Virus record (IMG/VR): IMGVR_UViG_3300044646_002660
Span: 1 to 37,617 of that record
Strand: one strand, 5' to 3'
Length of the DNA: 37,617 nucleotides
Source of the DNA: a virus
The notes beneath the pieces were generated by a model. The model was not told where the DNA came from. It ran no database searches and saw nothing but the letters and a program-made list of their open reading frames with translations. The position numbers were made by a program, and so were the translations under genes. Every line of letters starts with the position of its first letter. Positions within the stretch are counted from its first letter, which is position 1. Below, in pieces: positions 1 to 37,617 of this stretch.

Positions 1-127
1 CAGCGGCGGCACGGTCGAGAAGCTCTTGAGCGAGGCCTGCGGCGATGACTCCTTCGGCAGCAGTGGCGCGGCTGATCTCGTTGTTGAGGTTCGTTGTGAG
101 GGTCGAATCCGCTGCGGAGCGAAGCGA
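1..127. repeat. 127-bp exact repeat, copy 1 (matches 34588-34714)
   Basis: Bases 1-127 match 34588-34714 base for base and differ at base 128 (a versus g). An exact repeat of 127 bases starting at the very edge is what a de Bruijn assembler run at k=127 leaves at the end of a contig. The coding frame (fibre coiled coil) is the same in both copies. The identity is seen directly; the assembly explanation is inference. Confidence 0.9.
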
Positions 128-316
128 AGCCTCGGCTGCTACGGCGTCAGAAACGAAGGTCTTCTTTGCGAAGACATGCTCGCCGCCGATTGGCAGGACG
201 CCTTCGGCTGTGCCGATGAAAAGGGATTTGTTGAGTGTGTCGAATGCGACTTCACCAGTTTGAAGCGAGACCGGAGAACCGGAACCGCGCTTGATGCGAA
301 TGATAGGATTGGCCAT
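1..316 (-). CDS. Coiled-coil tail fibre protein, partial at window edge
   Basis: The first 105 residues of a fibre protein that runs off the window at base 1. It opens with a short domain (residues 1-50, motifs RIKRGSGSPVSL, GE, KSLFIGTA) typical of phage fibre N-termini, then an alanine-rich heptad-like region (AAEASLRSAADS, NEISRATAAEG) expected to form a trimeric coiled coil. It is allelic to the complete gene at 33986-34903, with its first 127 bases at the edge identical to 34588-34714. Closing the map on that overlap gives an intact 918-bp frame, the same length as the other allele. The start is the ATG at 316, preceded by a C/A-rich leader with no close Shine-Dalgarno sequence. The fibre role is inferred from repeats and neighbours. 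Confidence 0.8.
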   Translation of the reverse strand, partial: MANPIIRIKRGSGSPVSLQTGEVAFDTLNKSLFIGTAEGVLPIGGEHVFAKKTFVSDAVAAEASLRSAADSTLTTNLNNEISRATAAEGVIAAGLAQELLDRAAA

Positions 317-360
317 GTGATTAGTGGGTTGTTGGTTGGGTTTCGTTCTTGGGGAAATTG

Positions 361-588
361 TCAAAAATTGCCGCAGTCGATGACGGGGATAGTGAGCGCG
401 TAGGCGCTTGCTGAGGGCGACCAGCGGTAGGGCATGCCTTCATCCATCGCCATATACAGGCGGTCGGCTTTTCCGATGCTCGGGAAGCTCAAGCGGTTCG
501 GGTATTCGACGATGACGGGAGGCAGGCTGAGGTTGAAGCCAGAGAGATCGAGCGTCTGCGTGATGTTGGATTCGGTGATCGTTGTCAT
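361..588 (-). CDS. Small tail-fibre accessory protein (75 aa)
   Basis: A 75-residue protein starting MTTITES. The start at 588 is chosen because its ATG overlaps the stop of the preceding gene (ATGA) and because the allele at 34960-35196 has the same arrangement; an upstream in-frame ATG at 618 would lie inside the preceding gene. The central motif EYPNR..FPS.G.A...Y.A.D.G.PYRW is a phage fibre pattern seen in many virion adhesins. It probably sits in the adhesin complex next to the coiled-coil fibre, which follows after a 44-base leader. The exact role is unknown. Confidence 0.75.
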   Translation of the reverse strand: MTTITESNITQTLDLSGFNLSLPPVIVEYPNRLSFPSIGKADRLYMAMDEGMPYRWSPSASAYALTIPVIDCGNF

Positions 589-1499
589 GCGTAGACGAGG
601 GTCTCCCGGTTGAGCCACGATCCAATGGCCGAGGCGGTTGAAAGCACGCGACCGGCGGTGTTGAGTGTGCTGCGTTTAATAGTCCAAGTGCTCGCTGTCT
701 CTGGCAGGGCTGGCGCGGCGGGGCGGTTGGCGTTGAGCAGTCGGCCACTGTAGGTGGTGAGGCCGTTTGAGCTTTGGTCGAATGCGTAGATGTAGAGGGT
801 GGGATCGATGGGGCGCTGGACGCTGCGGAGGCCGAGGGCGGTGGCGACGAGGAGTTGACCGGCGGCGGGATACCCATCGAGGAAAATGATTTTTCCCGTG
901 GCGAGGTTCACGATGTAGTCCACGCCTGGCGCTTGGAGGACGCCGTTAAGGGTCACGATGACATGGGAGGGGTTTGCCGAAGCGAGGCCGCTCACGGAGT
1001 AGGTGTCGGCGAGGCCGTCCGCCGTGTGCGTGGTGGTGGTGATTGAAAGTTCGGGCGCAGAGGCGACAACTGCGGCCGCGAAGTCAGTTATCTGGTTCGC
1101 TGTGTGGGTGTGGACGGCTGGAGCTTTGCCGTCGAGCTGGGTCTGGAGGCTGCCGATCGATGCGGCTGCTTCTGCGATGGAGTCGAGCGCGGCGGGGTCC
1201 AGGTTGGCCGTGATGTAGTCGATGCGCTGGCCGAGGGCTGTGTCTGCGGATGCAAGAGCGGCGAGGTCGGCAGGCAGGCCGGTGATCTCGCTCTTAAGGT
1301 GCTGGTGAGGAGATGGCGGGAATGTGGCAGGCTTGCCTGTTATCGCCTCCCACCTCGTAGCCAAGCTGGTGACGACGCCCGCTGCGTCGATGGTCGCAAA
1401 GTCGCCGTTCGGCAGTAGATACAGGCGCTTGCCCGAGGCGGGAACCTCTGGCGCGCTTCCGGCGATGCCGAAATTTATGAACCGGACGAGATTGCTCAT
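585..1499 (-). CDS. Receptor-binding tail fibre protein, split C-terminal partner (304 aa)
   Basis: The N-terminus (residues 1-50, FINFGIAG, LLPNGDFATID) is a short fibre-attachment-like domain. It is followed by two histidine motifs of tail fibres (HQHLKSEITGL, HTHTANQITDF) with coiled-coil residues between, and a C-terminal domain ending in WTIKRSTLNTAGR and GSWLNRETL. From the first histidine motif onward it matches the C-terminal two thirds of the 462-residue protein at 35193-36581, so the same fibre is one gene there and two genes here. HxH motifs in T4-type fibres bind metal ions within trimers. The ATG overlaps the stop of the 176-aa gene (ATGA), so the two halves are translationally coupled. 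Receptor binding is inferred. Confidence 0.8.
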   Translation of the reverse strand: MSNLVRFINFGIAGSAPEVPASGKRLYLLPNGDFATIDAAGVVTSLATRWEAITGKPATFPPSPHQHLKSEITGLPADLAALASADTALGQRIDYITANLDPAALDSIAEAAASIGSLQTQLDGKAPAVHTHTANQITDFAAAVVASAPELSITTTTHTADGLADTYSVSGLASANPSHVIVTLNGVLQAPGVDYIVNLATGKIIFLDGYPAAGQLLVATALGLRSVQRPIDPTLYIYAFDQSSNGLTTYSGRLLNANRPAAPALPETASTWTIKRSTLNTAGRVLSTASAIGSWLNRETLVYA

Positions 1500-2026
1500 G
1501 GTGTCATGAATCCGATGCCATTAAGTGCGCTGTGAGCGAGGAAGGCTTGGCGGGTGCGCAGCGGGGTCATCCACTTGGTGTGGTCTGTGCCTGCTTCGGC
1601 TTCGGCTTGGGTGGCTTTGCCGTCTGGGATGGTCGCAGGTGTGCCTTCGGTGCCGAGGATGACCGAGTTCTGAATTTCGACTTGGAGCGTGGCCGTGCGG
1701 GTGGTCTCGCCGGGGCGGGCGTATCGGACCTCGAGGAGGGCGTCGGCTTTTGCGGTGTCGCCGGGGAGCAGGGCTTCGACTCCGGCGGTATAGAGGTCGA
1801 GGTATCCGCTGTCAGCTACGGCGAGAAAGTTGGCGTCGCCGAATGCTTGCTTGAGCGCGACTTTGGTGACGGTGCCGCTTGGAGCCGCTACAGGCGCGCC
1901 TCGCTGGACGAAAATGACCTCGATGGGGAGCAGGTCGCGGCGTTTGAGCACCAGCGACGGCAGTGCGGCGGAGGATGCCGCTGACTTGACGAAACGCCGG
2001 GTGGTGAGGTCTACAAAAAGTTTCAT
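1496..2026 (-). CDS. Fibre shaft / baseplate-attachment protein, N-terminal partner (176 aa)
   Basis: Begins MKLFVDLTTRRFVKS and is a stand-alone copy of the ~150-residue N-terminal module that also begins the 520-aa protein (4242-5804) and the 462-aa protein (35193-36581). Shared landmarks are VLKRRDL..VEVIFV, FLAVADS, ALLEVRY.R.GE.TRTATL and NSVILG.EG. All three copies reach the K(W/A)TTPLR-like segment, after which the sequences diverge. The module probably anchors fibres to the tail tip, with the swapped C-terminus making contact with the host. A stem-loop lies directly before the start codon. The function is inferred from modular architecture; I do not recognise a named family. Confidence 0.8.
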   Translation of the reverse strand: MKLFVDLTTRRFVKSAASSAALPSLVLKRRDLLPIEVIFVQRGAPVAAPSGTVTKVALKQAFGDANFLAVADSGYLDLYTAGVEALLPGDTAKADALLEVRYARPGETTRTATLQVEIQNSVILGTEGTPATIPDGKATQAEAEAGTDHTKWMTPLRTRQAFLAHSALNGIGFMTP

Positions 2027-2044
2027 GCCGCTCTTTCAGCGGCA
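2026..2044 (-). promoter_or_regulatory. Stem-loop abutting the start codon of the 176-aa fibre gene
   Basis: Seven-base arms (TGCCGCT / AGCGGCA) around a CTTTC loop end exactly at the start codon. The other MKLF allele has an equivalent hairpin with a different loop at 36581-36598. Stem preserved while the loop differs suggests an RNA structure controlling initiation; the third paralogue at 5804 lacks it. Confidence 0.5.
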
Positions 2045-2068
2045 TGGGTGTCAAATGCTCTGGCTCGC

Positions 2069-2356
2069 TCAGGGAGCGGGCGGGAGGGATTCCAGTTCGG
2101 CGCGCTTGGCTTCGATGCGGGCGTCGAGTTCGGCCTCGTCGGTGGTCCAGTGGAGCCGCTCGCAGAAAAGGAGGTTTTCGTAGGTGACCTCAGCCTCTTC
2201 AAACATATCCTCCGGGCGTGGCAGTTCGCCGGGGTTGGCGGCGAGGAGCGCGGAGAGATCGCGCAGCCGCCGCTCACTGCGCACGGCGGCGGGGTCCCAG
2301 TAATTCACCCGGCAGGATTGGCCCAGGTAAGCGTCTTTTGTGGTGGTGATGGTCAT
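2069..2356 (-). CDS. Putative tail-fibre assembly/chaperone protein (95 aa)
   Basis: A 95-residue acidic, helix-rich protein (MFEEAEVTYENLLFCERLHWTT, then ELDARIEAKRAELES). It directly follows the 629-aa receptor-binding protein with an ATGA stop/start overlap. A small charged protein encoded immediately after a fibre gene is the usual position of a fibre-assembly chaperone, as with lambda Tfa, but no Tfa-like sequence is visible, so this is inference from context. The shorter cassette at the right end of the window has no counterpart, so it probably travels with the 629-aa protein. Confidence 0.6.
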   Translation of the reverse strand: MTITTTKDAYLGQSCRVNYWDPAAVRSERRLRDLSALLAANPGELPRPEDMFEEAEVTYENLLFCERLHWTTDEAELDARIEAKRAELESLPPAP

Positions 2357-4242
2357 GCAGTAGGCGAGGTGACGACGAGCTGGTCAGCGGCGTTGTAGTA
2401 GCTCAGGCGCGGGACTCCCGAAGAGTTTAGGAAAATTGTTTTGCTATAATTGTTATAAACAAGCGAGGCCGAAGATAAAGAAGTGTTTGTAATAATATTA
2501 GTTCCGATTGTATTATTTCTGAAATAATTGCTAATTATGTTATTTGTAAAATAAGAATCGATTTTATTTCCAATAAAAAAACTTCCGATAGTATTGTATC
2601 GAAATTCACTTCCTATATTATTCCAATAAAAATTAGCTCCAATGTTATTATTTCTAAAAGCATCTCCTATTGTATTACTACCAAAATCTCCAACAATTTT
2701 ATTATTGGAAAAATTTGCGCCAACCGTAACTCTTGAAATAATTTCTATATCATTTGAATTGAAACCATTTCCTATAAGGCAACTATAAAAAATATTTCTT
2801 ATAATGTTGTCTGTAAATGTTCCTAATGTTGTTATACCAATAGATGCTGCCGTAATTCTATTTCCGCTAAATCCATTTCCTATATTATTAAATGCAAAAT
2901 CTCTTTTTATTAAATTTGAATTAAATCCAGTTGATAATTTATTTTTTCTAAGGGCAGGACCAAAAATATTGCCTGCACATTTACCTTCAAAAGTATTATC
3001 CGAAGCCTGTGACCCTACTGTATTGTGCCAAAAAGTATCAGCTATATTGTTTTCAAACATTGAATGGATAATATTTTTACCGCAATTTTGCCCAAAGATA
3101 TTATCAATTATATAATAGCCAAGAATATTTCTATCAAATACATCACCTGTTTTTAAACCAATTGTAGATTTAAAAATATTAGAACTTGAATTGCTTCCAA
3201 GAACTATATTTTTAACTCCTTGTGTAAATATATTACTATGGCTTCCAGCTCCTATTTTCACATAAGCACTAGTTTCTGAAAAAACGCCAACATCTTCTGC
3301 TGTGGTTGTAAATGTTGGTTTTTGTATTCTTGAAGAAGTTAATGGTGGCAGATTTATGAGGTATTGCCAATTATTATTGAATTCGCTTATTGGTTTATAA
3401 GCAATGAATCCCCAAGATTCATCTGTTGGAAAATATGTTAACCCTTCGTTATAATCTGAAACTGGTTGCCAATTAAAAAAATTACTTAAAGGAACATTTA
3501 TGTTATCCGAAATTGCAAAATACAATTTATTGTTTGACTTTACAACATCGAGTTCTTTATAATTTACTGAAGAACTCCATTCCGATATAGTAGACAAATC
3601 AGGGCGACAACAATTTACTGTGATATGCCTAAAATCATATGGCATATCAATATCCCATTTATTATCTATCCTTCTAAAGATTAAGCCTTTGATTCCTGTA
3701 ATGGATACAGAATTGTTTAGATACCCCCAATTATAGGATGTAGTTGCTTCAAAATCATAATAAATTGTGTCTGTTGGATACAGGTCGGAATATGCTATTG
3801 GCGAGAACTTATTAACCGCGATTGCAAGCACATTTAATGGTTCAAGGACTGGGCTTGTTTTTACGGTCGTGTCATTGATGCTTTGGTTCCACCATTTAAG
3901 CTGGAAATCCGTGATCTTGTAATACTGCCCAGGCACGAGCTGGCTGGCGTCTTTGAGCGCTTTCAGCTCGGCATAGGTTTTGGAAATGATCAGCGCGCCT
4001 TCTGGCACGCCGCCGGATGCTGTGGTCTTTTCGACAAAATTCGCATCGGCGGTGCCGTCGCGGAACCAGTATTCGGTAACGGCGCCGGAGGTTTCGACTC
4101 CGACTGTTAAGCCCTTGTAGCGCGTGGCGGCAGGGATGTCGGCGAGCGCGGCGGCGGTGCTGGCGTAGGGGCCGTATTTGGCATCGATGGGCTTGGCGGC
4201 TCCTACGACGATTCCGGCTGAGAGTTCGATTCCGGTTGGCAT
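2353..4242 (-). CDS. Beta-helix receptor-binding protein with AT-rich foreign core (629 aa)
   Basis: Residues 1-120 are GC-rich phage sequence with a fibre-type segment (YASTAAALADIPAATRYKGLTV ending in W.RDGT) and an ITDFQLKWW motif. Residues ~120-600 are written in strikingly AT-rich codons and end in about 250 residues of a short repeat of the form N.IG..F..N, the pattern of a parallel beta-helix or beta-solenoid. The last ~25 residues return to phage codon usage (VPRLSYYNAADQLVV). The mosaic shows a receptor- or glycan-binding core acquired from a low-GC source between resident ends. The start overlaps the stop of the 520-aa gene (TAATG). Similar repeats occur in glycan-binding tail proteins of gut phages; substrate unknown. 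Confidence 0.8.
   Translation of the reverse strand: MPTGIELSAGIVVGAAKPIDAKYGPYASTAAALADIPAATRYKGLTVGVETSGAVTEYWFRDGTADANFVEKTTASGGVPEGALIISKTYAELKALKDASQLVPGQYYKITDFQLKWWNQSINDTTVKTSPVLEPLNVLAIAVNKFSPIAYSDLYPTDTIYYDFEATTSYNWGYLNNSVSITGIKGLIFRRIDNKWDIDMPYDFRHITVNCCRPDLSTISEWSSSVNYKELDVVKSNNKLYFAISDNINVPLSNFFNWQPVSDYNEGLTYFPTDESWGFIAYKPISEFNNNWQYLINLPPLTSSRIQKPTFTTTAEDVGVFSETSAYVKIGAGSHSNIFTQGVKNIVLGSNSSSNIFKSTIGLKTGDVFDRNILGYYIIDNIFGQNCGKNIIHSMFENNIADTFWHNTVGSQASDNTFEGKCAGNIFGPALRKNKLSTGFNSNLIKRDFAFNNIGNGFSGNRITAASIGITTLGTFTDNIIRNIFYSCLIGNGFNSNDIEIISRVTVGANFSNNKIVGDFGSNTIGDAFRNNNIGANFYWNNIGSEFRYNTIGSFFIGNKIDSYFTNNIISNYFRNNTIGTNIITNTSLSSASLVYNNYSKTIFLNSSGVPRLSYYNAADQLVVTSPTA
2420..3880. other. 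AT-rich island inside the 629-aa fibre gene
   Basis: About 1.46 kb of A+T-dominated sequence in a genome that is otherwise GC-rich, with both boundaries inside a continuous reading frame. It encodes the beta-helix and the domain before it. No insertion-sequence ends, transposase or recombinase accompany it, so exchange by homologous recombination at conserved ends is the simplest explanation. Confidence 0.85.
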
Positions 4243-5804
4243 TAGGTGTTCCTGAGTTCGATGTTGGCGGCGGAGTTCGTGAGCGCTCCGGCGGAGGTGT
4301 GGATTTTGTAACCTTGCGTCCAGAGGGCGGTGGTGACGCTGAGGGTGGTGACGGGCTGGAAAACGACGGTGATCGCGCCGTTATCCAGCGCGGTGACGAA
4401 ATACCGGGTCTTGGTCGTGCTGGTGCTGGGGTAGGCGATGGCGAGGAATTGGGCGCTGGGGGCGTAGGGGATCGTGAGCGTGCCGGTGGAGTCGGCGATG
4501 ACTTTGGTGGCGGTGCCGTTTTCGATCGCGGCGACCATGGCGGCTGCGCTGATCGGGCTGGAGGAACGGAGGTGGTAAAATGGATGGACTCCGGTGATTG
4601 CGGGTGCGCTGGTGCTGTCGGTTGCTGTGCCTGCGGCGCGGGAGGCGGCGAGGTTGGTGCCAGAGACGGATTTGTTGTCGAAATAGGTGCCGGTGCCTGC
4701 GGCGTGCGCTGCGGTGACGGCCCAGTTGTTCGAGCCGGAGACGACGGCGGTGGTGAAGGCAAGCGTATTGCCTGGCTGGGTGGTGGAGGAAATGCCGGTT
4801 CCGGTGAAGGTGTAGCCTGTGGCGTCGCCGACGAGGGGGTTGGCATTTGTGGAGCCGTTGCCGTCAAGGATAGTGCCGCGTGTGAAGGTGGCGGTGAGAG
4901 TGCGGGCGATGCTGCTGCCGACCTCGAGCACGCCGCTGGCTCCGCTCACGCCGAGGGTGATGGATTTTGCGGAGCCGACCGAGGCGAGGATGGTCGGGAA
5001 AAGGATGTCGTCCAGGACTTGGACGAGGTTCTTGGACTTCCACGAAGAGGCTGGTGCGGCGGGAGCGCCACCGACTGAGACGCTGACGACGCCATCGGCG
5101 ACCGTGGTGTTGTAGGCCGTGGCGAGGGTGTTCGAGGTTGAGGTGATGCCGGAGTTTGCTGTGACGGAGATAGCCGCCTGCGGGGGAGCCACGGCAGCGA
5201 CGGCAGCGGCGAAGTCAGTGATCTGGCTGGCGGTGTGGGTGTGGGGTGAAGGCGGGAAGGTGGCGGGTTTGCCAGCAAGATTTGCCCAGGTGAAGTTGGC
5301 GGCAGCCCATGCGCGGATCGCGTCCCAGACGCGCAGCGGAGTCGTCCACTTTTCGTTACTCGTTCCGGCCGCAGCTTCGGCGAGGGTTGCCTTGAGGCTT
5401 GGCACCGAGGCAGGGATGCCTTCGTCGCCGAGTATGACGGAGTTTTGCAGCTCCACGGCGAGCGTGGCGGTGCGCGTCTCTTCTCCTGGGCGAGTGTATT
5501 TGACCTCGAGTAATGCGGAGGCGCTGGCAGTGTTGCCGGGGAAAAGCTCCTCGACTGGCACGGTGTAGAGATTGAGCGTGCCGTCGGTCTCGGCGAGGGC
5601 GAGGAATTGAGGATCGGAGAAGCTGCGCTTAAGCGCGGTCTTGAGCGTGGTCCCGGCAGGTGTCGGCACGATGGCCAAGCGCTCGACGAATACCACCTCC
5701 ACATCCACGACATCGCGGCGTTTGAAAAAAACGCGCGCCAGCGGCACGGAGGAGTTCGGTGCCTTGAGGAATCGGCGGGTGGCGAGATCGATGTAGAATT
5801 TCAT
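4242..5804 (-). CDS. Tail fibre protein with shared N-terminal module (520 aa)
   Basis: Residues 1-165 are the shared fibre-attachment module (MKFYIDLATRRFLKA, VFFKRRDVVDVEVVFV, NSVILGDEG). Residues ~170-205 carry the fibre motif GKPATFPPSPHTHTASQITDF, found once here, twice in the 304-aa protein and in related form three times in the 462-aa protein. The remaining ~310 residues are threonine-, serine- and alanine-rich beta-structure (TGTGISSTTQPGNTLAFTT, YHLRSSSPISA, a C-terminal YFVTALDNGAITVVF) unlike the other copies, probably an alternative receptor-binding end. The gene is 7 bases downstream of the cysteine-rich gene and overlaps the 629-aa gene. It has no equivalent in the shorter cassette. 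Confidence 0.8.
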   Translation of the reverse strand: MKFYIDLATRRFLKAPNSSVPLARVFFKRRDVVDVEVVFVERLAIVPTPAGTTLKTALKRSFSDPQFLALAETDGTLNLYTVPVEELFPGNTASASALLEVKYTRPGEETRTATLAVELQNSVILGDEGIPASVPSLKATLAEAAAGTSNEKWTTPLRVWDAIRAWAAANFTWANLAGKPATFPPSPHTHTASQITDFAAAVAAVAPPQAAISVTANSGITSTSNTLATAYNTTVADGVVSVSVGGAPAAPASSWKSKNLVQVLDDILFPTILASVGSAKSITLGVSGASGVLEVGSSIARTLTATFTRGTILDGNGSTNANPLVGDATGYTFTGTGISSTTQPGNTLAFTTAVVSGSNNWAVTAAHAAGTGTYFDNKSVSGTNLAASRAAGTATDSTSAPAITGVHPFYHLRSSSPISAAAMVAAIENGTATKVIADSTGTLTIPYAPSAQFLAIAYPSTSTTKTRYFVTALDNGAITVVFQPVTTLSVTTALWTQGYKIHTSAGALTNSAANIELRNT

Positions 5805-5810
5805 CGGCGG

Positions 5811-6230
5811 TCAATTTTTCGGCTCTGTCAAACTCGGCACAGCCTCCCACTTGCCGAGCGGGCAGCGCTCGGTCGCCATGCGGAGCTTTGCCCAGGTCGA
5901 GCATTTGCAAATCTGGCAGCGGCCGGTGCCTCCCATCGCAGCGGCGTCCCATTCGGGGCAGGCGCGGCAGGTGGCTTCTCGGGCGGCGAGGATGTCTGGC
6001 GGTGTGGCGGTAAAGCCCGAGGCGGTCCAGTTGAGGAGGGATTTGCCGAGGCTCGCCGCTTGTTGCGGGAGGGTTGGAGGCGCGGCTTTGACCTGCGCGG
6101 CGTGATCTGGCGTGTTCTCGCCGCGCTCGATGCAGTGGGCGCATACGCCTTTGCTGGGGCGTCCGCCGTGCATGCCGAGGCCGCAGGCGTTTGCGTGAGC
6201 TGAGATCGGCGTGGCGTGTGGGCAGGTCAT
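5811..6230 (-). CDS. Cysteine-rich putative metal-binding tail protein (139 aa)
   Basis: Starts MTCPHATP at 6230; this start overlaps the previous stop (ATGA) and matches the allele at 36604-37029, which begins in the same way. It carries paired cysteines (GVCAHC, ATCRACPEW, RCQICKCSTW) and a final ERCPLGKW, arranged like zinc- or Fe-S-binding knuckles. The two alleles keep every one of these cysteines. It lies between the tail-tip protein and the fibre array, so a structural metal site in the tail tip or a maturation factor is likely. The C-terminal segment resembles a domain I have seen in phage tail regions but cannot name. Confidence 0.75.
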   Translation of the reverse strand: MTCPHATPISAHANACGLGMHGGRPSKGVCAHCIERGENTPDHAAQVKAAPPTLPQQAASLGKSLLNWTASGFTATPPDILAAREATCRACPEWDAAAMGGTGRCQICKCSTWAKLRMATERCPLGKWEAVPSLTEPKN

Positions 6231-6856
6231 GAGATGGCAATTACCGCCGAATAATTTACCGTGCTGCATTGAGTCTCATAAATTGGCTGGCTCATCTCTT
6301 CATCGTAACCGACTTCAATGCGAAGGCACTGCCCTACCGGAAAAGTGAATGAATGTGTCCCGATTAAATTAGCGAGTGGAATAGTTTCACCGCCGAGCCC
6401 CCCTGCCGAAAAATCAGTGGATCCGCTGAAACTATAACTTGCTCCAAGCGAAATTTCGCATCCGCCAGCACCTTTGGTAATTGAAAAACCAACTCCAACT
6501 CCAACCATAATAACTCCCCCTCCATAAATATATGAGGCACTGTTTCCTGCCCCGCAGAGACTGCCGCTCGCCGTGCCTGCGACTTCTGCATCGAGGTCTT
6601 GAGTGAAATATTCAACCGGATCGAATGGATCAACTATCGAGACAGAGTGCGATGGGAGAGTGAAGGTCATTTGACCACCACTGATGTTCCCGCCGATTGT
6701 TATGGAGGAGGCTCCTGTTAGCTCTTCTACAGAGGGACATCCGCCACATAGACCAGGCGGCACCTGCCCACAACATCCGCACGACACCGCGCGGAGGCCA
6801 GCCTCGCCGTCGGTCTTAATTTTTATGGAATTGGCAGCAGATCTTCCGAGAGTCAT
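6227..6856 (-). CDS. Tail-tip protein, variable (209 aa)
   Basis: The N-terminal 45 residues are cysteine-rich (CGCCGQ, CGGCPS), followed by a long beta-strand-forming region rich in glycine, serine and threonine (YIYGGGVIMVGVGVGFSIT) and the motif LIGTHSFTFPVG near residue 170. The partial protein at the right edge (37026-37617) occupies the same position and keeps the GTHS motif, but is otherwise very different. This suggests a fast-evolving surface-exposed tail-tip component. The start and end both overlap neighbouring genes by ATGA. No family is recognised. Confidence 0.7.
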   Translation of the reverse strand: MTLGRSAANSIKIKTDGEAGLRAVSCGCCGQVPPGLCGGCPSVEELTGASSITIGGNISGGQMTFTLPSHSVSIVDPFDPVEYFTQDLDAEVAGTASGSLCGAGNSASYIYGGGVIMVGVGVGFSITKGAGGCEISLGASYSFSGSTDFSAGGLGGETIPLANLIGTHSFTFPVGQCLRIEVGYDEEMSQPIYETQCSTVNYSAVIAIS

Positions 6857-7131
6857 GACGCCTCACATTCCTCCGTGGCGATCCATTGCAGCGCCCCACC
6901 GACAGCCCCAAGGACAAAAGTGCCCCCGCCTGGCGGTGCAGGTAGCGCCAAGCGGCGAGCTGTATGGCCTCCTGCGCCGGTGGTGGTCGAGATGAGCGAG
7001 GGGTCGGCATCCAGTGCGGCAAAATTAAAATTCCGCATAAGGTCTGCGGCGGAAATTTGCACTGGATAGCCACCTCCGCTGGCATTTTTTGCAGCGCGGG
7101 CGAGCGCCTCGAAATCGACGGGGAGAGTCAT
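6853..7131 (-). CDS. Small tail protein (92 aa)
   Basis: A 92-residue protein in a chain of overlapping tail genes (ATGA at both ends). It begins with a helical segment (PVDFEALARAAKNA), continues with SAADLMRNFNFAALDADPSLI and a glycine-proline stretch, and ends ALQWIATEECEAS. I do not recognise a family. The position between the 239-aa tail protein and the variable tail-tip protein makes a tail-tip or connector role likely. Confidence 0.65.
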   Translation of the reverse strand: MTLPVDFEALARAAKNASGGGYPVQISAADLMRNFNFAALDADPSLISTTTGAGGHTARRLALPAPPGGGTFVLGAVGGALQWIATEECEAS

Positions 7132-7847
7132 ATGGTGCCGGTGATAGTCGCAAAGTTGATGACCTTCGGAGTTCCGACTAATGTCGCCGAGGTCTCATCA
7201 AACGAGCCAAAGCCAGACCGAGTTATCGCTTTGAGCTCGGCCGTCACAGAGATCGCTCCCGTGAGGCTACCGAGGGTAAATTGTCCGTTTGGGTAAAGCC
7301 CCTTGAGCGAGGCCTTGATCGCGTCGAAAGTCGTAGAGATGATAGTAGATGAGGTATCGCCCGAGGGCAGCGGGATCGCGCTATTTGCGGCCGAGGCGGG
7401 CACGACGACACTGCGCGTCACAGCCGTCGTGGCTACGACTACCGCCATCTGCACCGGGGTCGTCGAGTTGTTCGTGCCTTCTGGCAAATTGGTGATGTTG
7501 AGGTAGGTCGGCACCTGCACGGTCGAGACATCCATCGACTTAAAATTTTTGCCGGTGGAGTTGGCGCGGCCGTAGGCGCTCACAATGTATTCCGTAAGAC
7601 CGTCCTCGCGACGACGCTCTTGAGCTTCGGGGAAGATTTTTAAGCCGTCGAGGCAAGGCGAGGAATCGCCGCCCGGCATGTTATTGCCGACTGCGAGCGC
7701 GGCGCGGTGCGCGGAGGCATTTGCCGTGCGGCCGATGTATGTCTGCGTGACGCGCACGAGGCCGCTCGGGAAGGTATCCACGGCGCGGCCGGGCTGCGGG
7801 ATGAGGCCGCTTGCGGCGGCGGTGGTGGTGTAGAGTGTGAGCGACAT
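7128..7847 (-). CDS. Distal tail / tail-tip structural protein (239 aa)
   Basis: The first gene after the tape measure in the direction of transcription, the usual place of distal tail proteins. It begins MSLTLYTTTAAASGLIPQPG and is beta-rich throughout; residues ~50-100 carry a cysteine and charged loop (PCLDGLKIFPEAQERRREDG). The 3-base gap to the tape measure stop (TAA CCC ATG) follows the leader pattern seen before other genes here. The family is not recognised; the assignment rests on synteny. Confidence 0.65.
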   Translation of the reverse strand: MSLTLYTTTAAASGLIPQPGRAVDTFPSGLVRVTQTYIGRTANASAHRAALAVGNNMPGGDSSPCLDGLKIFPEAQERRREDGLTEYIVSAYGRANSTGKNFKSMDVSTVQVPTYLNITNLPEGTNNSTTPVQMAVVVATTAVTRSVVVPASAANSAIPLPSGDTSSTIISTTFDAIKASLKGLYPNGQFTLGSLTGAISVTAELKAITRSGFGSFDETSATLVGTPKVINFATITGTI

Positions 7848-7850
7848 GGG

Positions 7851-10184
7851 TTAGGCGGTGAGCGCTGCCACTGGCAGACGCGGTTCGATTTTTTCGAGGA
7901 GAATTTTAATCGCATCCACCATGCCTTCGAGGCCGCCCTTGGTAGCCGTGCCGCTCGTCTCCCCTGGCGCGGTCTTCGCGCCATCTTGGCCAGGGCGGTC
8001 GGGTAGCTTGGTCGAGTCGCCAAACTTGTCGGCGACCGCGCGGCCTTCGCGCACAGCTTTGATGCGGGAGGTGAAATCTTTGCTGCTTTCACCGAGCTGC
8101 TGGCTCAAGCCGAAATCTTTGCCGATTTCGGCCATGCTCCGGCGGTCCATATTTTTGCCCGTGCCGCGAATGCTGGCTTCGACTTCGTTTTGGGCGAGCT
8201 TGTCCGCAGTCTTCCGAGCGCCTTCAAAGTCTCCGCGCTGGATTTGCTCTTGCGCCTGTTTTTCCAACCGCCCGCCTTTGTCCACGGAGTCTTTTGCTTC
8301 GGCTTCTTTGATGTTTTCCAAGATCGATCTTGAAAGAACCGCTTGTTTGTTAAATTCCGCCTGCTCCTGGCGAGCGCGCGCGATCTGGTCCGCAAATTTA
8401 GCAGCTTCCGATTTGCCCATTCCGGCAGAGATGGCCTGCTTGAGAGCGGCATTGTAGTCCTTCTTGTATTGGACGGCTTTTTGTTCTTCCTCGTTGCCGC
8501 TGATCTGAGCCTTTAAACTCTGTAGGTCGAGTTCGAGATTTTCGCGCAGATCGGCTTGGCGCTCGGCTTGCTTGGCGGCGGCCTCTTTTTCTTTTTCCGC
8601 CCGCACGGTTTTTATGTCTTTGATCAGCTCTTCGAGTTCTTTGGATTTTTCCAGTTGCTCGTTGAGTTTTCCGATGCCCTGCGTTTGTTCTTCGACCTTC
8701 CCAGTGATCGAATCGGTGAGTGAAAAATTGCTTTCGAGAAGCGGCTTTGTTCCTGCGATTTCGCTGCTGACATCCGACCAACCATCAGCAATGCCGGTGA
8801 GTTGAGGTTTAAAATCCGCGCCTAGGGAGAAAGATTCGGCCATACTTTGGCCTGCCGTGTCGGCTTTTTCTCCAGCTCCCTTAAATTCTCCGGCGGCTTC
8901 GGCCGCTGCAAGGCCGGTCTTTGTAAGCTCAGCGGAGGCAGTTGATGCCCCTTCGCTTGTTTTATTTATCGCAGCATTGGCTTCAGTTTGGGTTTGAGCG
9001 ACATTTTTCCCTTTATTCGCCAGGGCAGTGAGTGCGTATCCGAAAGGCGTGAAATTATTAAACGCCTGCGCCATGTAGTAATTGAAGCCATTGAGAGACT
9101 CGGCCACTGCATCATAAACGACAGATTGGCCTTTGGCAGGTGTAGCGCTTAGGACTGAAAACAATTCTTTCGAGTATTGAATCGCGCCTTTCATCGCGGG
9201 GATGAATCCTTCGTTGAGTGAGCTGATGACCGTGCCGGTTGGCGTAATCAGACCCTCGCCAAGCGCGGTTTTGAGATTGGTAAACTCCGCCCCGAGGATT
9301 TTTGTCTGCGCTGCAAGCCCATCGCTTGTTCTTTCAAAGTCCCCTTGGGCGTCGCCGCTTTGTGAGAGTATTGCATTATATGCAGCAAGGCTTCTCGTTT
9401 GAGCGTCAAGAGCCCCCGTGCCGTCATAGAGGCCAAGCTTCATCGCTTCGGCCTTTAGCGTGGCATCGTCTAGAAGAACGCCAAACTTTCTGATGGGTTC
9501 AGATTCTCCGCGCAATGCAGAACCAATCGCCGAGATTGCCTCTTCCACAGAGGTATTCTTAAAAGATGCAAAATCTGTCGCTAGCTGAACAAGGTTTTTA
9601 GAGAATCCAACAAGGCTCCCTCCGCTCAATCCTGCGGCCTTCCCAAATATAGCAAAAGAGGCAGCAGCTTCCATGGCCTGCTGGGTTGTCTGACCGAGGC
9701 TTGTTGCTGCTTCTTTAGCCCAAGCTCGAATCTGATCCGCATTTTTTCCAAAAATTACACCAACCTGCGAAGATGTCTCACTAAGATCAGAAGCCAGCTT
9801 GATGGCGTCCCCCACAAATAAAAACGCCTCACGGAAGCCCATGACAGCGCCGTAGGCCGCCGTCAGGGATGCTGTCATTTTGCCAATCTGACCTGCCACA
9901 GAGCCAAAGCCCGTGGATGCCTGCTCGGCCTGCACGGAATCGATCGCGGCGTCGAGCTGCTTGAAATCAGCGGCGGCAGAGTCGGCAGACTGACCCATGC
10001 TCTTGAGCCGCTTTTCCATGGACTCCTGTTGTCCAATGCGGCGCATGGTGTCTTCAAGTTGATCGAGCGTAAGATTGCCGCTCTTGACTTGGCTTTTCAG
10101 CCCAAGGATTTCGTCTTGGACCTGCTTGAGAGCATTACTGAGGCCGACATCTTTGGCCCCAAATTCGACCGTTACATCGCTCAT
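7851..10184 (-). CDS. Tail tape measure protein (777 aa)
   Basis: At 777 residues this is the longest gene in the tail module and has the expected composition: an N-terminal coiled coil (residues 1-75, LKQVQDEILGLKSQVKSG), a hydrophobic region (ASLTAAYGAVMGFREAFLFV, later ASFAIFGKAAGLSGGSLVGF) and a long charged coiled coil (residues ~520-700, KELEELIKDIKTVRAEKEKEAA). Tape measure proteins set tail length and help DNA entry; about 0.15 nm per residue would give a tail of roughly 115 nm. It overlaps the 256-aa gene by ATGA, close downstream of the tail chaperone frameshift genes. Confidence 0.92.
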   Translation of the reverse strand: MSDVTVEFGAKDVGLSNALKQVQDEILGLKSQVKSGNLTLDQLEDTMRRIGQQESMEKRLKSMGQSADSAAADFKQLDAAIDSVQAEQASTGFGSVAGQIGKMTASLTAAYGAVMGFREAFLFVGDAIKLASDLSETSSQVGVIFGKNADQIRAWAKEAATSLGQTTQQAMEAAASFAIFGKAAGLSGGSLVGFSKNLVQLATDFASFKNTSVEEAISAIGSALRGESEPIRKFGVLLDDATLKAEAMKLGLYDGTGALDAQTRSLAAYNAILSQSGDAQGDFERTSDGLAAQTKILGAEFTNLKTALGEGLITPTGTVISSLNEGFIPAMKGAIQYSKELFSVLSATPAKGQSVVYDAVAESLNGFNYYMAQAFNNFTPFGYALTALANKGKNVAQTQTEANAAINKTSEGASTASAELTKTGLAAAEAAGEFKGAGEKADTAGQSMAESFSLGADFKPQLTGIADGWSDVSSEIAGTKPLLESNFSLTDSITGKVEEQTQGIGKLNEQLEKSKELEELIKDIKTVRAEKEKEAAAKQAERQADLRENLELDLQSLKAQISGNEEEQKAVQYKKDYNAALKQAISAGMGKSEAAKFADQIARARQEQAEFNKQAVLSRSILENIKEAEAKDSVDKGGRLEKQAQEQIQRGDFEGARKTADKLAQNEVEASIRGTGKNMDRRSMAEIGKDFGLSQQLGESSKDFTSRIKAVREGRAVADKFGDSTKLPDRPGQDGAKTAPGETSGTATKGGLEGMVDAIKILLEKIEPRLPVAALTA

Positions 10185-10951
10185 GTAAGACCAGCCTCCT
10201 TAGCTTTCACATACCGAATCGCGTGGTTCATCATGCTGGTCATTTTTTTCTTAGCCAGGTTGACCGCGAAGGCTTCGTTTTCCGTGTCCAAGGTCTCCCG
10301 AGCGTATCGGATTTTATTTGTCATCGAAACAGAGTGAGACAACCCCCTGCCTTTTTTGCTGGAAACAGATGCCTCGGATTGGCTGATATTCTTCAACACC
10401 CAAGCTGGAATCCCTTTCATAGGCTCACGCACATCCGCTTCGCACTTTTGCGCAGCAGATGCCCACCCCGCCTTGGCAATGCCAACTTTTGCGAAAACCT
10501 CTTTCAGATATCTGCGGTGGATCGATTGCTTGATGATCGCTCTGTCGAGCATCCCCAAGCGGGTTGTTTTGCCAGATGATCTGTTTGATTTGTGGAAAGA
10601 TCGGGCGCCCTCAACTGAGTCGATTGTCTTCTGCGTATCACGCGCCCAGACGATGCTGGTTTTTTCGTGAACAAGGACTTCACGCTTGTCTTTGCCCATG
10701 TCCATAACGGCCTTCCACCACTTGGGGTTCACGATGGTGAAAATGCCGCGAAGGTCTTTTCTGATATTGCTCTCTCCTCGGCGCTTGTCATCCCCCTTCG
10801 TGCCCTTCGGCCCTGTGTATCTCATGCACTCGATGGCACAGAGGCGGGCAGCATTCTTTACAAGTTGCTCGACCTCTTTGCCGACGACTTCCTCATATTT
10901 TTTCATTTTCCTAAGAAACTTGAGGTCGTCTTTGAGAGTGAAAGTGCTCAT
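10181..10951 (-). CDS. Basic protein between tail chaperone and tape measure (256 aa)
   Basis: A lysine- and arginine-rich 256-residue protein (LKFLRKMKKYEEVVGKEVEQLV at the start, NKIRYARETL and VNLAKKKMTSMMNHAIRYVKAKEAGL at the end). It overlaps the T extension (ATGA) and the tape measure (ATGA). In lambda the tape measure follows G/T directly, so a gene here is unusual. Some regions look like minor tail or tail-terminator proteins (MRYTGPKG, VVGKEVEQLV), but I cannot assign a family. Translational coupling suggests a stoichiometric tail-assembly role. Confidence 0.75.
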   Translation of the reverse strand: MSTFTLKDDLKFLRKMKKYEEVVGKEVEQLVKNAARLCAIECMRYTGPKGTKGDDKRRGESNIRKDLRGIFTIVNPKWWKAVMDMGKDKREVLVHEKTSIVWARDTQKTIDSVEGARSFHKSNRSSGKTTRLGMLDRAIIKQSIHRRYLKEVFAKVGIAKAGWASAAQKCEADVREPMKGIPAWVLKNISQSEASVSSKKGRGLSHSVSMTNKIRYARETLDTENEAFAVNLAKKKMTSMMNHAIRYVKAKEAGLT

Positions 10952-11573
10952 GTGATTTTTGCAAACGCGGCGTCTATTGCAGCGAGCGAGTCAAAATCCG
11001 CCTGCGGATTGTCGCGGAGATATACGCGAGGAATGCCGCGAGCGAATGAATCGGCGTCCAAGATTTGCAGCCCGGCAGCATAGGGGACTTCCCACATGCA
11101 GGCGTGGAACCCCCAACCTGTAACGCTTGCGAGTCTGTAAACATAGGAAGCGAGCCAGTTGGGGGATGCTACTTTCCCGAGTCAGTGGTTCCGGTAGAGG
11201 AGTGCTTGGCCTTGGTCTCAGAGGCATTCACACGTTCCCAGGCAGCGGAGACGAGTGCGGAGAGTTCGTTCTGCTCCTCGAGGGTGGTGAGGTTTTCAAG
11301 CTGCCAGCGGCGCACGGCTTTATTGAAAGCGATGGGGTCGTTATCGACGGAAATGACATCATCAATCGGGGCGATGTGCACGAAGGCGAATGCGGCGACA
11401 AACCAGAACTCGTCACGTTTCTCGAGCATGTTGGAGCGGATGATCGAGATCGTGGCGGGGACGCACGGGCGGAGCTTCCATTTGCCTGCCTTGCGTGGGC
11501 CGTCGCGGAATGCGGCTTCGCGTAGTGCTTCGTCGTCAGTTTCGTAGTCGGTGGATTCGGGTGTCTTTTTCAT
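10948..11573 (-). CDS. Tail assembly chaperone GT, -1 frameshift product (about 208 aa)
   Basis: A 134-codon upstream frame (G) ends in TCG GGA AAG TAG. At the heptamer G GGA AAG a -1 slip gives GGG AAA GTA and opens a 74-codon extension, beginning VASPNWLASYVYRLAS and ending AAIDAAFAKIT, whose TGA overlaps the next ATG. The extension has no early ATG, so it is reachable only by frameshift. Lambda makes gpG and gpGT with the same GGGAAAG heptamer, and the product helps the tape measure to assemble. Gene order (tail tube, one gene, G/GT, one gene, tape measure) fits. The slip follows directly from the sequence; its use in vivo is inferred. Confidence 0.85.
11169..11573 (-). CDS. Tail assembly chaperone G, unshifted product (134 aa)
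   Basis: Starts MKKTPESTDYETDDEALREAAF at 11573. An in-frame ATG at 11615 is rejected because it would overlap the previous gene and place the conserved AACCCAA leader inside the coding sequence. The protein is acidic and helical (RRWQLENLTTLEEQNELSALVSAAWERV) and ends TTDSGK directly on the slippery heptamer and a TAG stop. It is the abundant form expected of a lambda-G-like chaperone. The leader between the previous stop and this start is C/A-rich (AACGAAAAACCCAACGAAAG) without a normal Shine-Dalgarno sequence. Confidence 0.8.
   Translation of the reverse strand: MKKTPESTDYETDDEALREAAFRDGPRKAGKWKLRPCVPATISIIRSNMLEKRDEFWFVAAFAFVHIAPIDDVISVDNDPIAFNKAVRRWQLENLTTLEEQNELSALVSAAWERVNASETKAKHSSTGTTDSGK
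11172..11178 (-). promoter_or_regulatory. Programmed -1 frameshift slippery heptamer GGGAAAG
   Basis: Reads G GGA AAG in the zero frame of the chaperone gene, immediately before its TAG stop. It is identical to the lambda G-T slippery site and in the correct frame for tandem -1 slippage onto GGG AAA. The -1 frame is open from here to 10948. Confidence 0.85.
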
Positions 11574-11611
11574 TGGGTCTTTCGTTGGGTTTTTCGTTGG
11601 TGAGCTGGGGA

Positions 11612-12004
11612 TCACATGAATTTGGCGAAGCGTTTCCTGTCCGCCTCGGTGGCGTTTTCGCTGATGGAAATGATGCGGCCGTTTCGCTCAAAGACGACTT
11701 GGCGAGGCGTCTGCTTGACCACGGAGACGAGTTCGTCGCGGTTGCGCAGCACGGCGAGCATGTAGGCGAGTGGCTCGTCCTGGTGCGCGGCGATGTAGTC
11801 TTCACCGGCAGCAAAGGCGCGCATGACCTCATCGGCGGCCTGGCCGTTCGTGGGGTGATTCGCCAGGAAGTGGAAGACGGTGGACTCCTCGCCGGATTCG
11901 CGGCGGATGCGTGTGGCAGGAGCGGCGGGATTCTCGAACTCAAAACCGAGAGTGGTGAGGATCGAGGCGAGCTTGAGGTCGCGGGTGGAAAAAATAGCTG
12001 TCAT
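11612..12004 (-). CDS. Tail protein between tube and chaperone (130 aa)
   Basis: A 130-residue protein starting MTAIFSTRDLKLASILTTLGFEFEN, with helical segments (ADEVMRAFAAGEDYIAAHQ, RNRDELVSVVKQ) and an acidic end. It follows the tail tube gene across a strong stem-loop and precedes the chaperone G. No family is recognised. The position matches small tail genes of unclear role in other siphoviruses. Confidence 0.65.
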   Translation of the reverse strand: MTAIFSTRDLKLASILTTLGFEFENPAAPATRIRRESGEESTVFHFLANHPTNGQAADEVMRAFAAGEDYIAAHQDEPLAYMLAVLRNRDELVSVVKQTPRQVVFERNGRIISISENATEADRKRFAKFM

Positions 12005-12036
12005 GGAATATGTCGTGGATTTGTCGTGGTGGGCCT

Positions 12037-12066
12037 GCCGGGGAGCCGCTACGCGACTGCCCCGGC
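12037..12066 (-). terminator. Stem-loop after the tail tube gene
   Basis: Arms GCCGGGG / CCCCGGC pair perfectly, with an inner CGC/GCG pair around a TAC loop. It lies in the 76-base gap between the tail tube gene and the next gene. There is no U-tract, so it is more likely an mRNA-stabilising or partial-termination structure keeping tube transcripts abundant than a full terminator. Confidence 0.5.
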
Positions 12067-12080
12067 GAGGAGGTGGAGAG

Positions 12081-12455
12081 TTACGGGGTCGCAGCGCTCA
12101 TCGCGGTCTTGTATGACCGTGCGGCGACGGAGATTTTTTCAAACTGCTCAGAGGCAAAAGTGGTGGTGAGGCCGGTCACAATCGTCGTGGCTCCGAGGGT
12201 GATGCCTGTTGGCATGGTGATCGACAGGAGGCCGCCAACAGTCTGCGAGAACGAGCCTGTGCGCATGCCTTCGATCGAGATTTCCATGACGGCATCTGGC
12301 ACCGCCACGCCGATGACGGTTCCTTGGTCATCCTTCACCTCTGTTGGCGAAGTTGTCTCGGAAACGGAGAAGGATTCGACGATGAGGCCAGAAACATCCG
12401 GCGTGCCGTAAAAGGCATTTGCGATGGGAGTGGAGCGGTAAAGTGAGAGAGCCAT
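12081..12455 (-). CDS. Putative major tail tube protein (124 aa)
   Basis: Starts MALSLYRSTPIANAFYGTPDVSG and consists mainly of beta-strands (VMEISIEGMRTGSFSQTVGGLLSITMP, GATTIVTGLTTTF), as expected for a tail tube or tube-like protein. It precedes a stem-loop, and the chaperone genes lie one gene downstream, the usual synteny of a siphovirus tube gene. At 124 residues it is short for a tube protein. A tail-terminator or minor protein is the main alternative. Confidence 0.6.
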   Translation of the reverse strand: MALSLYRSTPIANAFYGTPDVSGLIVESFSVSETTSPTEVKDDQGTVIGVAVPDAVMEISIEGMRTGSFSQTVGGLLSITMPTGITLGATTIVTGLTTTFASEQFEKISVAARSYKTAMSAATP

Positions 12456-12486
12456 GTTTTTTTCGGGTTACGCAAAAAGTCGCGTG

Positions 12487-12888
12487 TCAAATTTCTATGA
12501 CCCCGAGGACGATCTCGGCTGTCGTGAGCCAGCGCTCACTGGCCTGAGATTGGCCGAAAGCATTCAGCGTGACGCCCGCGAGGTGCATGGATGCGGGAAG
12601 GAAATCCACGAGCGGCGCGATGTCGTAGAGTTCCGCCTTGAGCGCATCCGAAAGCGCCAGATGCGTCGGCAAGGACTCCTCAATCACGCACGGCGTGCTG
12701 ATGATGAGCTGCGCCGTGAATTTAAAGTAGCCCATGGCGACCGGCTCGACGGTCTCGCAGGCGCAAAAGACAACGGGCGCATCGCCGGGGATGGTTTCGG
12801 CGGATTGGCCGGTGTGGATCGAGGAGTCGGCGAATGGGACGGTTGAGAGGAGCCACTCGCGCAAGGATGTTTCGATTGCTGCGTTCAT
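12487..12888 (-). CDS. Tail completion / terminator protein (133 aa)
   Basis: Begins MNAAIETSLREWLLSTVPF and resembles minor tail proteins that cap the tube: an N-terminal helix, a beta-rich middle (YFKFTAQLIISTP) and a late AEIVLGVIEI strand. It overlaps the head-completion gene by ATGA and ends in TTTGACA, a box found at many gene junctions here. Assignment rests on position between head completion and tube genes. Confidence 0.6.
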   Translation of the reverse strand: MNAAIETSLREWLLSTVPFADSSIHTGQSAETIPGDAPVVFCACETVEPVAMGYFKFTAQLIISTPCVIEESLPTHLALSDALKAELYDIAPLVDFLPASMHLAGVTLNAFGQSQASERWLTTAEIVLGVIEI

Positions 12889-13208
12889 AAAGCGGAGCCA
12901 GGGACGATGGTGGCGACGAATTCGAAGGGCGTGCCGGTCTGCTCGCGCACGGTGTGGATCGTGTAGGTCTTGCCATCCACAAGGATTTGCTCGCCACGGC
13001 GGGGAGCGGATTGCAGAGCAGATGCGAGAAAGCGCGCGGTGAATTCGCCGCCTTGGCGCAGGCCGCCGGTTTCGAGATCAAGGCCGATGGCGATGGCAGA
13101 CAGGCCGACGCGGATGGTCTGCCCGCGAAAGGTGGCGGGCTTGCCGAGGAGCGTATTGCGCGCAGTGGCGGCGAGGTTTTCGAGGTGGTCTTTTTGCGCG
13201 GGCGACAT
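12885..13208 (-). CDS. Head-tail connector / completion protein (107 aa)
   Basis: A 107-residue protein (MSPAQKDHLENLAATARNTLLG at the start, FRGQTIRVGLSAIAIGLDLETGG, then ILVDGKTYTIHTVREQTGTPFEF) with the beta-barrel pattern of head-tail joining proteins such as lambda gpFII: an ATFRG strand and a V.GKTY.I..V turn. It lies just after the capsid terminator and overlaps the tail completion gene. The start is an ATG 13 bases after a TTTTGACA box. Confidence 0.6.
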   Translation of the reverse strand: MSPAQKDHLENLAATARNTLLGKPATFRGQTIRVGLSAIAIGLDLETGGLRQGGEFTARFLASALQSAPRRGEQILVDGKTYTIHTVREQTGTPFEFVATIVPGSAL

Positions 13209-13233
13209 GCCAGAGCGGATGTGTCAAAAGCAG

Positions 13234-13268
13234 AACGCCCGACCGGGAAAGGCTTCCGGCCGGGCGTT
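13234..13268 (-). terminator. Intrinsic terminator-like hairpin after the major capsid gene
   Basis: Arms AACGCCCG / CGGGCGTT are extended by a second CCGG / CCGG block across one mismatch. The minus-strand transcript continues into a short U-run (CTGCTTTTG). It lies directly after the capsid stop and is probably a partial terminator that reduces expression of downstream tail genes relative to capsid. Confidence 0.7.
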
Positions 13269-13289
13269 TGCGGGCTTGGTGTGCGGGAA

Positions 13290-14144
13290 TTACGCGATGT
13301 CGATGATCGCCATCGTGCCGCTGGTGAGGCCTTTCGCAGCGCCGAACATGACTTCGAGGCTGGCGTTGACCTGGCGGTTTGATGTCGAGCCCCAGACATT
13401 ATACTGAACGGTGAGGCCGAGCTGTTCGAGCGTGACCTGGTCGCTGATGGCGAACTGGCTGCGGACGGCGTCGTCGATGGCTGGTGCGGCTGCGGCCATC
13501 ACGAGGGCTTCGGGCGAGCAAGCGAAGCCTGCCATGCCTGCTTCGCCGCCAAAACTATTGGCGTAGTAGATGCCGTTATCGAAGCCATAAGCTCCCGCAG
13601 AAAGAGGGAGGCTTTCCATGGTGGTCGGGATGAGCTGGCTGTAGAGAGCAGGAGTCAGCACGAGCCCTTTGCGCTCGCTCTTTGAAAGCGCGGCCCACAG
13701 GGCTTTGAGATTGCCGAATCCGCTGCCGACGAGGTCGGAGCTTGTCACAACGGCTGAGCCGAAGTTTGCCACGGTGATGGGAGTGGTGGCCAAAGCCCAG
13801 ATTTTATCGGCGAGGGCGTCGATGTTGATCTGGATGAGGCGCTCGAGGCGGTGGCCTTGTGCCAACTCAGCGGCCGTGATGGCGAAGGGCTGGAAGATGT
13901 GGTCAAGCGTCACCGTGGTCTTGGTGATGGTGGTGCCTCCACCGGGCTCATAGTTCGTTGGGTTTACTTGTGTCGCGCCGGTCGCGGAGACGATTGGCAC
14001 AACTACGGTATCCTTGGGCTTCTTAACATCGGAGGAAAAATCCGAAGCAAAAATGTTGAGAGCCGCGAGGCGGTTGCTGAGGACGGTTTTGGTCTGCTGA
14101 GAGATGGAGTCAGCAACCAGTGAGCTGTCGAATGTGTTAGGCAT
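13290..14144 (-). CDS. Major capsid protein (284 aa)
   Basis: A 284-residue protein following the protease-scaffold gene. Features typical of major capsid proteins include an N-arm (MPNTFDSSLVADSISQQTKTVLSNRL), conserved TVVVPIVSATGATQVNP and TLDHIFQPFAITAAEL segments, a helix-rich P-domain, and a C-terminal FAISDQVTLEQLGLTVQYNVWG strand region. The HK97 fold is expected but not shown. The gene has a 38-base leader (AACCCAACCAACAACCCAAC) with no close Shine-Dalgarno sequence and is followed by a terminator-like hairpin, both fitting high regulated expression. Confidence 0.85.
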   Translation of the reverse strand: MPNTFDSSLVADSISQQTKTVLSNRLAALNIFASDFSSDVKKPKDTVVVPIVSATGATQVNPTNYEPGGGTTITKTTVTLDHIFQPFAITAAELAQGHRLERLIQINIDALADKIWALATTPITVANFGSAVVTSSDLVGSGFGNLKALWAALSKSERKGLVLTPALYSQLIPTTMESLPLSAGAYGFDNGIYYANSFGGEAGMAGFACSPEALVMAAAAPAIDDAVRSQFAISDQVTLEQLGLTVQYNVWGSTSNRQVNASLEVMFGAAKGLTSGTMAIIDIA

Positions 14145-14182
14145 TTTGGTGGTGTTGGGTTGTTGGTTGGGTTCTCCTTGGC

Positions 14183-15268
14183 TCAGGCCTTGGAAATTTT
14201 ATTGCGGTGAGACCAGATGGCGGCCTTGTGCTTTTCGAAAAGGGATGCGGCTTTTTTGCGGTCGCCGGACTCGACGGCGGCGATGTATTCGGCCACGGGA
14301 TCGGCGGCCTCGGGCGAGGCGTTTTCGATCACGGGGACGACGCGGGCGGCGGCGAGGCCGAGGCTGGCCTCGAGGCGGGCGAGGGCTTCGCGCTCGCGGG
14401 AGAGTTGGCCCTTGGCGGCGATGAGCTCGGCGCGGAGGGAGTCACGCTCGGCGGAGATGGCGTTGTATTTCGCCAGGATGGAGTCGGCGGCAGCGAGTGC
14501 CACGGGAGCGGCAGGCTCTTCGGTGACGGGCTCTTCGACATCAGCCACGACTTCGGGCTGGGGCTCAGGAGCGGATTCGCTCACAACGGTGGCCTCGGGG
14601 GTCTCGGTGACCTCTGGCTCTTCGGCGATGATTTCGGGTGCGGATGGATTTTCCATTTGCAGGGCGCGGGCTGTCAAATCGGCGGGGGCATTGCGATACT
14701 TCGCCAGGGCGCGGAAATTTGCAGAGGCGGCGAGAGCCATGCCGTCGGTGATCTCATCCACAAAACCGGCGGCCTGCGCCTGCTCGGCGGTGAACCATGT
14801 CTCGGCATCCATCCACGACTCGATAAGCGCTGGCTCTTGGCCAGACTTCGCGGCGTAGGCGTTCACCATGTTTTGCCGGATGCGGTCGAGGAGCTCGGCC
14901 TGCTTGCGCATCTCGGAGGAGTCGCCCACTGCGGATCCCCAGGGATTGTGAATCATGTAGAAACCATTGGCCGCCATTTTCACGGGGCTGCCTGCCAGGC
15001 TGATGACCGTGGCCATACTGGCCGCAATGCCCTCGATCTGGACCTCTACATTGCCGCGCCGCTGGAGCGCTGTGAAGATGGCGTTGCCGTCGAATACTTC
15101 TCCCCCGGGGCTGTGTATCTTGAGGAGGATGGAGTGGTCGGCGGGGACTGCTTGGAGGTCGCTGATGAATTGCTTGGCAGAGACGCCAAACATTCCGATC
15201 TCATCGAAAATGGTAATTTCGGTTTGCTTGAGCGCAGGCTTGGAAGAAAGGGCATACCAGGAGTTCAC
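14183..15268 (-). CDS. ClpP-type prohead protease fused to a scaffold-like domain (361 aa)
   Basis: Residues 1-180 are a ClpP/S14 serine protease: SPGG at 53-56, nucleophile Ser84 in GIAASMA, His107 in MIHNPWG, and Asp171 in AGFVDEI. Residues ~205-260 are an acidic proline- and glutamate-rich linker, and residues 265-335 a coiled coil (NAISAERDSLRAELIAAKGQLSRE) as in scaffolding proteins. Such proteases cleave scaffold and capsid during head maturation; lambda encodes a related protease-scaffold overlap (C/Nu3). The GTG start at 15268 follows TTTTGACA and a CCGGAG Shine-Dalgarno-like sequence. Confidence 0.9.
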   Translation of the reverse strand: MNSWYALSSKPALKQTEITIFDEIGMFGVSAKQFISDLQAVPADHSILLKIHSPGGEVFDGNAIFTALQRRGNVEVQIEGIAASMATVISLAGSPVKMAANGFYMIHNPWGSAVGDSSEMRKQAELLDRIRQNMVNAYAAKSGQEPALIESWMDAETWFTAEQAQAAGFVDEITDGMALAASANFRALAKYRNAPADLTARALQMENPSAPEIIAEEPEVTETPEATVVSESAPEPQPEVVADVEEPVTEEPAAPVALAAADSILAKYNAISAERDSLRAELIAAKGQLSREREALARLEASLGLAAARVVPVIENASPEAADPVAEYIAAVESGDRKKAASLFEKHKAAIWSHRNKISKA

Positions 15269-15283
15269 GACTCCGGTGGCATG

Positions 15284-15520
15284 TCAAAAGGCGGGGCTGG
15301 ATTTTCCGAAGAAAAACGAGTCGGTGCCGAAGCGGGATTTTGCGAGCAGATACCGGCGCTGGATCTCCCGGCGTTCCTCGGTTTGAGCCCAGAAGTAGGC
15401 CTCGGCACGATCCAGATCGGCGCGCAGCCGCGCGCACCACGCCTGCTCTTTGATTTCCAGACAGCCTGCCGTATCGGCGAGGTGGATGGACTTTCGTGCG
15501 CGTGTCCTACGCTTTTGCAT
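15284..15520 (-). CDS. Small basic head-region protein (78 aa)
   Basis: A 78-residue, arginine- and lysine-rich protein (MQKRRTRARKSIHLADTAG, LRADLDRAEAYFWAQTEERREIQRRYLLAKSRFG) predicted to be helical. It overlaps the preceding 63-aa gene by 14 bases and lies 15 bases before the protease start. No family is recognised. It sits where lambda has the small head-assembly protein W region, but the sequence does not look like gpW. Confidence 0.6.
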   Translation of the reverse strand: MQKRRTRARKSIHLADTAGCLEIKEQAWCARLRADLDRAEAYFWAQTEERREIQRRYLLAKSRFGTDSFFFGKSSPAF

Positions 15521-15698
15521 GGCGCTGCTGCCGGATGTAGTCGGCGAGGTTCAGTTGAACTGGCGGCTCTGCCTTTGGCTGAGGAGCGGGCGGCACGCTG
15601 TAGAGCGTGCGCCCGAGCTTAGCGCGCAGGGCATTCAGAAACGGCAGGTGCTCAGGGTTGGGCTTGAGTGCGGGCGGTTTCATGCGAGGGGAATACAT
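15507..15698 (-). CDS. Small proline-rich protein after the portal (63 aa)
   Basis: A 63-residue protein (PPALKPNPEHLPFLNALRAKLGRTLYSVPPAPQPKAEPP, then LADYIRQQRH). It overlaps the portal C-terminus and the 78-aa gene in other frames. The start could be the ATG at 15698 or at 15683. Coupled overlaps and ordinary codon usage support it, but no function can be given. Confidence 0.5.
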   Translation of the reverse strand: MYSPRMKPPALKPNPEHLPFLNALRAKLGRTLYSVPPAPQPKAEPPVQLNLADYIRQQRHAKA

Positions 15699-17097
15699 CT
15701 GCCGGGTTGAGGCCGAGAGAGGCGCACTTCTCCTGGCGGCGGATGTAGGCGCGGAGGATGTCGTCTTCCTCAGCCTCGGCGTCGAGGCCGTGGAGGTTGC
15801 AATAGCGCTCCCAGCTCATATAGCCAGAGTCGAGGAGCTGGGCGTATAACCTGCCATCCCTGCCATTATCGACCGTGATTTTTCGAGGCGTGACCCAGTC
15901 GTGCCTCCACCAATCTTCGCCAGGGTAAGGCAGGCGACCTGCTTGGATTTCCTGCCAGAGCCAGTATTTCCACAGCGGGCGGCAGAATTGATCCACGAGC
16001 ATTTGCTGGAGCCGCTCGAGGAAATTTTGCGCGACCTCGAGGAGGCCGCGAAACTCGGTGCCTGCGCTGCCGACGAAGACCATGAGCGCCTCGGGTGGGA
16101 GGCCGATGCCTCGGGCGATCTCGCCCATGAGCTGCCGAATGAAGGGCTCAAAGGCTTGGCCGGGGTGCTCGTTTTTGAACGACTGGATGGATTCGCCAGG
16201 GCGGAGCTTGGGGATGAGTGTGCCGTTGTAAAGGGTCTCGGTGGTGATGTCCTGCGGGACAGCATCACCACTTTGGATGCTTGAGAGACCGCCGCCGAGG
16301 CGCACGGCTTCGTTGCTGGTAATGGCGAATGCGATCTGGCTGGCGGCTTTGGCTGAGCCCTTGGTGTAGGCCATAAATTCGCTGAGGTCTTGGCAGTTTA
16401 TGATGGCATTATGCAGCCAGGAGATGCCGCGCGGGTAGCCTGCCCGGCGGACATGCCGGAAGTGGAGGATGTCGGAGGCTGGGACATCCTGGTATTTCCC
16501 AGCGGACCGGTCGACGATGACGCGGTAGGAGACGGGCGCGCCGAAACGGTCGAGGAGCACACCGTCGAAAGCGCGGTCGCTGGAGTCGGCCGTGGAGCCT
16601 ACGGCCTCGCCTCCGATGAATCGCACTCGGGTGCCGCCGCCTTGAGTTTGCAGGAACTGGCCGAAGAAATCGCCATCCACTGCGACCTGCCTCAGGATGA
16701 GGGACTGAGCGCCGTAGAAATTCACCTGCGCGGCGGCGTCGAATGCCCACGCCTCAGCGCAAGCGCGGTCCTCGAAATGCCGCTCGGCGCGGCGGTTCCA
16801 TGCGGCGTCGGCAGTGCGGGCCTGCGGCACGATGCCGGTTCCGACGGCGCGCTGGGCGAGGTGCTCGATGATGTAGGCGGCGATGCCGACATTGTTGTAA
16901 AGCCAGCGGGATTTTTTGAGCAGATCGATGCGGGTTTGCGGTGTGGCCTCGCGCTGAGGATCCACGGTGTTGAGAAAGATGAGGCCGCGATTACGCGAGA
17001 ACTCGGCGGCTTCGTAAGCGGCGGCCTTTGGCCGACCTGCACCGGGGCGAGCGCCGCCTCGGTTTGATTTCTTTGAATTTGATTTGATTTGCGGCAC
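15652..17097 (-). CDS. Portal protein, lambda gpB-like (481 aa)
   Basis: Residues ~45-460 follow the lambda portal family: RSRWLYNNVGIAAYIIEHLAQRAVG-type stem entry, the central FGAPVSYRV and ILHFRHVRRAGYPRG(I)SWL region, and GIGLPPEALMVFVGSAGTEFRGLLEVAQ near residue 370. It forms the dodecameric DNA gate and binds the terminase. The N-terminus carries GGARPGAGRPK, a glycine- and arginine-rich tract more usual in terminase small subunits or DNA-binding proteins. The start is a GTG at 17097, with AGAGG upstream and a TTTGACA box at the previous stop. Confidence 0.92.
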   Translation of the reverse strand: MPQIKSNSKKSNRGGARPGAGRPKAAAYEAAEFSRNRGLIFLNTVDPQREATPQTRIDLLKKSRWLYNNVGIAAYIIEHLAQRAVGTGIVPQARTADAAWNRRAERHFEDRACAEAWAFDAAAQVNFYGAQSLILRQVAVDGDFFGQFLQTQGGGTRVRFIGGEAVGSTADSSDRAFDGVLLDRFGAPVSYRVIVDRSAGKYQDVPASDILHFRHVRRAGYPRGISWLHNAIINCQDLSEFMAYTKGSAKAASQIAFAITSNEAVRLGGGLSSIQSGDAVPQDITTETLYNGTLIPKLRPGESIQSFKNEHPGQAFEPFIRQLMGEIARGIGLPPEALMVFVGSAGTEFRGLLEVAQNFLERLQQMLVDQFCRPLWKYWLWQEIQAGRLPYPGEDWWRHDWVTPRKITVDNGRDGRLYAQLLDSGYMSWERYCNLHGLDAEAEEDDILRAYIRRQEKCASLGLNPADVFPSHETARTQAQP

Positions 17098-17112
17098 GCC
17101 CTCTGCGGCGTG

Positions 17113-17394
17113 TCAAACAGGGGAGGCGTAGAGGGAGCGGTCCACCACGGCGCACAAGGAGCGCGCCGAGTTGCCTTCTTGGTAGACTTCCATGATGACG
17201 GCGAGGCGGGCGGTCTTGGGAAGATCACTGACCTGCGCGCCGGTGCCGGTGCCATCTCCCGAGAGGCTTGTGATGATGGTCTCCTCGATGCCGGACTCGA
17301 CACCGGCGGCCATGGTGAGAAGCTCGGCCTTCGTCTTGCCGAGGGCTTTGAGATAGGCCTTGTAGCCTGCGCGGGCGGTGTCGGATGCGGTCAC
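17113..17394 (-). CDS. gpW-like head-tail joining protein (93 aa)
   Basis: A 93-residue helical protein between terL and portal, the position of lambda gpW or small connector proteins: KAYLKALGKTKAELLTMAAGVESGIEETIITSL, then LPKTARLAVIMEVYQEGN. The GTG start at 17394 lies shortly after a TTTTGACA box. At 93 residues it is slightly longer than lambda gpW (68 aa). Family membership is not certain. Confidence 0.6.
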   Translation of the reverse strand: MTASDTARAGYKAYLKALGKTKAELLTMAAGVESGIEETIITSLSGDGTGTGAQVSDLPKTARLAVIMEVYQEGNSARSLCAVVDRSLYASPV

Positions 17395-17421
17395 AAGCGG
17401 ATCGACCTGTCAAAAGGGAGA

Positions 17422-19131
17422 CTATTTCAGAACCCACCAGGCGACGCCGTGGAGTTTCGTGCAGTCGCCGAAGTGGTCTTCGGCGACTTTTTTCCAGAAG
17501 AATGGGGCGAGGCGGGAGTTTTTGTTTTGAAGGAGTTGCTGGCCGGTGAGGCCGCCGATGAAGTCGGTGCCGGTGTCGGCTGGCAGGTGTAGGATGGGGG
17601 GCATTTTTTTGTTCACGCGCTCGAGGTAGAGCTCGGTCTTCGCAGTGAGATCGACATAGGTGACGAGGCGGAGTGAGGGGTAGCCATTCACGGCGGACTG
17701 GGTCCATGTGCCGAAGCTGGCCGTGGATCCTTTCGATGGCATGTAGACGCCGCCGGATTTCGCACAGACGGTGTAGACACGCTCGGCGGACCAACCGGAA
17801 TCGATGAGACCGAAGCGTGGAGTGAAGATTTTTTCGCCAAAGGCATAGCGGCGGCCGGCCAGGAACTCGGGGCTGATGAGATCCTCGATGGCAAGGACGG
17901 TGCCGTAATCGATGACCCACGACTCGCCGCTCTGGATGCGGGCTTCGACAGACCAGTGGGTCTGGCGTTCGCCGGGATCGGCGCAGAGTGTGAGGATGAC
18001 GGGCTCACAGGGGAGCTGGCTGATGCGGTAGGAAGGATCTCGGAGTGAGAGGATGGCGTCTTCTTTGACCTGAGCGGCGCGGTTTTCCCACGGGATGCCG
18101 AGGAAGTTATTGTAAAAATCGTGTAGGCCGCCGGTGCTGTCTTTTTTTTGCAGGAATATGCGGGCGAGGCTGCCCCAGGAAATCTGAGGAGAATAGAGCG
18201 CGCTGATGTGAGCGGAGATGTGATCGGACGGGGCCTTGGGGTTGCCAGGTATCCACTCGCCTCGGCGGACGAGATCGGTCTGGATGGCTTGGCTCCACGG
18301 GGATTGGCAGGCGGTGCAGTGATAGACGGTATCGCGCTCGACGCCTTCGAGGTCCCACATCCCAGCGAGGTCGCGGTGGTGCTCAGGCCATTTGAGTTGC
18401 TCGAAAACAAGCGGCTGCGCATGGCCGCAATCGGGACAGGTGATGTGAAAGCGATGCTGGGAACCGGCGAGGAATTGAGTCCAGATCGCGCCGGACTCGA
18501 CCGTGGGAGTGGAGGTGAGGCAGGCTTTCGAGACTTTGCGGTAGAAATTCAAGCGGGCCATGGCGAGCTCCAGGGCCGGTGCCTCGAGAGAGGAATCGTC
18601 TGGCCATTTGTCCACCTCATCAGCGAAGAGGTAACGGATCGGGCGGGAGGCCAAGTTGCCTTCGGAACATGCTCCGACGAGCTTCAGCGTGCAGGTAGCG
18701 AAGTGCATTTCCGTTTTGCGGAAATCGTCTTCGTTGGCTGGCAGTAGTGGCTTAAGAGCACGGCATGCGCGGAGGCGAGGATGCAGCTCTCGCTCTGACC
18801 AGGACTTTGCGTTTTCGTTGGTCGAAGTGACATAGAGGATCGGGCCAGGGTCTTCTGAGATCGCCCACATGAGGCAGTTCGCCAACCAGGTGGTGCCGCC
18901 GACCTGAGCCGACTTTACAAAAGTGAGTTGCCTGACGCGGGGATCCGAGAACCACAAGTGGAGCTGCCGGAGGTAGGGAGTGTAGTCCGCATCATAGCGA
19001 CCCGGGCGAGGCGAGAAGCGTTTGTCGAGGGTCACATTTTCCTGAGCCCAATCCAAAGCGGACGGCCTGCGGCGAGGGTCCCAGATGCGAGCGAGTTGCT
19101 CGGCAAGGTCGGCATCAATGAGCGCTGGCAT
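17422..19131 (-). CDS. Terminase large subunit, lambda gpA-like (569 aa)
   Basis: The ATPase domain has a Walker A-like KSAQVGGTT at 73-81 and a Walker B YLFADE at 167-172, as in the gpA family. Two CxxC pairs (C232/C235 in CPDCGH; C272/C275 in CTAC) form the zinc element of gpA proteins. The nuclease domain starts near D385 (LCADPGE), with a second acid at D444 (LIDSGW). The protein cuts concatemeric DNA and drives packaging through the portal. It overlaps terS by 17 bases. The length is close to the lambda protein (641 aa), with a shorter C-terminus. Confidence 0.95.
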   Translation of the reverse strand: MPALIDADLAEQLARIWDPRRRPSALDWAQENVTLDKRFSPRPGRYDADYTPYLRQLHLWFSDPRVRQLTFVKSAQVGGTTWLANCLMWAISEDPGPILYVTSTNENAKSWSERELHPRLRACRALKPLLPANEDDFRKTEMHFATCTLKLVGACSEGNLASRPIRYLFADEVDKWPDDSSLEAPALELAMARLNFYRKVSKACLTSTPTVESGAIWTQFLAGSQHRFHITCPDCGHAQPLVFEQLKWPEHHRDLAGMWDLEGVERDTVYHCTACQSPWSQAIQTDLVRRGEWIPGNPKAPSDHISAHISALYSPQISWGSLARIFLQKKDSTGGLHDFYNNFLGIPWENRAAQVKEDAILSLRDPSYRISQLPCEPVILTLCADPGERQTHWSVEARIQSGESWVIDYGTVLAIEDLISPEFLAGRRYAFGEKIFTPRFGLIDSGWSAERVYTVCAKSGGVYMPSKGSTASFGTWTQSAVNGYPSLRLVTYVDLTAKTELYLERVNKKMPPILHLPADTGTDFIGGLTGQQLLQNKNSRLAPFFWKKVAEDHFGDCTKLHGVAWWVLK

Positions 19132-19714
19132 CTTCGAGGCGGATCTCTTTGGCTGCGCGCATCACATCTTCGATTTCCGAACGAATCTTCGATGCCATTT
19201 CATCGCCGAGTTGTGGAAGGAGGGTCAAAATCCGGTCTGGCAGATTCGAGACGGCAGCGGCCACGGTTGCGGAGTATTGGAGAATGACTTGGTGGTAAAG
19301 GCGTTTACTCACCACATCGCCCGAATCCCGCTGGATGCCAGGCGCGTCTTTTTCCAGACGCCGCAGAGATTCTGTATAATCTCGCCACACACGCCGCAAA
19401 GCTAACTCCATATCTAAATCTCCCGCTGCTTTTGCAAGTTCGGCTCGCTCATAAAAATCAGCAGTGGCTTCTTTCATTTTTCTAATGTGGTTTTCTATAG
19501 AGAGCTCTTTATCTGTCCACTCTCTGGCAACTACAGGAACCGACGGTGTGGCAGCGCCAACTGGAACCATGCCAGCCGCCGCTCGCTCAGCCAGAAATCC
19601 ATTCCACCGAGGGTCCGCCTGGTCGCGCCACTTCCGCACGGCACGCGTCGTTACCCCGTGGCGCGCCGCGCATGCCTTCACAAGATCGGCCTGTTCCCTT
19701 CCGTGTCGTTTCAT
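19115..19714 (-). CDS. Terminase small subunit (199 aa)
   Basis: Residues 1-45 form a helix-turn-helix (EQADLVKACAARHGVTTRAVRKWRDQADPRW), the middle is a charged coiled coil (IENHIRKMKEATADFYERAELAKAAGD, RRVWRDYTESLRRLEK), and the C-terminus is acidic. It starts at 19714 and overlaps terL by 17 bases. TerS recognises the packaging site; the CGGAAC repeat cluster (19741-19779) and iterons (19883-20134) immediately upstream are the natural candidates. Identification is by HTH, gene order and length. Confidence 0.85.
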   Translation of the reverse strand: MKRHGREQADLVKACAARHGVTTRAVRKWRDQADPRWNGFLAERAAAGMVPVGAATPSVPVVAREWTDKELSIENHIRKMKEATADFYERAELAKAAGDLDMELALRRVWRDYTESLRRLEKDAPGIQRDSGDVVSKRLYHQVILQYSATVAAAVSNLPDRILTLLPQLGDEMASKIRSEIEDVMRAAKEIRLEDASAH

Positions 19715-19740
19715 GGTTTACGGAACAGGGAGTTGTCAAA

Positions 19741-19779
19741 CGGAACGGGAACGGAATCGGTTCCGTGGTTCCGGTTCCG
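19741..19779. repeat. Near-palindromic CGGAAC repeat cluster upstream of terS
   Basis: Three right-facing copies of CGGAAC (19741, 19747 as GGGAAC, 19752 as CGGAAT) meet three left-facing copies of GGTTCCG (19759, 19767, 19773), forming a 39-bp imperfect palindrome 27 bases before the terS start. A further CGGAAC lies at 19721. It is a candidate terminase-binding (cos/pac) or operator site; seen in sequence, function inferred. Confidence 0.6.
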
Positions 19780-19882
19780 CATAGTTTCAAGTCCGCTCTC
19801 ATAAAAACAACGGGCGACGGGAAAACTGCATGTTCGAACCCCGCGAAGAGATTCCTTTCACGCGGAACTTGGAGAACTCGAA

Positions 19883-20134
19883 GCACAGGTGCGCAGGTCG
19901 TAAACTTTTCTCTCTAACGATACCCCCACCCATAAATAAAAAACTCAGAAGACCTATGCTACCTATGCCACCTTGCAGAACATAAACGCACGAAACTCTT
20001 GGCAAACAACTTGTGATCCATCCAAAGAGACAAGGTCCTGCGTAGGTGCATAGGTCGCTTGCGATTTATACCAAAGAGGGTGTGGGAGGGCTGATGAGGA
20101 AGCGGAAGCGCGACGACCTGTGCATGACCTGTGC
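19883..20134. repeat. Four paired iterons GACCTRTGC in alternating orientation
   Basis: Eight copies of a 9-mer near GACCTRTGC form four head-to-tail pairs: pair 1 minus (19883 and 19891), pair 2 plus (19951 and 19960), pair 3 minus (20040 and 20048), pair 4 plus (20115 and 20126). The outer pairs carry CCTGTGC/CCTGCGC and the inner pairs mostly CCTATGC, so the array is symmetric about ~20006. Inner pairs also share a CAAGGT flank. The whole lies in a 447-base non-coding gap (19741-20187) with no other credible gene. Best guesses are a replication origin or packaging site. Confidence 0.7.
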
Positions 20135-20143
20135 GGAATGAAA

Positions 20144-20168
20144 AAGGCCCGCCGAGTTGGCGGGCCTT
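20144..20168 (-). terminator. Intrinsic terminator of the replication operon
   Basis: Perfect 10-bp arms (AAGGCCCGCC / GGCGGGCCTT) around a 5-base loop, followed on the minus strand by a TTTTT tract (20145-20141). It ends transcription 20 bases beyond the helicase stop. Confidence 0.9.
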
Positions 20169-20187
20169 GTGAGGTATGGAGCTGGGG

Positions 20188-21810
20188 TTAGTTAAGGACG
20201 GTGAGCGTGTAGAGGCGCTGGCGGTTCTTTCCTTGCTGGCCCCACTTGACCACACGGCCTGTAGGCAAAGTGAACTTCTTGCCGCCATACTGCTCTGCAA
20301 GCAGCTTCCCGAACTTACTCTTGGCCTTTGCCGTGAGAACATAATGGCGAGGGCCGTCCTTACCTTCTCGCTCCTCCTTACCTTCCAGCATCCAGACGAA
20401 TGAGTTGCAGTCGAGCGCAGCCTGAACAACATCTTGGAAGGAGAACTCTGCCACATCATCCACTCCTTTTGCCAACTCAGCCACCAGAGCCATCATGTCA
20501 GCGAGTTCTGAGTTGCCGGACTCTTCGACCGGCAGCGGCTCGATCGGATCTCCGAAACCAGCAAACTCCACCATACCCGCGAATACTTGGCAGAATTGCT
20601 CATATCCACGCACCAAGCGATTGGCCTGCGGGCGGCCAGCCGCGTCCCACTCCCTCACAATAGCCCACAAGGCAGCGAGGATTTGTCCACGCACCTCAGG
20701 CTTCTCCAGGTGTTCATCTGAGATGACCTTCTCGATCCGACGCGCCTGAGGGTCCGACTCGTCGGTCATCATCTTGCAATGAAGGAAGCGGCGAGCCACA
20801 TCGGGCGAGACCTCGAGGTTGTTGCCAGTCAGGAATACTGAGGCGATCTTAGGCACCGCGAACTTCTGCTGGCTGTGCATGCGGCGGCCGCTCCATGTCG
20901 GAGCTGTGAGGAATGCGTTTAGAATCTGCGATTTGAAAAACCCATTGCAGTCATCGAAAAGAATGTAAGGCGACCCAGCCAAGCTCTCAGTGTCCAGAAT
21001 CTTCCGCCATTCCTCCTCAGCCTGTGGCACCGGCTGCACATCGCACGAGCCGATCGTCGTGATGATCGCCATTTGGGCGAGGAGAGTCTTACCCGACCCG
21101 ACCGAGTTCGATGAGAACATAAAGTTCAGCCTACGAGCCGAAGGCCGCAAAAGCGGAGCCGCATACATGGCCAACATCGCCGTCATGACGATAGCCTCAT
21201 TCCTCGACCGGCCATCCGCCTTCCTGTCCCCAAAAGGAAACTCCTTCGTGAAATTCCGCAGGATCGTCTGAGCCTCATCGAGCGGCATATCCATCGCATA
21301 CTCCACGCCAGAATTTTGAGTGAAGGTCTGGGCCTCGTGATCGTATCCGTAGTCCAGAAGCTCGATACGCCCATCCTTCCTCTTCACCGGCTGCCGCACC
21401 GTGGCCACGCGCATCAACTCCCGTTGCCGCGCCAGGAACTGGTCACTCTCCAGAATCGTCGCAGCCGCATCTACCGTCATCGTCTGTGGTTTCTTCTCAA
21501 AAACATTTGGCTTCGGCATATCCCACTTGAAAGTGACCAGGTGATCCTCGCAGTAGGTTCGAAAACGCCGCGCCGACATCTCGACCAATCTGCCATCCTG
21601 AGAGATCGTCATCGCCGAGCGTTGCCGGACGAACACGCCATTATTGCAAAGCACCCCACCGATCTCCCGCGCCATAGTCGAGATCACCGGCACAAGCTCG
21701 ATGTAAGGCAACCCAGCCGCCTCAGTCTTTGTTTCGTTGTTTTCCTCTGGGGAAGGAACAATTCCATATTCAGCCAGTTTGCTATTTATTGTGTCCGTAA
21801 GTTTGCTCAT
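20188..21810 (-). CDS. Replicative helicase, SF3/D5-like ATPase (540 aa)
   Basis: An ATPase core at residues ~225-345: Walker A NSVGSGKT (235-242), Walker B YILFDD (282-287), sensor asparagines in VFLTGNN (325-331), and an arginine pair in DVARRF (337-342). Residues 1-200 are a distinct N-terminal domain, and the C-terminus (TLPTGRVVKWGQQGKNRQRLYTL) looks like a DNA-binding wing. Such proteins unwind DNA at phage origins. It is coupled to the primase (29-bp overlap), followed by a terminator and then by the iteron array, consistent with origin recognition. AAA-type or VirE-like classification is uncertain. Confidence 0.85.
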   Translation of the reverse strand: MSKLTDTINSKLAEYGIVPSPEENNETKTEAAGLPYIELVPVISTMAREIGGVLCNNGVFVRQRSAMTISQDGRLVEMSARRFRTYCEDHLVTFKWDMPKPNVFEKKPQTMTVDAAATILESDQFLARQRELMRVATVRQPVKRKDGRIELLDYGYDHEAQTFTQNSGVEYAMDMPLDEAQTILRNFTKEFPFGDRKADGRSRNEAIVMTAMLAMYAAPLLRPSARRLNFMFSSNSVGSGKTLLAQMAIITTIGSCDVQPVPQAEEEWRKILDTESLAGSPYILFDDCNGFFKSQILNAFLTAPTWSGRRMHSQQKFAVPKIASVFLTGNNLEVSPDVARRFLHCKMMTDESDPQARRIEKVISDEHLEKPEVRGQILAALWAIVREWDAAGRPQANRLVRGYEQFCQVFAGMVEFAGFGDPIEPLPVEESGNSELADMMALVAELAKGVDDVAEFSFQDVVQAALDCNSFVWMLEGKEEREGKDGPRHYVLTAKAKSKFGKLLAEQYGGKKFTLPTGRVVKWGQQGKNRQRLYTLTVLN

Positions 21811-22978
21811 TGCCTTTCATTTGCCTTTCTAGTTCGCCAGCAGCAGAGTGCAGCCAAGCGTCAAATTTTCCGTAAAACCGGCACGCGTGTGCCGTCCGCG
21901 CCGTATCCGGTTGAGGATACTGCCCATCCCTGTCCGCTGCCGCTGAGACCCGCACGGCCTCCGCACGCCAACTCCTCAACACATCCCTCCGAGGCATGAT
22001 GTCCTCGAGCGTCAAATCCGGTGCCGACGGCGCGAAATAAAGGAGCTTTTGCTCCTTCTGCCCACGCCAGCACGCAGGCAGTCGAGTCAACCGAACAGCC
22101 GAGAGAGCCCCCGGATCCGCCCCAGTCACCACCAGTTGCATCACCTTCCGCTTCGTAGCATCCCACTCCGCCTTAGTCGCCGCATCCACACGCACCAAGG
22201 CGTGCACCGAGCGCCCGCCAGAAGTCGTAACGGCAGCGATGTTAGGCACGAGCCGAGCCAAAGCCCCCAGCCACAAACGCACCGGGGCCTCATCGCTCTC
22301 GAGAACCATCCATCGCCAGGACAACACCGACTCCTCCGACCGGCGCGACATCTTTCCCAGGCGAGGATTCGGGCGCGACTTGCCATCGACCGGTTGAGCG
22401 AGAAACCAAATCCCCTCCGGTCCCCGAGTCGGAATCCTCTCCACCGGCCAGATCGCCTGCCCCTGCGATTTATACTCCGAAAAAACAACAACCCGCTCAC
22501 CAGCAGCCGCATTGTAAAGACGAGCGAGGAAATCCTCAGCCGACACCGTAGCCGGATCCACCTCAGAGCGATTCGCCAGCCAAGGGAGATCAACCTCCTC
22601 AGCCAAATCCCCAGCGACCCGCCGCAATGCCTCCACATCGAACTGAGGCTTCGGCCGAGGTTTACTCACCGGCCGCCGTTCCAGGCTCCCCCCCCTCGGA
22701 GCCTCAGCCCCTTGAAGTAAATACCCATCAGCTCCAGGACCATTGAGAGCAGAGTCGATCTTATGTTCCAGTTCACCAGTAGTCCACTTCTCCGCATTCC
22801 CCTGGTTCCACTCCTCGAGAAGCGCCAACGCATCCGAATGAGGAAGCCGAAAACCCTTCACAAGAGCCTTTGCCACAAGCAGAGTGTGCGTGTGCCCACC
22901 AGCCCCAGAAATTGCCGGACCAATCTTCGAGACATACCGGCGCGCCCTCTCCACAACCGGAACTTTTTCCTTGCTCAC
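21782..22978 (-). CDS. Primase: PriCT-like N-domain plus primase-polymerase-like core (398 aa)
   Basis: Residues 9-80 (ARRYVSKIGPAISGAGGH, VKGFRLPHSDALALLEEWN, ELEHKIDSAL) match the PriCT-type domain found in replication proteins of phages and mobile elements in PVC-group bacteria. Residues ~220-310 resemble an archaeo-eukaryotic primase core (VLESDEAP, TTSGGRSVHALVRV, ADPGALSAVRLTRLP). It would synthesise primers for the helicase encoded next. The start is a GTG at 22978 preceded by a good GGGAGGGA Shine-Dalgarno. It is divergent from the integrase across attP. Catalytic acids (E227, D229) are the best candidates, not confirmed. Confidence 0.75.
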   Translation of the reverse strand: MSKEKVPVVERARRYVSKIGPAISGAGGHTHTLLVAKALVKGFRLPHSDALALLEEWNQGNAEKWTTGELEHKIDSALNGPGADGYLLQGAEAPRGGSLERRPVSKPRPKPQFDVEALRRVAGDLAEEVDLPWLANRSEVDPATVSAEDFLARLYNAAAGERVVVFSEYKSQGQAIWPVERIPTRGPEGIWFLAQPVDGKSRPNPRLGKMSRRSEESVLSWRWMVLESDEAPVRLWLGALARLVPNIAAVTTSGGRSVHALVRVDAATKAEWDATKRKVMQLVVTGADPGALSAVRLTRLPACWRGQKEQKLLYFAPSAPDLTLEDIMPRRDVLRSWRAEAVRVSAAADRDGQYPQPDTARTAHACRFYGKFDAWLHSAAGELERQMKGNEQTYGHNK

Positions 22979-23034
22979 AACTCCCTCCCCGTGCAGAGTG
23001 CCGTGCGTTGCACACCGGCAACCCCAGAGAAATT

Positions 23035-23201
23035 TGTGGGAGTCGTGTGGGAGTCTCCCGCAAGTGCAACAAAATCAAGAGCTAAACTTGCCCTGTGGTG
23101 TAATGGTAAGCAATATCCAGAAAAAACTTTCGTTGATTTGCAACTACTTACAACTTTATCCCACTTTAAAATCCTTGAGGCGTGTGGGAGGTTGTGGGAG
23201 T
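23035..23201. other. Candidate attP: paired arm-type repeats around a tRNA-like core
   Basis: The octamer TGTGGGAG occurs at 23035, 23046, 23183 and 23193: two tandem pairs, each with 10-11-bp spacing (one helical turn), on either side of a tRNA-like segment at 23089-23112. Direct repeats flanking a core next to a tyrosine integrase are the layout of lambda-type attP arms. The arms lie in the 233-base gap between the divergent primase and integrase genes. Integration has not been shown. Confidence 0.6.
23089..23112 (+). other. tRNA 5'-half-like segment, possible attP core
   Basis: TGCCCTGTGGTGTAATGGTA has the acceptor strand, T-G spacer and D-arm (GTG TAATGGTA) of a bacterial tRNA, most like tRNA-Gln. 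Downstream sequence (AATATCCAG, then A-rich) has no anticodon stem, T-arm or 3' acceptor strand, so it is only a half. Phages often integrate in tRNA genes, though most use the 3' half; a 5'-half core would be unusual. Confidence 0.45.
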
Positions 23202-23211
23202 TTCGGTGTGC

Positions 23212-24237
23212 ATGGCTTACATCACAAAAACGAGGAAGAGCGTTTATTGGGTTCTGAGGTATCGTTGCCTTGATACTGGCAAGTGGCGGGACCGCTCCAC
23301 GCGGTGTCGGCATGATGATGCCAAGCAGACTCGGGCGGCACAGCGGATGGCTGAGGAGGCGAGTGCTTTGGAGGCCAAGGTGGGGCCGGAGGCCTCGGGA
23401 GATTTCTCGGCGTGGGCGCTGGATTACATACGGCGGCACTACACGAGCGAGTCGAGCCGGAAGCGCTACGAGGCCGCGTGGATGCGGATTCTGGAGTGGG
23501 CGCGGGTGCGAGGCATACGGCATCCCGCCCATGTGCGCTACGAGCATGCCACCGATTTTTTGGAATGGCGCAAGGCTCAGGAGGCCAGCCACAATACCGC
23601 CCGCCTCGAGCTGAAGTTTCTCTCCTTCATCCTCCAAGAGGCCCTGCGTCGGGAGCTGATTCAGAAGAATCCGATTGCCCTGGCTAAAGTCCCACGCACT
23701 CCCGCAAAGGTGAAGCCGGAGTTCGATTCGGCGGATTTCAAGAAAGCGCGGGCGGCCTTCACCGCACGGAAGAGCGCGCCGTGGATGCTCACGGCCTTTG
23801 AGATTTGCGCGCATCTCGGCTGCCGCTTCCGCGAGGCCGAGCTGGCCCGCGAGGATGTGGACTTCGAGCAGCGCATCATTTGGATCACAGACTCGAAGCG
23901 CAAGCCGGGCGACCCGCGCAAGCGCTTCAGCGTCCCGTTGCCCGATTCGCTCGCCAAGCACTTGCAAGCCGTCTTTAAAAAGCGCGACCGCACCACGCCG
24001 GATCTGCGCTTTGGGGAGCATAACAGGCAGTTCAACTTGACTCTGAAGGAGGCCACCGGAGCGACATCCCACAGCCTCCGCGTCTCTTTCGTGACTCGTT
24101 GTCATCGGGCAGGCCTTAGCGAGAGCCAAGCGATGCGGCTGGTGAATCACTCCACCCGCCTTGTGCATGCGATTTATTCTCGCCTGTCCGTAGAGGATGC
24201 CCGGGCAGCGGCTGCGAAGGTCCTCCCGCCGATTTAG
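23212..24237 (+). CDS. int: Tyrosine recombinase (phage integrase, 341 aa)
   Basis: The start is the ATG at 23212 (MAYITKTRKS), with GGGAG 11 bases upstream; an upstream GTG at 23182 is less likely because it lies in an arm-type repeat. An arm-binding N-terminus (1-60) is followed by a core-binding SAM-like domain (~62-155). The catalytic domain has Arg205 (GCRFREAEL), Lys229, His287-x-x-Arg290 (HSLR), His313 and nucleophile Tyr322 (HAIYSRL), the complete family set. It catalyses site-specific integration and excision at attP immediately upstream. The only long early gene on the plus strand here, it overlaps the excisionase-like gene tail to tail. Confidence 0.93.
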   Translation: MAYITKTRKSVYWVLRYRCLDTGKWRDRSTRCRHDDAKQTRAAQRMAEEASALEAKVGPEASGDFSAWALDYIRRHYTSESSRKRYEAAWMRILEWARVRGIRHPAHVRYEHATDFLEWRKAQEASHNTARLELKFLSFILQEALRRELIQKNPIALAKVPRTPAKVKPEFDSADFKKARAAFTARKSAPWMLTAFEICAHLGCRFREAELAREDVDFEQRIIWITDSKRKPGDPRKRFSVPLPDSLAKHLQAVFKKRDRTTPDLRFGEHNRQFNLTLKEATGATSHSLRVSFVTRCHRAGLSESQAMRLVNHSTRLVHAIYSRLSVEDARAAAAKVLPPI

Positions 24238-24382
24238 CCAGGAAATCCCTCACCCACGCCACACAGGTCTTTCGACCGTGAAATGGACAGCCCTTCTTCT
24301 TGAGAAAAGCGATCTCGTTTTTCGACAGCCCGATGATCTCCACCAGTTCCACGGGGAAATGCAAAGTCCAAGGGTCTTTCAT
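24116..24382 (-). CDS. Excisionase-like DNA-binding protein (88 aa)
   Basis: The ATG at 24382 overlaps the stop of the DUF551 gene (ATGA). Residues 1-52 contain a winged-helix/MerR-like pattern (PVELVEIIGLSKNEIAFLKKKGCPFHGRKTCVAWVRDFLAK) like small recombination directionality factors and Nu1-type domains. The remaining 36 residues are read antisense to the last 122 bases of the integrase. As the last gene of the early operon, pointing at the integrase 3' end, it is a good candidate for the excision control protein. This is inferred from fold and position. Confidence 0.65.
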   Translation of the reverse strand: MKDPWTLHFPVELVEIIGLSKNEIAFLKKKGCPFHGRKTCVAWVRDFLAKSAGGPSQPLPGHPLRTGENKSHAQGGWSDSPAASLGSR

Positions 24383-24699
24383 AGCTCGGGTGGTTCGGGG
24401 AAGGGAGCCCAGTGCAGCACAGGTTCGGAGATGAGATCCGCGCTTACGAAGCGCCACTCTCCTGCTTCGCGGAAGCCCGTCCATACTTCGCCGCCTTGGA
24501 GGTGGAGGAGCACGGTCTGGTCGTCATCGGGGAGGTCTTCATCTACGCAGCGCCACTTCAGGCTCCGCTTCGAGCAGACAGCCAGGTGATCGCACAGGCG
24601 GCTCATGGTCATGATTTCACGCTCGAGGTCTTCAGCGAACTCGACCGGCACCACATGGTTGCCGCGAGCGATGTCATCCGTGCGGGGCGTGTCGCTCAT
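24379..24699 (-). CDS. DUF551-domain early protein (106 aa)
   Basis: Begins MSDTPRTDDIARGN, a start shared by many phage early proteins. Residues ~48-104 form a DUF551 domain: WRCVDEDLPDDDQTVLLHLQ, WTGFREAGEW, and a closing HWAPFPEPP. DUF551 proteins are common in prophages and their role is unknown. Both ends overlap neighbouring genes by ATGA. Confidence 0.75.
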   Translation of the reverse strand: MSDTPRTDDIARGNHVVPVEFAEDLEREIMTMSRLCDHLAVCSKRSLKWRCVDEDLPDDDQTVLLHLQGGEVWTGFREAGEWRFVSADLISEPVLHWAPFPEPPEL

Positions 24700-25358
24700 A
24701 CCTCTCCCCCCTTCTCCAAAATCATCACGCCGATGTCGGTGCGGATATTAGCCATCGGTTCGAGGAGGTCTCGGACCATGCGGAGGCGGCGGGCGTCCCA
24801 TTCGCCAGGGAATCCATCGTCCTCGCGCACTTTTTTGAGCCAGAGGTTGAATTGCATGTGGACGCCCTCGATGGTCACGAGGCCGACGCTGCGGTCGTTC
24901 GCGTTTAGGCGGGGCTTCTCTTCCTGGTCTTCGCGCACGATCTCTCCGGCCTTGATGCTGTTTTGCAACTCCACCGGCGTGAGGTTTTCGTTTCGGGCCT
25001 TTTCGAGCCAATCCTGTGCCTCGTAGGAGTCCTTGCAGAGCTTCGCGGCGACGAAGGCGTGGGCATCCGACGGCGCGGCGGGGTGCACACCATCGAGTTT
25101 CTCCAGGGCCTCGGCAGCCTTCAGGTCTTTAAATTCAAATTCCAACTGCTTCTCCGCAGATTCCACCACGGAGTCGCCGAATCGCCGCCTGCCCTCCATG
25201 CGCCAGTCGGCCATCCAGCGCAGGCTGGATCCTCGGGCCGCGTGGACATAGCGCCCGATCTGCTCCCATTCCTCTTGGGTCGGGGTGCGGGTAAATACAA
25301 GGGACCCGCGTGAAAATGTGCAGAGCCCTTCCGGTAGTGTGAGTTCGTTGTTGGTCAT
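24696..25358 (-). CDS. Early protein of unknown function (220 aa)
   Basis: A 220-residue charged protein. Residues ~100-140 (AAKLCKDSYEAQDWLEKARNENLTPVELQNSIKAGEIV) resemble the element in plasmid/phage ParB- and DUF3102-like proteins that reads 'work on LEKA..W....L'. Residues 160-215 (SVGLVTIEGVHMQFNLWLKKVRE) are helical. It overlaps DUF551 by ATGA. A DNA-binding or partition-like helper role is possible, but no family can be assigned. Confidence 0.7.
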   Translation of the reverse strand: MTNNELTLPEGLCTFSRGSLVFTRTPTQEEWEQIGRYVHAARGSSLRWMADWRMEGRRRFGDSVVESAEKQLEFEFKDLKAAEALEKLDGVHPAAPSDAHAFVAAKLCKDSYEAQDWLEKARNENLTPVELQNSIKAGEIVREDQEEKPRLNANDRSVGLVTIEGVHMQFNLWLKKVREDDGFPGEWDARRLRMVRDLLEPMANIRTDIGVMILEKGGEV

Positions 25359-25931
25359 TTATGCCTTTCGTTTTGCCCACGAGGTTTTTGCTGCTTCGCG
25401 GTAGATCTCCCGTGAGCTGGAGGCCTTGCGAAATTTGAAGACACCGATTTTGAGGAGGTCGGCCCAAGTGGTGACATAGTAGGAAATGAGCGAGCGGGTT
25501 ACGCCGAGTTCGCGGGCCACCTCGGCTTGGCTGTGGGTGCCGTTGAGTTCAGCGAGGCCGGTCGCCAGGGCGAGGGCGCGCACCAGGGCGCGGAGGTTTT
25601 TGGTCGGTTTGATGAGAAAGGAGACGATGAGGTTGAGCTGCTCGGCTTTGGCCCAGTCCACTTCGCGGGCCACGGCGACTTGGTGCCATTCCAGCACGCG
25701 GGTCGCCTCCTCGAGGCCGAGGTTCAGATTTTCGGCGAGGATCCACTCGGGCTTGTCCACATCGAAGGCATCGGGGTCGGGGAATGTCTCCAGATACTCC
25801 TCCTCCACCGTGGGCAGAGCGGCGACGGGCTCGAGGGCGGCAGATACCTCCTCGCGCTTGAGCGGCTCGAGGCCGTCGAGCCAGTTTTTGAGCAGGGCTT
25901 CCTGCTCGAGTTCTTGCGGCGTGGGCTTCAT
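25359..25931 (-). CDS. Helix-turn-helix early regulator (190 aa)
   Basis: The start is the ATG at 25931 (MKPTPQELEQEALLK) with a purine-rich GGAGGAGG just upstream. An in-frame extension to 26000 would only encode the intergenic repeat (TTEDTESTEEE) and is rejected. The C-terminal third carries an HTH (SQAEVARELGVTRSLISYYVTTW, residues ~137-160), and the acidic N-terminus (EYLETFPDPDAFDVDKPEW) precedes a hydrophobic helix pair. It is a likely DNA-binding regulator or ParB-like protein in the early operon. Target unknown. Confidence 0.75.
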   Translation of the reverse strand: MKPTPQELEQEALLKNWLDGLEPLKREEVSAALEPVAALPTVEEEYLETFPDPDAFDVDKPEWILAENLNLGLEEATRVLEWHQVAVAREVDWAKAEQLNLIVSFLIKPTKNLRALVRALALATGLAELNGTHSQAEVARELGVTRSLISYYVTTWADLLKIGVFKFRKASSSREIYREAAKTSWAKRKA

Positions 25932-25933
25932 TC

Positions 25934-25970
25934 CCTCCTCCTCCGTGCTCTCTGTGTCCTCTGTGGTTAA
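25934..25970 (-). repeat. TTAACCACAGAGG-type extragenic repeat serving as leader
   Basis: The 35-base gap between two early genes reads TTAACCACAGAGGACACAG and on to GGAGGAGGAGGG on the minus strand. The TAA is the stop of the 62-aa gene and the 3' end is the Shine-Dalgarno of the next. Strings of this form are widespread as extragenic repeats in many bacterial genomes from memory; a search would be needed to confirm. Confidence 0.6.
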
Positions 25971-26155
25971 TCCCTGAGCTGCTTGCGCAACTCGGCACAC
26001 GCCTCAGCCACTTCCTCCGGTGTGCACCAGCGGTCGCCGGCGGGGGGCTGCGGGGGCCATGTTTCGCGTTTCGGCGGGGTGGATGGCCTGCGGGCGAGGC
26101 GGTCCACGGCGGCGAGGTGACGGCGGGCGGCGGCGAGGTGGGCGGAAAGAGTCAT
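25967..26155 (-). CDS. Small early protein (62 aa)
   Basis: Starts MTLSAHLAAARRHLAAVDRLARR at 26155; longer in-frame versions would read through the preceding gene. It is an arginine-rich helix followed by a proline-rich middle and a helical end (CTPEEVAEACAELRKQLRD). No family is recognised. It is part of the run of tightly packed small genes of the early operon. Confidence 0.55.
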   Translation of the reverse strand: MTLSAHLAAARRHLAAVDRLARRPSTPPKRETWPPQPPAGDRWCTPEEVAEACAELRKQLRD

Positions 26156-26162
26156 AAAGTTT

Positions 26163-26360
26163 TTAGTTTTCAGTGGGTGGCTGTGTGGTGGCGGCGGCCC
26201 AGCGGAGTGCCACGGTGGCGCGCAGGGCGTGGGCGAAGCACTCGTGGCAGAGCGGGCCGAGATCGCGGTCTTGCAGATCGGCCAGTGTGTGACCGTCGCC
26301 ATCGCCACAGATGTTGCAGAGGGTGCCTTGCTGGCACTCGGGCAGGTCGATGAGGTTCAT
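26163..26360 (-). CDS. Small zinc-ribbon-like protein (65 aa)
   Basis: Starts MNLIDLPECQQG at 26360, where the ATG overlaps the previous stop (TAATG). Two cysteine pairs, CNICGDGDGH and PLCHECF, spaced about 20 residues apart, suggest a small zinc-binding domain of the kind found in phage host-takeover proteins. The C-terminus is alanine-rich. The partner is unknown. Confidence 0.65.
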   Translation of the reverse strand: MNLIDLPECQQGTLCNICGDGDGHTLADLQDRDLGPLCHECFAHALRATVALRWAAATTQPPTEN

Positions 26361-26509
26361 TAGTCTTGGTCCTCCCATTCCTGCCAGCGGCGGCGGCGTT
26401 CTTGGTGGTCTCGGATGTCGGAGTGCATGCTCTCGCGTCCGAGGTAGTAGCAGGCGATGCAGGAGCCCAGCGTGATGGCCGCAATGCACAGGGCGAGACC
26501 GGCGCTCAT
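26360..26509 (-). CDS. Single-helix membrane peptide (49 aa)
   Basis: Starts MSAGLALCIAAITLGSCIACYYLGRE at 26509; this start overlaps the previous gene by ATGA. Residues 4-23 are one hydrophobic helix, followed by a highly charged tail (DIRDHQERRRRWQEWEDQD). No signal peptidase site is evident. A small membrane-anchored early protein, possibly involved in exclusion; unknown. Confidence 0.6.
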   Translation of the reverse strand: MSAGLALCIAAITLGSCIACYYLGRESMHSDIRDHQERRRRWQEWEDQD

Positions 26510-26769
26510 TTGGAGGCCTCCTTTTTTGCTTGGAGGTTCACCGTGAGCTTGTTTCGGCCTACAGGACGCACCTCGGCCAACATTTGAACGATTAACCAAC
26601 TTCCTGACCAATCGTCGTCTCGGTCAGCCAGAGGGATGTCGCACATATTCCAGACCTCCTCAAAATCGCGTCGGATATGCGCCTCGGCAGCGGCCCTGGT
26701 CTCGAATGGCCCACGAACTTCCTTCATTTTTGCGTCACCCGAATCGGTTTCGATGATCCAATATCTCAT
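26506..26769 (-). CDS. Early protein of unknown function (87 aa)
   Basis: Starts MRYWIIETDSGDAKMKEVRGPFETRAAAEAHIRRDFEE at 26769, overlapping the previous stop (ATGA). This beta-strand plus helix start (a signal-like 'FETRAAAEAHI' helix) is typical of small phage proteins such as DUF-type accessory factors. It ends with a lysine-rich tail. No specific family is recognised. Confidence 0.6.
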   Translation of the reverse strand: MRYWIIETDSGDAKMKEVRGPFETRAAAEAHIRRDFEEVWNMCDIPLADRDDDWSGSWLIVQMLAEVRPVGRNKLTVNLQAKKEASK

Positions 26770-26885
26770 CGGGCGAGCCTCCAGGTTGCCCATGCGAGGC
26801 CGAGGAGCGGCAGCACAGTGGTGAGGTATTGGATGAAATAGCCGAGCGAGCGGCATACGGCTGCGGGGTCGTTGAGGTCGATCAT
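26766..26885 (-). CDS. Very small membrane peptide (39 aa)
   Basis: MIDLNDPAAVCRSLGYFIQYL, then a hydrophobic TVLPLLGLAWATW segment. The ATG at 26885 and the stop at 26766 overlap neighbouring genes by ATGA. The short length makes it uncertain; the perfect coupling at both ends and a single transmembrane helix support it. Confidence 0.55.
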   Translation of the reverse strand: MIDLNDPAAVCRSLGYFIQYLTTVLPLLGLAWATWRLAR

Positions 26886-27037
26886 AGGTTGAGAAGTGAG
26901 ATGTGGATGGCTGGAATGCCGTGCTGGAGGAAAAAGCGGGTCTTTGCGGAGCTGAAGCCAGCGCACCGCAGGAGGGTGCGGATCTGGCCGCGCACAGGGT
27001 CGAGGCCCTCGCAGAGGTAGAGGCGGGGGTGTTTCAT
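26882..27037 (-). CDS. Small basic protein (51 aa)
   Basis: Starts MKHPRLYLCEGLDPVRGQIRTLLRCAGFSS at 27037, overlapping the Bro-N stop (ATGA). It has two cysteines and basic residues, and ends ISLLNL. It belongs to the chain of coupled early genes. No function can be assigned. Confidence 0.55.
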   Translation of the reverse strand: MKHPRLYLCEGLDPVRGQIRTLLRCAGFSSAKTRFFLQHGIPAIHISLLNL

Positions 27038-27816
27038 TCGGGTTGAGCGAGTTGGGTGAGAGTGAAGACGCGGGAGCGGTTCTTGCCGTGGCGTTGAAAA
27101 AGGATGCCGTCGAAGGCCTTGCTGCACTGCCGGTCACAGAGCAGGCCGAAGCGGGAGGCGATGGAGGGGCTCAGGATCGTCTTGGTCTTGAGCCATGTGG
27201 AGAAGAGGCCCTCGGCCACGGCCACTTGCCGCATCTCCAGGCTGCTCCACTCCTTGTCCTGGTCGCGGCTCCAGAGTGCGGCCACGAGAGCGGAAAATTC
27301 CTTGTGCTCCCCGTCCAGCACCTCGAGCGCTTGGGTGGTCTCGGTGGCTTGGCCCAGCTTCCAGCCATTGCGGTAGTATTGGCCCACGAGCCCTGCCATG
27401 GCCGTGGCCTTCTCCACCGACATGCGGCCCTCGTAGAGATCGCAGATCGCCAGTTCCAGCACCTGCTGGATGCGGCCGATGCCGGTGAGCACCGCATACC
27501 CGCCCGTGCGCCGGATCGCTGGCAGCACCTCGCCAGTCACCCACTTACGGAAAGCCTTCGCCTCCGGCTTGCGGGATTTGAAGATTAAGGCATACAGGCC
27601 GGACTCGGAAATCGTCTGAATCTTTTGAGCCCCGCCAAGGGTGTCGGCAATAGCGACACCCTTTTCATCATCTTCGAGCCCTTGCACAGCATCGCGGTGG
27701 TTTGAAATATCCAAAGCACGGCAGACATCGGCGGCGACGAACCATGTTTGCCCCGCGCGATCCATGGCTCGAACAGGCGTGCTCTTGAAATCAAATGTCT
27801 GGATTTCGCCTTTCAT
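27034..27816 (-). CDS. Bro-N antirepressor (260 aa)
   Basis: Residues 5-105 form a BRO-N domain: VRAMDRAGQTWFVAADVCRAL, NHRDAV..L.DDEKGV, TISESGLYALIFKSRKPEAKAFRKWVTGEVLPAIR. Residues ~110-260 form a second, Ant-type domain (KATAMAGLVGQYYRNGW, a basic end VFTLTQL). Antirepressors of this kind bind phage repressors and promote the lytic cycle; here the targets may be the RHH regulators at 28.3-29.0 kb. It overlaps genes at both ends by ATGA. Confidence 0.85.
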   Translation of the reverse strand: MKGEIQTFDFKSTPVRAMDRAGQTWFVAADVCRALDISNHRDAVQGLEDDEKGVAIADTLGGAQKIQTISESGLYALIFKSRKPEAKAFRKWVTGEVLPAIRRTGGYAVLTGIGRIQQVLELAICDLYEGRMSVEKATAMAGLVGQYYRNGWKLGQATETTQALEVLDGEHKEFSALVAALWSRDQDKEWSSLEMRQVAVAEGLFSTWLKTKTILSPSIASRFGLLCDRQCSKAFDGILFQRHGKNRSRVFTLTQLAQPE

Positions 27817-28274
27817 GCCAGCCCCCTTTCCCGGATGCGGTCGGCAGACACCACGGCCCCGTTGCTGAGCTTGGCCGCTTCGCCCACGATCCGCACGATG
27901 CGCGCTTGCAGTGACGAGGCTTGACCTACTGGGCGGTAGGTGATGACATCGCCCACCCTATGCCCACCAGCGATCCTCTCATCACGGCCCTCGATAACCT
28001 TGCCAAGAGCAATAAAGACTCCGCCCAAGCCATCGCGGATTCTTTGAAGGACGTGGCCAGCGCCTTGCGCAGCCTGGGAAATGGCAACCAACACGCCCCA
28101 GGAGCCATTGAGTTTGTCGGCATGGCCCTCCGTGACGGGCTCAGCTCCATTTCCTCCGCGCTGCAAGAGCGGGAGTGAATGACCAAGGGTGTCGGCATTA
28201 CCGACGCCATAGTTATGAGACCTGTGTTCAGTATTACTGAACTCAGGGGATTGTTTGGAGGTTTTCTCGTTCAT
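27813..28274 (-). CDS. Early protein, N-terminus uncertain (up to 153 aa)
   Basis: The frame is open from ATG 28274 (leader TAACCCAAAAAAAACGAG, as at other genes here) to a TGA overlapping Bro-N. The last ~47 residues (VGDVITYRPVGQ, RIVRIVGEAAKLSNG, SADRIRERGL) look like a real small beta-domain. The glycine-rich middle is what the antisense of an alanine-rich gene would give, and a plausible plus-strand gene lies there. An alternative is a 47-aa gene starting at a GTG at 27956. The C-terminal part is well supported; the full length is not. Confidence 0.5.
   Translation of the reverse strand: MNEKTSKQSPEFSNTEHRSHNYGVGNADTLGHSLPLLQRGGNGAEPVTEGHADKLNGSWGVLVAISQAAQGAGHVLQRIRDGLGGVFIALGKVIEGRDERIAGGHRVGDVITYRPVGQASSLQARIVRIVGEAAKLSNGAVVSADRIRERGLA
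27960..28178 (+). CDS. Possible antisense helical protein (72 aa)
   Basis: A 72-residue frame starting MPTSDPLITALDNLAKSNKDSA with an amphipathic helix pattern, then AIADSLKDVASALRSL and FVGMALRDGLSSISSAL. Codon third positions are strongly C/G, like confident genes here. It is opposite the 153-aa minus frame and lies four bases from the alternative GTG at 27956. No obvious Shine-Dalgarno sequence. It may be a real plus-strand gene or an accident of high GC. Confidence 0.4.
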   Translation: MPTSDPLITALDNLAKSNKDSAQAIADSLKDVASALRSLGNGNQHAPGAIEFVGMALRDGLSSISSALQERE

Positions 28275-28294
28275 TGTTTCTCGTTTTTTTTGGG

Positions 28295-28477
28295 TTAGGC
28301 GGGGCTGCTGCTATCCGCCGTATCGTCGCGCAGCGAGGCTGTGTCGCGGCGAACGAGGTCACGGAGGTATTCAGAAAGGCTGCTGTAAGTTCCTTCGATT
28401 CTTTGGAGCGCTTGCTCGTGAAGTTCGGGTGGAATTCGAAATCCTATGAACGGATTGGTTTCGTTTTTGTCGCTCAT
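28295..28477 (-). CDS. Ribbon-helix-helix regulator A (60 aa)
   Basis: Starts MSDKNETNPFIGFRIPPELHEQALQRIEGTYSSLSEYLRDLVRRD at 28477. The strand (FIGFRI), helix and second helix (SLSEYLRDLV) match the Arc/MetJ RHH fold. The 32-bp perfect-arm palindrome at 28478-28509 ends at the start codon, so autoregulation is very likely. It is paralogous to the plus-strand RHH protein at 28679 (shared F.GFR.....L.EQ...R). The two are divergent across the immunity intergenic region, as P22 Arc/Mnt-type control would be. Confidence 0.8.
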   Translation of the reverse strand: MSDKNETNPFIGFRIPPELHEQALQRIEGTYSSLSEYLRDLVRRDTASLRDDTADSSSPA

Positions 28478-28509
28478 GTGAGCACACTTTATTTTCAAAG
28501 TGTGCTCAC
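28478..28509. promoter_or_regulatory. 32-bp palindromic operator at RHH gene A
   Basis: GTGAGCACACTTT / AAAGTGTGCTCAC: perfect 13-base arms, 6-base spacer (ATTTTC), ending at the start codon of RHH gene A. A weak minus promoter (TTGATT, 18 bases, GAAAAT) would overlap the palindrome. A half-symmetric GGTGAACACC lies at 28538-28547. The palindrome is seen directly; the protein bound is inferred. Confidence 0.7.
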
Positions 28510-28658
28510 TTTGCAATCAAAAATTTTCATTCTATGGGGTGAACACCTAAGAAAATTGTTTTTTTCACTTGACACCCGCATGGACAAACGATCTGCGGGC
28601 GAATTTATTTTTCAAAGCATTTGCTTTTGATAAATAAAATTTGCGATTTGAGTGCGCC

Positions 28659-28677
28659 TGTTAAATTATTTTTAACA
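28659..28677. promoter_or_regulatory. Inverted repeat abutting RHH gene B
   Basis: TGTTAAA / TTTAACA around a TTATT spacer, ending one base before the ATG of the plus-strand RHH gene. The surroundings (28550-28680) are AT-rich with a possible -10 (TAAATA). It is a second candidate operator in the 201-base divergent region, mirror-placed to the 32-bp palindrome. Confidence 0.5.
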
Positions 28678-28678
28678 T

Positions 28679-29011
28679 ATGAGCGCAGAAGAAAAATTTG
28701 TAGGCTTTCGGGCCAATCCAACCCTTGTTGAACAAATCAAAAAGCGTGCCAAGTCAGAGCACCGAAGCCTTGCAGCCCATATGAGGTGGCTTGTAGAGCA
28801 GGATTTGTGGCAAAACAATATGCCCACACTCATGGCCGCAGAGACCCCCGAGAGCGTTGACTTGCCACAGGACAAGACTCAGGGAAAATACCAGACTGCC
28901 GCAGCGACGAAGGCGGCAGAGCGTGCTGGTGTCAAGACTATCAGGCCATCGAAGAGTTTCGATGGTTCGTCCTCAACAGCTACGACGGGCAACTCCCACC
29001 AGGTTGGGTAG
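28679..29011 (+). CDS. Ribbon-helix-helix regulator B (110 aa)
   Basis: Residues 1-45 (EKFVGFRANPTLVEQIKKRAKSEHRSLAAHMRWLVEQDL) fit the RHH pattern (strand, helix A, helix B) and resemble RHH regulator A. Residues 46-110 are a flexible, basic and serine-rich tail (AAATKAAERAGVKTIRPSKSF). There is no Shine-Dalgarno sequence; the inverted repeat 28659-28677 abuts the ATG. It is the first gene of the plus-strand immunity operon and may be the lysogenic repressor, with A as the opposing switch protein. No HTH repressor of the CI type is visible anywhere in the window. Confidence 0.75.
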   Translation: MSAEEKFVGFRANPTLVEQIKKRAKSEHRSLAAHMRWLVEQDLWQNNMPTLMAAETPESVDLPQDKTQGKYQTAAATKAAERAGVKTIRPSKSFDGSSSTATTGNSHQVG

Positions 29012-29059
29012 CGGAAGTGCATGACTTAACGCAGCACATGGAATAAAAGCCCCTTTTTT

Positions 29060-29362
29060 ATGAACGAACAAAAACAACAATATCTCCTGCGCATCCGCTC
29101 CCAGAGCGCGTATCCGTGGATTCGTCGCCTTGCCAATTTAGTCGCGCTTGGGCTTTACACTTTAGCCTTCATGCTATCAGCGTTGTCTATTGTGGTAGGC
29201 GCGCTCACCGCAAAAGGAACCTTGTTTTTGCCGATCGTGCTTTCGACTTTGGTTGTTTCGATTTTTTTAATCGTAGCCGGGCGAGTTTATAAAGAAGCCT
29301 CGATCTTGCTGGCCGACATCGCGGATTCCGTCACGGATCTGAACTGCCGCTACGAGCAGTAA
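29060..29362 (+). CDS. Two-helix membrane protein of the immunity operon (100 aa)
   Basis: Two hydrophobic segments, residues 25-48 (ANLVALGLYTLAFMLSALSI) and 54-74 (LFLPIVLSTLVVSIFLIVAG), follow a basic N-terminus and precede an acidic helix (YKEASILLADIADSVTDL). No signal peptide. It is downstream of RHH gene B and upstream of the structured RNA. A superinfection-exclusion or other lysogenic-conversion role fits the position but is unproven. No Shine-Dalgarno is visible. Confidence 0.6.
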   Translation: MNEQKQQYLLRIRSQSAYPWIRRLANLVALGLYTLAFMLSALSIVVGALTAKGTLFLPIVLSTLVVSIFLIVAGRVYKEASILLADIADSVTDLNCRYEQ

Positions 29363-29365
29363 AAA

Positions 29366-29479
29366 CCACGGGAGGCCCTGCTTCTATGCGGTTCCAGAGC
29401 TGGAGACTTGTCTGACCAGAGCGCGACCCGCGCTTCCGCCGCATTCCCACTTTATTGCTCCCGTGGCGTGATTTTTTTT
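29366..29479 (+). ncRNA. Candidate ~100-nt multi-helix RNA with 3' U-tract
   Basis: A 9-bp closing stem (29366-29374 CCACGGGAG with 29458-29466 CTCCCGTGG) encloses a 6-bp stem (29386-29391 with 29439-29444), a bulged hairpin (CTGGAGA 400-406 with TCT 411-413 and CCAG 416-419), and AGCGCG-ACC-CGCGCT (29420-29434). An oligo-T run follows at 29472-29479. Pairings are perfect at each arm. No coding frame of quality lies here. It is on the plus strand between two plus-strand genes; a regulatory or antisense RNA or an elaborate terminator are the options. Confidence 0.55.
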
Positions 29480-29496
29480 AGATATGTCGCTTTGTC

Positions 29497-29852
29497 ATGA
29501 AACGAGACCTTGAGACGATCCGCAGCATTCTGCTTAAAGCAGAAGCCAGCAGCGAGCCTTCCGGTGCGAAACCCCAGAGGAGATATACAATGCGGTGCTG
29601 CTGTCTGATGCGGGGCTCATTGAGGGACGCTTTTCACCACCGACTCTCCCGAATACAGCCATGATTCTTCGGCTCACTTGGCAGGGACACGATTTTCTTG
29701 ATGCAGCCAGGGACGATACGATCTGGAGCAAAGCCAAGGAGAAGTTCTTGAAGCCCGGCATTTCATGGACATTTTCTATCGTCTTTGAATTTCTCAAGGC
29801 AGAGGCTCAGCGGCAGCTTGGTGCAGCTTTAGGAGTTCCTCCAGTTCGTTAG
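29497..29852 (+). pseudogene. DUF2513-like gene broken by a -1 frameshift
   Basis: Frame 1 starts MKRDLETIRSILLKAEASSEPSG, the typical DUF2513 beginning. Near 29563 the reading must shift by one base, after which another frame continues ETPEEIYNAVLLSDAGLIEG, then LRLTWQGHDFLDAARDDTIW, the typical DUF2513 end. One missing base in GTGCGAAACC would explain it. No slippery heptamer is present, so a mutation or a sequencing error is likelier than programmed frameshifting. DUF2513 proteins are frequent in prophages; function unknown. It converges on the 73-aa gene with 59 bases overlap. Confidence 0.75.
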
Positions 29853-30015
29853 CGGCGTTAAAATAGCACATGGCTCCGTGCTCAATGAATCGAGCCTCCA
29901 TGCCGGAGGCTTTCCCGGCATCAATGAATTTCCTTTGAGCGATCTGCTTCCAGTTTGAAATCAGCGCGAGCAATTCGCTGCTGGGGATCTCGGTGCGGGC
30001 GGGTGGATTGCTCAT
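29794..30015 (-). CDS. Small late protein after the endolysin (73 aa)
   Basis: Starts MSNPPARTEIPSSELLALISNWKQIAQRKFIDAGKAS at 30015, overlapping the endolysin stop (ATGA). Residues 28-70 form a charged helical region (ARFIEHGAMCYFNAANELEELLKL). It is the last gene of the late operon, converging with the immunity operon. No family is recognised. Confidence 0.6.
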   Translation of the reverse strand: MSNPPARTEIPSSELLALISNWKQIAQRKFIDAGKASGMEARFIEHGAMCYFNAANELEELLKLHQAAAEPLP

Positions 30016-30491
30016 GCCAGGATGTCGATGCGGTCGGCCACGCGCTGGCGGAGGCTGGCGAGGAGTTCGCGTTCGGTCATGTTGGCGCTCCACGGCGGGC
30101 GGAATTGGTAGTGCGGCTCGTCGACGAATTTCCAACGGCCGCCCCACTCGAAGCCGAGGCTTTCGCCTAGTGGGCCAAGTTCGCGGTAGAGTGCGTGATC
30201 TCCGTGGTAGGTTTTGCCGTCTTTGCTGAAGACGCCGAGATCGATTGCGAGGCCGAAATTGTGCATGCTGTGGCCTGCTGGAGCCTTGGTGACGATCTTG
30301 CCGGGGGCTGTGCGGCCTTTGGCGTAGAGGGCGGCCTGCTCGTCGTAGGATCGGAGGCCGCAGATGCATTTCACATCGAGGTTGCGCTGGGCGGCGAGGT
30401 TCTTGGCGGCGGCGACGAATGTGGAGGCGCGCTGGTGCAGGTCGGGGTGGAGTGTTGCCAGGTTGCGCTCGCTGCGGTCGTCGAGTTTCAT
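30012..30491 (-). CDS. Endolysin: M15 peptidase (159 aa)
   Basis: An L-alanyl-D-glutamate-type peptidase of the M15C family. Motif GLRSYDEQAALYAKGRT (residues 45-61), zinc site SMHNFGLAID (75-84; His77, Asp84) and DEPHYQF (124-130; His127). The protein has no cell-wall binding domain and no signal peptide, so it needs a holin. It cleaves peptide crosslinks of peptidoglycan at lysis. It overlaps the 26-aa membrane peptide gene and is preceded by holin and spanin-like genes. Confidence 0.92.
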   Translation of the reverse strand: MKLDDRSERNLATLHPDLHQRASTFVAAAKNLAAQRNLDVKCICGLRSYDEQAALYAKGRTAPGKIVTKAPAGHSMHNFGLAIDLGVFSKDGKTYHGDHALYRELGPLGESLGFEWGGRWKFVDEPHYQFRPPWSANMTERELLASLRQRVADRIDILA

Positions 30492-30568
30492 GGGCGAAGG
30501 AGGAAGGCGAGCATGGCGAATCCGAATGAGATTAGGATGAGCCCAAGGGCGATGTGGCCGGGTTTCAT
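30488..30568 (-). CDS. 26-aa membrane peptide of the lysis cassette
   Basis: MKPGHIALGLILISFGFAMLAFLLRP: nearly the entire peptide is one transmembrane helix. The ATG overlaps the holin stop (ATGA) and the stop overlaps the endolysin ATG (ATGA), so all three are translationally coupled. It could be a holin regulator (antiholin-like) or a second pore peptide. It is below the size normally annotated. Confidence 0.6.
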   Translation of the reverse strand: MKPGHIALGLILISFGFAMLAFLLRP

Positions 30569-30972
30569 TTGGCGTTTACTCCTCTGATTTTTTCGAGGGT
30601 TCGGAGGGTTCCTAATCCGAGCATTCCCAAGAGGGTTGTCATCAACATTTCGGTCGGGAGGGCTATGACTGGAGCGGGTTGTTTTGTGAGGAGCACATAG
30701 GTCCACGAGAAGAGCGGCTGGCCTACGCAGACCCATGCGAAGGAGGCGGCACATACCCAGCCTACGGCGGGTCGCCACCCGGAGACGAAGAGGGAGGCGT
30801 GGGCGGCTTCGGCGGTGTTGGTCTGGCTTTGCTGGGTGGCTTCCTGTGCGGCGATTTCCAGGACGCGAAGCTGCCAGGCTTCTTGCGCTTTGCGCTTCGC
30901 TTCGGTGTCCGGCACGACCTTGTCGATGATCTCGAGGCCGGTGCGGACCATGGCTGGGATGTCCCAAGTCAT
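30565..30972 (-). CDS. Holin, 3-TM GTA-holin family-like (135 aa)
   Basis: The pattern IIDKVVPDTEAKRKAQE, NTAEAAHASLFVSGWRPAVGWVCA resembles the three-transmembrane holin family of gene-transfer agents (GTA_holin_3TM). Three hydrophobic stretches lie at residues 67-83, 86-105 and 107-124. It would form the membrane lesion that lets the endolysin reach the wall. Coupled to a spanin-like gene before it and a 26-aa peptide after it. Confidence 0.85.
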   Translation of the reverse strand: MTWDIPAMVRTGLEIIDKVVPDTEAKRKAQEAWQLRVLEIAAQEATQQSQTNTAEAAHASLFVSGWRPAVGWVCAASFAWVCVGQPLFSWTYVLLTKQPAPVIALPTEMLMTTLLGMLGLGTLRTLEKIRGVNAK

Positions 30973-31232
30973 TGATTGCGCTCAATGGCTCTCAGTCTGC
31001 CCTCGTGGTCTGCCAGAATTGTGTCGTGGCGGCGGTCTACCTCAGCGGCGCTTTCCATCCTAATCAAGACTTCTTCGATCTTGGTGAGGCGCGCGTCGGC
31101 GCGCTCAGAGACCTTTTGGAACTCTGGGCGCGTCACGAACTGCGTTTGGAGGTAAAGCATCACGCAAACTCCAATCGGCGCAGAAAGTTTCAGGACGAGG
31201 TCGATAGTTTTGTTGAGTGTCTCGACGCTCAT
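30969..31232 (-). CDS. Membrane-anchored coiled-coil lysis protein, spanin-like (87 aa)
   Basis: Residues 10-29 (DLVLKLSAPIGVCVMLYLQ) form a single membrane helix, then a coiled coil (RADARLTKIEEVLIRMESAAEVDRR, ILADHEGRLRAIE). This layout resembles an i-spanin, but no outer-membrane lipoprotein (o-spanin) gene is visible next to it. A holin-regulatory role is the alternative. It starts inside the 658-aa fibre stop (TAATG). Confidence 0.6.
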   Translation of the reverse strand: MSVETLNKTIDLVLKLSAPIGVCVMLYLQTQFVTRPEFQKVSERADARLTKIEEVLIRMESAAEVDRRHDTILADHEGRLRAIERNQ

Positions 31233-33208
31233 TAGCTGTTCGCCTGGGCGATGAGATTCCCCACTATGGCCGTGGTGGCCACATTGGCGAGGCGCTCGGT
31301 GTTGAGGGCTGCTACTTTAGTGAGTTCAGCGGATAGCTCGGTTCGCACTTGGCTGGCCACTTGTCCGGCGGTCGGTGCCGTGACTCCGGCGATGGCGGCC
31401 TCGAGGAGGCTTTGGTCGGCGGGATCGGACGGCAAGTTGTCGGTCTTTGCCTTGATGGCTGAGAGCTGGGTCGAGTTGCTGTCCATCTCCTGTCGAATCT
31501 GGGCGGCTGTCGGGCCGCTTGCGCTGGTGAGCGTGCGCGTGGAGTGGCTCCAGATGTCGCTCGGCGTGACACTGGCGGGTGCGTTGGTGAGCGTGTCCAC
31601 CGTTCCGCCGGTTACGCTGCGAGTTGCAGCTCCCCAAACTGCACTGGCGTTCTGAGCGGCTGTCGGAGCGGCTGTTGTCGGGATGCTGTCGATCTTACCT
31701 CCGGTGCGCTCGAGGTCGCTGCGGATGGCTGCGACAAGCGAGACTTCCGAGAGGTTCTGGTTGCCGATCGCTCCCACGATTGCGTTGAGCACGGCTTGGC
31801 CGTCGCCTTCGTTGAGGAGCGAGCCTTCCACGGCGGCGCTGATCTGCGCGGTGGTGGGGATGTCGGAGACCGCTGCGGGCGATGCCGGGAGGTTGTCGGT
31901 TTTGCTCTTGATCGCGGAGATGTCCGAGTTGGCTGGCGCGACGAAATCTACGGCGGCGAGGCGGCTGGAGATAGCTTGGTCGATGCGTCCAAGCTCGGTA
32001 GCCAGTTCCGCTCGGATCGCGGCTGGCGTTAGCACTGCTGTGCCGGAAGTGTTGTCCACTGGCACACCAAACGCCACCGATGATGCGGCAGGCACGGCGC
32101 ATGAGCCTGTTAGTGCTCCCGATGCGTAGCTCACGCCGCTGCGCACATCGCTGGCGGCTGGCATGGCTGCGTTAGTGGTGGCGTCGATGAGAGTCTTCGC
32201 GCCTGCTGTGTCGCAGAAATTAAAGACGGCGACATTGCTGTTGGCTTTCTTGAGCCGGATTCCAGTGCCGCTGGTGGGCGATTGGCCGCGTGTGCCATAT
32301 TCAAGTGCTTGGATTTCAACAATGCCGAGTCCAGCGTTGGCCACACCGACTGCTGCGCTGATGCCGGTCGAGCCGGGGCCAAAGCCATTCCCGACTGCGC
32401 GGGTTACAAACACATTTCCGGTTGAGGAGTTTTGAACTCCCGGCCCTGCGCTTGTTCCAGTGCCGCCGATAGAGTTTCCGTTCAGCGTGACGCTTCCGGT
32501 TAAGACATTGATGATGCCGCTTGCTGTTGCGTTAGTTCCTCCTGTGCATGTTCCGGTGATGGTGACGGCTGTCGCACCAGCGCTGTTCCGCACCCCAGCA
32601 GAGCCTGCTGCTGTGCCTCCAGTGACATTGCCATTTACTGTGACAGAGCCGCCTGCTAAATTGTTGATAGCTGAGACAGCACCGCCAATTACATTGCCGG
32701 ATGTGACAATAATCGAGCCGTTTAGAGTATTCAACACAGCATGCCCATTTCCTGCTGTCCCCCCGGTCAAATTTCCCGAAATAGTAATTGTCCCAGCGCC
32801 TGAGGCGGGGTTGTTCAACACGGCTGGAGCGTCAGCTCCCCCAACACAATTTCCTTGGATTTCAATCGAGCCAGAACCGGCATTTAAGACAGCAGCGCGT
32901 AAATAGGCTGTGCCACCAGTCAAGTTACCAACGATCCGTGGGCTGGCTCCTGTTCCAGAATACTCAATGCAGCCCGTGTTGGCTGTTGACCCCTTGTGTT
33001 GCACATTTGCAGTAAGAGTGACGCCGCTATTTATGACGAATTTCCCTGTCCCTGCATTGCTAACCATGTCGCAGGTTGTGTTGGCGGTAATGGTGACGGT
33101 GTGGCCGTTTGCCGCTTGGGCTTCGTCGCCAATGGTTGGCACGACGCCGCCCACCCATGTTGCGCCTGCGTTAAAATTGCCGCTCGCAGCAGATAGAATG
33201 AGTGCCAT
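31232..33208 (-). CDS. Tail fibre with beta-solenoid repeats (658 aa)
   Basis: Residues 1-60 are a structural N-terminus (SAASGNFNAGATWVGGVVPTIGDEA, NGHTVTI), as in many fibre/pilus-type beta-helix adhesins. Residues ~90-290 are a glycine-rich repeat with GNLTGGTA, GNVIGGAV, GTCTGG and LNGNSIGGTG, a beta-solenoid. Residues ~400-640 carry phage-type alternating motifs SDISAIKSKTDNLP (twice) and VWGAATRSVTGG/IWSHSTRTLT. It is a host-contact fibre encoded immediately before lysis. Receptor unknown. Confidence 0.8.
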   Translation of the reverse strand: MALILSAASGNFNAGATWVGGVVPTIGDEAQAANGHTVTITANTTCDMVSNAGTGKFVINSGVTLTANVQHKGSTANTGCIEYSGTGASPRIVGNLTGGTAYLRAAVLNAGSGSIEIQGNCVGGADAPAVLNNPASGAGTITISGNLTGGTAGNGHAVLNTLNGSIIVTSGNVIGGAVSAINNLAGGSVTVNGNVTGGTAAGSAGVRNSAGATAVTITGTCTGGTNATASGIINVLTGSVTLNGNSIGGTGTSAGPGVQNSSTGNVFVTRAVGNGFGPGSTGISAAVGVANAGLGIVEIQALEYGTRGQSPTSGTGIRLKKANSNVAVFNFCDTAGAKTLIDATTNAAMPAASDVRSGVSYASGALTGSCAVPAASSVAFGVPVDNTSGTAVLTPAAIRAELATELGRIDQAISSRLAAVDFVAPANSDISAIKSKTDNLPASPAAVSDIPTTAQISAAVEGSLLNEGDGQAVLNAIVGAIGNQNLSEVSLVAAIRSDLERTGGKIDSIPTTAAPTAAQNASAVWGAATRSVTGGTVDTLTNAPASVTPSDIWSHSTRTLTSASGPTAAQIRQEMDSNSTQLSAIKAKTDNLPSDPADQSLLEAAIAGVTAPTAGQVASQVRTELSAELTKVAALNTERLANVATTAIVGNLIAQANS

Positions 33209-33211
33209 GAC

Positions 33212-33496
33212 TTAGAGTCCTTTCGAGGTGATGAATTTTTGGAGTGCCGCGCTGATCTCAGCGACGGCAGTGAGTGTGGGTTCGTCGGAGCCGGAGAGGC
33301 TACCGAGGGCGAGGTTCACGGAATGCTCCTGCGCCTGCTCTGGCTCGCCGTCTTCGACTAATCGAGTAGGGATGAAACGGGCTGCGATGGATGCATCGCT
33401 GGAACCGTCGGCTAAGTATCGGCCCGATATGGAGAGGTCTAAAGAATATTTCGGGTATTGTTTGCCGTTGATTTCGATTGAGGCTGTAGCGTTCAT
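33212..33496 (-). CDS. Small fibre-associated protein (94 aa)
   Basis: Starts MNATASIEINGKQYPKYSLDLSISGRYL at 33496, after a leader TAACCCAAAAAATCC. The longer in-frame start at 33631 is rejected as it would be within the 126-aa gene. Beta-rich N-terminus, acidic middle (EDGEPEQAQEHSVNL) and a helical end. Located between two fibre genes; role unknown. Confidence 0.65.
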   Translation of the reverse strand: MNATASIEINGKQYPKYSLDLSISGRYLADGSSDASIAARFIPTRLVEDGEPEQAQEHSVNLALGSLSGSDEPTLTAVAEISAALQKFITSKGL

Positions 33497-33515
33497 GGTG
33501 TTTGGATTTTTTGGG

Positions 33516-33896
33516 TTAAGAAAATTGGAGGTTTGTTTTGTTCGACCACGCTCCGGTGGCCGAGGCTTCTTGGGAGGTTGTGCCTGCGGAGTTGAAAATG
33601 GTGCGGGAGATTTCCCAGTTCGGGCTGTCATACACCGAGCCGGTGTTGGGAAATTCTGAATACAGGAGGAAGCCGAGGTAGGTGGTGGTGCCGTCGCTCG
33701 AAATGTCGAAGGCCCAGACGCGGTCGGGGGCGTCTTTGGTTCCGGCCAATTTGTAGACTTCGCCTGTGGAGGGGTTGCGCGTGTAGAGGCGGCGGTCGGC
33801 GTGGTTCACGCAAATCTCGCCGAGGGCGAGGTCGGTCGTGCTCGGGATGCGCCCGGTGACCGTGCTGCGTTTTGGGATGATTTGTGGGTTTGCCAT
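33516..33896 (-). CDS. Compact fibre/RBP protein with shared C-terminal domain (126 aa)
   Basis: The N-terminus PKRSTVTGRIPSTTDLALGEICVNHADRRLYTRN is the GE-type fibre start. The C-terminus (VWAFDISSDGTTTYLGFL, NWEISRTIFNSAG, ATGAWSNKTNLQ) is homologous to the ends of the 304-aa and 462-aa fibres (YAFDQSSNGLTTYSGRLL, IRRSTLNAAGR, ATGSWLNRETL). It is therefore a short fibre tip or a spare copy of the recognition domain. A strong hairpin lies upstream, between it and the coiled-coil fibre. Confidence 0.7.
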   Translation of the reverse strand: MANPQIIPKRSTVTGRIPSTTDLALGEICVNHADRRLYTRNPSTGEVYKLAGTKDAPDRVWAFDISSDGTTTYLGFLLYSEFPNTGSVYDSPNWEISRTIFNSAGTTSQEASATGAWSNKTNLQFS

Positions 33897-33926
33897 GTGG
33901 CGGATTTATTCGGCGGATTTTTTTAA

Positions 33927-33971
33927 ACTCCCCCGCTTGGCGAGGCGCTATGGAGCGCCCCGCCGGGGAGT
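33927..33971 (-). promoter_or_regulatory. Long stem-loop between fibre genes
   Basis: Three stacked helices (ACTCCCC/GGGGAGT, GGCG/CGCC, GGCGCT/AGCGCC) total 17 bp around an ATGG loop, between the coiled-coil fibre and the 126-aa gene. The downstream minus sequence is TTTAAAAAAA, with only three U residues, so it is a poor terminator and may be a processing or stabilising element. Confidence 0.6.
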
Positions 33972-33985
33972 GGTTGCTTTAGGGA

Positions 33986-34903
33986 CTAGTAGCTGCCTCC
34001 ATCGATGACGCTCTCCATCGCGGAGATGCGAAGTTCGTGGTCGGCCACATCGGCTTCGACTGCGCTCAGGCGGCTGTCGGCGCTGGCGTTCTCCAAGGTC
34101 GTGATGCGGTTGCTCAACGAGGTATCGGCTGTCGAACGGGTCGAGCTCTCTGCGTCCAGGTTGGTCTGGACGAGGGCGATGTCGGCTTCGAGGCCGGACA
34201 CGTCGGAAGCGCGGGAAGCGGCTTCCGCAGAGATCGCGGCGATGCGGGCGGACTCTTCGTCCAGGATGTCTTGCTCGGCGGCGCTGACGCGGGTGGTCAG
34301 GGCGCTGAGGTCGCTCGAGACGGTGTCGATGTTGCCTTGGAGGCTGGAGTCGCCGGAGGTGCGGGCGGTCTCTTCGGCGGCGATCGCGGTGTTGATCGAG
34401 GAGATGGCGGATGCCAGGGCGTTGTCGTTCGTGAGATCGACGCTGTTGATGAGGTCGACGATTTCTTTGAAATTATCGGCATCAGCGCTTGATGCAGAAA
34501 GAATTGCGTCGATGCGGCCTTTCTCAGTCAGGATTTTCGCGTCGAGAGCGGAGTCGCCGGAAACGCGCGAAGCGGCCTCTGCCGAAACAGCGGCGGCACG
34601 GTCGAGAAGCTCTTGAGCGAGGCCTGCGGCGATGACTCCTTCGGCAGCAGTGGCGCGGCTGATCTCGTTGTTGAGGTTCGTTGTGAGGGTCGAATCCGCT
34701 GCGGAGCGAAGCGAGGCCTCGGCTGCTACGGCGTCGTCAGCATAGGTCTTCTTTGCGAAGATGTGCTCGCCCGCGATTGCGAGTGGGCCGTTGGCTGTGC
34801 CGATGAAAAGTGACTTGTTTTGCAGGTCCATTGCCAGCTCGCCTGTGGTCAGGGAAACTGGCGAACCGGAGCCGCGCTTGATTCTCAAAATAGGATTGCT
34901 CAT
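33986..34903 (-). CDS. Coiled-coil tail fibre protein, complete allele (305 aa)
   Basis: Residues 1-50: MSNPILRIKRGSGSPVSLTTGELAMDLQNKSLFIGTA. Residues 55-290 are almost continuous alanine/serine/aspartate heptads with repeated units like SAEAASRVSGDSAL, EETARTSGDSSLQGNI, AEQDILDEESARIA. These predict a long trimeric coiled-coil shaft. The last 30 residues (NASADSRLSAVEADVADHELRI) keep the pattern. It shares its first ~105 residues (127 exact bases) with the gene cut at base 1; same length in bases if the map closes. It is preceded by a C/A-rich leader. Confidence 0.85.
   Translation of the reverse strand: MSNPILRIKRGSGSPVSLTTGELAMDLQNKSLFIGTANGPLAIAGEHIFAKKTYADDAVAAEASLRSAADSTLTTNLNNEISRATAAEGVIAAGLAQELLDRAAAVSAEAASRVSGDSALDAKILTEKGRIDAILSASSADADNFKEIVDLINSVDLTNDNALASAISSINTAIAAEETARTSGDSSLQGNIDTVSSDLSALTTRVSAAEQDILDEESARIAAISAEAASRASDVSGLEADIALVQTNLDAESSTRSTADTSLSNRITTLENASADSRLSAVEADVADHELRISAMESVIDGGSY
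34588..34714. repeat. 127-bp exact repeat, copy 2 (matches 1-127)
   Basis: This stretch lies inside the coding sequence of the complete coiled-coil fibre gene and equals bases 1-127. Immediately downstream (34715 onwards) the sequence drops to roughly 80% identity with 128-316. It is the branch point of two alternative cassettes. Confidence 0.9.
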
Positions 34904-34959
34904 TTGAATTTTTTAGTTGGTTTGGGTGTTGGTTGTTGGGTTCGTTCTTGGGGAAATTG

Positions 34960-35196
34960 TCAAAAAGTTCCGGCATCGATGACCGGCAGGAGGAGTGCGT
35001 AGCTGCTCGCGGCTTCGCTCCAGCGCCAAGGCAGGCCGGTATCGAGTGCGACATACATGCGCTTGGCGCGGCCAGTGCTCGGGAAGGCTTCTCGGTTCGG
35101 ATACTCGACGATGGCGTTCGTCTCTTCGGGCAAGACGAGCGTGAAATTTGAGAGATCGAGCTGCTGGGAGATGTTGGATTCGGTGATCGTTGTCAT
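34960..35196 (-). CDS. Small tail-fibre accessory protein, second allele (78 aa)
   Basis: Starts MTTITESNISQQLDLSNF at 35196 (overlapping the stop of the 462-aa gene). It is the counterpart of the 75-aa protein at 361-588: EYPNREAFPSTGRAKRMYVALDTGLPWRW against the same motif there. Role as for that allele: an accessory of the adhesin complex. Confidence 0.75.
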   Translation of the reverse strand: MTTITESNISQQLDLSNFTLVLPEETNAIVEYPNREAFPSTGRAKRMYVALDTGLPWRWSEAASSYALLLPVIDAGTF

Positions 35197-36581
35197 GCGT
35201 AGGACAAGGTCTCCCGGTTGAGCCATGAGCCTGTGGCTGTGGCGTTGCTGAGCACGCGCCCGGCGGCGTTGAGTGTCGAGCGGCGGATGGTCCAGCTTGT
35301 GGCTGTCTCGGGCAGGGCTGGCGCGGCGGGGCGGTTGGCGTTGAGCAGGCGGCCGCTGTAGGTGGTGAGGCCGTTTGAGCTTTGGTCGAATGCGTAGATG
35401 TAGAGGGTCGGGTCGATCGGGCGTTGAACGCTGCGAAGGCCGAGGGCGGTGAAGACGATCTGCTGTCCGGCCGCTGGATAGTCGTCGAAAATGATCGTGC
35501 CGCTGGCTAGGTTGACCGTGTAATCAGTGGCTGGGTTTTGCGTGACGCCGTTGAGGGAGACGAGCACGGCAGAGGGATCGGAGCTTGCGAGGCCGCCGAC
35601 TGAGTAGGTGTCGGTGAGGCCGTCGGCTGTGTGCGTGGTCGTTGTAATGCTAAGGCCGGGGGCAGACGCCACGATGAAATCCGAGAGGCCGGTGATGGCT
35701 GTCGCTGGATGCGTGTGGGTGCTTGGCGGAAAGGTTGCTGGCTTGCCAGTGAGGCTTGACCAATCGACAGGCGGCGAGACAGCGACGACGGCATTGGCAA
35801 AGTCGGTGATTTGCGAAGCTGTGTGGGTGTGGACGGTGTCGGCTTTGCCGTTGATCTGAGTCTGCAAGCTGCCGATTGATGCGGCGGCTTCGGCGATGGA
35901 GTCGAGCGAGGCTGGGTCCAGATTCGCGGCGAGGAAATCTATGCGCTGCCCGAGGGCGGTGTCTGCGGATGCAAGGGAGGCGAGGTCGGCATCGAGGCCG
36001 GTGATCTCGCTCTTAAGGTGCGTGTGGGCAGTCGCCGGGAAGGTGGCGGGCTTGTTCAGCACGCTTGCCCAGGTCGGCGGCGGCGCAAGCACCGCGATGG
36101 CTTGCGCCGTGCGCAGCGGCGTCATCCACTTTTCATTCGAGGTGCCTGCGGTAGCTTCGGCTTGGGTCGCCTTTCCGTCTGGAACTACGGAAGGCGTGCC
36201 TTCGTTGCCCAAGATAACGCTGTTCTGAATTTCTACCTGGAGCGTGGCCGTGCGGGTCGCCTCGCCTGTGCGGGTGTAGCGCACCTCAAGAAGTGCGTCG
36301 GCGCTGGCAGTGCTGCCGGGAAATAGGTCTTCGACGGCGGTGGTGTAGAGGTCGAGCGTGCCGCTGTCAGCAACGGCGAGGAAATTGGTGTCTGAAAATT
36401 TGCTTTTGAGCGCAACGCGGCTGGTGGTGCCCGGTGGCGTGGCGACGGCGGCTCCGCGCTGCACGAAGATGACCTCCACCGGCATGAGGTCGCGGCGTTT
36501 CAAGACCAGCGTCGGCAGCGCGGCGGAGGATGCCGCGCTCTTGACGAAGCGCCGGGTCGAGATGTCGATGAAAAGTTTCAT
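35193..36581 (-). CDS. Receptor-binding tail fibre, fused allele (462 aa)
   Basis: Residues 1-150 are the shared MKLFIDISTRRFVKS module. Three histidine motifs follow (HTHLKSEITGL, HTHTASQITDF, HTHPATAITGL), then the C-terminal recognition domain (YAFDQSSNGLTTYSGRLLNANRP, IRRSTLNAAGR, GSWLNRETL). It corresponds to the 176-aa and 304-aa genes joined into one. 53 bases at 35356-35408 are identical to 748-800, showing recent exchange or common origin. A hairpin abuts its start codon. Confidence 0.85.
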   Translation of the reverse strand: MKLFIDISTRRFVKSAASSAALPTLVLKRRDLMPVEVIFVQRGAAVATPPGTTSRVALKSKFSDTNFLAVADSGTLDLYTTAVEDLFPGSTASADALLEVRYTRTGEATRTATLQVEIQNSVILGNEGTPSVVPDGKATQAEATAGTSNEKWMTPLRTAQAIAVLAPPPTWASVLNKPATFPATAHTHLKSEITGLDADLASLASADTALGQRIDFLAANLDPASLDSIAEAAASIGSLQTQINGKADTVHTHTASQITDFANAVVAVSPPVDWSSLTGKPATFPPSTHTHPATAITGLSDFIVASAPGLSITTTTHTADGLTDTYSVGGLASSDPSAVLVSLNGVTQNPATDYTVNLASGTIIFDDYPAAGQQIVFTALGLRSVQRPIDPTLYIYAFDQSSNGLTTYSGRLLNANRPAAPALPETATSWTIRRSTLNAAGRVLSNATATGSWLNRETLSYA

Positions 36582-36598
36582 GCCGCTACGACGCGGCA
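36581..36598 (-). promoter_or_regulatory. Stem-loop abutting the start codon of the 462-aa fibre gene
   Basis: TGCCGC / GCGGCA arms around TACGAC, ending exactly at the ATG, equivalent to 2026-2044 with a different loop. A TTTGACA box lies just upstream at 36602-36608. Confidence 0.5.
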
Positions 36599-36603
36599 GG
36601 GTG

Positions 36604-37029
36604 TCAAATCACCGCATCAGGAGCGGGGCGGAGCGGCACAGCCTCCCACTTGCCGAGCGGGCAGCGTTCGGTGGCCATGCGGAGCTTCGCCCAGGTGCTG
36701 CACTTGCAAATCCGGCAGCGGCCGCTGCCTCCCATCGCGGCGGAGTCCCACTCCGGGCAGGCGCGGCAGGTGGCTTCGCGGGCGGCGAGGATGTCTGGCG
36801 GTGTGGCGGTGAAGCCGCTGGATGTCCAGTTGAGGAGGGATTTGCCCAGGCTGGCGGCTTGTTGCGGGAGGGCTGGTGGATTGGATTTGACCTGCGCGGC
36901 GTGCTCGGGCGTGTTCTCGCCGCGATCCATGCAAAGGGCGCATGTGCCTTTACTGGGGCGTCCGCCGTGCAGGCCGAGGGCGCAGGTGTTCACCTGGCCG
37001 GATACAGGCGTGGCGTGTGGGCAGGTCAT
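36604..37029 (-). CDS. Cysteine-rich putative metal-binding tail protein, second allele (141 aa)
   Basis: Starts MTCPHATPVSGQVNTCALGLHGGRPSKGTCALC, overlapping the previous stop (ATGA). All cysteine motifs of the first allele are kept (ATCRACPEWDSAAMGGSGRC, CKCSTWAKL, ERCPLGKW). The C-terminal five residues differ. It directly precedes the 462-aa fibre, whereas the other allele precedes a 520-aa fibre. Confidence 0.75.
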   Translation of the reverse strand: MTCPHATPVSGQVNTCALGLHGGRPSKGTCALCMDRGENTPEHAAQVKSNPPALPQQAASLGKSLLNWTSSGFTATPPDILAAREATCRACPEWDSAAMGGSGRCRICKCSTWAKLRMATERCPLGKWEAVPLRPAPDAVI

Positions 37030-37617
37030 GAGAATATTATTTGCGATGATATTTCTCTTTTATATGAAAAAGTATTTTGAGGGGGAGCGTCGCTAGGACG
37101 CCATACATTGTAAACGGCTGCTAGAGTTTGAATGGAATGCGTGCCAAAGATATTTATTGGGAGGATTGGCCCTGTGATCCCAGTTCTATTATCAATAAAT
37201 ATTTCGCCTCCGTCCTGTGAGTCGGCGGTGGCAACTCGTATTGAAAGCCAATACGCACATTCAGCAGTTTCATCCGGCTCCAGAAATTGCCTCCCTGGTA
37301 TACCGTGATAAGCGTCGTCATAAGGGTTAGGAGGTTCTGTTATTTTTTTGAATTTCCCAATTACAACACTTCCGCTAACTGAATAACCAAAAAGTTCATG
37401 GCAGTTTTGCGGCCCAGATAAATATACACATAGCCAATCTTGAGCCGGAGTATAAGATACAAGGCATTTTTCATTAAAAAAATTAAATTCGCATGCTGGA
37501 GAATCGATGATTCCGCTAATAGAATTTGTCTCCCCATTGCATGAATTAGCCCCAAGACTAACCTGCCATGCAATACTGCTTGGAGGTTCAGCCAGAGGGG
37601 TTTCTTGCGGCAACGAT
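37026..37617 (-). CDS. Variable tail-tip protein, second allele, partial at window edge
   Basis: The frame is open to the right edge, so its start is missing; the internal TTG at 37613 is not accepted as the start. 195 residues are seen: cysteines in SCNGETNS, PACEFNF and ECAYW, then INIFGTHSIQTL, the counterpart of the GTHS motif of the 209-aa protein. It is otherwise unlike that protein. AT-rich compared with its neighbours, suggesting recent exchange. Confidence 0.65.
   Translation of the reverse strand, partial: SLPQETPLAEPPSSIAWQVSLGANSCNGETNSISGIIDSPACEFNFFNEKCLVSYTPAQDWLCVYLSGPQNCHELFGYSVSGSVVIGKFKKITEPPNPYDDAYHGIPGRQFLEPDETAECAYWLSIRVATADSQDGGEIFIDNRTGITGPILPINIFGTHSIQTLAAVYNVWRPSDAPPQNTFSYKREISSQIIFS

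Follow-up and report, generated by a model that had tools for sequence, protein, structure and literature searches.

The window, that is, the whole 37,617-nucleotide stretch analyzed here (IMG/VR record IMGVR_UViG_3300044646_002660), is very probably a "lasso" path in a k = 127 metagenome assembly graph, consisting of the circle of one phage followed by a branch of a second phage. Starting at a branching 127-mer inside a tail-fibre gene, the path would make one turn of an entire temperate phage genome of 34,587 bp, come back to the same 127-mer, and then exit for 2.9 kb through the fibre allele of another phage co-occurring in the sample. The circle would arise from sampled phage DNA that was circular, concatemeric or permuted, with the attP joint intact and host DNA absent, and the branch from recombination of fibre cassettes among related phages, such that the two genomes would match exactly over at least 127 bases on one side and be ~20–25% divergent on the other. 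A preliminary description of the window had proposed a closed 34,587-bp circle plus an extra branch; this reading, of a complete circular-map temperate phage genome with a strain branch attached, is largely right and is borne out by the return to the starting sequence, the gene order, the intact fibre gene and the fit in size.

Bases 1–127 (the first copy of the branching 127-mer, or graph vertex) are identical to 34588–34714 (the second copy, which lies inside the fibre gene at gene positions 190–316), and the two sequences first differ where base 128 is A and its counterpart, 34715, is G, exactly as initially described. All other exact direct repeats in the window are 53 bp or shorter. Beyond the split, both copies remain homologous in blocks, at ~73–89% identity, so that they represent the same gene of two alleles; given a background identity of 77%, the probability of 127 consecutive matches is ~4e-15, and the tract is thus not a chance match. 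When 34587 is joined to 1, a fibre open reading frame (ORF) of 918 bp results, which starts with MANPIIRIKRG; the uninterrupted fibre allele of the window (33986–34903, minus strand), which starts with MSNPILRIKRG, is also 918 bp long, so the earlier claim that closure restores an in-frame gene of the length of the other allele holds. Across the closure, the gene order is collinear with that of relatives, the circle has a complete gene set without redundancy, and it is of a size consistent with that of closed relatives. The 127-bp return, the intact fibre ORF and the collinear relatives together delineate positions 1–34587 as one full turn of the unit circle of a temperate tailed phage. In IMG/VR, the record is classed as linear, which is to be expected if only exact end-to-end repeats count because the repeat here is not end to end. 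Exact 73-mer scans with the vertex and the branch end found no second record of the same population in viral contigs, a set that may lack records from the same sample. The weaker part of the preliminary description is its statement that the DNA is an excised or packaged form: the circular map fits excised, replicating, concatemeric and permuted packaged DNA alike. We infer that the whole 34,587 bp is carried on single molecules.

The length of the repeat is itself informative. Related fibre proteins were retrieved from at least 80 viral loci and related terminases from 53, and nineteen long contigs among these relatives were examined whole. An exact 127-bp repeat is present at the contig end in eight of them (G001 to G007 and G028); in G006 and G007, it is found at both ends, making these contigs plain circles of 35,983 and 35,935 bp, and the remaining six diverge beyond the repeat, like the window. 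Some other contigs have repeats of 100 or 126 bp. Metagenome assembly with metaSPAdes has been published with k = 33, 55, 77, 99 and 127 (PMC7171226), and the authors of CheckV noted that circular templates give end repeats of length k (PMC8116208). The identification of 127 bp with the k of the assembler in the assemblies of such contigs, for which the preliminary description had noted only that 127 is a common largest k-mer, is accordingly well supported. Special conservation of the 127-bp tract was considered as the cause of the identity and rejected: across 69 sequences, conservation in this tract does not exceed that in the remainder of the gene. Because the tract is not specially conserved, 127 identical bases against the 77% background appear to point to recent exchange or to a common left side.

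The branch (34715–37617) is an alternative allele of the fibre locus, 73–89% identical in segments to positions 128–2056 and 5197–6234 of the circle. It supplies the 5' part of the branch allele of the fibre gene (a 305-aa ORF, with related genes in the fibre-protein loci mentioned above) and encodes a fibre or tail-repeat protein (35193–36581, minus strand; PF12789) that is homologous to 585–1499 and 1496–2026; the fibre-associated protein of the circle allele (585–1499, minus strand) matches PF12789 just under the cut-off. The two alleles also differ in gene content: the branch has no counterpart of the gene at 2353–4242 (minus strand), and the terminal gene of the branch is missing from the circle. 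The 2353–4242 product, a 629-aa protein rich in N/I/G repeats, many of them of the N-N-x-I-G type, has no match in Pfam and is possibly a receptor-binding protein with a repeat fold, judging from its sequence. All 48 differences between the 918-bp alleles fall within the initial 189 bases. Third codon positions account for 27 of these differences and are likewise where differences are most common between the neighbouring gene pairs of the locus. Because the differences are of the coding type, both alleles are real coding alleles rather than products of assembly error, and the branch is a genuine diverged fibre-locus allele, most likely from a co-occurring phage. Taken at face value, a contig that is linear as printed and carries two fibre regions could also be a single, truly linear genome with two fibre loci, derived from tandem related prophages or from duplication of the locus. 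This is highly improbable: the fibre gene is single-copy in each of 15 relatives, host genes are absent between the two fibre regions, where attP is unsplit, and the length of the repeat coincides with k in the eight other contigs. The branch would therefore belong to another genome, not to a second locus of the circle genome.

The exact identity of the flanks over at least 127 bp and the natural occurrence of recombinants between the circle (A) and branch (B) alleles are also compatible with a programmed switch, in which the phage would alternate fibre genes within a lineage by means of a dedicated recombinase. We give this scenario almost no credence, given that the circle contains neither inverted repeats, nor a serine recombinase, nor a silent second copy, and that the difference in gene content together with the 20–25% divergence is better explained by exchange between phages. 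An invertase-type fibre switch in particular was sought and rejected, as no inverted repeats flank the cassette and no resolvase-family match was detected in the window. A further reading is possible, if somewhat doubtful: a single phage population with a common backbone might carry two interchangeable fibre cassettes, exchanged through recent homologous recombination within the fibre gene, in which case the branch point would be the recombination junction.

Examination of the relatives shows that broken circles and mosaicism are recurrent in this group, and that the layout of the branch is a normal one in other phages. The nearest near-complete relative, G011, with a terminase 92% identical to that of the window, keeps collinearity with the circle over a stretch that begins in the fibre locus, passes 34587 and reaches approximately base 1206; the two ends of this contig fall within the fibre locus. 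The terminal 127-mers of G011 are both found in L068, a contig from the same metagenome, ordered end to start with 332 bases between them; G011 and L068 thus jointly define a circle of ~33.4 kb that was broken where its DNA is common to a sister phage. This break is the same process as that in the window, in an independent sample. G014, from another metagenome, has a terminase just 28–30% identical to that of the window. Over bases 163–542, it matches the circle allele at 99–100% identity and remains mostly close to it up to ~1330, and it switches to the branch allele from ~36268, with 97–100% identity over 37057–37617; left of approximately base 63, its identity to the shared sequence is 53–91%. 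G014 is an A/B recombinant and hence demonstrates that these cassettes recombine in nature and move between backbones.

The same mobility lends some weight to another alternative, namely, that the loop itself is chimeric, with allele A (from base 128) and the sequence to the left of 34587 coming from different co-resident genomes connected through a short identical tract, in which case no single phage would have a circle of exactly 34,587 bp. Exact tracts are common to such phages, and fibre cassettes recombine between backbones; furthermore, the vertex is passed twice, so the graph alone leaves the in-edges and out-edges unpaired. Nevertheless, we consider a chimeric loop unlikely, although less so than two fibre loci in one genome or a programmed switch, because the genes of the circle form a complete set free of redundancy, in a unit of the size of closed relatives, and circular genomes of such layout would be implied even then.

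Two additional contigs from the group display further variants of this organization. G005 (IMGVR_UViG_3300043424_000660, 38138 bp), also a circle-plus-branch contig, carries two different terminases (751–2385 and 35588–37186, respectively, 36% and 30% identical to that of the window), both joined to near-identical DNA of the portal region; by sequence comparison, mosaicism in this contig appears to extend to the packaging genes. G028 (IMGVR_UViG_3300027746_000023, 57528 bp) comprises approximately one and a half turns, with bases 1–127 present again at 38657, the last 126 bases present again at 25883, and divergent homologous DNA between, so that its length misstates the genome size.

The circle encodes the complete head and tail module expected of a temperate tailed phage, including the gpA-type large terminase subunit (17422–19131; PF05876 and PF20454), a portal protein of the lambda family (15652–17097; PF05136, 9.7e-51), a ClpP-type head maturation protease (14183–15268) and the tail tape measure protein (7851–10184; phrog_7025, 1.3e-24), all on the minus strand. 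An endolysin (30012–30491) and a holin (30565–30972) are encoded on the same strand. All recognizable genes in the window are phage genes, and searches of the window detected no tRNA and no match to Rfam, in line with the earlier statement that host genes are absent. An Arc-like DNA-binding protein (28679–29011, plus strand; weak match) and, on the opposite strand, a BRO-N/Ant-type antirepressor (27034–27816) could make up a lysis-lysogeny control region. Positions 29366–29480 (plus strand) encompass a conserved non-coding element, predicted to form a closed stem that encloses inner hairpins, with a U run at the end; among six sequences, changes on both sides affect 4 of the 24 predicted pairs, including an A-U to U-A replacement in the outer stem. 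The element, which has no Rfam match, is a candidate small phage RNA under the predicted fold.

The attachment site is internal to the circle, as the preliminary description maintained. A tyrosine integrase was identified at 23182–24237 (plus strand; the start is possibly at 23215) by a six-frame Pfam search (PF00589), and upstream of it, at 23089–23110 (plus strand), lies a 22-bp putative attP core, TGCCCTGTGGTGTAATGGTAAG, which resembles the 5' end of tRNA-Gln and is unchanged in seven related contigs with variable flanks. A prophage relative (terminase 85% and integrase 65% identical) in a Chthoniobacter flavus metagenome-assembled genome (MAG) is bounded by two copies, at 4742 and 34898, of a 21-bp repeat, TGCCTCGTGGTGTAACGGTAG, and the 34898 copy is the start of an intact tRNA-Gln; the genes outside the prophage, read from translations by eye, are release-factor-2-like on the left and leucyl-tRNA-synthetase-like on the right. 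The integrase and the homologue of 21782–22978 are located at opposite ends of this prophage whereas the window has them next to each other, with the core between, indicating that the attP of the window is unsplit. A Burkholderiaceae MAG contig (L200) was also considered as a tRNA-Gln prophage and set aside: a phage relative is present, and no tRNA-Gln arrangement was seen. Judging from the MAG relatives, the host of the phage probably belongs to Verrucomicrobiota.

The window phage thus resembles tRNA-integrating temperate tailed phages, with a tyrosine integrase next to a tRNA-like attP core and a prophage relative at tRNA-Gln. Among deposited phages, there is no equally close cultured member, no nucleotide match to window positions 1–25000 and no match to the fibre protein; the best terminase match is Akkermansia phage Moulinsart (ON453896), which is distant from the window phage (34% identity) and likewise has a host in Verrucomicrobiota. 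The contig itself resembles those with the k-length direct terminal repeats described with CheckV (PMC8116208), in that a k-long repeat marks the return to the first k-mer of a circular genome, but differs from them in that the path continues past the return along a diverged branch, which places the second copy of the repeat inside the contig instead of at its end.

The circle-plus-branch outcome is a known kind of assembly result, ordinary as a phenomenon; its value here lies in a new, complete temperate phage genome and in the fibre-cassette mosaic that it documents. Such contigs recur in this phage group, slip past completeness tests based on end repeats, and overstate length and gene counts (here, 37,617 versus 34,587 bp). 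Through the analysis, a record listed as linear becomes a complete circular genome for a group of temperate phages with integrated relatives in Verrucomicrobiota MAGs, and the fibre locus attests to recombination among phages whose backbones are unrelated.

Follow-up and report, generated by a model that had tools for sequence, protein, structure and literature searches.

A four-node repeat array beside the cos site of a temperate tailed phage is most likely read by the C-terminal domain of the phage's own D5-type helicase

In a temperate tailed phage, the gene for a D5-type helicase is followed immediately by an array of short repeats. This array is very probably an iteron-type replication origin, and it would be bound by the C-terminal domain of that same helicase. 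The phage is represented by a 37.6-kb virus record, and this whole stretch of 37,617 nucleotides is referred to below as the window. The array, the conservation of its nodes, the covariation of its repeated word with helicase residues and the physical ends of the genomes are all observed at the level of sequence.

The terminase and structural genes of this phage are located on the minus strand. They include terL (17422-19131), coding for a GpA (lambda) family protein with GpA_ATPase and GpA_nuclease domains (PF05876, PF20454), as well as terS (19115-19714), which has a weak phrog_57 match and is the first gene at the left genome end. The replication cassette, also on the minus strand, codes for a D5-like AAA+ helicase of 540 aa (20188-21810), which is the proposed array-reading initiator, and for a primase-like protein (21782-22978). 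Further genes code for a tyrosine integrase (23182-24237, plus strand), an HTH protein (25359-26000) and a BRO-N antirepressor (27034-27816). Whereas a satellite would lack TerL, portal and tail genes of its own, the window contains TerL, a lambda-family portal, a head protease and a tape measure gene. The host is probably a Verrucomicrobiota bacterium because contigs of close relatives are binned with Chthoniobacter flavus and with an uncultured Spartobacteria genome; one relative is found in a Burkholderiaceae bin. Several smaller features of the window should also be mentioned. Opposite the integrase gene there is a minus-strand ORF of 397 aa (22975-24168) that is probably the integrase's shadow, and a plus-strand ORF of 110 aa (28679-29011) with weak ParA/Arc-repressor-like PHROG matches possibly codes for a small ribbon-helix-helix protein. 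Positions 1-127 are repeated at 34588-34714, inside tail-fibre-like genes, and the record probably ends inside this repeated tail gene rather than covering a whole genome. Rfam and tRNA scans gave no matches.

The array is housed in a non-coding gap of 473 bp (19715-20187) between terS and the helicase gene, where eight copies of an 8-bp core, ACCTRYGC, occur within 252 bp (19883-20134). These cores form four tandem pairs, or nodes, in the orientation -,+,-,+ with centres ~70-90 bp apart. Node A (20116-20134, plus strand) has two ACCTGTGC words with cores at 20116-20123 and 20127-20134, and node B (20040-20055, minus strand) has the words ACCTACGC and ACCTATGC with cores at 20040-20047 and 20048-20055. 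Node C (19952-19968, plus strand), which is the most regular node of the window's clade and adjoins AT-rich DNA, has two ACCTATGC words with cores at 19952-19959 and 19961-19968, while node D (19883-19898, minus strand) has the words ACCTGTGC and ACCTGCGC with cores at 19883-19890 and 19891-19898. The ACCTACGC copy at 20040 and the ACCTGCGC copy at 19891 deviate from GACCTRTGC. When 400 windows were simulated with a first-order Markov model, the maximum was 2 cores per 250 bp as compared to the 8 observed. Eight more ACCTRYGC copies are scattered over the 37.6 kb outside of the array, none of them clustered, and a scan with the 9-mer allowing one mismatch agrees with this. A preliminary description of this DNA had proposed such an ordered array of eight repeats in the gap, and this is borne out, as are its confinement to the gap and its conservation, with pair positions and orientations kept across the window's clade. 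The mirror symmetry that it had also described, with G in the outer pairs and A in the inner pairs, is present in this phage but is lost in relatives such as L036, L037 and L014. Node A begins ~50 bp past the helicase stop codon in the window, and a terminator-like hairpin with a T-run, read on the minus strand, is present behind the helicase gene at 20141-20168. AT content is ~60-73% around nodes B-C versus 35-45% at the edges. Cumulative GC skew of the window peaks near 19 kb and is uninformative as an origin marker.

Relatives were fetched by TerL, and their helicase loci were better recovered by alignment searches than by single-sequence patterns, which found few of them. The array-behind-helicase layout is kept in about 40 relatives, and among these the 8-bp word differs while the four nodes stay at near-fixed positions. 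Specifically, the word of the window's clade is GCATAGGT, the reverse complement of ACCTATGC, and words found elsewhere are GCGTAGGT, AGGACTAT, CCGACTAT, AGGACGGT, AGGACGAT, CCGACTGT, CCGATGGT, AGGCAGGT, TGGCAGGT and GTGCAGGT. These words were assigned by de novo counts and inspection, partly by eye, after the protein tails had been seen. Measured in 39 arrays from AGGAATCT, which is part of an invariant block described below, the node centres are at -268, -194, -106 and -28 (sd 5-9), with 231 of the 254 words located inside the four nodes. Each array holds its own word without unrelated words. There are irregular cases as well: a node is missing in some arrays (for example node C in L167, L168 and L184), node spacing is shifted in the GTGCAGGT group, L003, L007 and L056 have 3-5 good words only, and the CCGACTGT arrays have just two clear copies apiece.

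Changes in the word are matched by changes in the helicase. In a second clade of relatives the helicase is split into two genes, HelN and HelC, and HelC (367 aa) aligns without gaps among 25 relatives. Columns 360 and 361 are the only two of 149 variable amino acid columns in these 25 relatives that separate words starting with AG from words starting with CC, and column 328 is the sole one of the 149 that separates A from G at base 7. The same positions are recovered at the DNA level, where 2 of 570 variable columns perfectly match word bases 1-2 (position 1 of codons 360 and 361) and one of 570 matches base 7 (position 1 of codon 328). Among synonymous sites, none of the 332 variable third positions, 63 of which are in the last 67 codons, match the word. 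For the wing residues, ND or NE is paired with AG at bases 1-2, DN or DK with CC, NS with TG, NA with GT and RQ with GC; for the helix residue, T is paired with A at base 7, and A, C, G or S with G. On a tree of helicase residues 1-300 there are six word changes at bases 1-2 and five at base 7, and an identical wing-word pairing is found on two distinct helicase backgrounds. Independent tree pairs were also compared by sign tests, which had too few supported pairs (2 switches on starred branches) and were not significant. As a control, 762 variable columns from primase, HelN, TerS and TerL were compared with the word. Base 7 was matched by none of these columns and bases 1-2 by a single one, an isolated primase column that is a chance match, with HelN giving none; primase and HelN were rejected as readers on these grounds. 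Because the word bases covary with codons 328, 360 and 361 and the controls do not, the most likely reader of the array is the winged-helix-like domain at the C-terminus of the helicase, and the array itself is most likely an iteron origin in the style of SaPI/PICI and not a site for terminase. The reading residues show almost no variation in the clade to which the window belongs, and S498, R530 and Q531 were assigned by alignment and homology to HelC. Variable small ORFs lie between HelN and HelC in L126, L127, L132, L136 and L137, 2.2-3.4 kb before terL.

The C-terminal domain (residues 431-540, coded by 20191-20520 on the minus strand) was modelled with a pLDDT of 90 as a helix, strand, helix, two strands, helix, strand and final beta-hairpin. 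In this model S498 (codon 20317-20319, equivalent to HelC 328, which covaries with base 7) is in helix 494-507, while R530 and Q531 (codons 20218-20223, equivalent to HelC 360-361, which covary with bases 1-2) are in the loop that joins strands 520-526 and 533-538. Such an arrangement in the model corresponds to a recognition helix plus a wing. The isolated domain had no significant fold match in the PDB and so is called winged-helix-like by topology. Foldseek with a moderate-quality model of the whole helicase (pLDDT 68) matched MPXV E5, NrS-1, PriRep1 with dsDNA and the SaPI5 primase-helicase (E 3e-6 to 1e-4), whereas a PDB sequence search matched no chain and Pfam gave no match for the helicase.

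The array also adjoins the packaging site, with 57 bp between them. Nine contigs from different metagenomes all start at the same base, with GTTTG(C/A)C or GTTTAG, ~700 bp before terL, and three contigs of the second clade (TerL 54-59% identical) start with GTTGCCG(C/A)C. The end of L082, GTTTGCCAGTCG, is identical to the opening 12 nt of both L004 and L018. Furthermore, three complete records of near 30 kb (G012, G013 and G014; 30012, 30945 and 29245 nt) have the same 9 nt at both ends, each with its own sequence (GTTGCCGAC, GTTGCCGCC and GTGGTCGTA); the match in the third was read straight from its printed ends. These matching termini look like cohesive ends that have been filled in; they are 12 nt long for the window's clade and 9 nt for one other clade, and each genome has an overhang sequence of its own. 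From the shared contig termini and matching record ends, cosN in the window is therefore placed at 19815-19826, where the putative 12-nt end is GTTTTCCCGTCG read on the minus strand. The window spans this site and its genome ends are assigned by homology, such that 19826 would be the first base of the left end, which would extend in the direction of terS. On the right-end side of cosN there is an invariant block, AAGGAATCTCTT (also given as AAGGAATCTYTT; 19846-19857, minus strand), whose AGGAATCT is at a fixed distance of 42-43 nt from the right end in the two clades. This block, which is also present in Akkermansia phage Moulinsart (ON453896), is probably part of cos. Between cosN and terS there is a cluster of GGAAC/GTTCC repeats (19722-19778) that is a candidate cosB-like terminase-binding site. 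In L133, L134, L137 and G016, which have differing TerS, these repeats are replaced by CGAAC, CGCATA and GACGCA types, which suggests that TerS and the cosB-like site may be a second matched pair of protein and word. Contigs of the more distant L043, L044 and L045 (TerL 44%) begin either at GTTTAGGCGGCG or 8 nt ahead of it, which is likely a further cos end of this type. L178 and L180, two contigs that come from separate metagenomes, end ~470 nt past the helicase gene at ...TTGC, just before a AAGGAATC block, and the position of cosN provides no explanation for this.

This proximity raises the question of whether the array is instead the terminase-binding part of cos, with TerS bound to the four nodes and positioning TerL to cut the neighbouring cosN. 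Ordered repeats are usual for TerS sites near cos, and the array is 57 bp from a physically supported cosN and beside terS and terL of the GpA (lambda) type. However, TerS is 87-95% identical among L127, L132, L126 and L136 though their words differ, L127 and L137 share GACTAT with TerS proteins that are only 44% identical, and no variable TerS or TerL column matches the word, which follows the helicase residues instead. The separate GGAAC cluster on the terS side is what varies with TerS type. We consider this explanation improbable, and TerS and TerL were rejected as array readers by the conserved TerS with changed words and the lack of matching columns. The packaging site that had been suggested in the preliminary description thus does exist nearby, but as an element separate from the array, outside the coordinates described and with its own conserved block and repeat cluster, while its suggestion of TerS as the array binder is not supported. 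The origin and helicase option that it had listed is strongly supported by the residue-to-base covariation. It is also quite improbable that the match between array and helicase tail is a mere result of physical linkage, in which both are swapped together by recombination and the true reader is another protein. The C-terminal codons are <0.5 kb from the array, and replication cassettes are exchanged as blocks (L127 versus L136), yet linkage should also mark nearby silent sites, which the third positions do not show, and the same wing-word pairing is present on two helicase backgrounds. The HTH protein at 25359-26000 was rejected as such a reader, given that it is just 60% identical in L030 despite the latter having the window's word set.

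We regard as very improbable that the nodes are arm-type sites at which the integrase binds attP, or that they are operators for a repressor, a late activator or a partition protein. The phage does code for a tyrosine integrase and a BRO-N antirepressor, and in Moulinsart, an Akkermansia prophage, the terminal att repeat adjoins terS. The integrase gene of the window is ~3 kb from the array, however, which led to rejection of integrase arm sites, and with neither arm sites nor operators would one expect the word to change along with three residues of the helicase. The partition role that had been raised earlier is unsupported, with no partition pair found in the window beyond the weak matches of the 110-aa ORF. 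Returning to the helicase as the reader, note that the covariation addresses what reads the array, not where replication starts, and the array could be an autoregulatory site of the helicase or a site for coordination with packaging.

Under the preferred reading, we infer that the array functions as an origin through direct binding of the helicase, melting of DNA and loading of the helicase, as follows. The eight copies of the 8-bp word in the four nodes would be bound by the winged-helix-like domain, with S498 in the helix and R530 and Q531 at the wing tip touching opposite ends of the word. Multiple helicase subunits, placed on the nodes at their fixed distances, would open the AT-rich stretch around nodes B-C and load the helicase, and the neighbouring primase would begin synthesis. 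The origin would be at the extreme right end of virion DNA because it is 57 bp from cosN, with terS at the left end, and circularisation via cos would join the origin to the terminase genes.

This arrangement resembles that of SaPI Rep and Cch2, where the C-terminal domain binds iterons directly downstream of its own gene (PMC7581432); such reading is shown for Cch2 and reported for SaPI Rep (PMC7581432, PMC6092414). The SaPI/PICI Rep-ori and SCCmec Cch2 systems share with the window a D5-like initiator helicase beside a primase, short iterons that follow immediately after the helicase gene as a probable origin and may surround AT-rich DNA, and a C-terminal iteron reader, indicated here by covariation. 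They differ in being satellites or a cassette rather than complete temperate cos phages of Verrucomicrobiota, and in having either two iteron sets, which flank an AT-rich melting region, or one direct-repeat site, instead of four conserved nodes. Here, moreover, the origin would adjoin the phage's own cosN, and the word changes together with residues of the wing and the helix. Similarly, lambda cos (cosQ-cosN-cosB with GpA/Nu1 terminase) shares the GpA-family TerL, lambda-family portal, cohesive ends (12 nt or 9 nt here), terS placed first at the left end and repeats between cosN and terS. Unlike lambda, these phages have an invariant block towards the right end as well as a putative helicase-read origin within about 60-310 bp of cosN, and their TerS has just a weak terS match. 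Closely related replicons with different iterons are also described for geminivirus/CRESS-DNA Rep and for PLE RepA (PMC12548392, PMC8263062), though the proteins in those cases are unrelated (HUH Rep and RepA_N) to the helicase winged-helix-like domain, in which the change maps to three residues.

More tentatively, and with somewhat less confidence than doubt, these origins may follow a fast-changing lock-and-key code in which a fixed four-node scaffold is kept, the word is rewritten together with a few helicase residues, and wing and helix switch separately. Co-infecting relatives or parasites would in this manner be kept from using or attacking one another's origins, and origin and cos would constitute one exchangeable junction. 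To our knowledge, most work on the specificity of initiators for their origins deals with single pairs. The ~30 natural initiator-origin pairs here differ at few residues and matched bases, with some helicase bodies >97% identical, making a DNA-recognition rule for D5-type helicases directly testable. An uncultured Verrucomicrobiota phage group would also gain a probable origin, a packaging site and genome ends, and the SaPI/PICI origin plan would be extended to full tailed phages. This raises the question of whether repeated word changes are driven by incompatibility, satellites or origin-directed nucleases as in ICP1/PLE (PMC8263062). In PLE, repA and the origin covary, repeated exchanges of specificity map to the 3' end of repA, and a RepA-mimicking phage nuclease appears to select for these swaps (PMC8263062); by analogy, a similar pressure on word change is possible in these phages.

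Finally, in regards to Moulinsart, this is the nearest annotated phage, with 34% identity in TerL and 24% in the helicase, and it has a AAGGAATCTCTTT block upstream of terS as in the window's group. It differs in that its integrase gene is located between the helicase gene and terS. Paired GTGCAT words (L122, 150-175 and 31175-31195) flank its terminal att repeat between integrase and terS, and these pairs may serve as arm sites for the integrase or mark a displaced origin.

Follow-up and report, generated by a model that had tools for sequence, protein, structure and literature searches.

How a temperate phage that shows no CI-type repressor might hold lysogeny is the question raised by the DNA analyzed here, a stretch of 37,617 bases (IMG/VR record IMGVR_UViG_3300044646_002660; hereafter the window). 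The window is a temperate phage contig with integrase, replication, packaging, tail and lysis genes. Primase, helicase, terminase, portal and tail genes form a leftward block, the lysis genes (a holin and an M15 peptidase) lie on the other side, and two small divergent ribbon-helix-helix (RHH) genes sit between the early and lysis blocks. The leftward (L) RHH gene is the first of an operon that runs through replication and packaging, while the rightward (R) gene points away from it. A first-pass annotation had suggested that this pair may work as a switch of the Cro/CI kind in which the proteins have the Arc/MetJ fold. The features on which the analysis turns are as follows:

23182-24237, plus strand: tyrosine integrase
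25359-26000, minus strand: HTH protein of 213 residues inside the lytic operon, the only HTH found in the window, and a weak one
27034-27816, minus strand: Bro-N/Ant-type antirepressor (Pfam E 2e-22)
27960-28178, plus strand: ORF72, 72 residues, between RHH1 and Bro-N, a probable real gene
28295-28477, minus strand: RHH1, 60 residues, first gene of the leftward (lytic) operon, ATG at 28477, strand PFIGFRI
28305-28821: half-kilobase exchange cassette, holding both RHH domains and the intergenic putative operators
28478-28509: operator-like palindrome at the RHH1 start, perfect, 13+6+13
28660-28676: operator-like palindrome at the RHH2 start, GTTAAATTATTTTTAAC
28679-29011, plus strand: RHH2, 110 residues, first gene of the rightward operon, ATG at 28679
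29060-29362, plus strand: DUF4282-like membrane protein 3' of RHH2 (E 8e-5, below cut-off)
29497-29852, plus strand: DUF2513 gene, part of the rightward operon, split between two frames here

The search for another repressor

The first-pass annotation saw no CI-type repressor, and profile searches agree with it. Eight records were searched, one of them the window, whose contig ends are not closed. HTH_3 gave no match over the cut-off in any of them, the best score in the window being 17 bits (cut-off 23) at 25476-25535, and Peptidase_S24 gave no match at all. No regulator turned up among the remaining window proteins that were scanned against Pfam. The HTH protein at 25359-26000 is conserved across the family and is not CI-like; its presence in the lytic operon was counted against the switch model. 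Scans for sigma-70 promoters and terminators scored scarcely or not above shuffled sequences. In the rightward operon, DUF2513 is intact (118 residues) in the related record L014, and its split in the window is either a true frameshift or an assembly error.

Two RHH genes and the phages that carry them

The divergent pair described at first pass is indeed present, RHH1 and RHH2 starting 201 bp apart on opposite strands, and both proteins carry the F.GFR start that had been pointed out (FIGFR in RHH1, FVGFR in RHH2). Changes relative to the related phage L007 at first, second and third codon positions number 6, 5 and 23 in RHH1 (23 of 34 at third positions) and 6, 1 and 18 in the RHH2 core (18 of 25), an excess at third positions which indicates that both are real genes. 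In relatives, an in-frame stop stands immediately 5' of the position of the RHH1 ATG. RHH2 consists of an RHH domain (about 28679-28807) followed by an exchangeable C-terminal tail. A match to RHH1 in L038 was discarded, as it lies antisense within a tape-measure ORF.

Both proteins are predicted to belong to the RHH (MetJ/Arc) superfamily, with a strand-helix-helix domain of about 45 residues. RHH2 gives a weak match to Pfam Arc, with an E of 0.0022 that falls short of the cut-off. RHH1 by itself reached no RHH family in the profile search, but its positional counterparts in relatives do: the L-side protein of type G (see below) passes the Pfam cut-offs of RHH_5 and RHH_1. The top PDB fold matches of the AlphaFold models are AmrZ, Arc and CopG for RHH2, and the PrpA and ParD antitoxins and Arc for RHH1, with the weak E-values that are expected for 45-residue domains. 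DSSP assigned only two helices to the models, the strand being missing because it forms in the dimer, and sequence searches of solved structures returned nothing useful. RHH proteins contact DNA through this N-terminal strand, as established for Arc, CopG and MetJ. The two proteins had also been called paralogues; a domain tree joins the type-A pair (99/100), but BLASTP of RHH1 against RHH2 finds nothing, and direct paralogy is weakly supported.

Relatives were gathered by a helicase search in which the RHH genes were not used, and which yielded 22 viral loci and three loci in bacterial genomes. Of the records found by helicase, 17 extend into the region, and each of them has a divergent RHH pair with the early operon on one side and the lysis genes on the other, the pair of L009 being identified by eye only. 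RHH-seeded searches bring further records, in which the partner gene alone counts as independent evidence. The pair is a trait of a phage family infecting Verrucomicrobiota. Searches of named phages for relatives of RHH2, a type-D L protein and the helicase gave no RHH match; the nearest helicase among them is that of Akkermansia phage Moulinsart (24%), in which the RHH profile found nothing. Six stretches with distant helicases (26-39%) from same-order genomes also showed no RHH pair by profile, and the module thus seems confined to the phage family of the window.

The pairs fall into seven sequence types, A to G:

Type A: the window and L002-L007
Type B: L014
Type C: L012 and L019
Type D: L013, L020-23 and L025-27
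Type E: L017, L018 and L032
Type F: L009
Type G: L039, an integrated prophage carried by a Chthoniobacter flavus MAG

The type-G prophage has host genes on both sides, and a 21-bp 5' end of tRNA-Gln is repeated at both its ends. Apart from the RHH pair, the frames near its switch show just two sets of regulators. One is a homologue of the HTH protein of the lytic operon, and the other a HigBA-like toxin-antitoxin pair at L039:10033-10602, which adjoins the immunity region. The L009 record (VERI01000017.1) sits in a MAG labelled Burkholderiaceae and is probably a misbinned contig, since the other hosts are Verrucomicrobiota.

Palindromes, half-sites and the exchange cassette

Palindromes had been placed at both start codons. 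The one at RHH1 stands: it abuts the ATG, none of 100 shuffles gave one as good, and its sequence is unique within the window. It contains two GTGWGCWCAC cores (28478-28487 and 28500-28509), 22 bp apart, and overlaps the likely -10. As it runs up to the ATG and leaves no space for a ribosome-binding site, a leaderless mRNA is likely. The palindrome at RHH2 fares less well, lying 2 bp off the ATG and, taken alone, at chance level (score 7, null mean 7), although it is kept in every type-A relative aligned. An extra imperfect intergenic palindrome at 28604-28638, TTTATTTATCAAA...TTTGAAAAATAAA (minus strand), is not retained in type-A relatives.

Most types appear to carry half-sites of their own, and the palindromes are type-specific. 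In type A, GTGWGCWCAC stands where RHH1 begins and GTTAAA-n5-TTTAAC where RHH2 does. Both promoters of types B to E bear TTTCnnAC or TTCnnAC, and in types C to E two of these half-sites face each other on the R side at a distance of about 11 bp. Type G has CGCCGT three times, covering both promoters. The unlike palindromes on the two type-A promoters leave shared operators for both proteins unsupported in that type, which is a gap in the CI/Cro analogy. The beta-strands of partner proteins are in turn alike within types: FIGFR/FVGFR in A, KRTISM/RRTISF in D, KKSISL/KKSISM in E and TLTISI/TLSLSL in G. When partners were re-paired, 4 of the 5040 combinations equalled this within-type match, for strand segments picked by eye and with motif patterns and segments chosen after the sequences had been viewed.

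Comparison of the window with the type-B phage L014 shows where one type gives way to another. The two are 97.5% identical over 27032-28304 (Bro-N, ORF72 and the RHH1 tail), share no alignable sequence over 28305-28821, and return to 88.6% identity at 28822 and onward (the RHH2 tail and beyond); the borders of the cassette are the points at which similarity to L014 stops and resumes. When 26000-30600 was compared with the type-A phage L007, whose backbone is more distant, only 28326-28804 aligned, at 74%. Taken together, the break with L014 and the alignment with L007 indicate that the unit swapped consists of both RHH domains and the DNA between them. The C-terminal tails remain outside the cassette, and are shared or swapped independently. 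Such an exchange between otherwise similar phages has the pattern of an immunity (heteroimmunity) cassette, and nothing else in the data speaks as strongly for a single functional unit made up of the two proteins and their predicted operators.

A proposed switch and its alternatives

We consider that the region is probably (at about 0.68) the primary immunity region and lysis-lysogeny switch of a family of temperate Verrucomicrobiota phages, with two RHH proteins in place of HTH CI and Cro. From direction, operon position and cassette exchange, RHH2 is proposed to act as the repressor in lysogeny and RHH1 as its antagonist in lytic growth; DNA binding, this assignment, mutual repression, immunity and induction are what we infer from the arrangement. 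In a lysogen, RHH2 would act like CI, binding the palindromes that cover the leftward promoter where RHH1 begins and silencing the leftward operon, replication and packaging included. During lytic growth, RHH1 would act like Cro and bind operators over both its own promoter and that of RHH2, shutting RHH2 off. Specificity would reside in the beta-strands and operators, so that the whole half-kilobase cassette would be swapped to change immunity type. The Cro/CI-like switch of the first-pass annotation is favored by the pair being present in every record that reaches the region, its place at the operon head, the cassette swap and the negative searches for an HTH or S24 repressor in eight records, whereas the unlike type-A promoters speak against it.

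The Bro-N gene does follow RHH1 on the minus strand, as had been noted, but ORF72, which intervenes, is probably a plus-strand gene. All five of its differences from L014 fall at its third codon positions, and a 153-residue minus-strand ORF at 27813-28274 was rejected as a gene, its codon positions relative to L014 making it look like a shadow of ORF72; no PHROG match was found for ORF72. With a probable rightward gene between RHH1 and Bro-N, the latter may have its own promoter. Bro-N occurs in two of the eight records scanned (the window and L014), as well as at the end of L011, and nearly identical copies adjoin different RHH types in the window and L014. Bro-N thus appears to be an accessory insertion rather than a defining or core part of the switch, and may act as an antirepressor upon induction.

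To our knowledge, the main bacterial phage in which RHH proteins have been described is P22, and there they serve as guardians of secondary immunity. In P22, mnt and arc-ant are divergent, and a separate c2 repressor is encoded elsewhere in the genome. In the immI region of Salmonella phage P22, which has been classed as a late-operon moron, the RHH repressors mnt and arc control the antirepressor gene ant (PMC2629481). This Mnt/Arc/Ant region is the nearest known layout to that of the window, which shares its two divergent RHH proteins, arranged as mnt and arc-ant, and has Bro-N in the place of ant. The pair could accordingly control Bro-N only, as a secondary immunity region, with lysogeny held by an unrecognised primary repressor. 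We judge this quite unlikely: unlike immI, the pair stands at the head of the early, lytic operon and is not a moron in late genes; the antirepressor after the arc-like gene is not constant, Bro-N being dispensable and missing from six of the eight records and from the type-A relatives, all of which retain the pair, and a probable opposite-strand ORF separates the two genes in the window. Unlike P22 with its c2, moreover, no separate HTH repressor appeared in the window, whose ends are not closed, or among the window proteins tested and the eight records searched with HTH_3 and S24.

The unlike type-A palindromes, each at the start of its own gene, would also suit an autoregulated circuit for early-gene timing, in which each RHH protein represses only its own promoter and lysogeny depends on the HTH protein at 25359-26000, itself conserved across the family, or on another factor. 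This is unlikely, given that the HTH protein lies within the lytic operon, which must be off in a lysogen, that types B to E carry the same half-sites on both promoters, and that the two RHH domains are swapped together. Very improbable, finally, is a role as antitoxin or as partition or copy-control genes that leaves lysogeny untouched. RHH domains are common among such genes and weak PHROG matches point to partition proteins, but neither a toxin nor ParA adjoins the pair in the relatives read, the pair invariably leads the lytic operon, and an integrase is present.

In its logic, the proposed two-protein switch is nearest to lambda CI/Cro and to F55 of SSV1. As in lambda, the genes are divergent, with predicted operators between them, stand at the head of the lytic operon and are swapped as an immunity cassette; unlike in lambda, the window pair has the predicted RHH fold, with no HTH and no S24 auto-cleavage domain. 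As to operators bound by both proteins, common half-sites lie on both promoters in types B to E and G, but not in A. F55, the RHH lysogeny repressor of an archaeal virus, covers the early promoters and its own (PMC5569661). The likeness lies in an RHH protein proposed to hold lysogeny; F55, however, is a single archaeal repressor, for which that review describes no divergent RHH partner. We found no paper in the open literature describing a phage switch of two RHH proteins, which is no proof of absence, and none on a Verrucomicrobiota phage switch in the literature searched. If the reading is true, a matched RHH pair serving as main switch in many specificity types would mean that a different fold can carry the logic of CI and Cro. 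Such phages would in addition supply natural pairs of beta-strands and operators for deciphering the RHH recognition code, and an entry point to lysogeny in Verrucomicrobiota.

The domain tree (54 columns, long branches) bears on how the types are related. It was rejected that RHH1 is, strictly by position, the orthologue of the L proteins in types B to E (AU p 0.007), and a grouping of RHH2 with the L proteins of other types, as expected from an inversion, was not (AU p 0.067), which makes inversion a lead only. It is doubtful that the RHH pair is the sole primary switch of the whole family, with at least seven immunity types, and that in addition the type-A cassette has been inverted, the domain that serves the lysogeny side in other types now being the lytic-side one with the C-terminal tails left in place.

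Two further observations concern the contig and its relatives. Three tail genes (1496-2026, 4242-5804 and 35193-36581, minus strand) share a similar N-terminal domain, and all match one stretch of L039. These repeats near both contig ends may be why assembly stopped there. No repeat of at least 30 bases occurs inside either end stretch, each scanned by itself; the ends are not closed, and the tail region may be short of a piece. In addition, two unlike tyrosine integrases share one site among related phages (23182-24237 in the window, L007:3325-4437 and L019:7514-8623); tblastn between the two gave no match, and their presence at one site indicates that the integration module has been swapped too.
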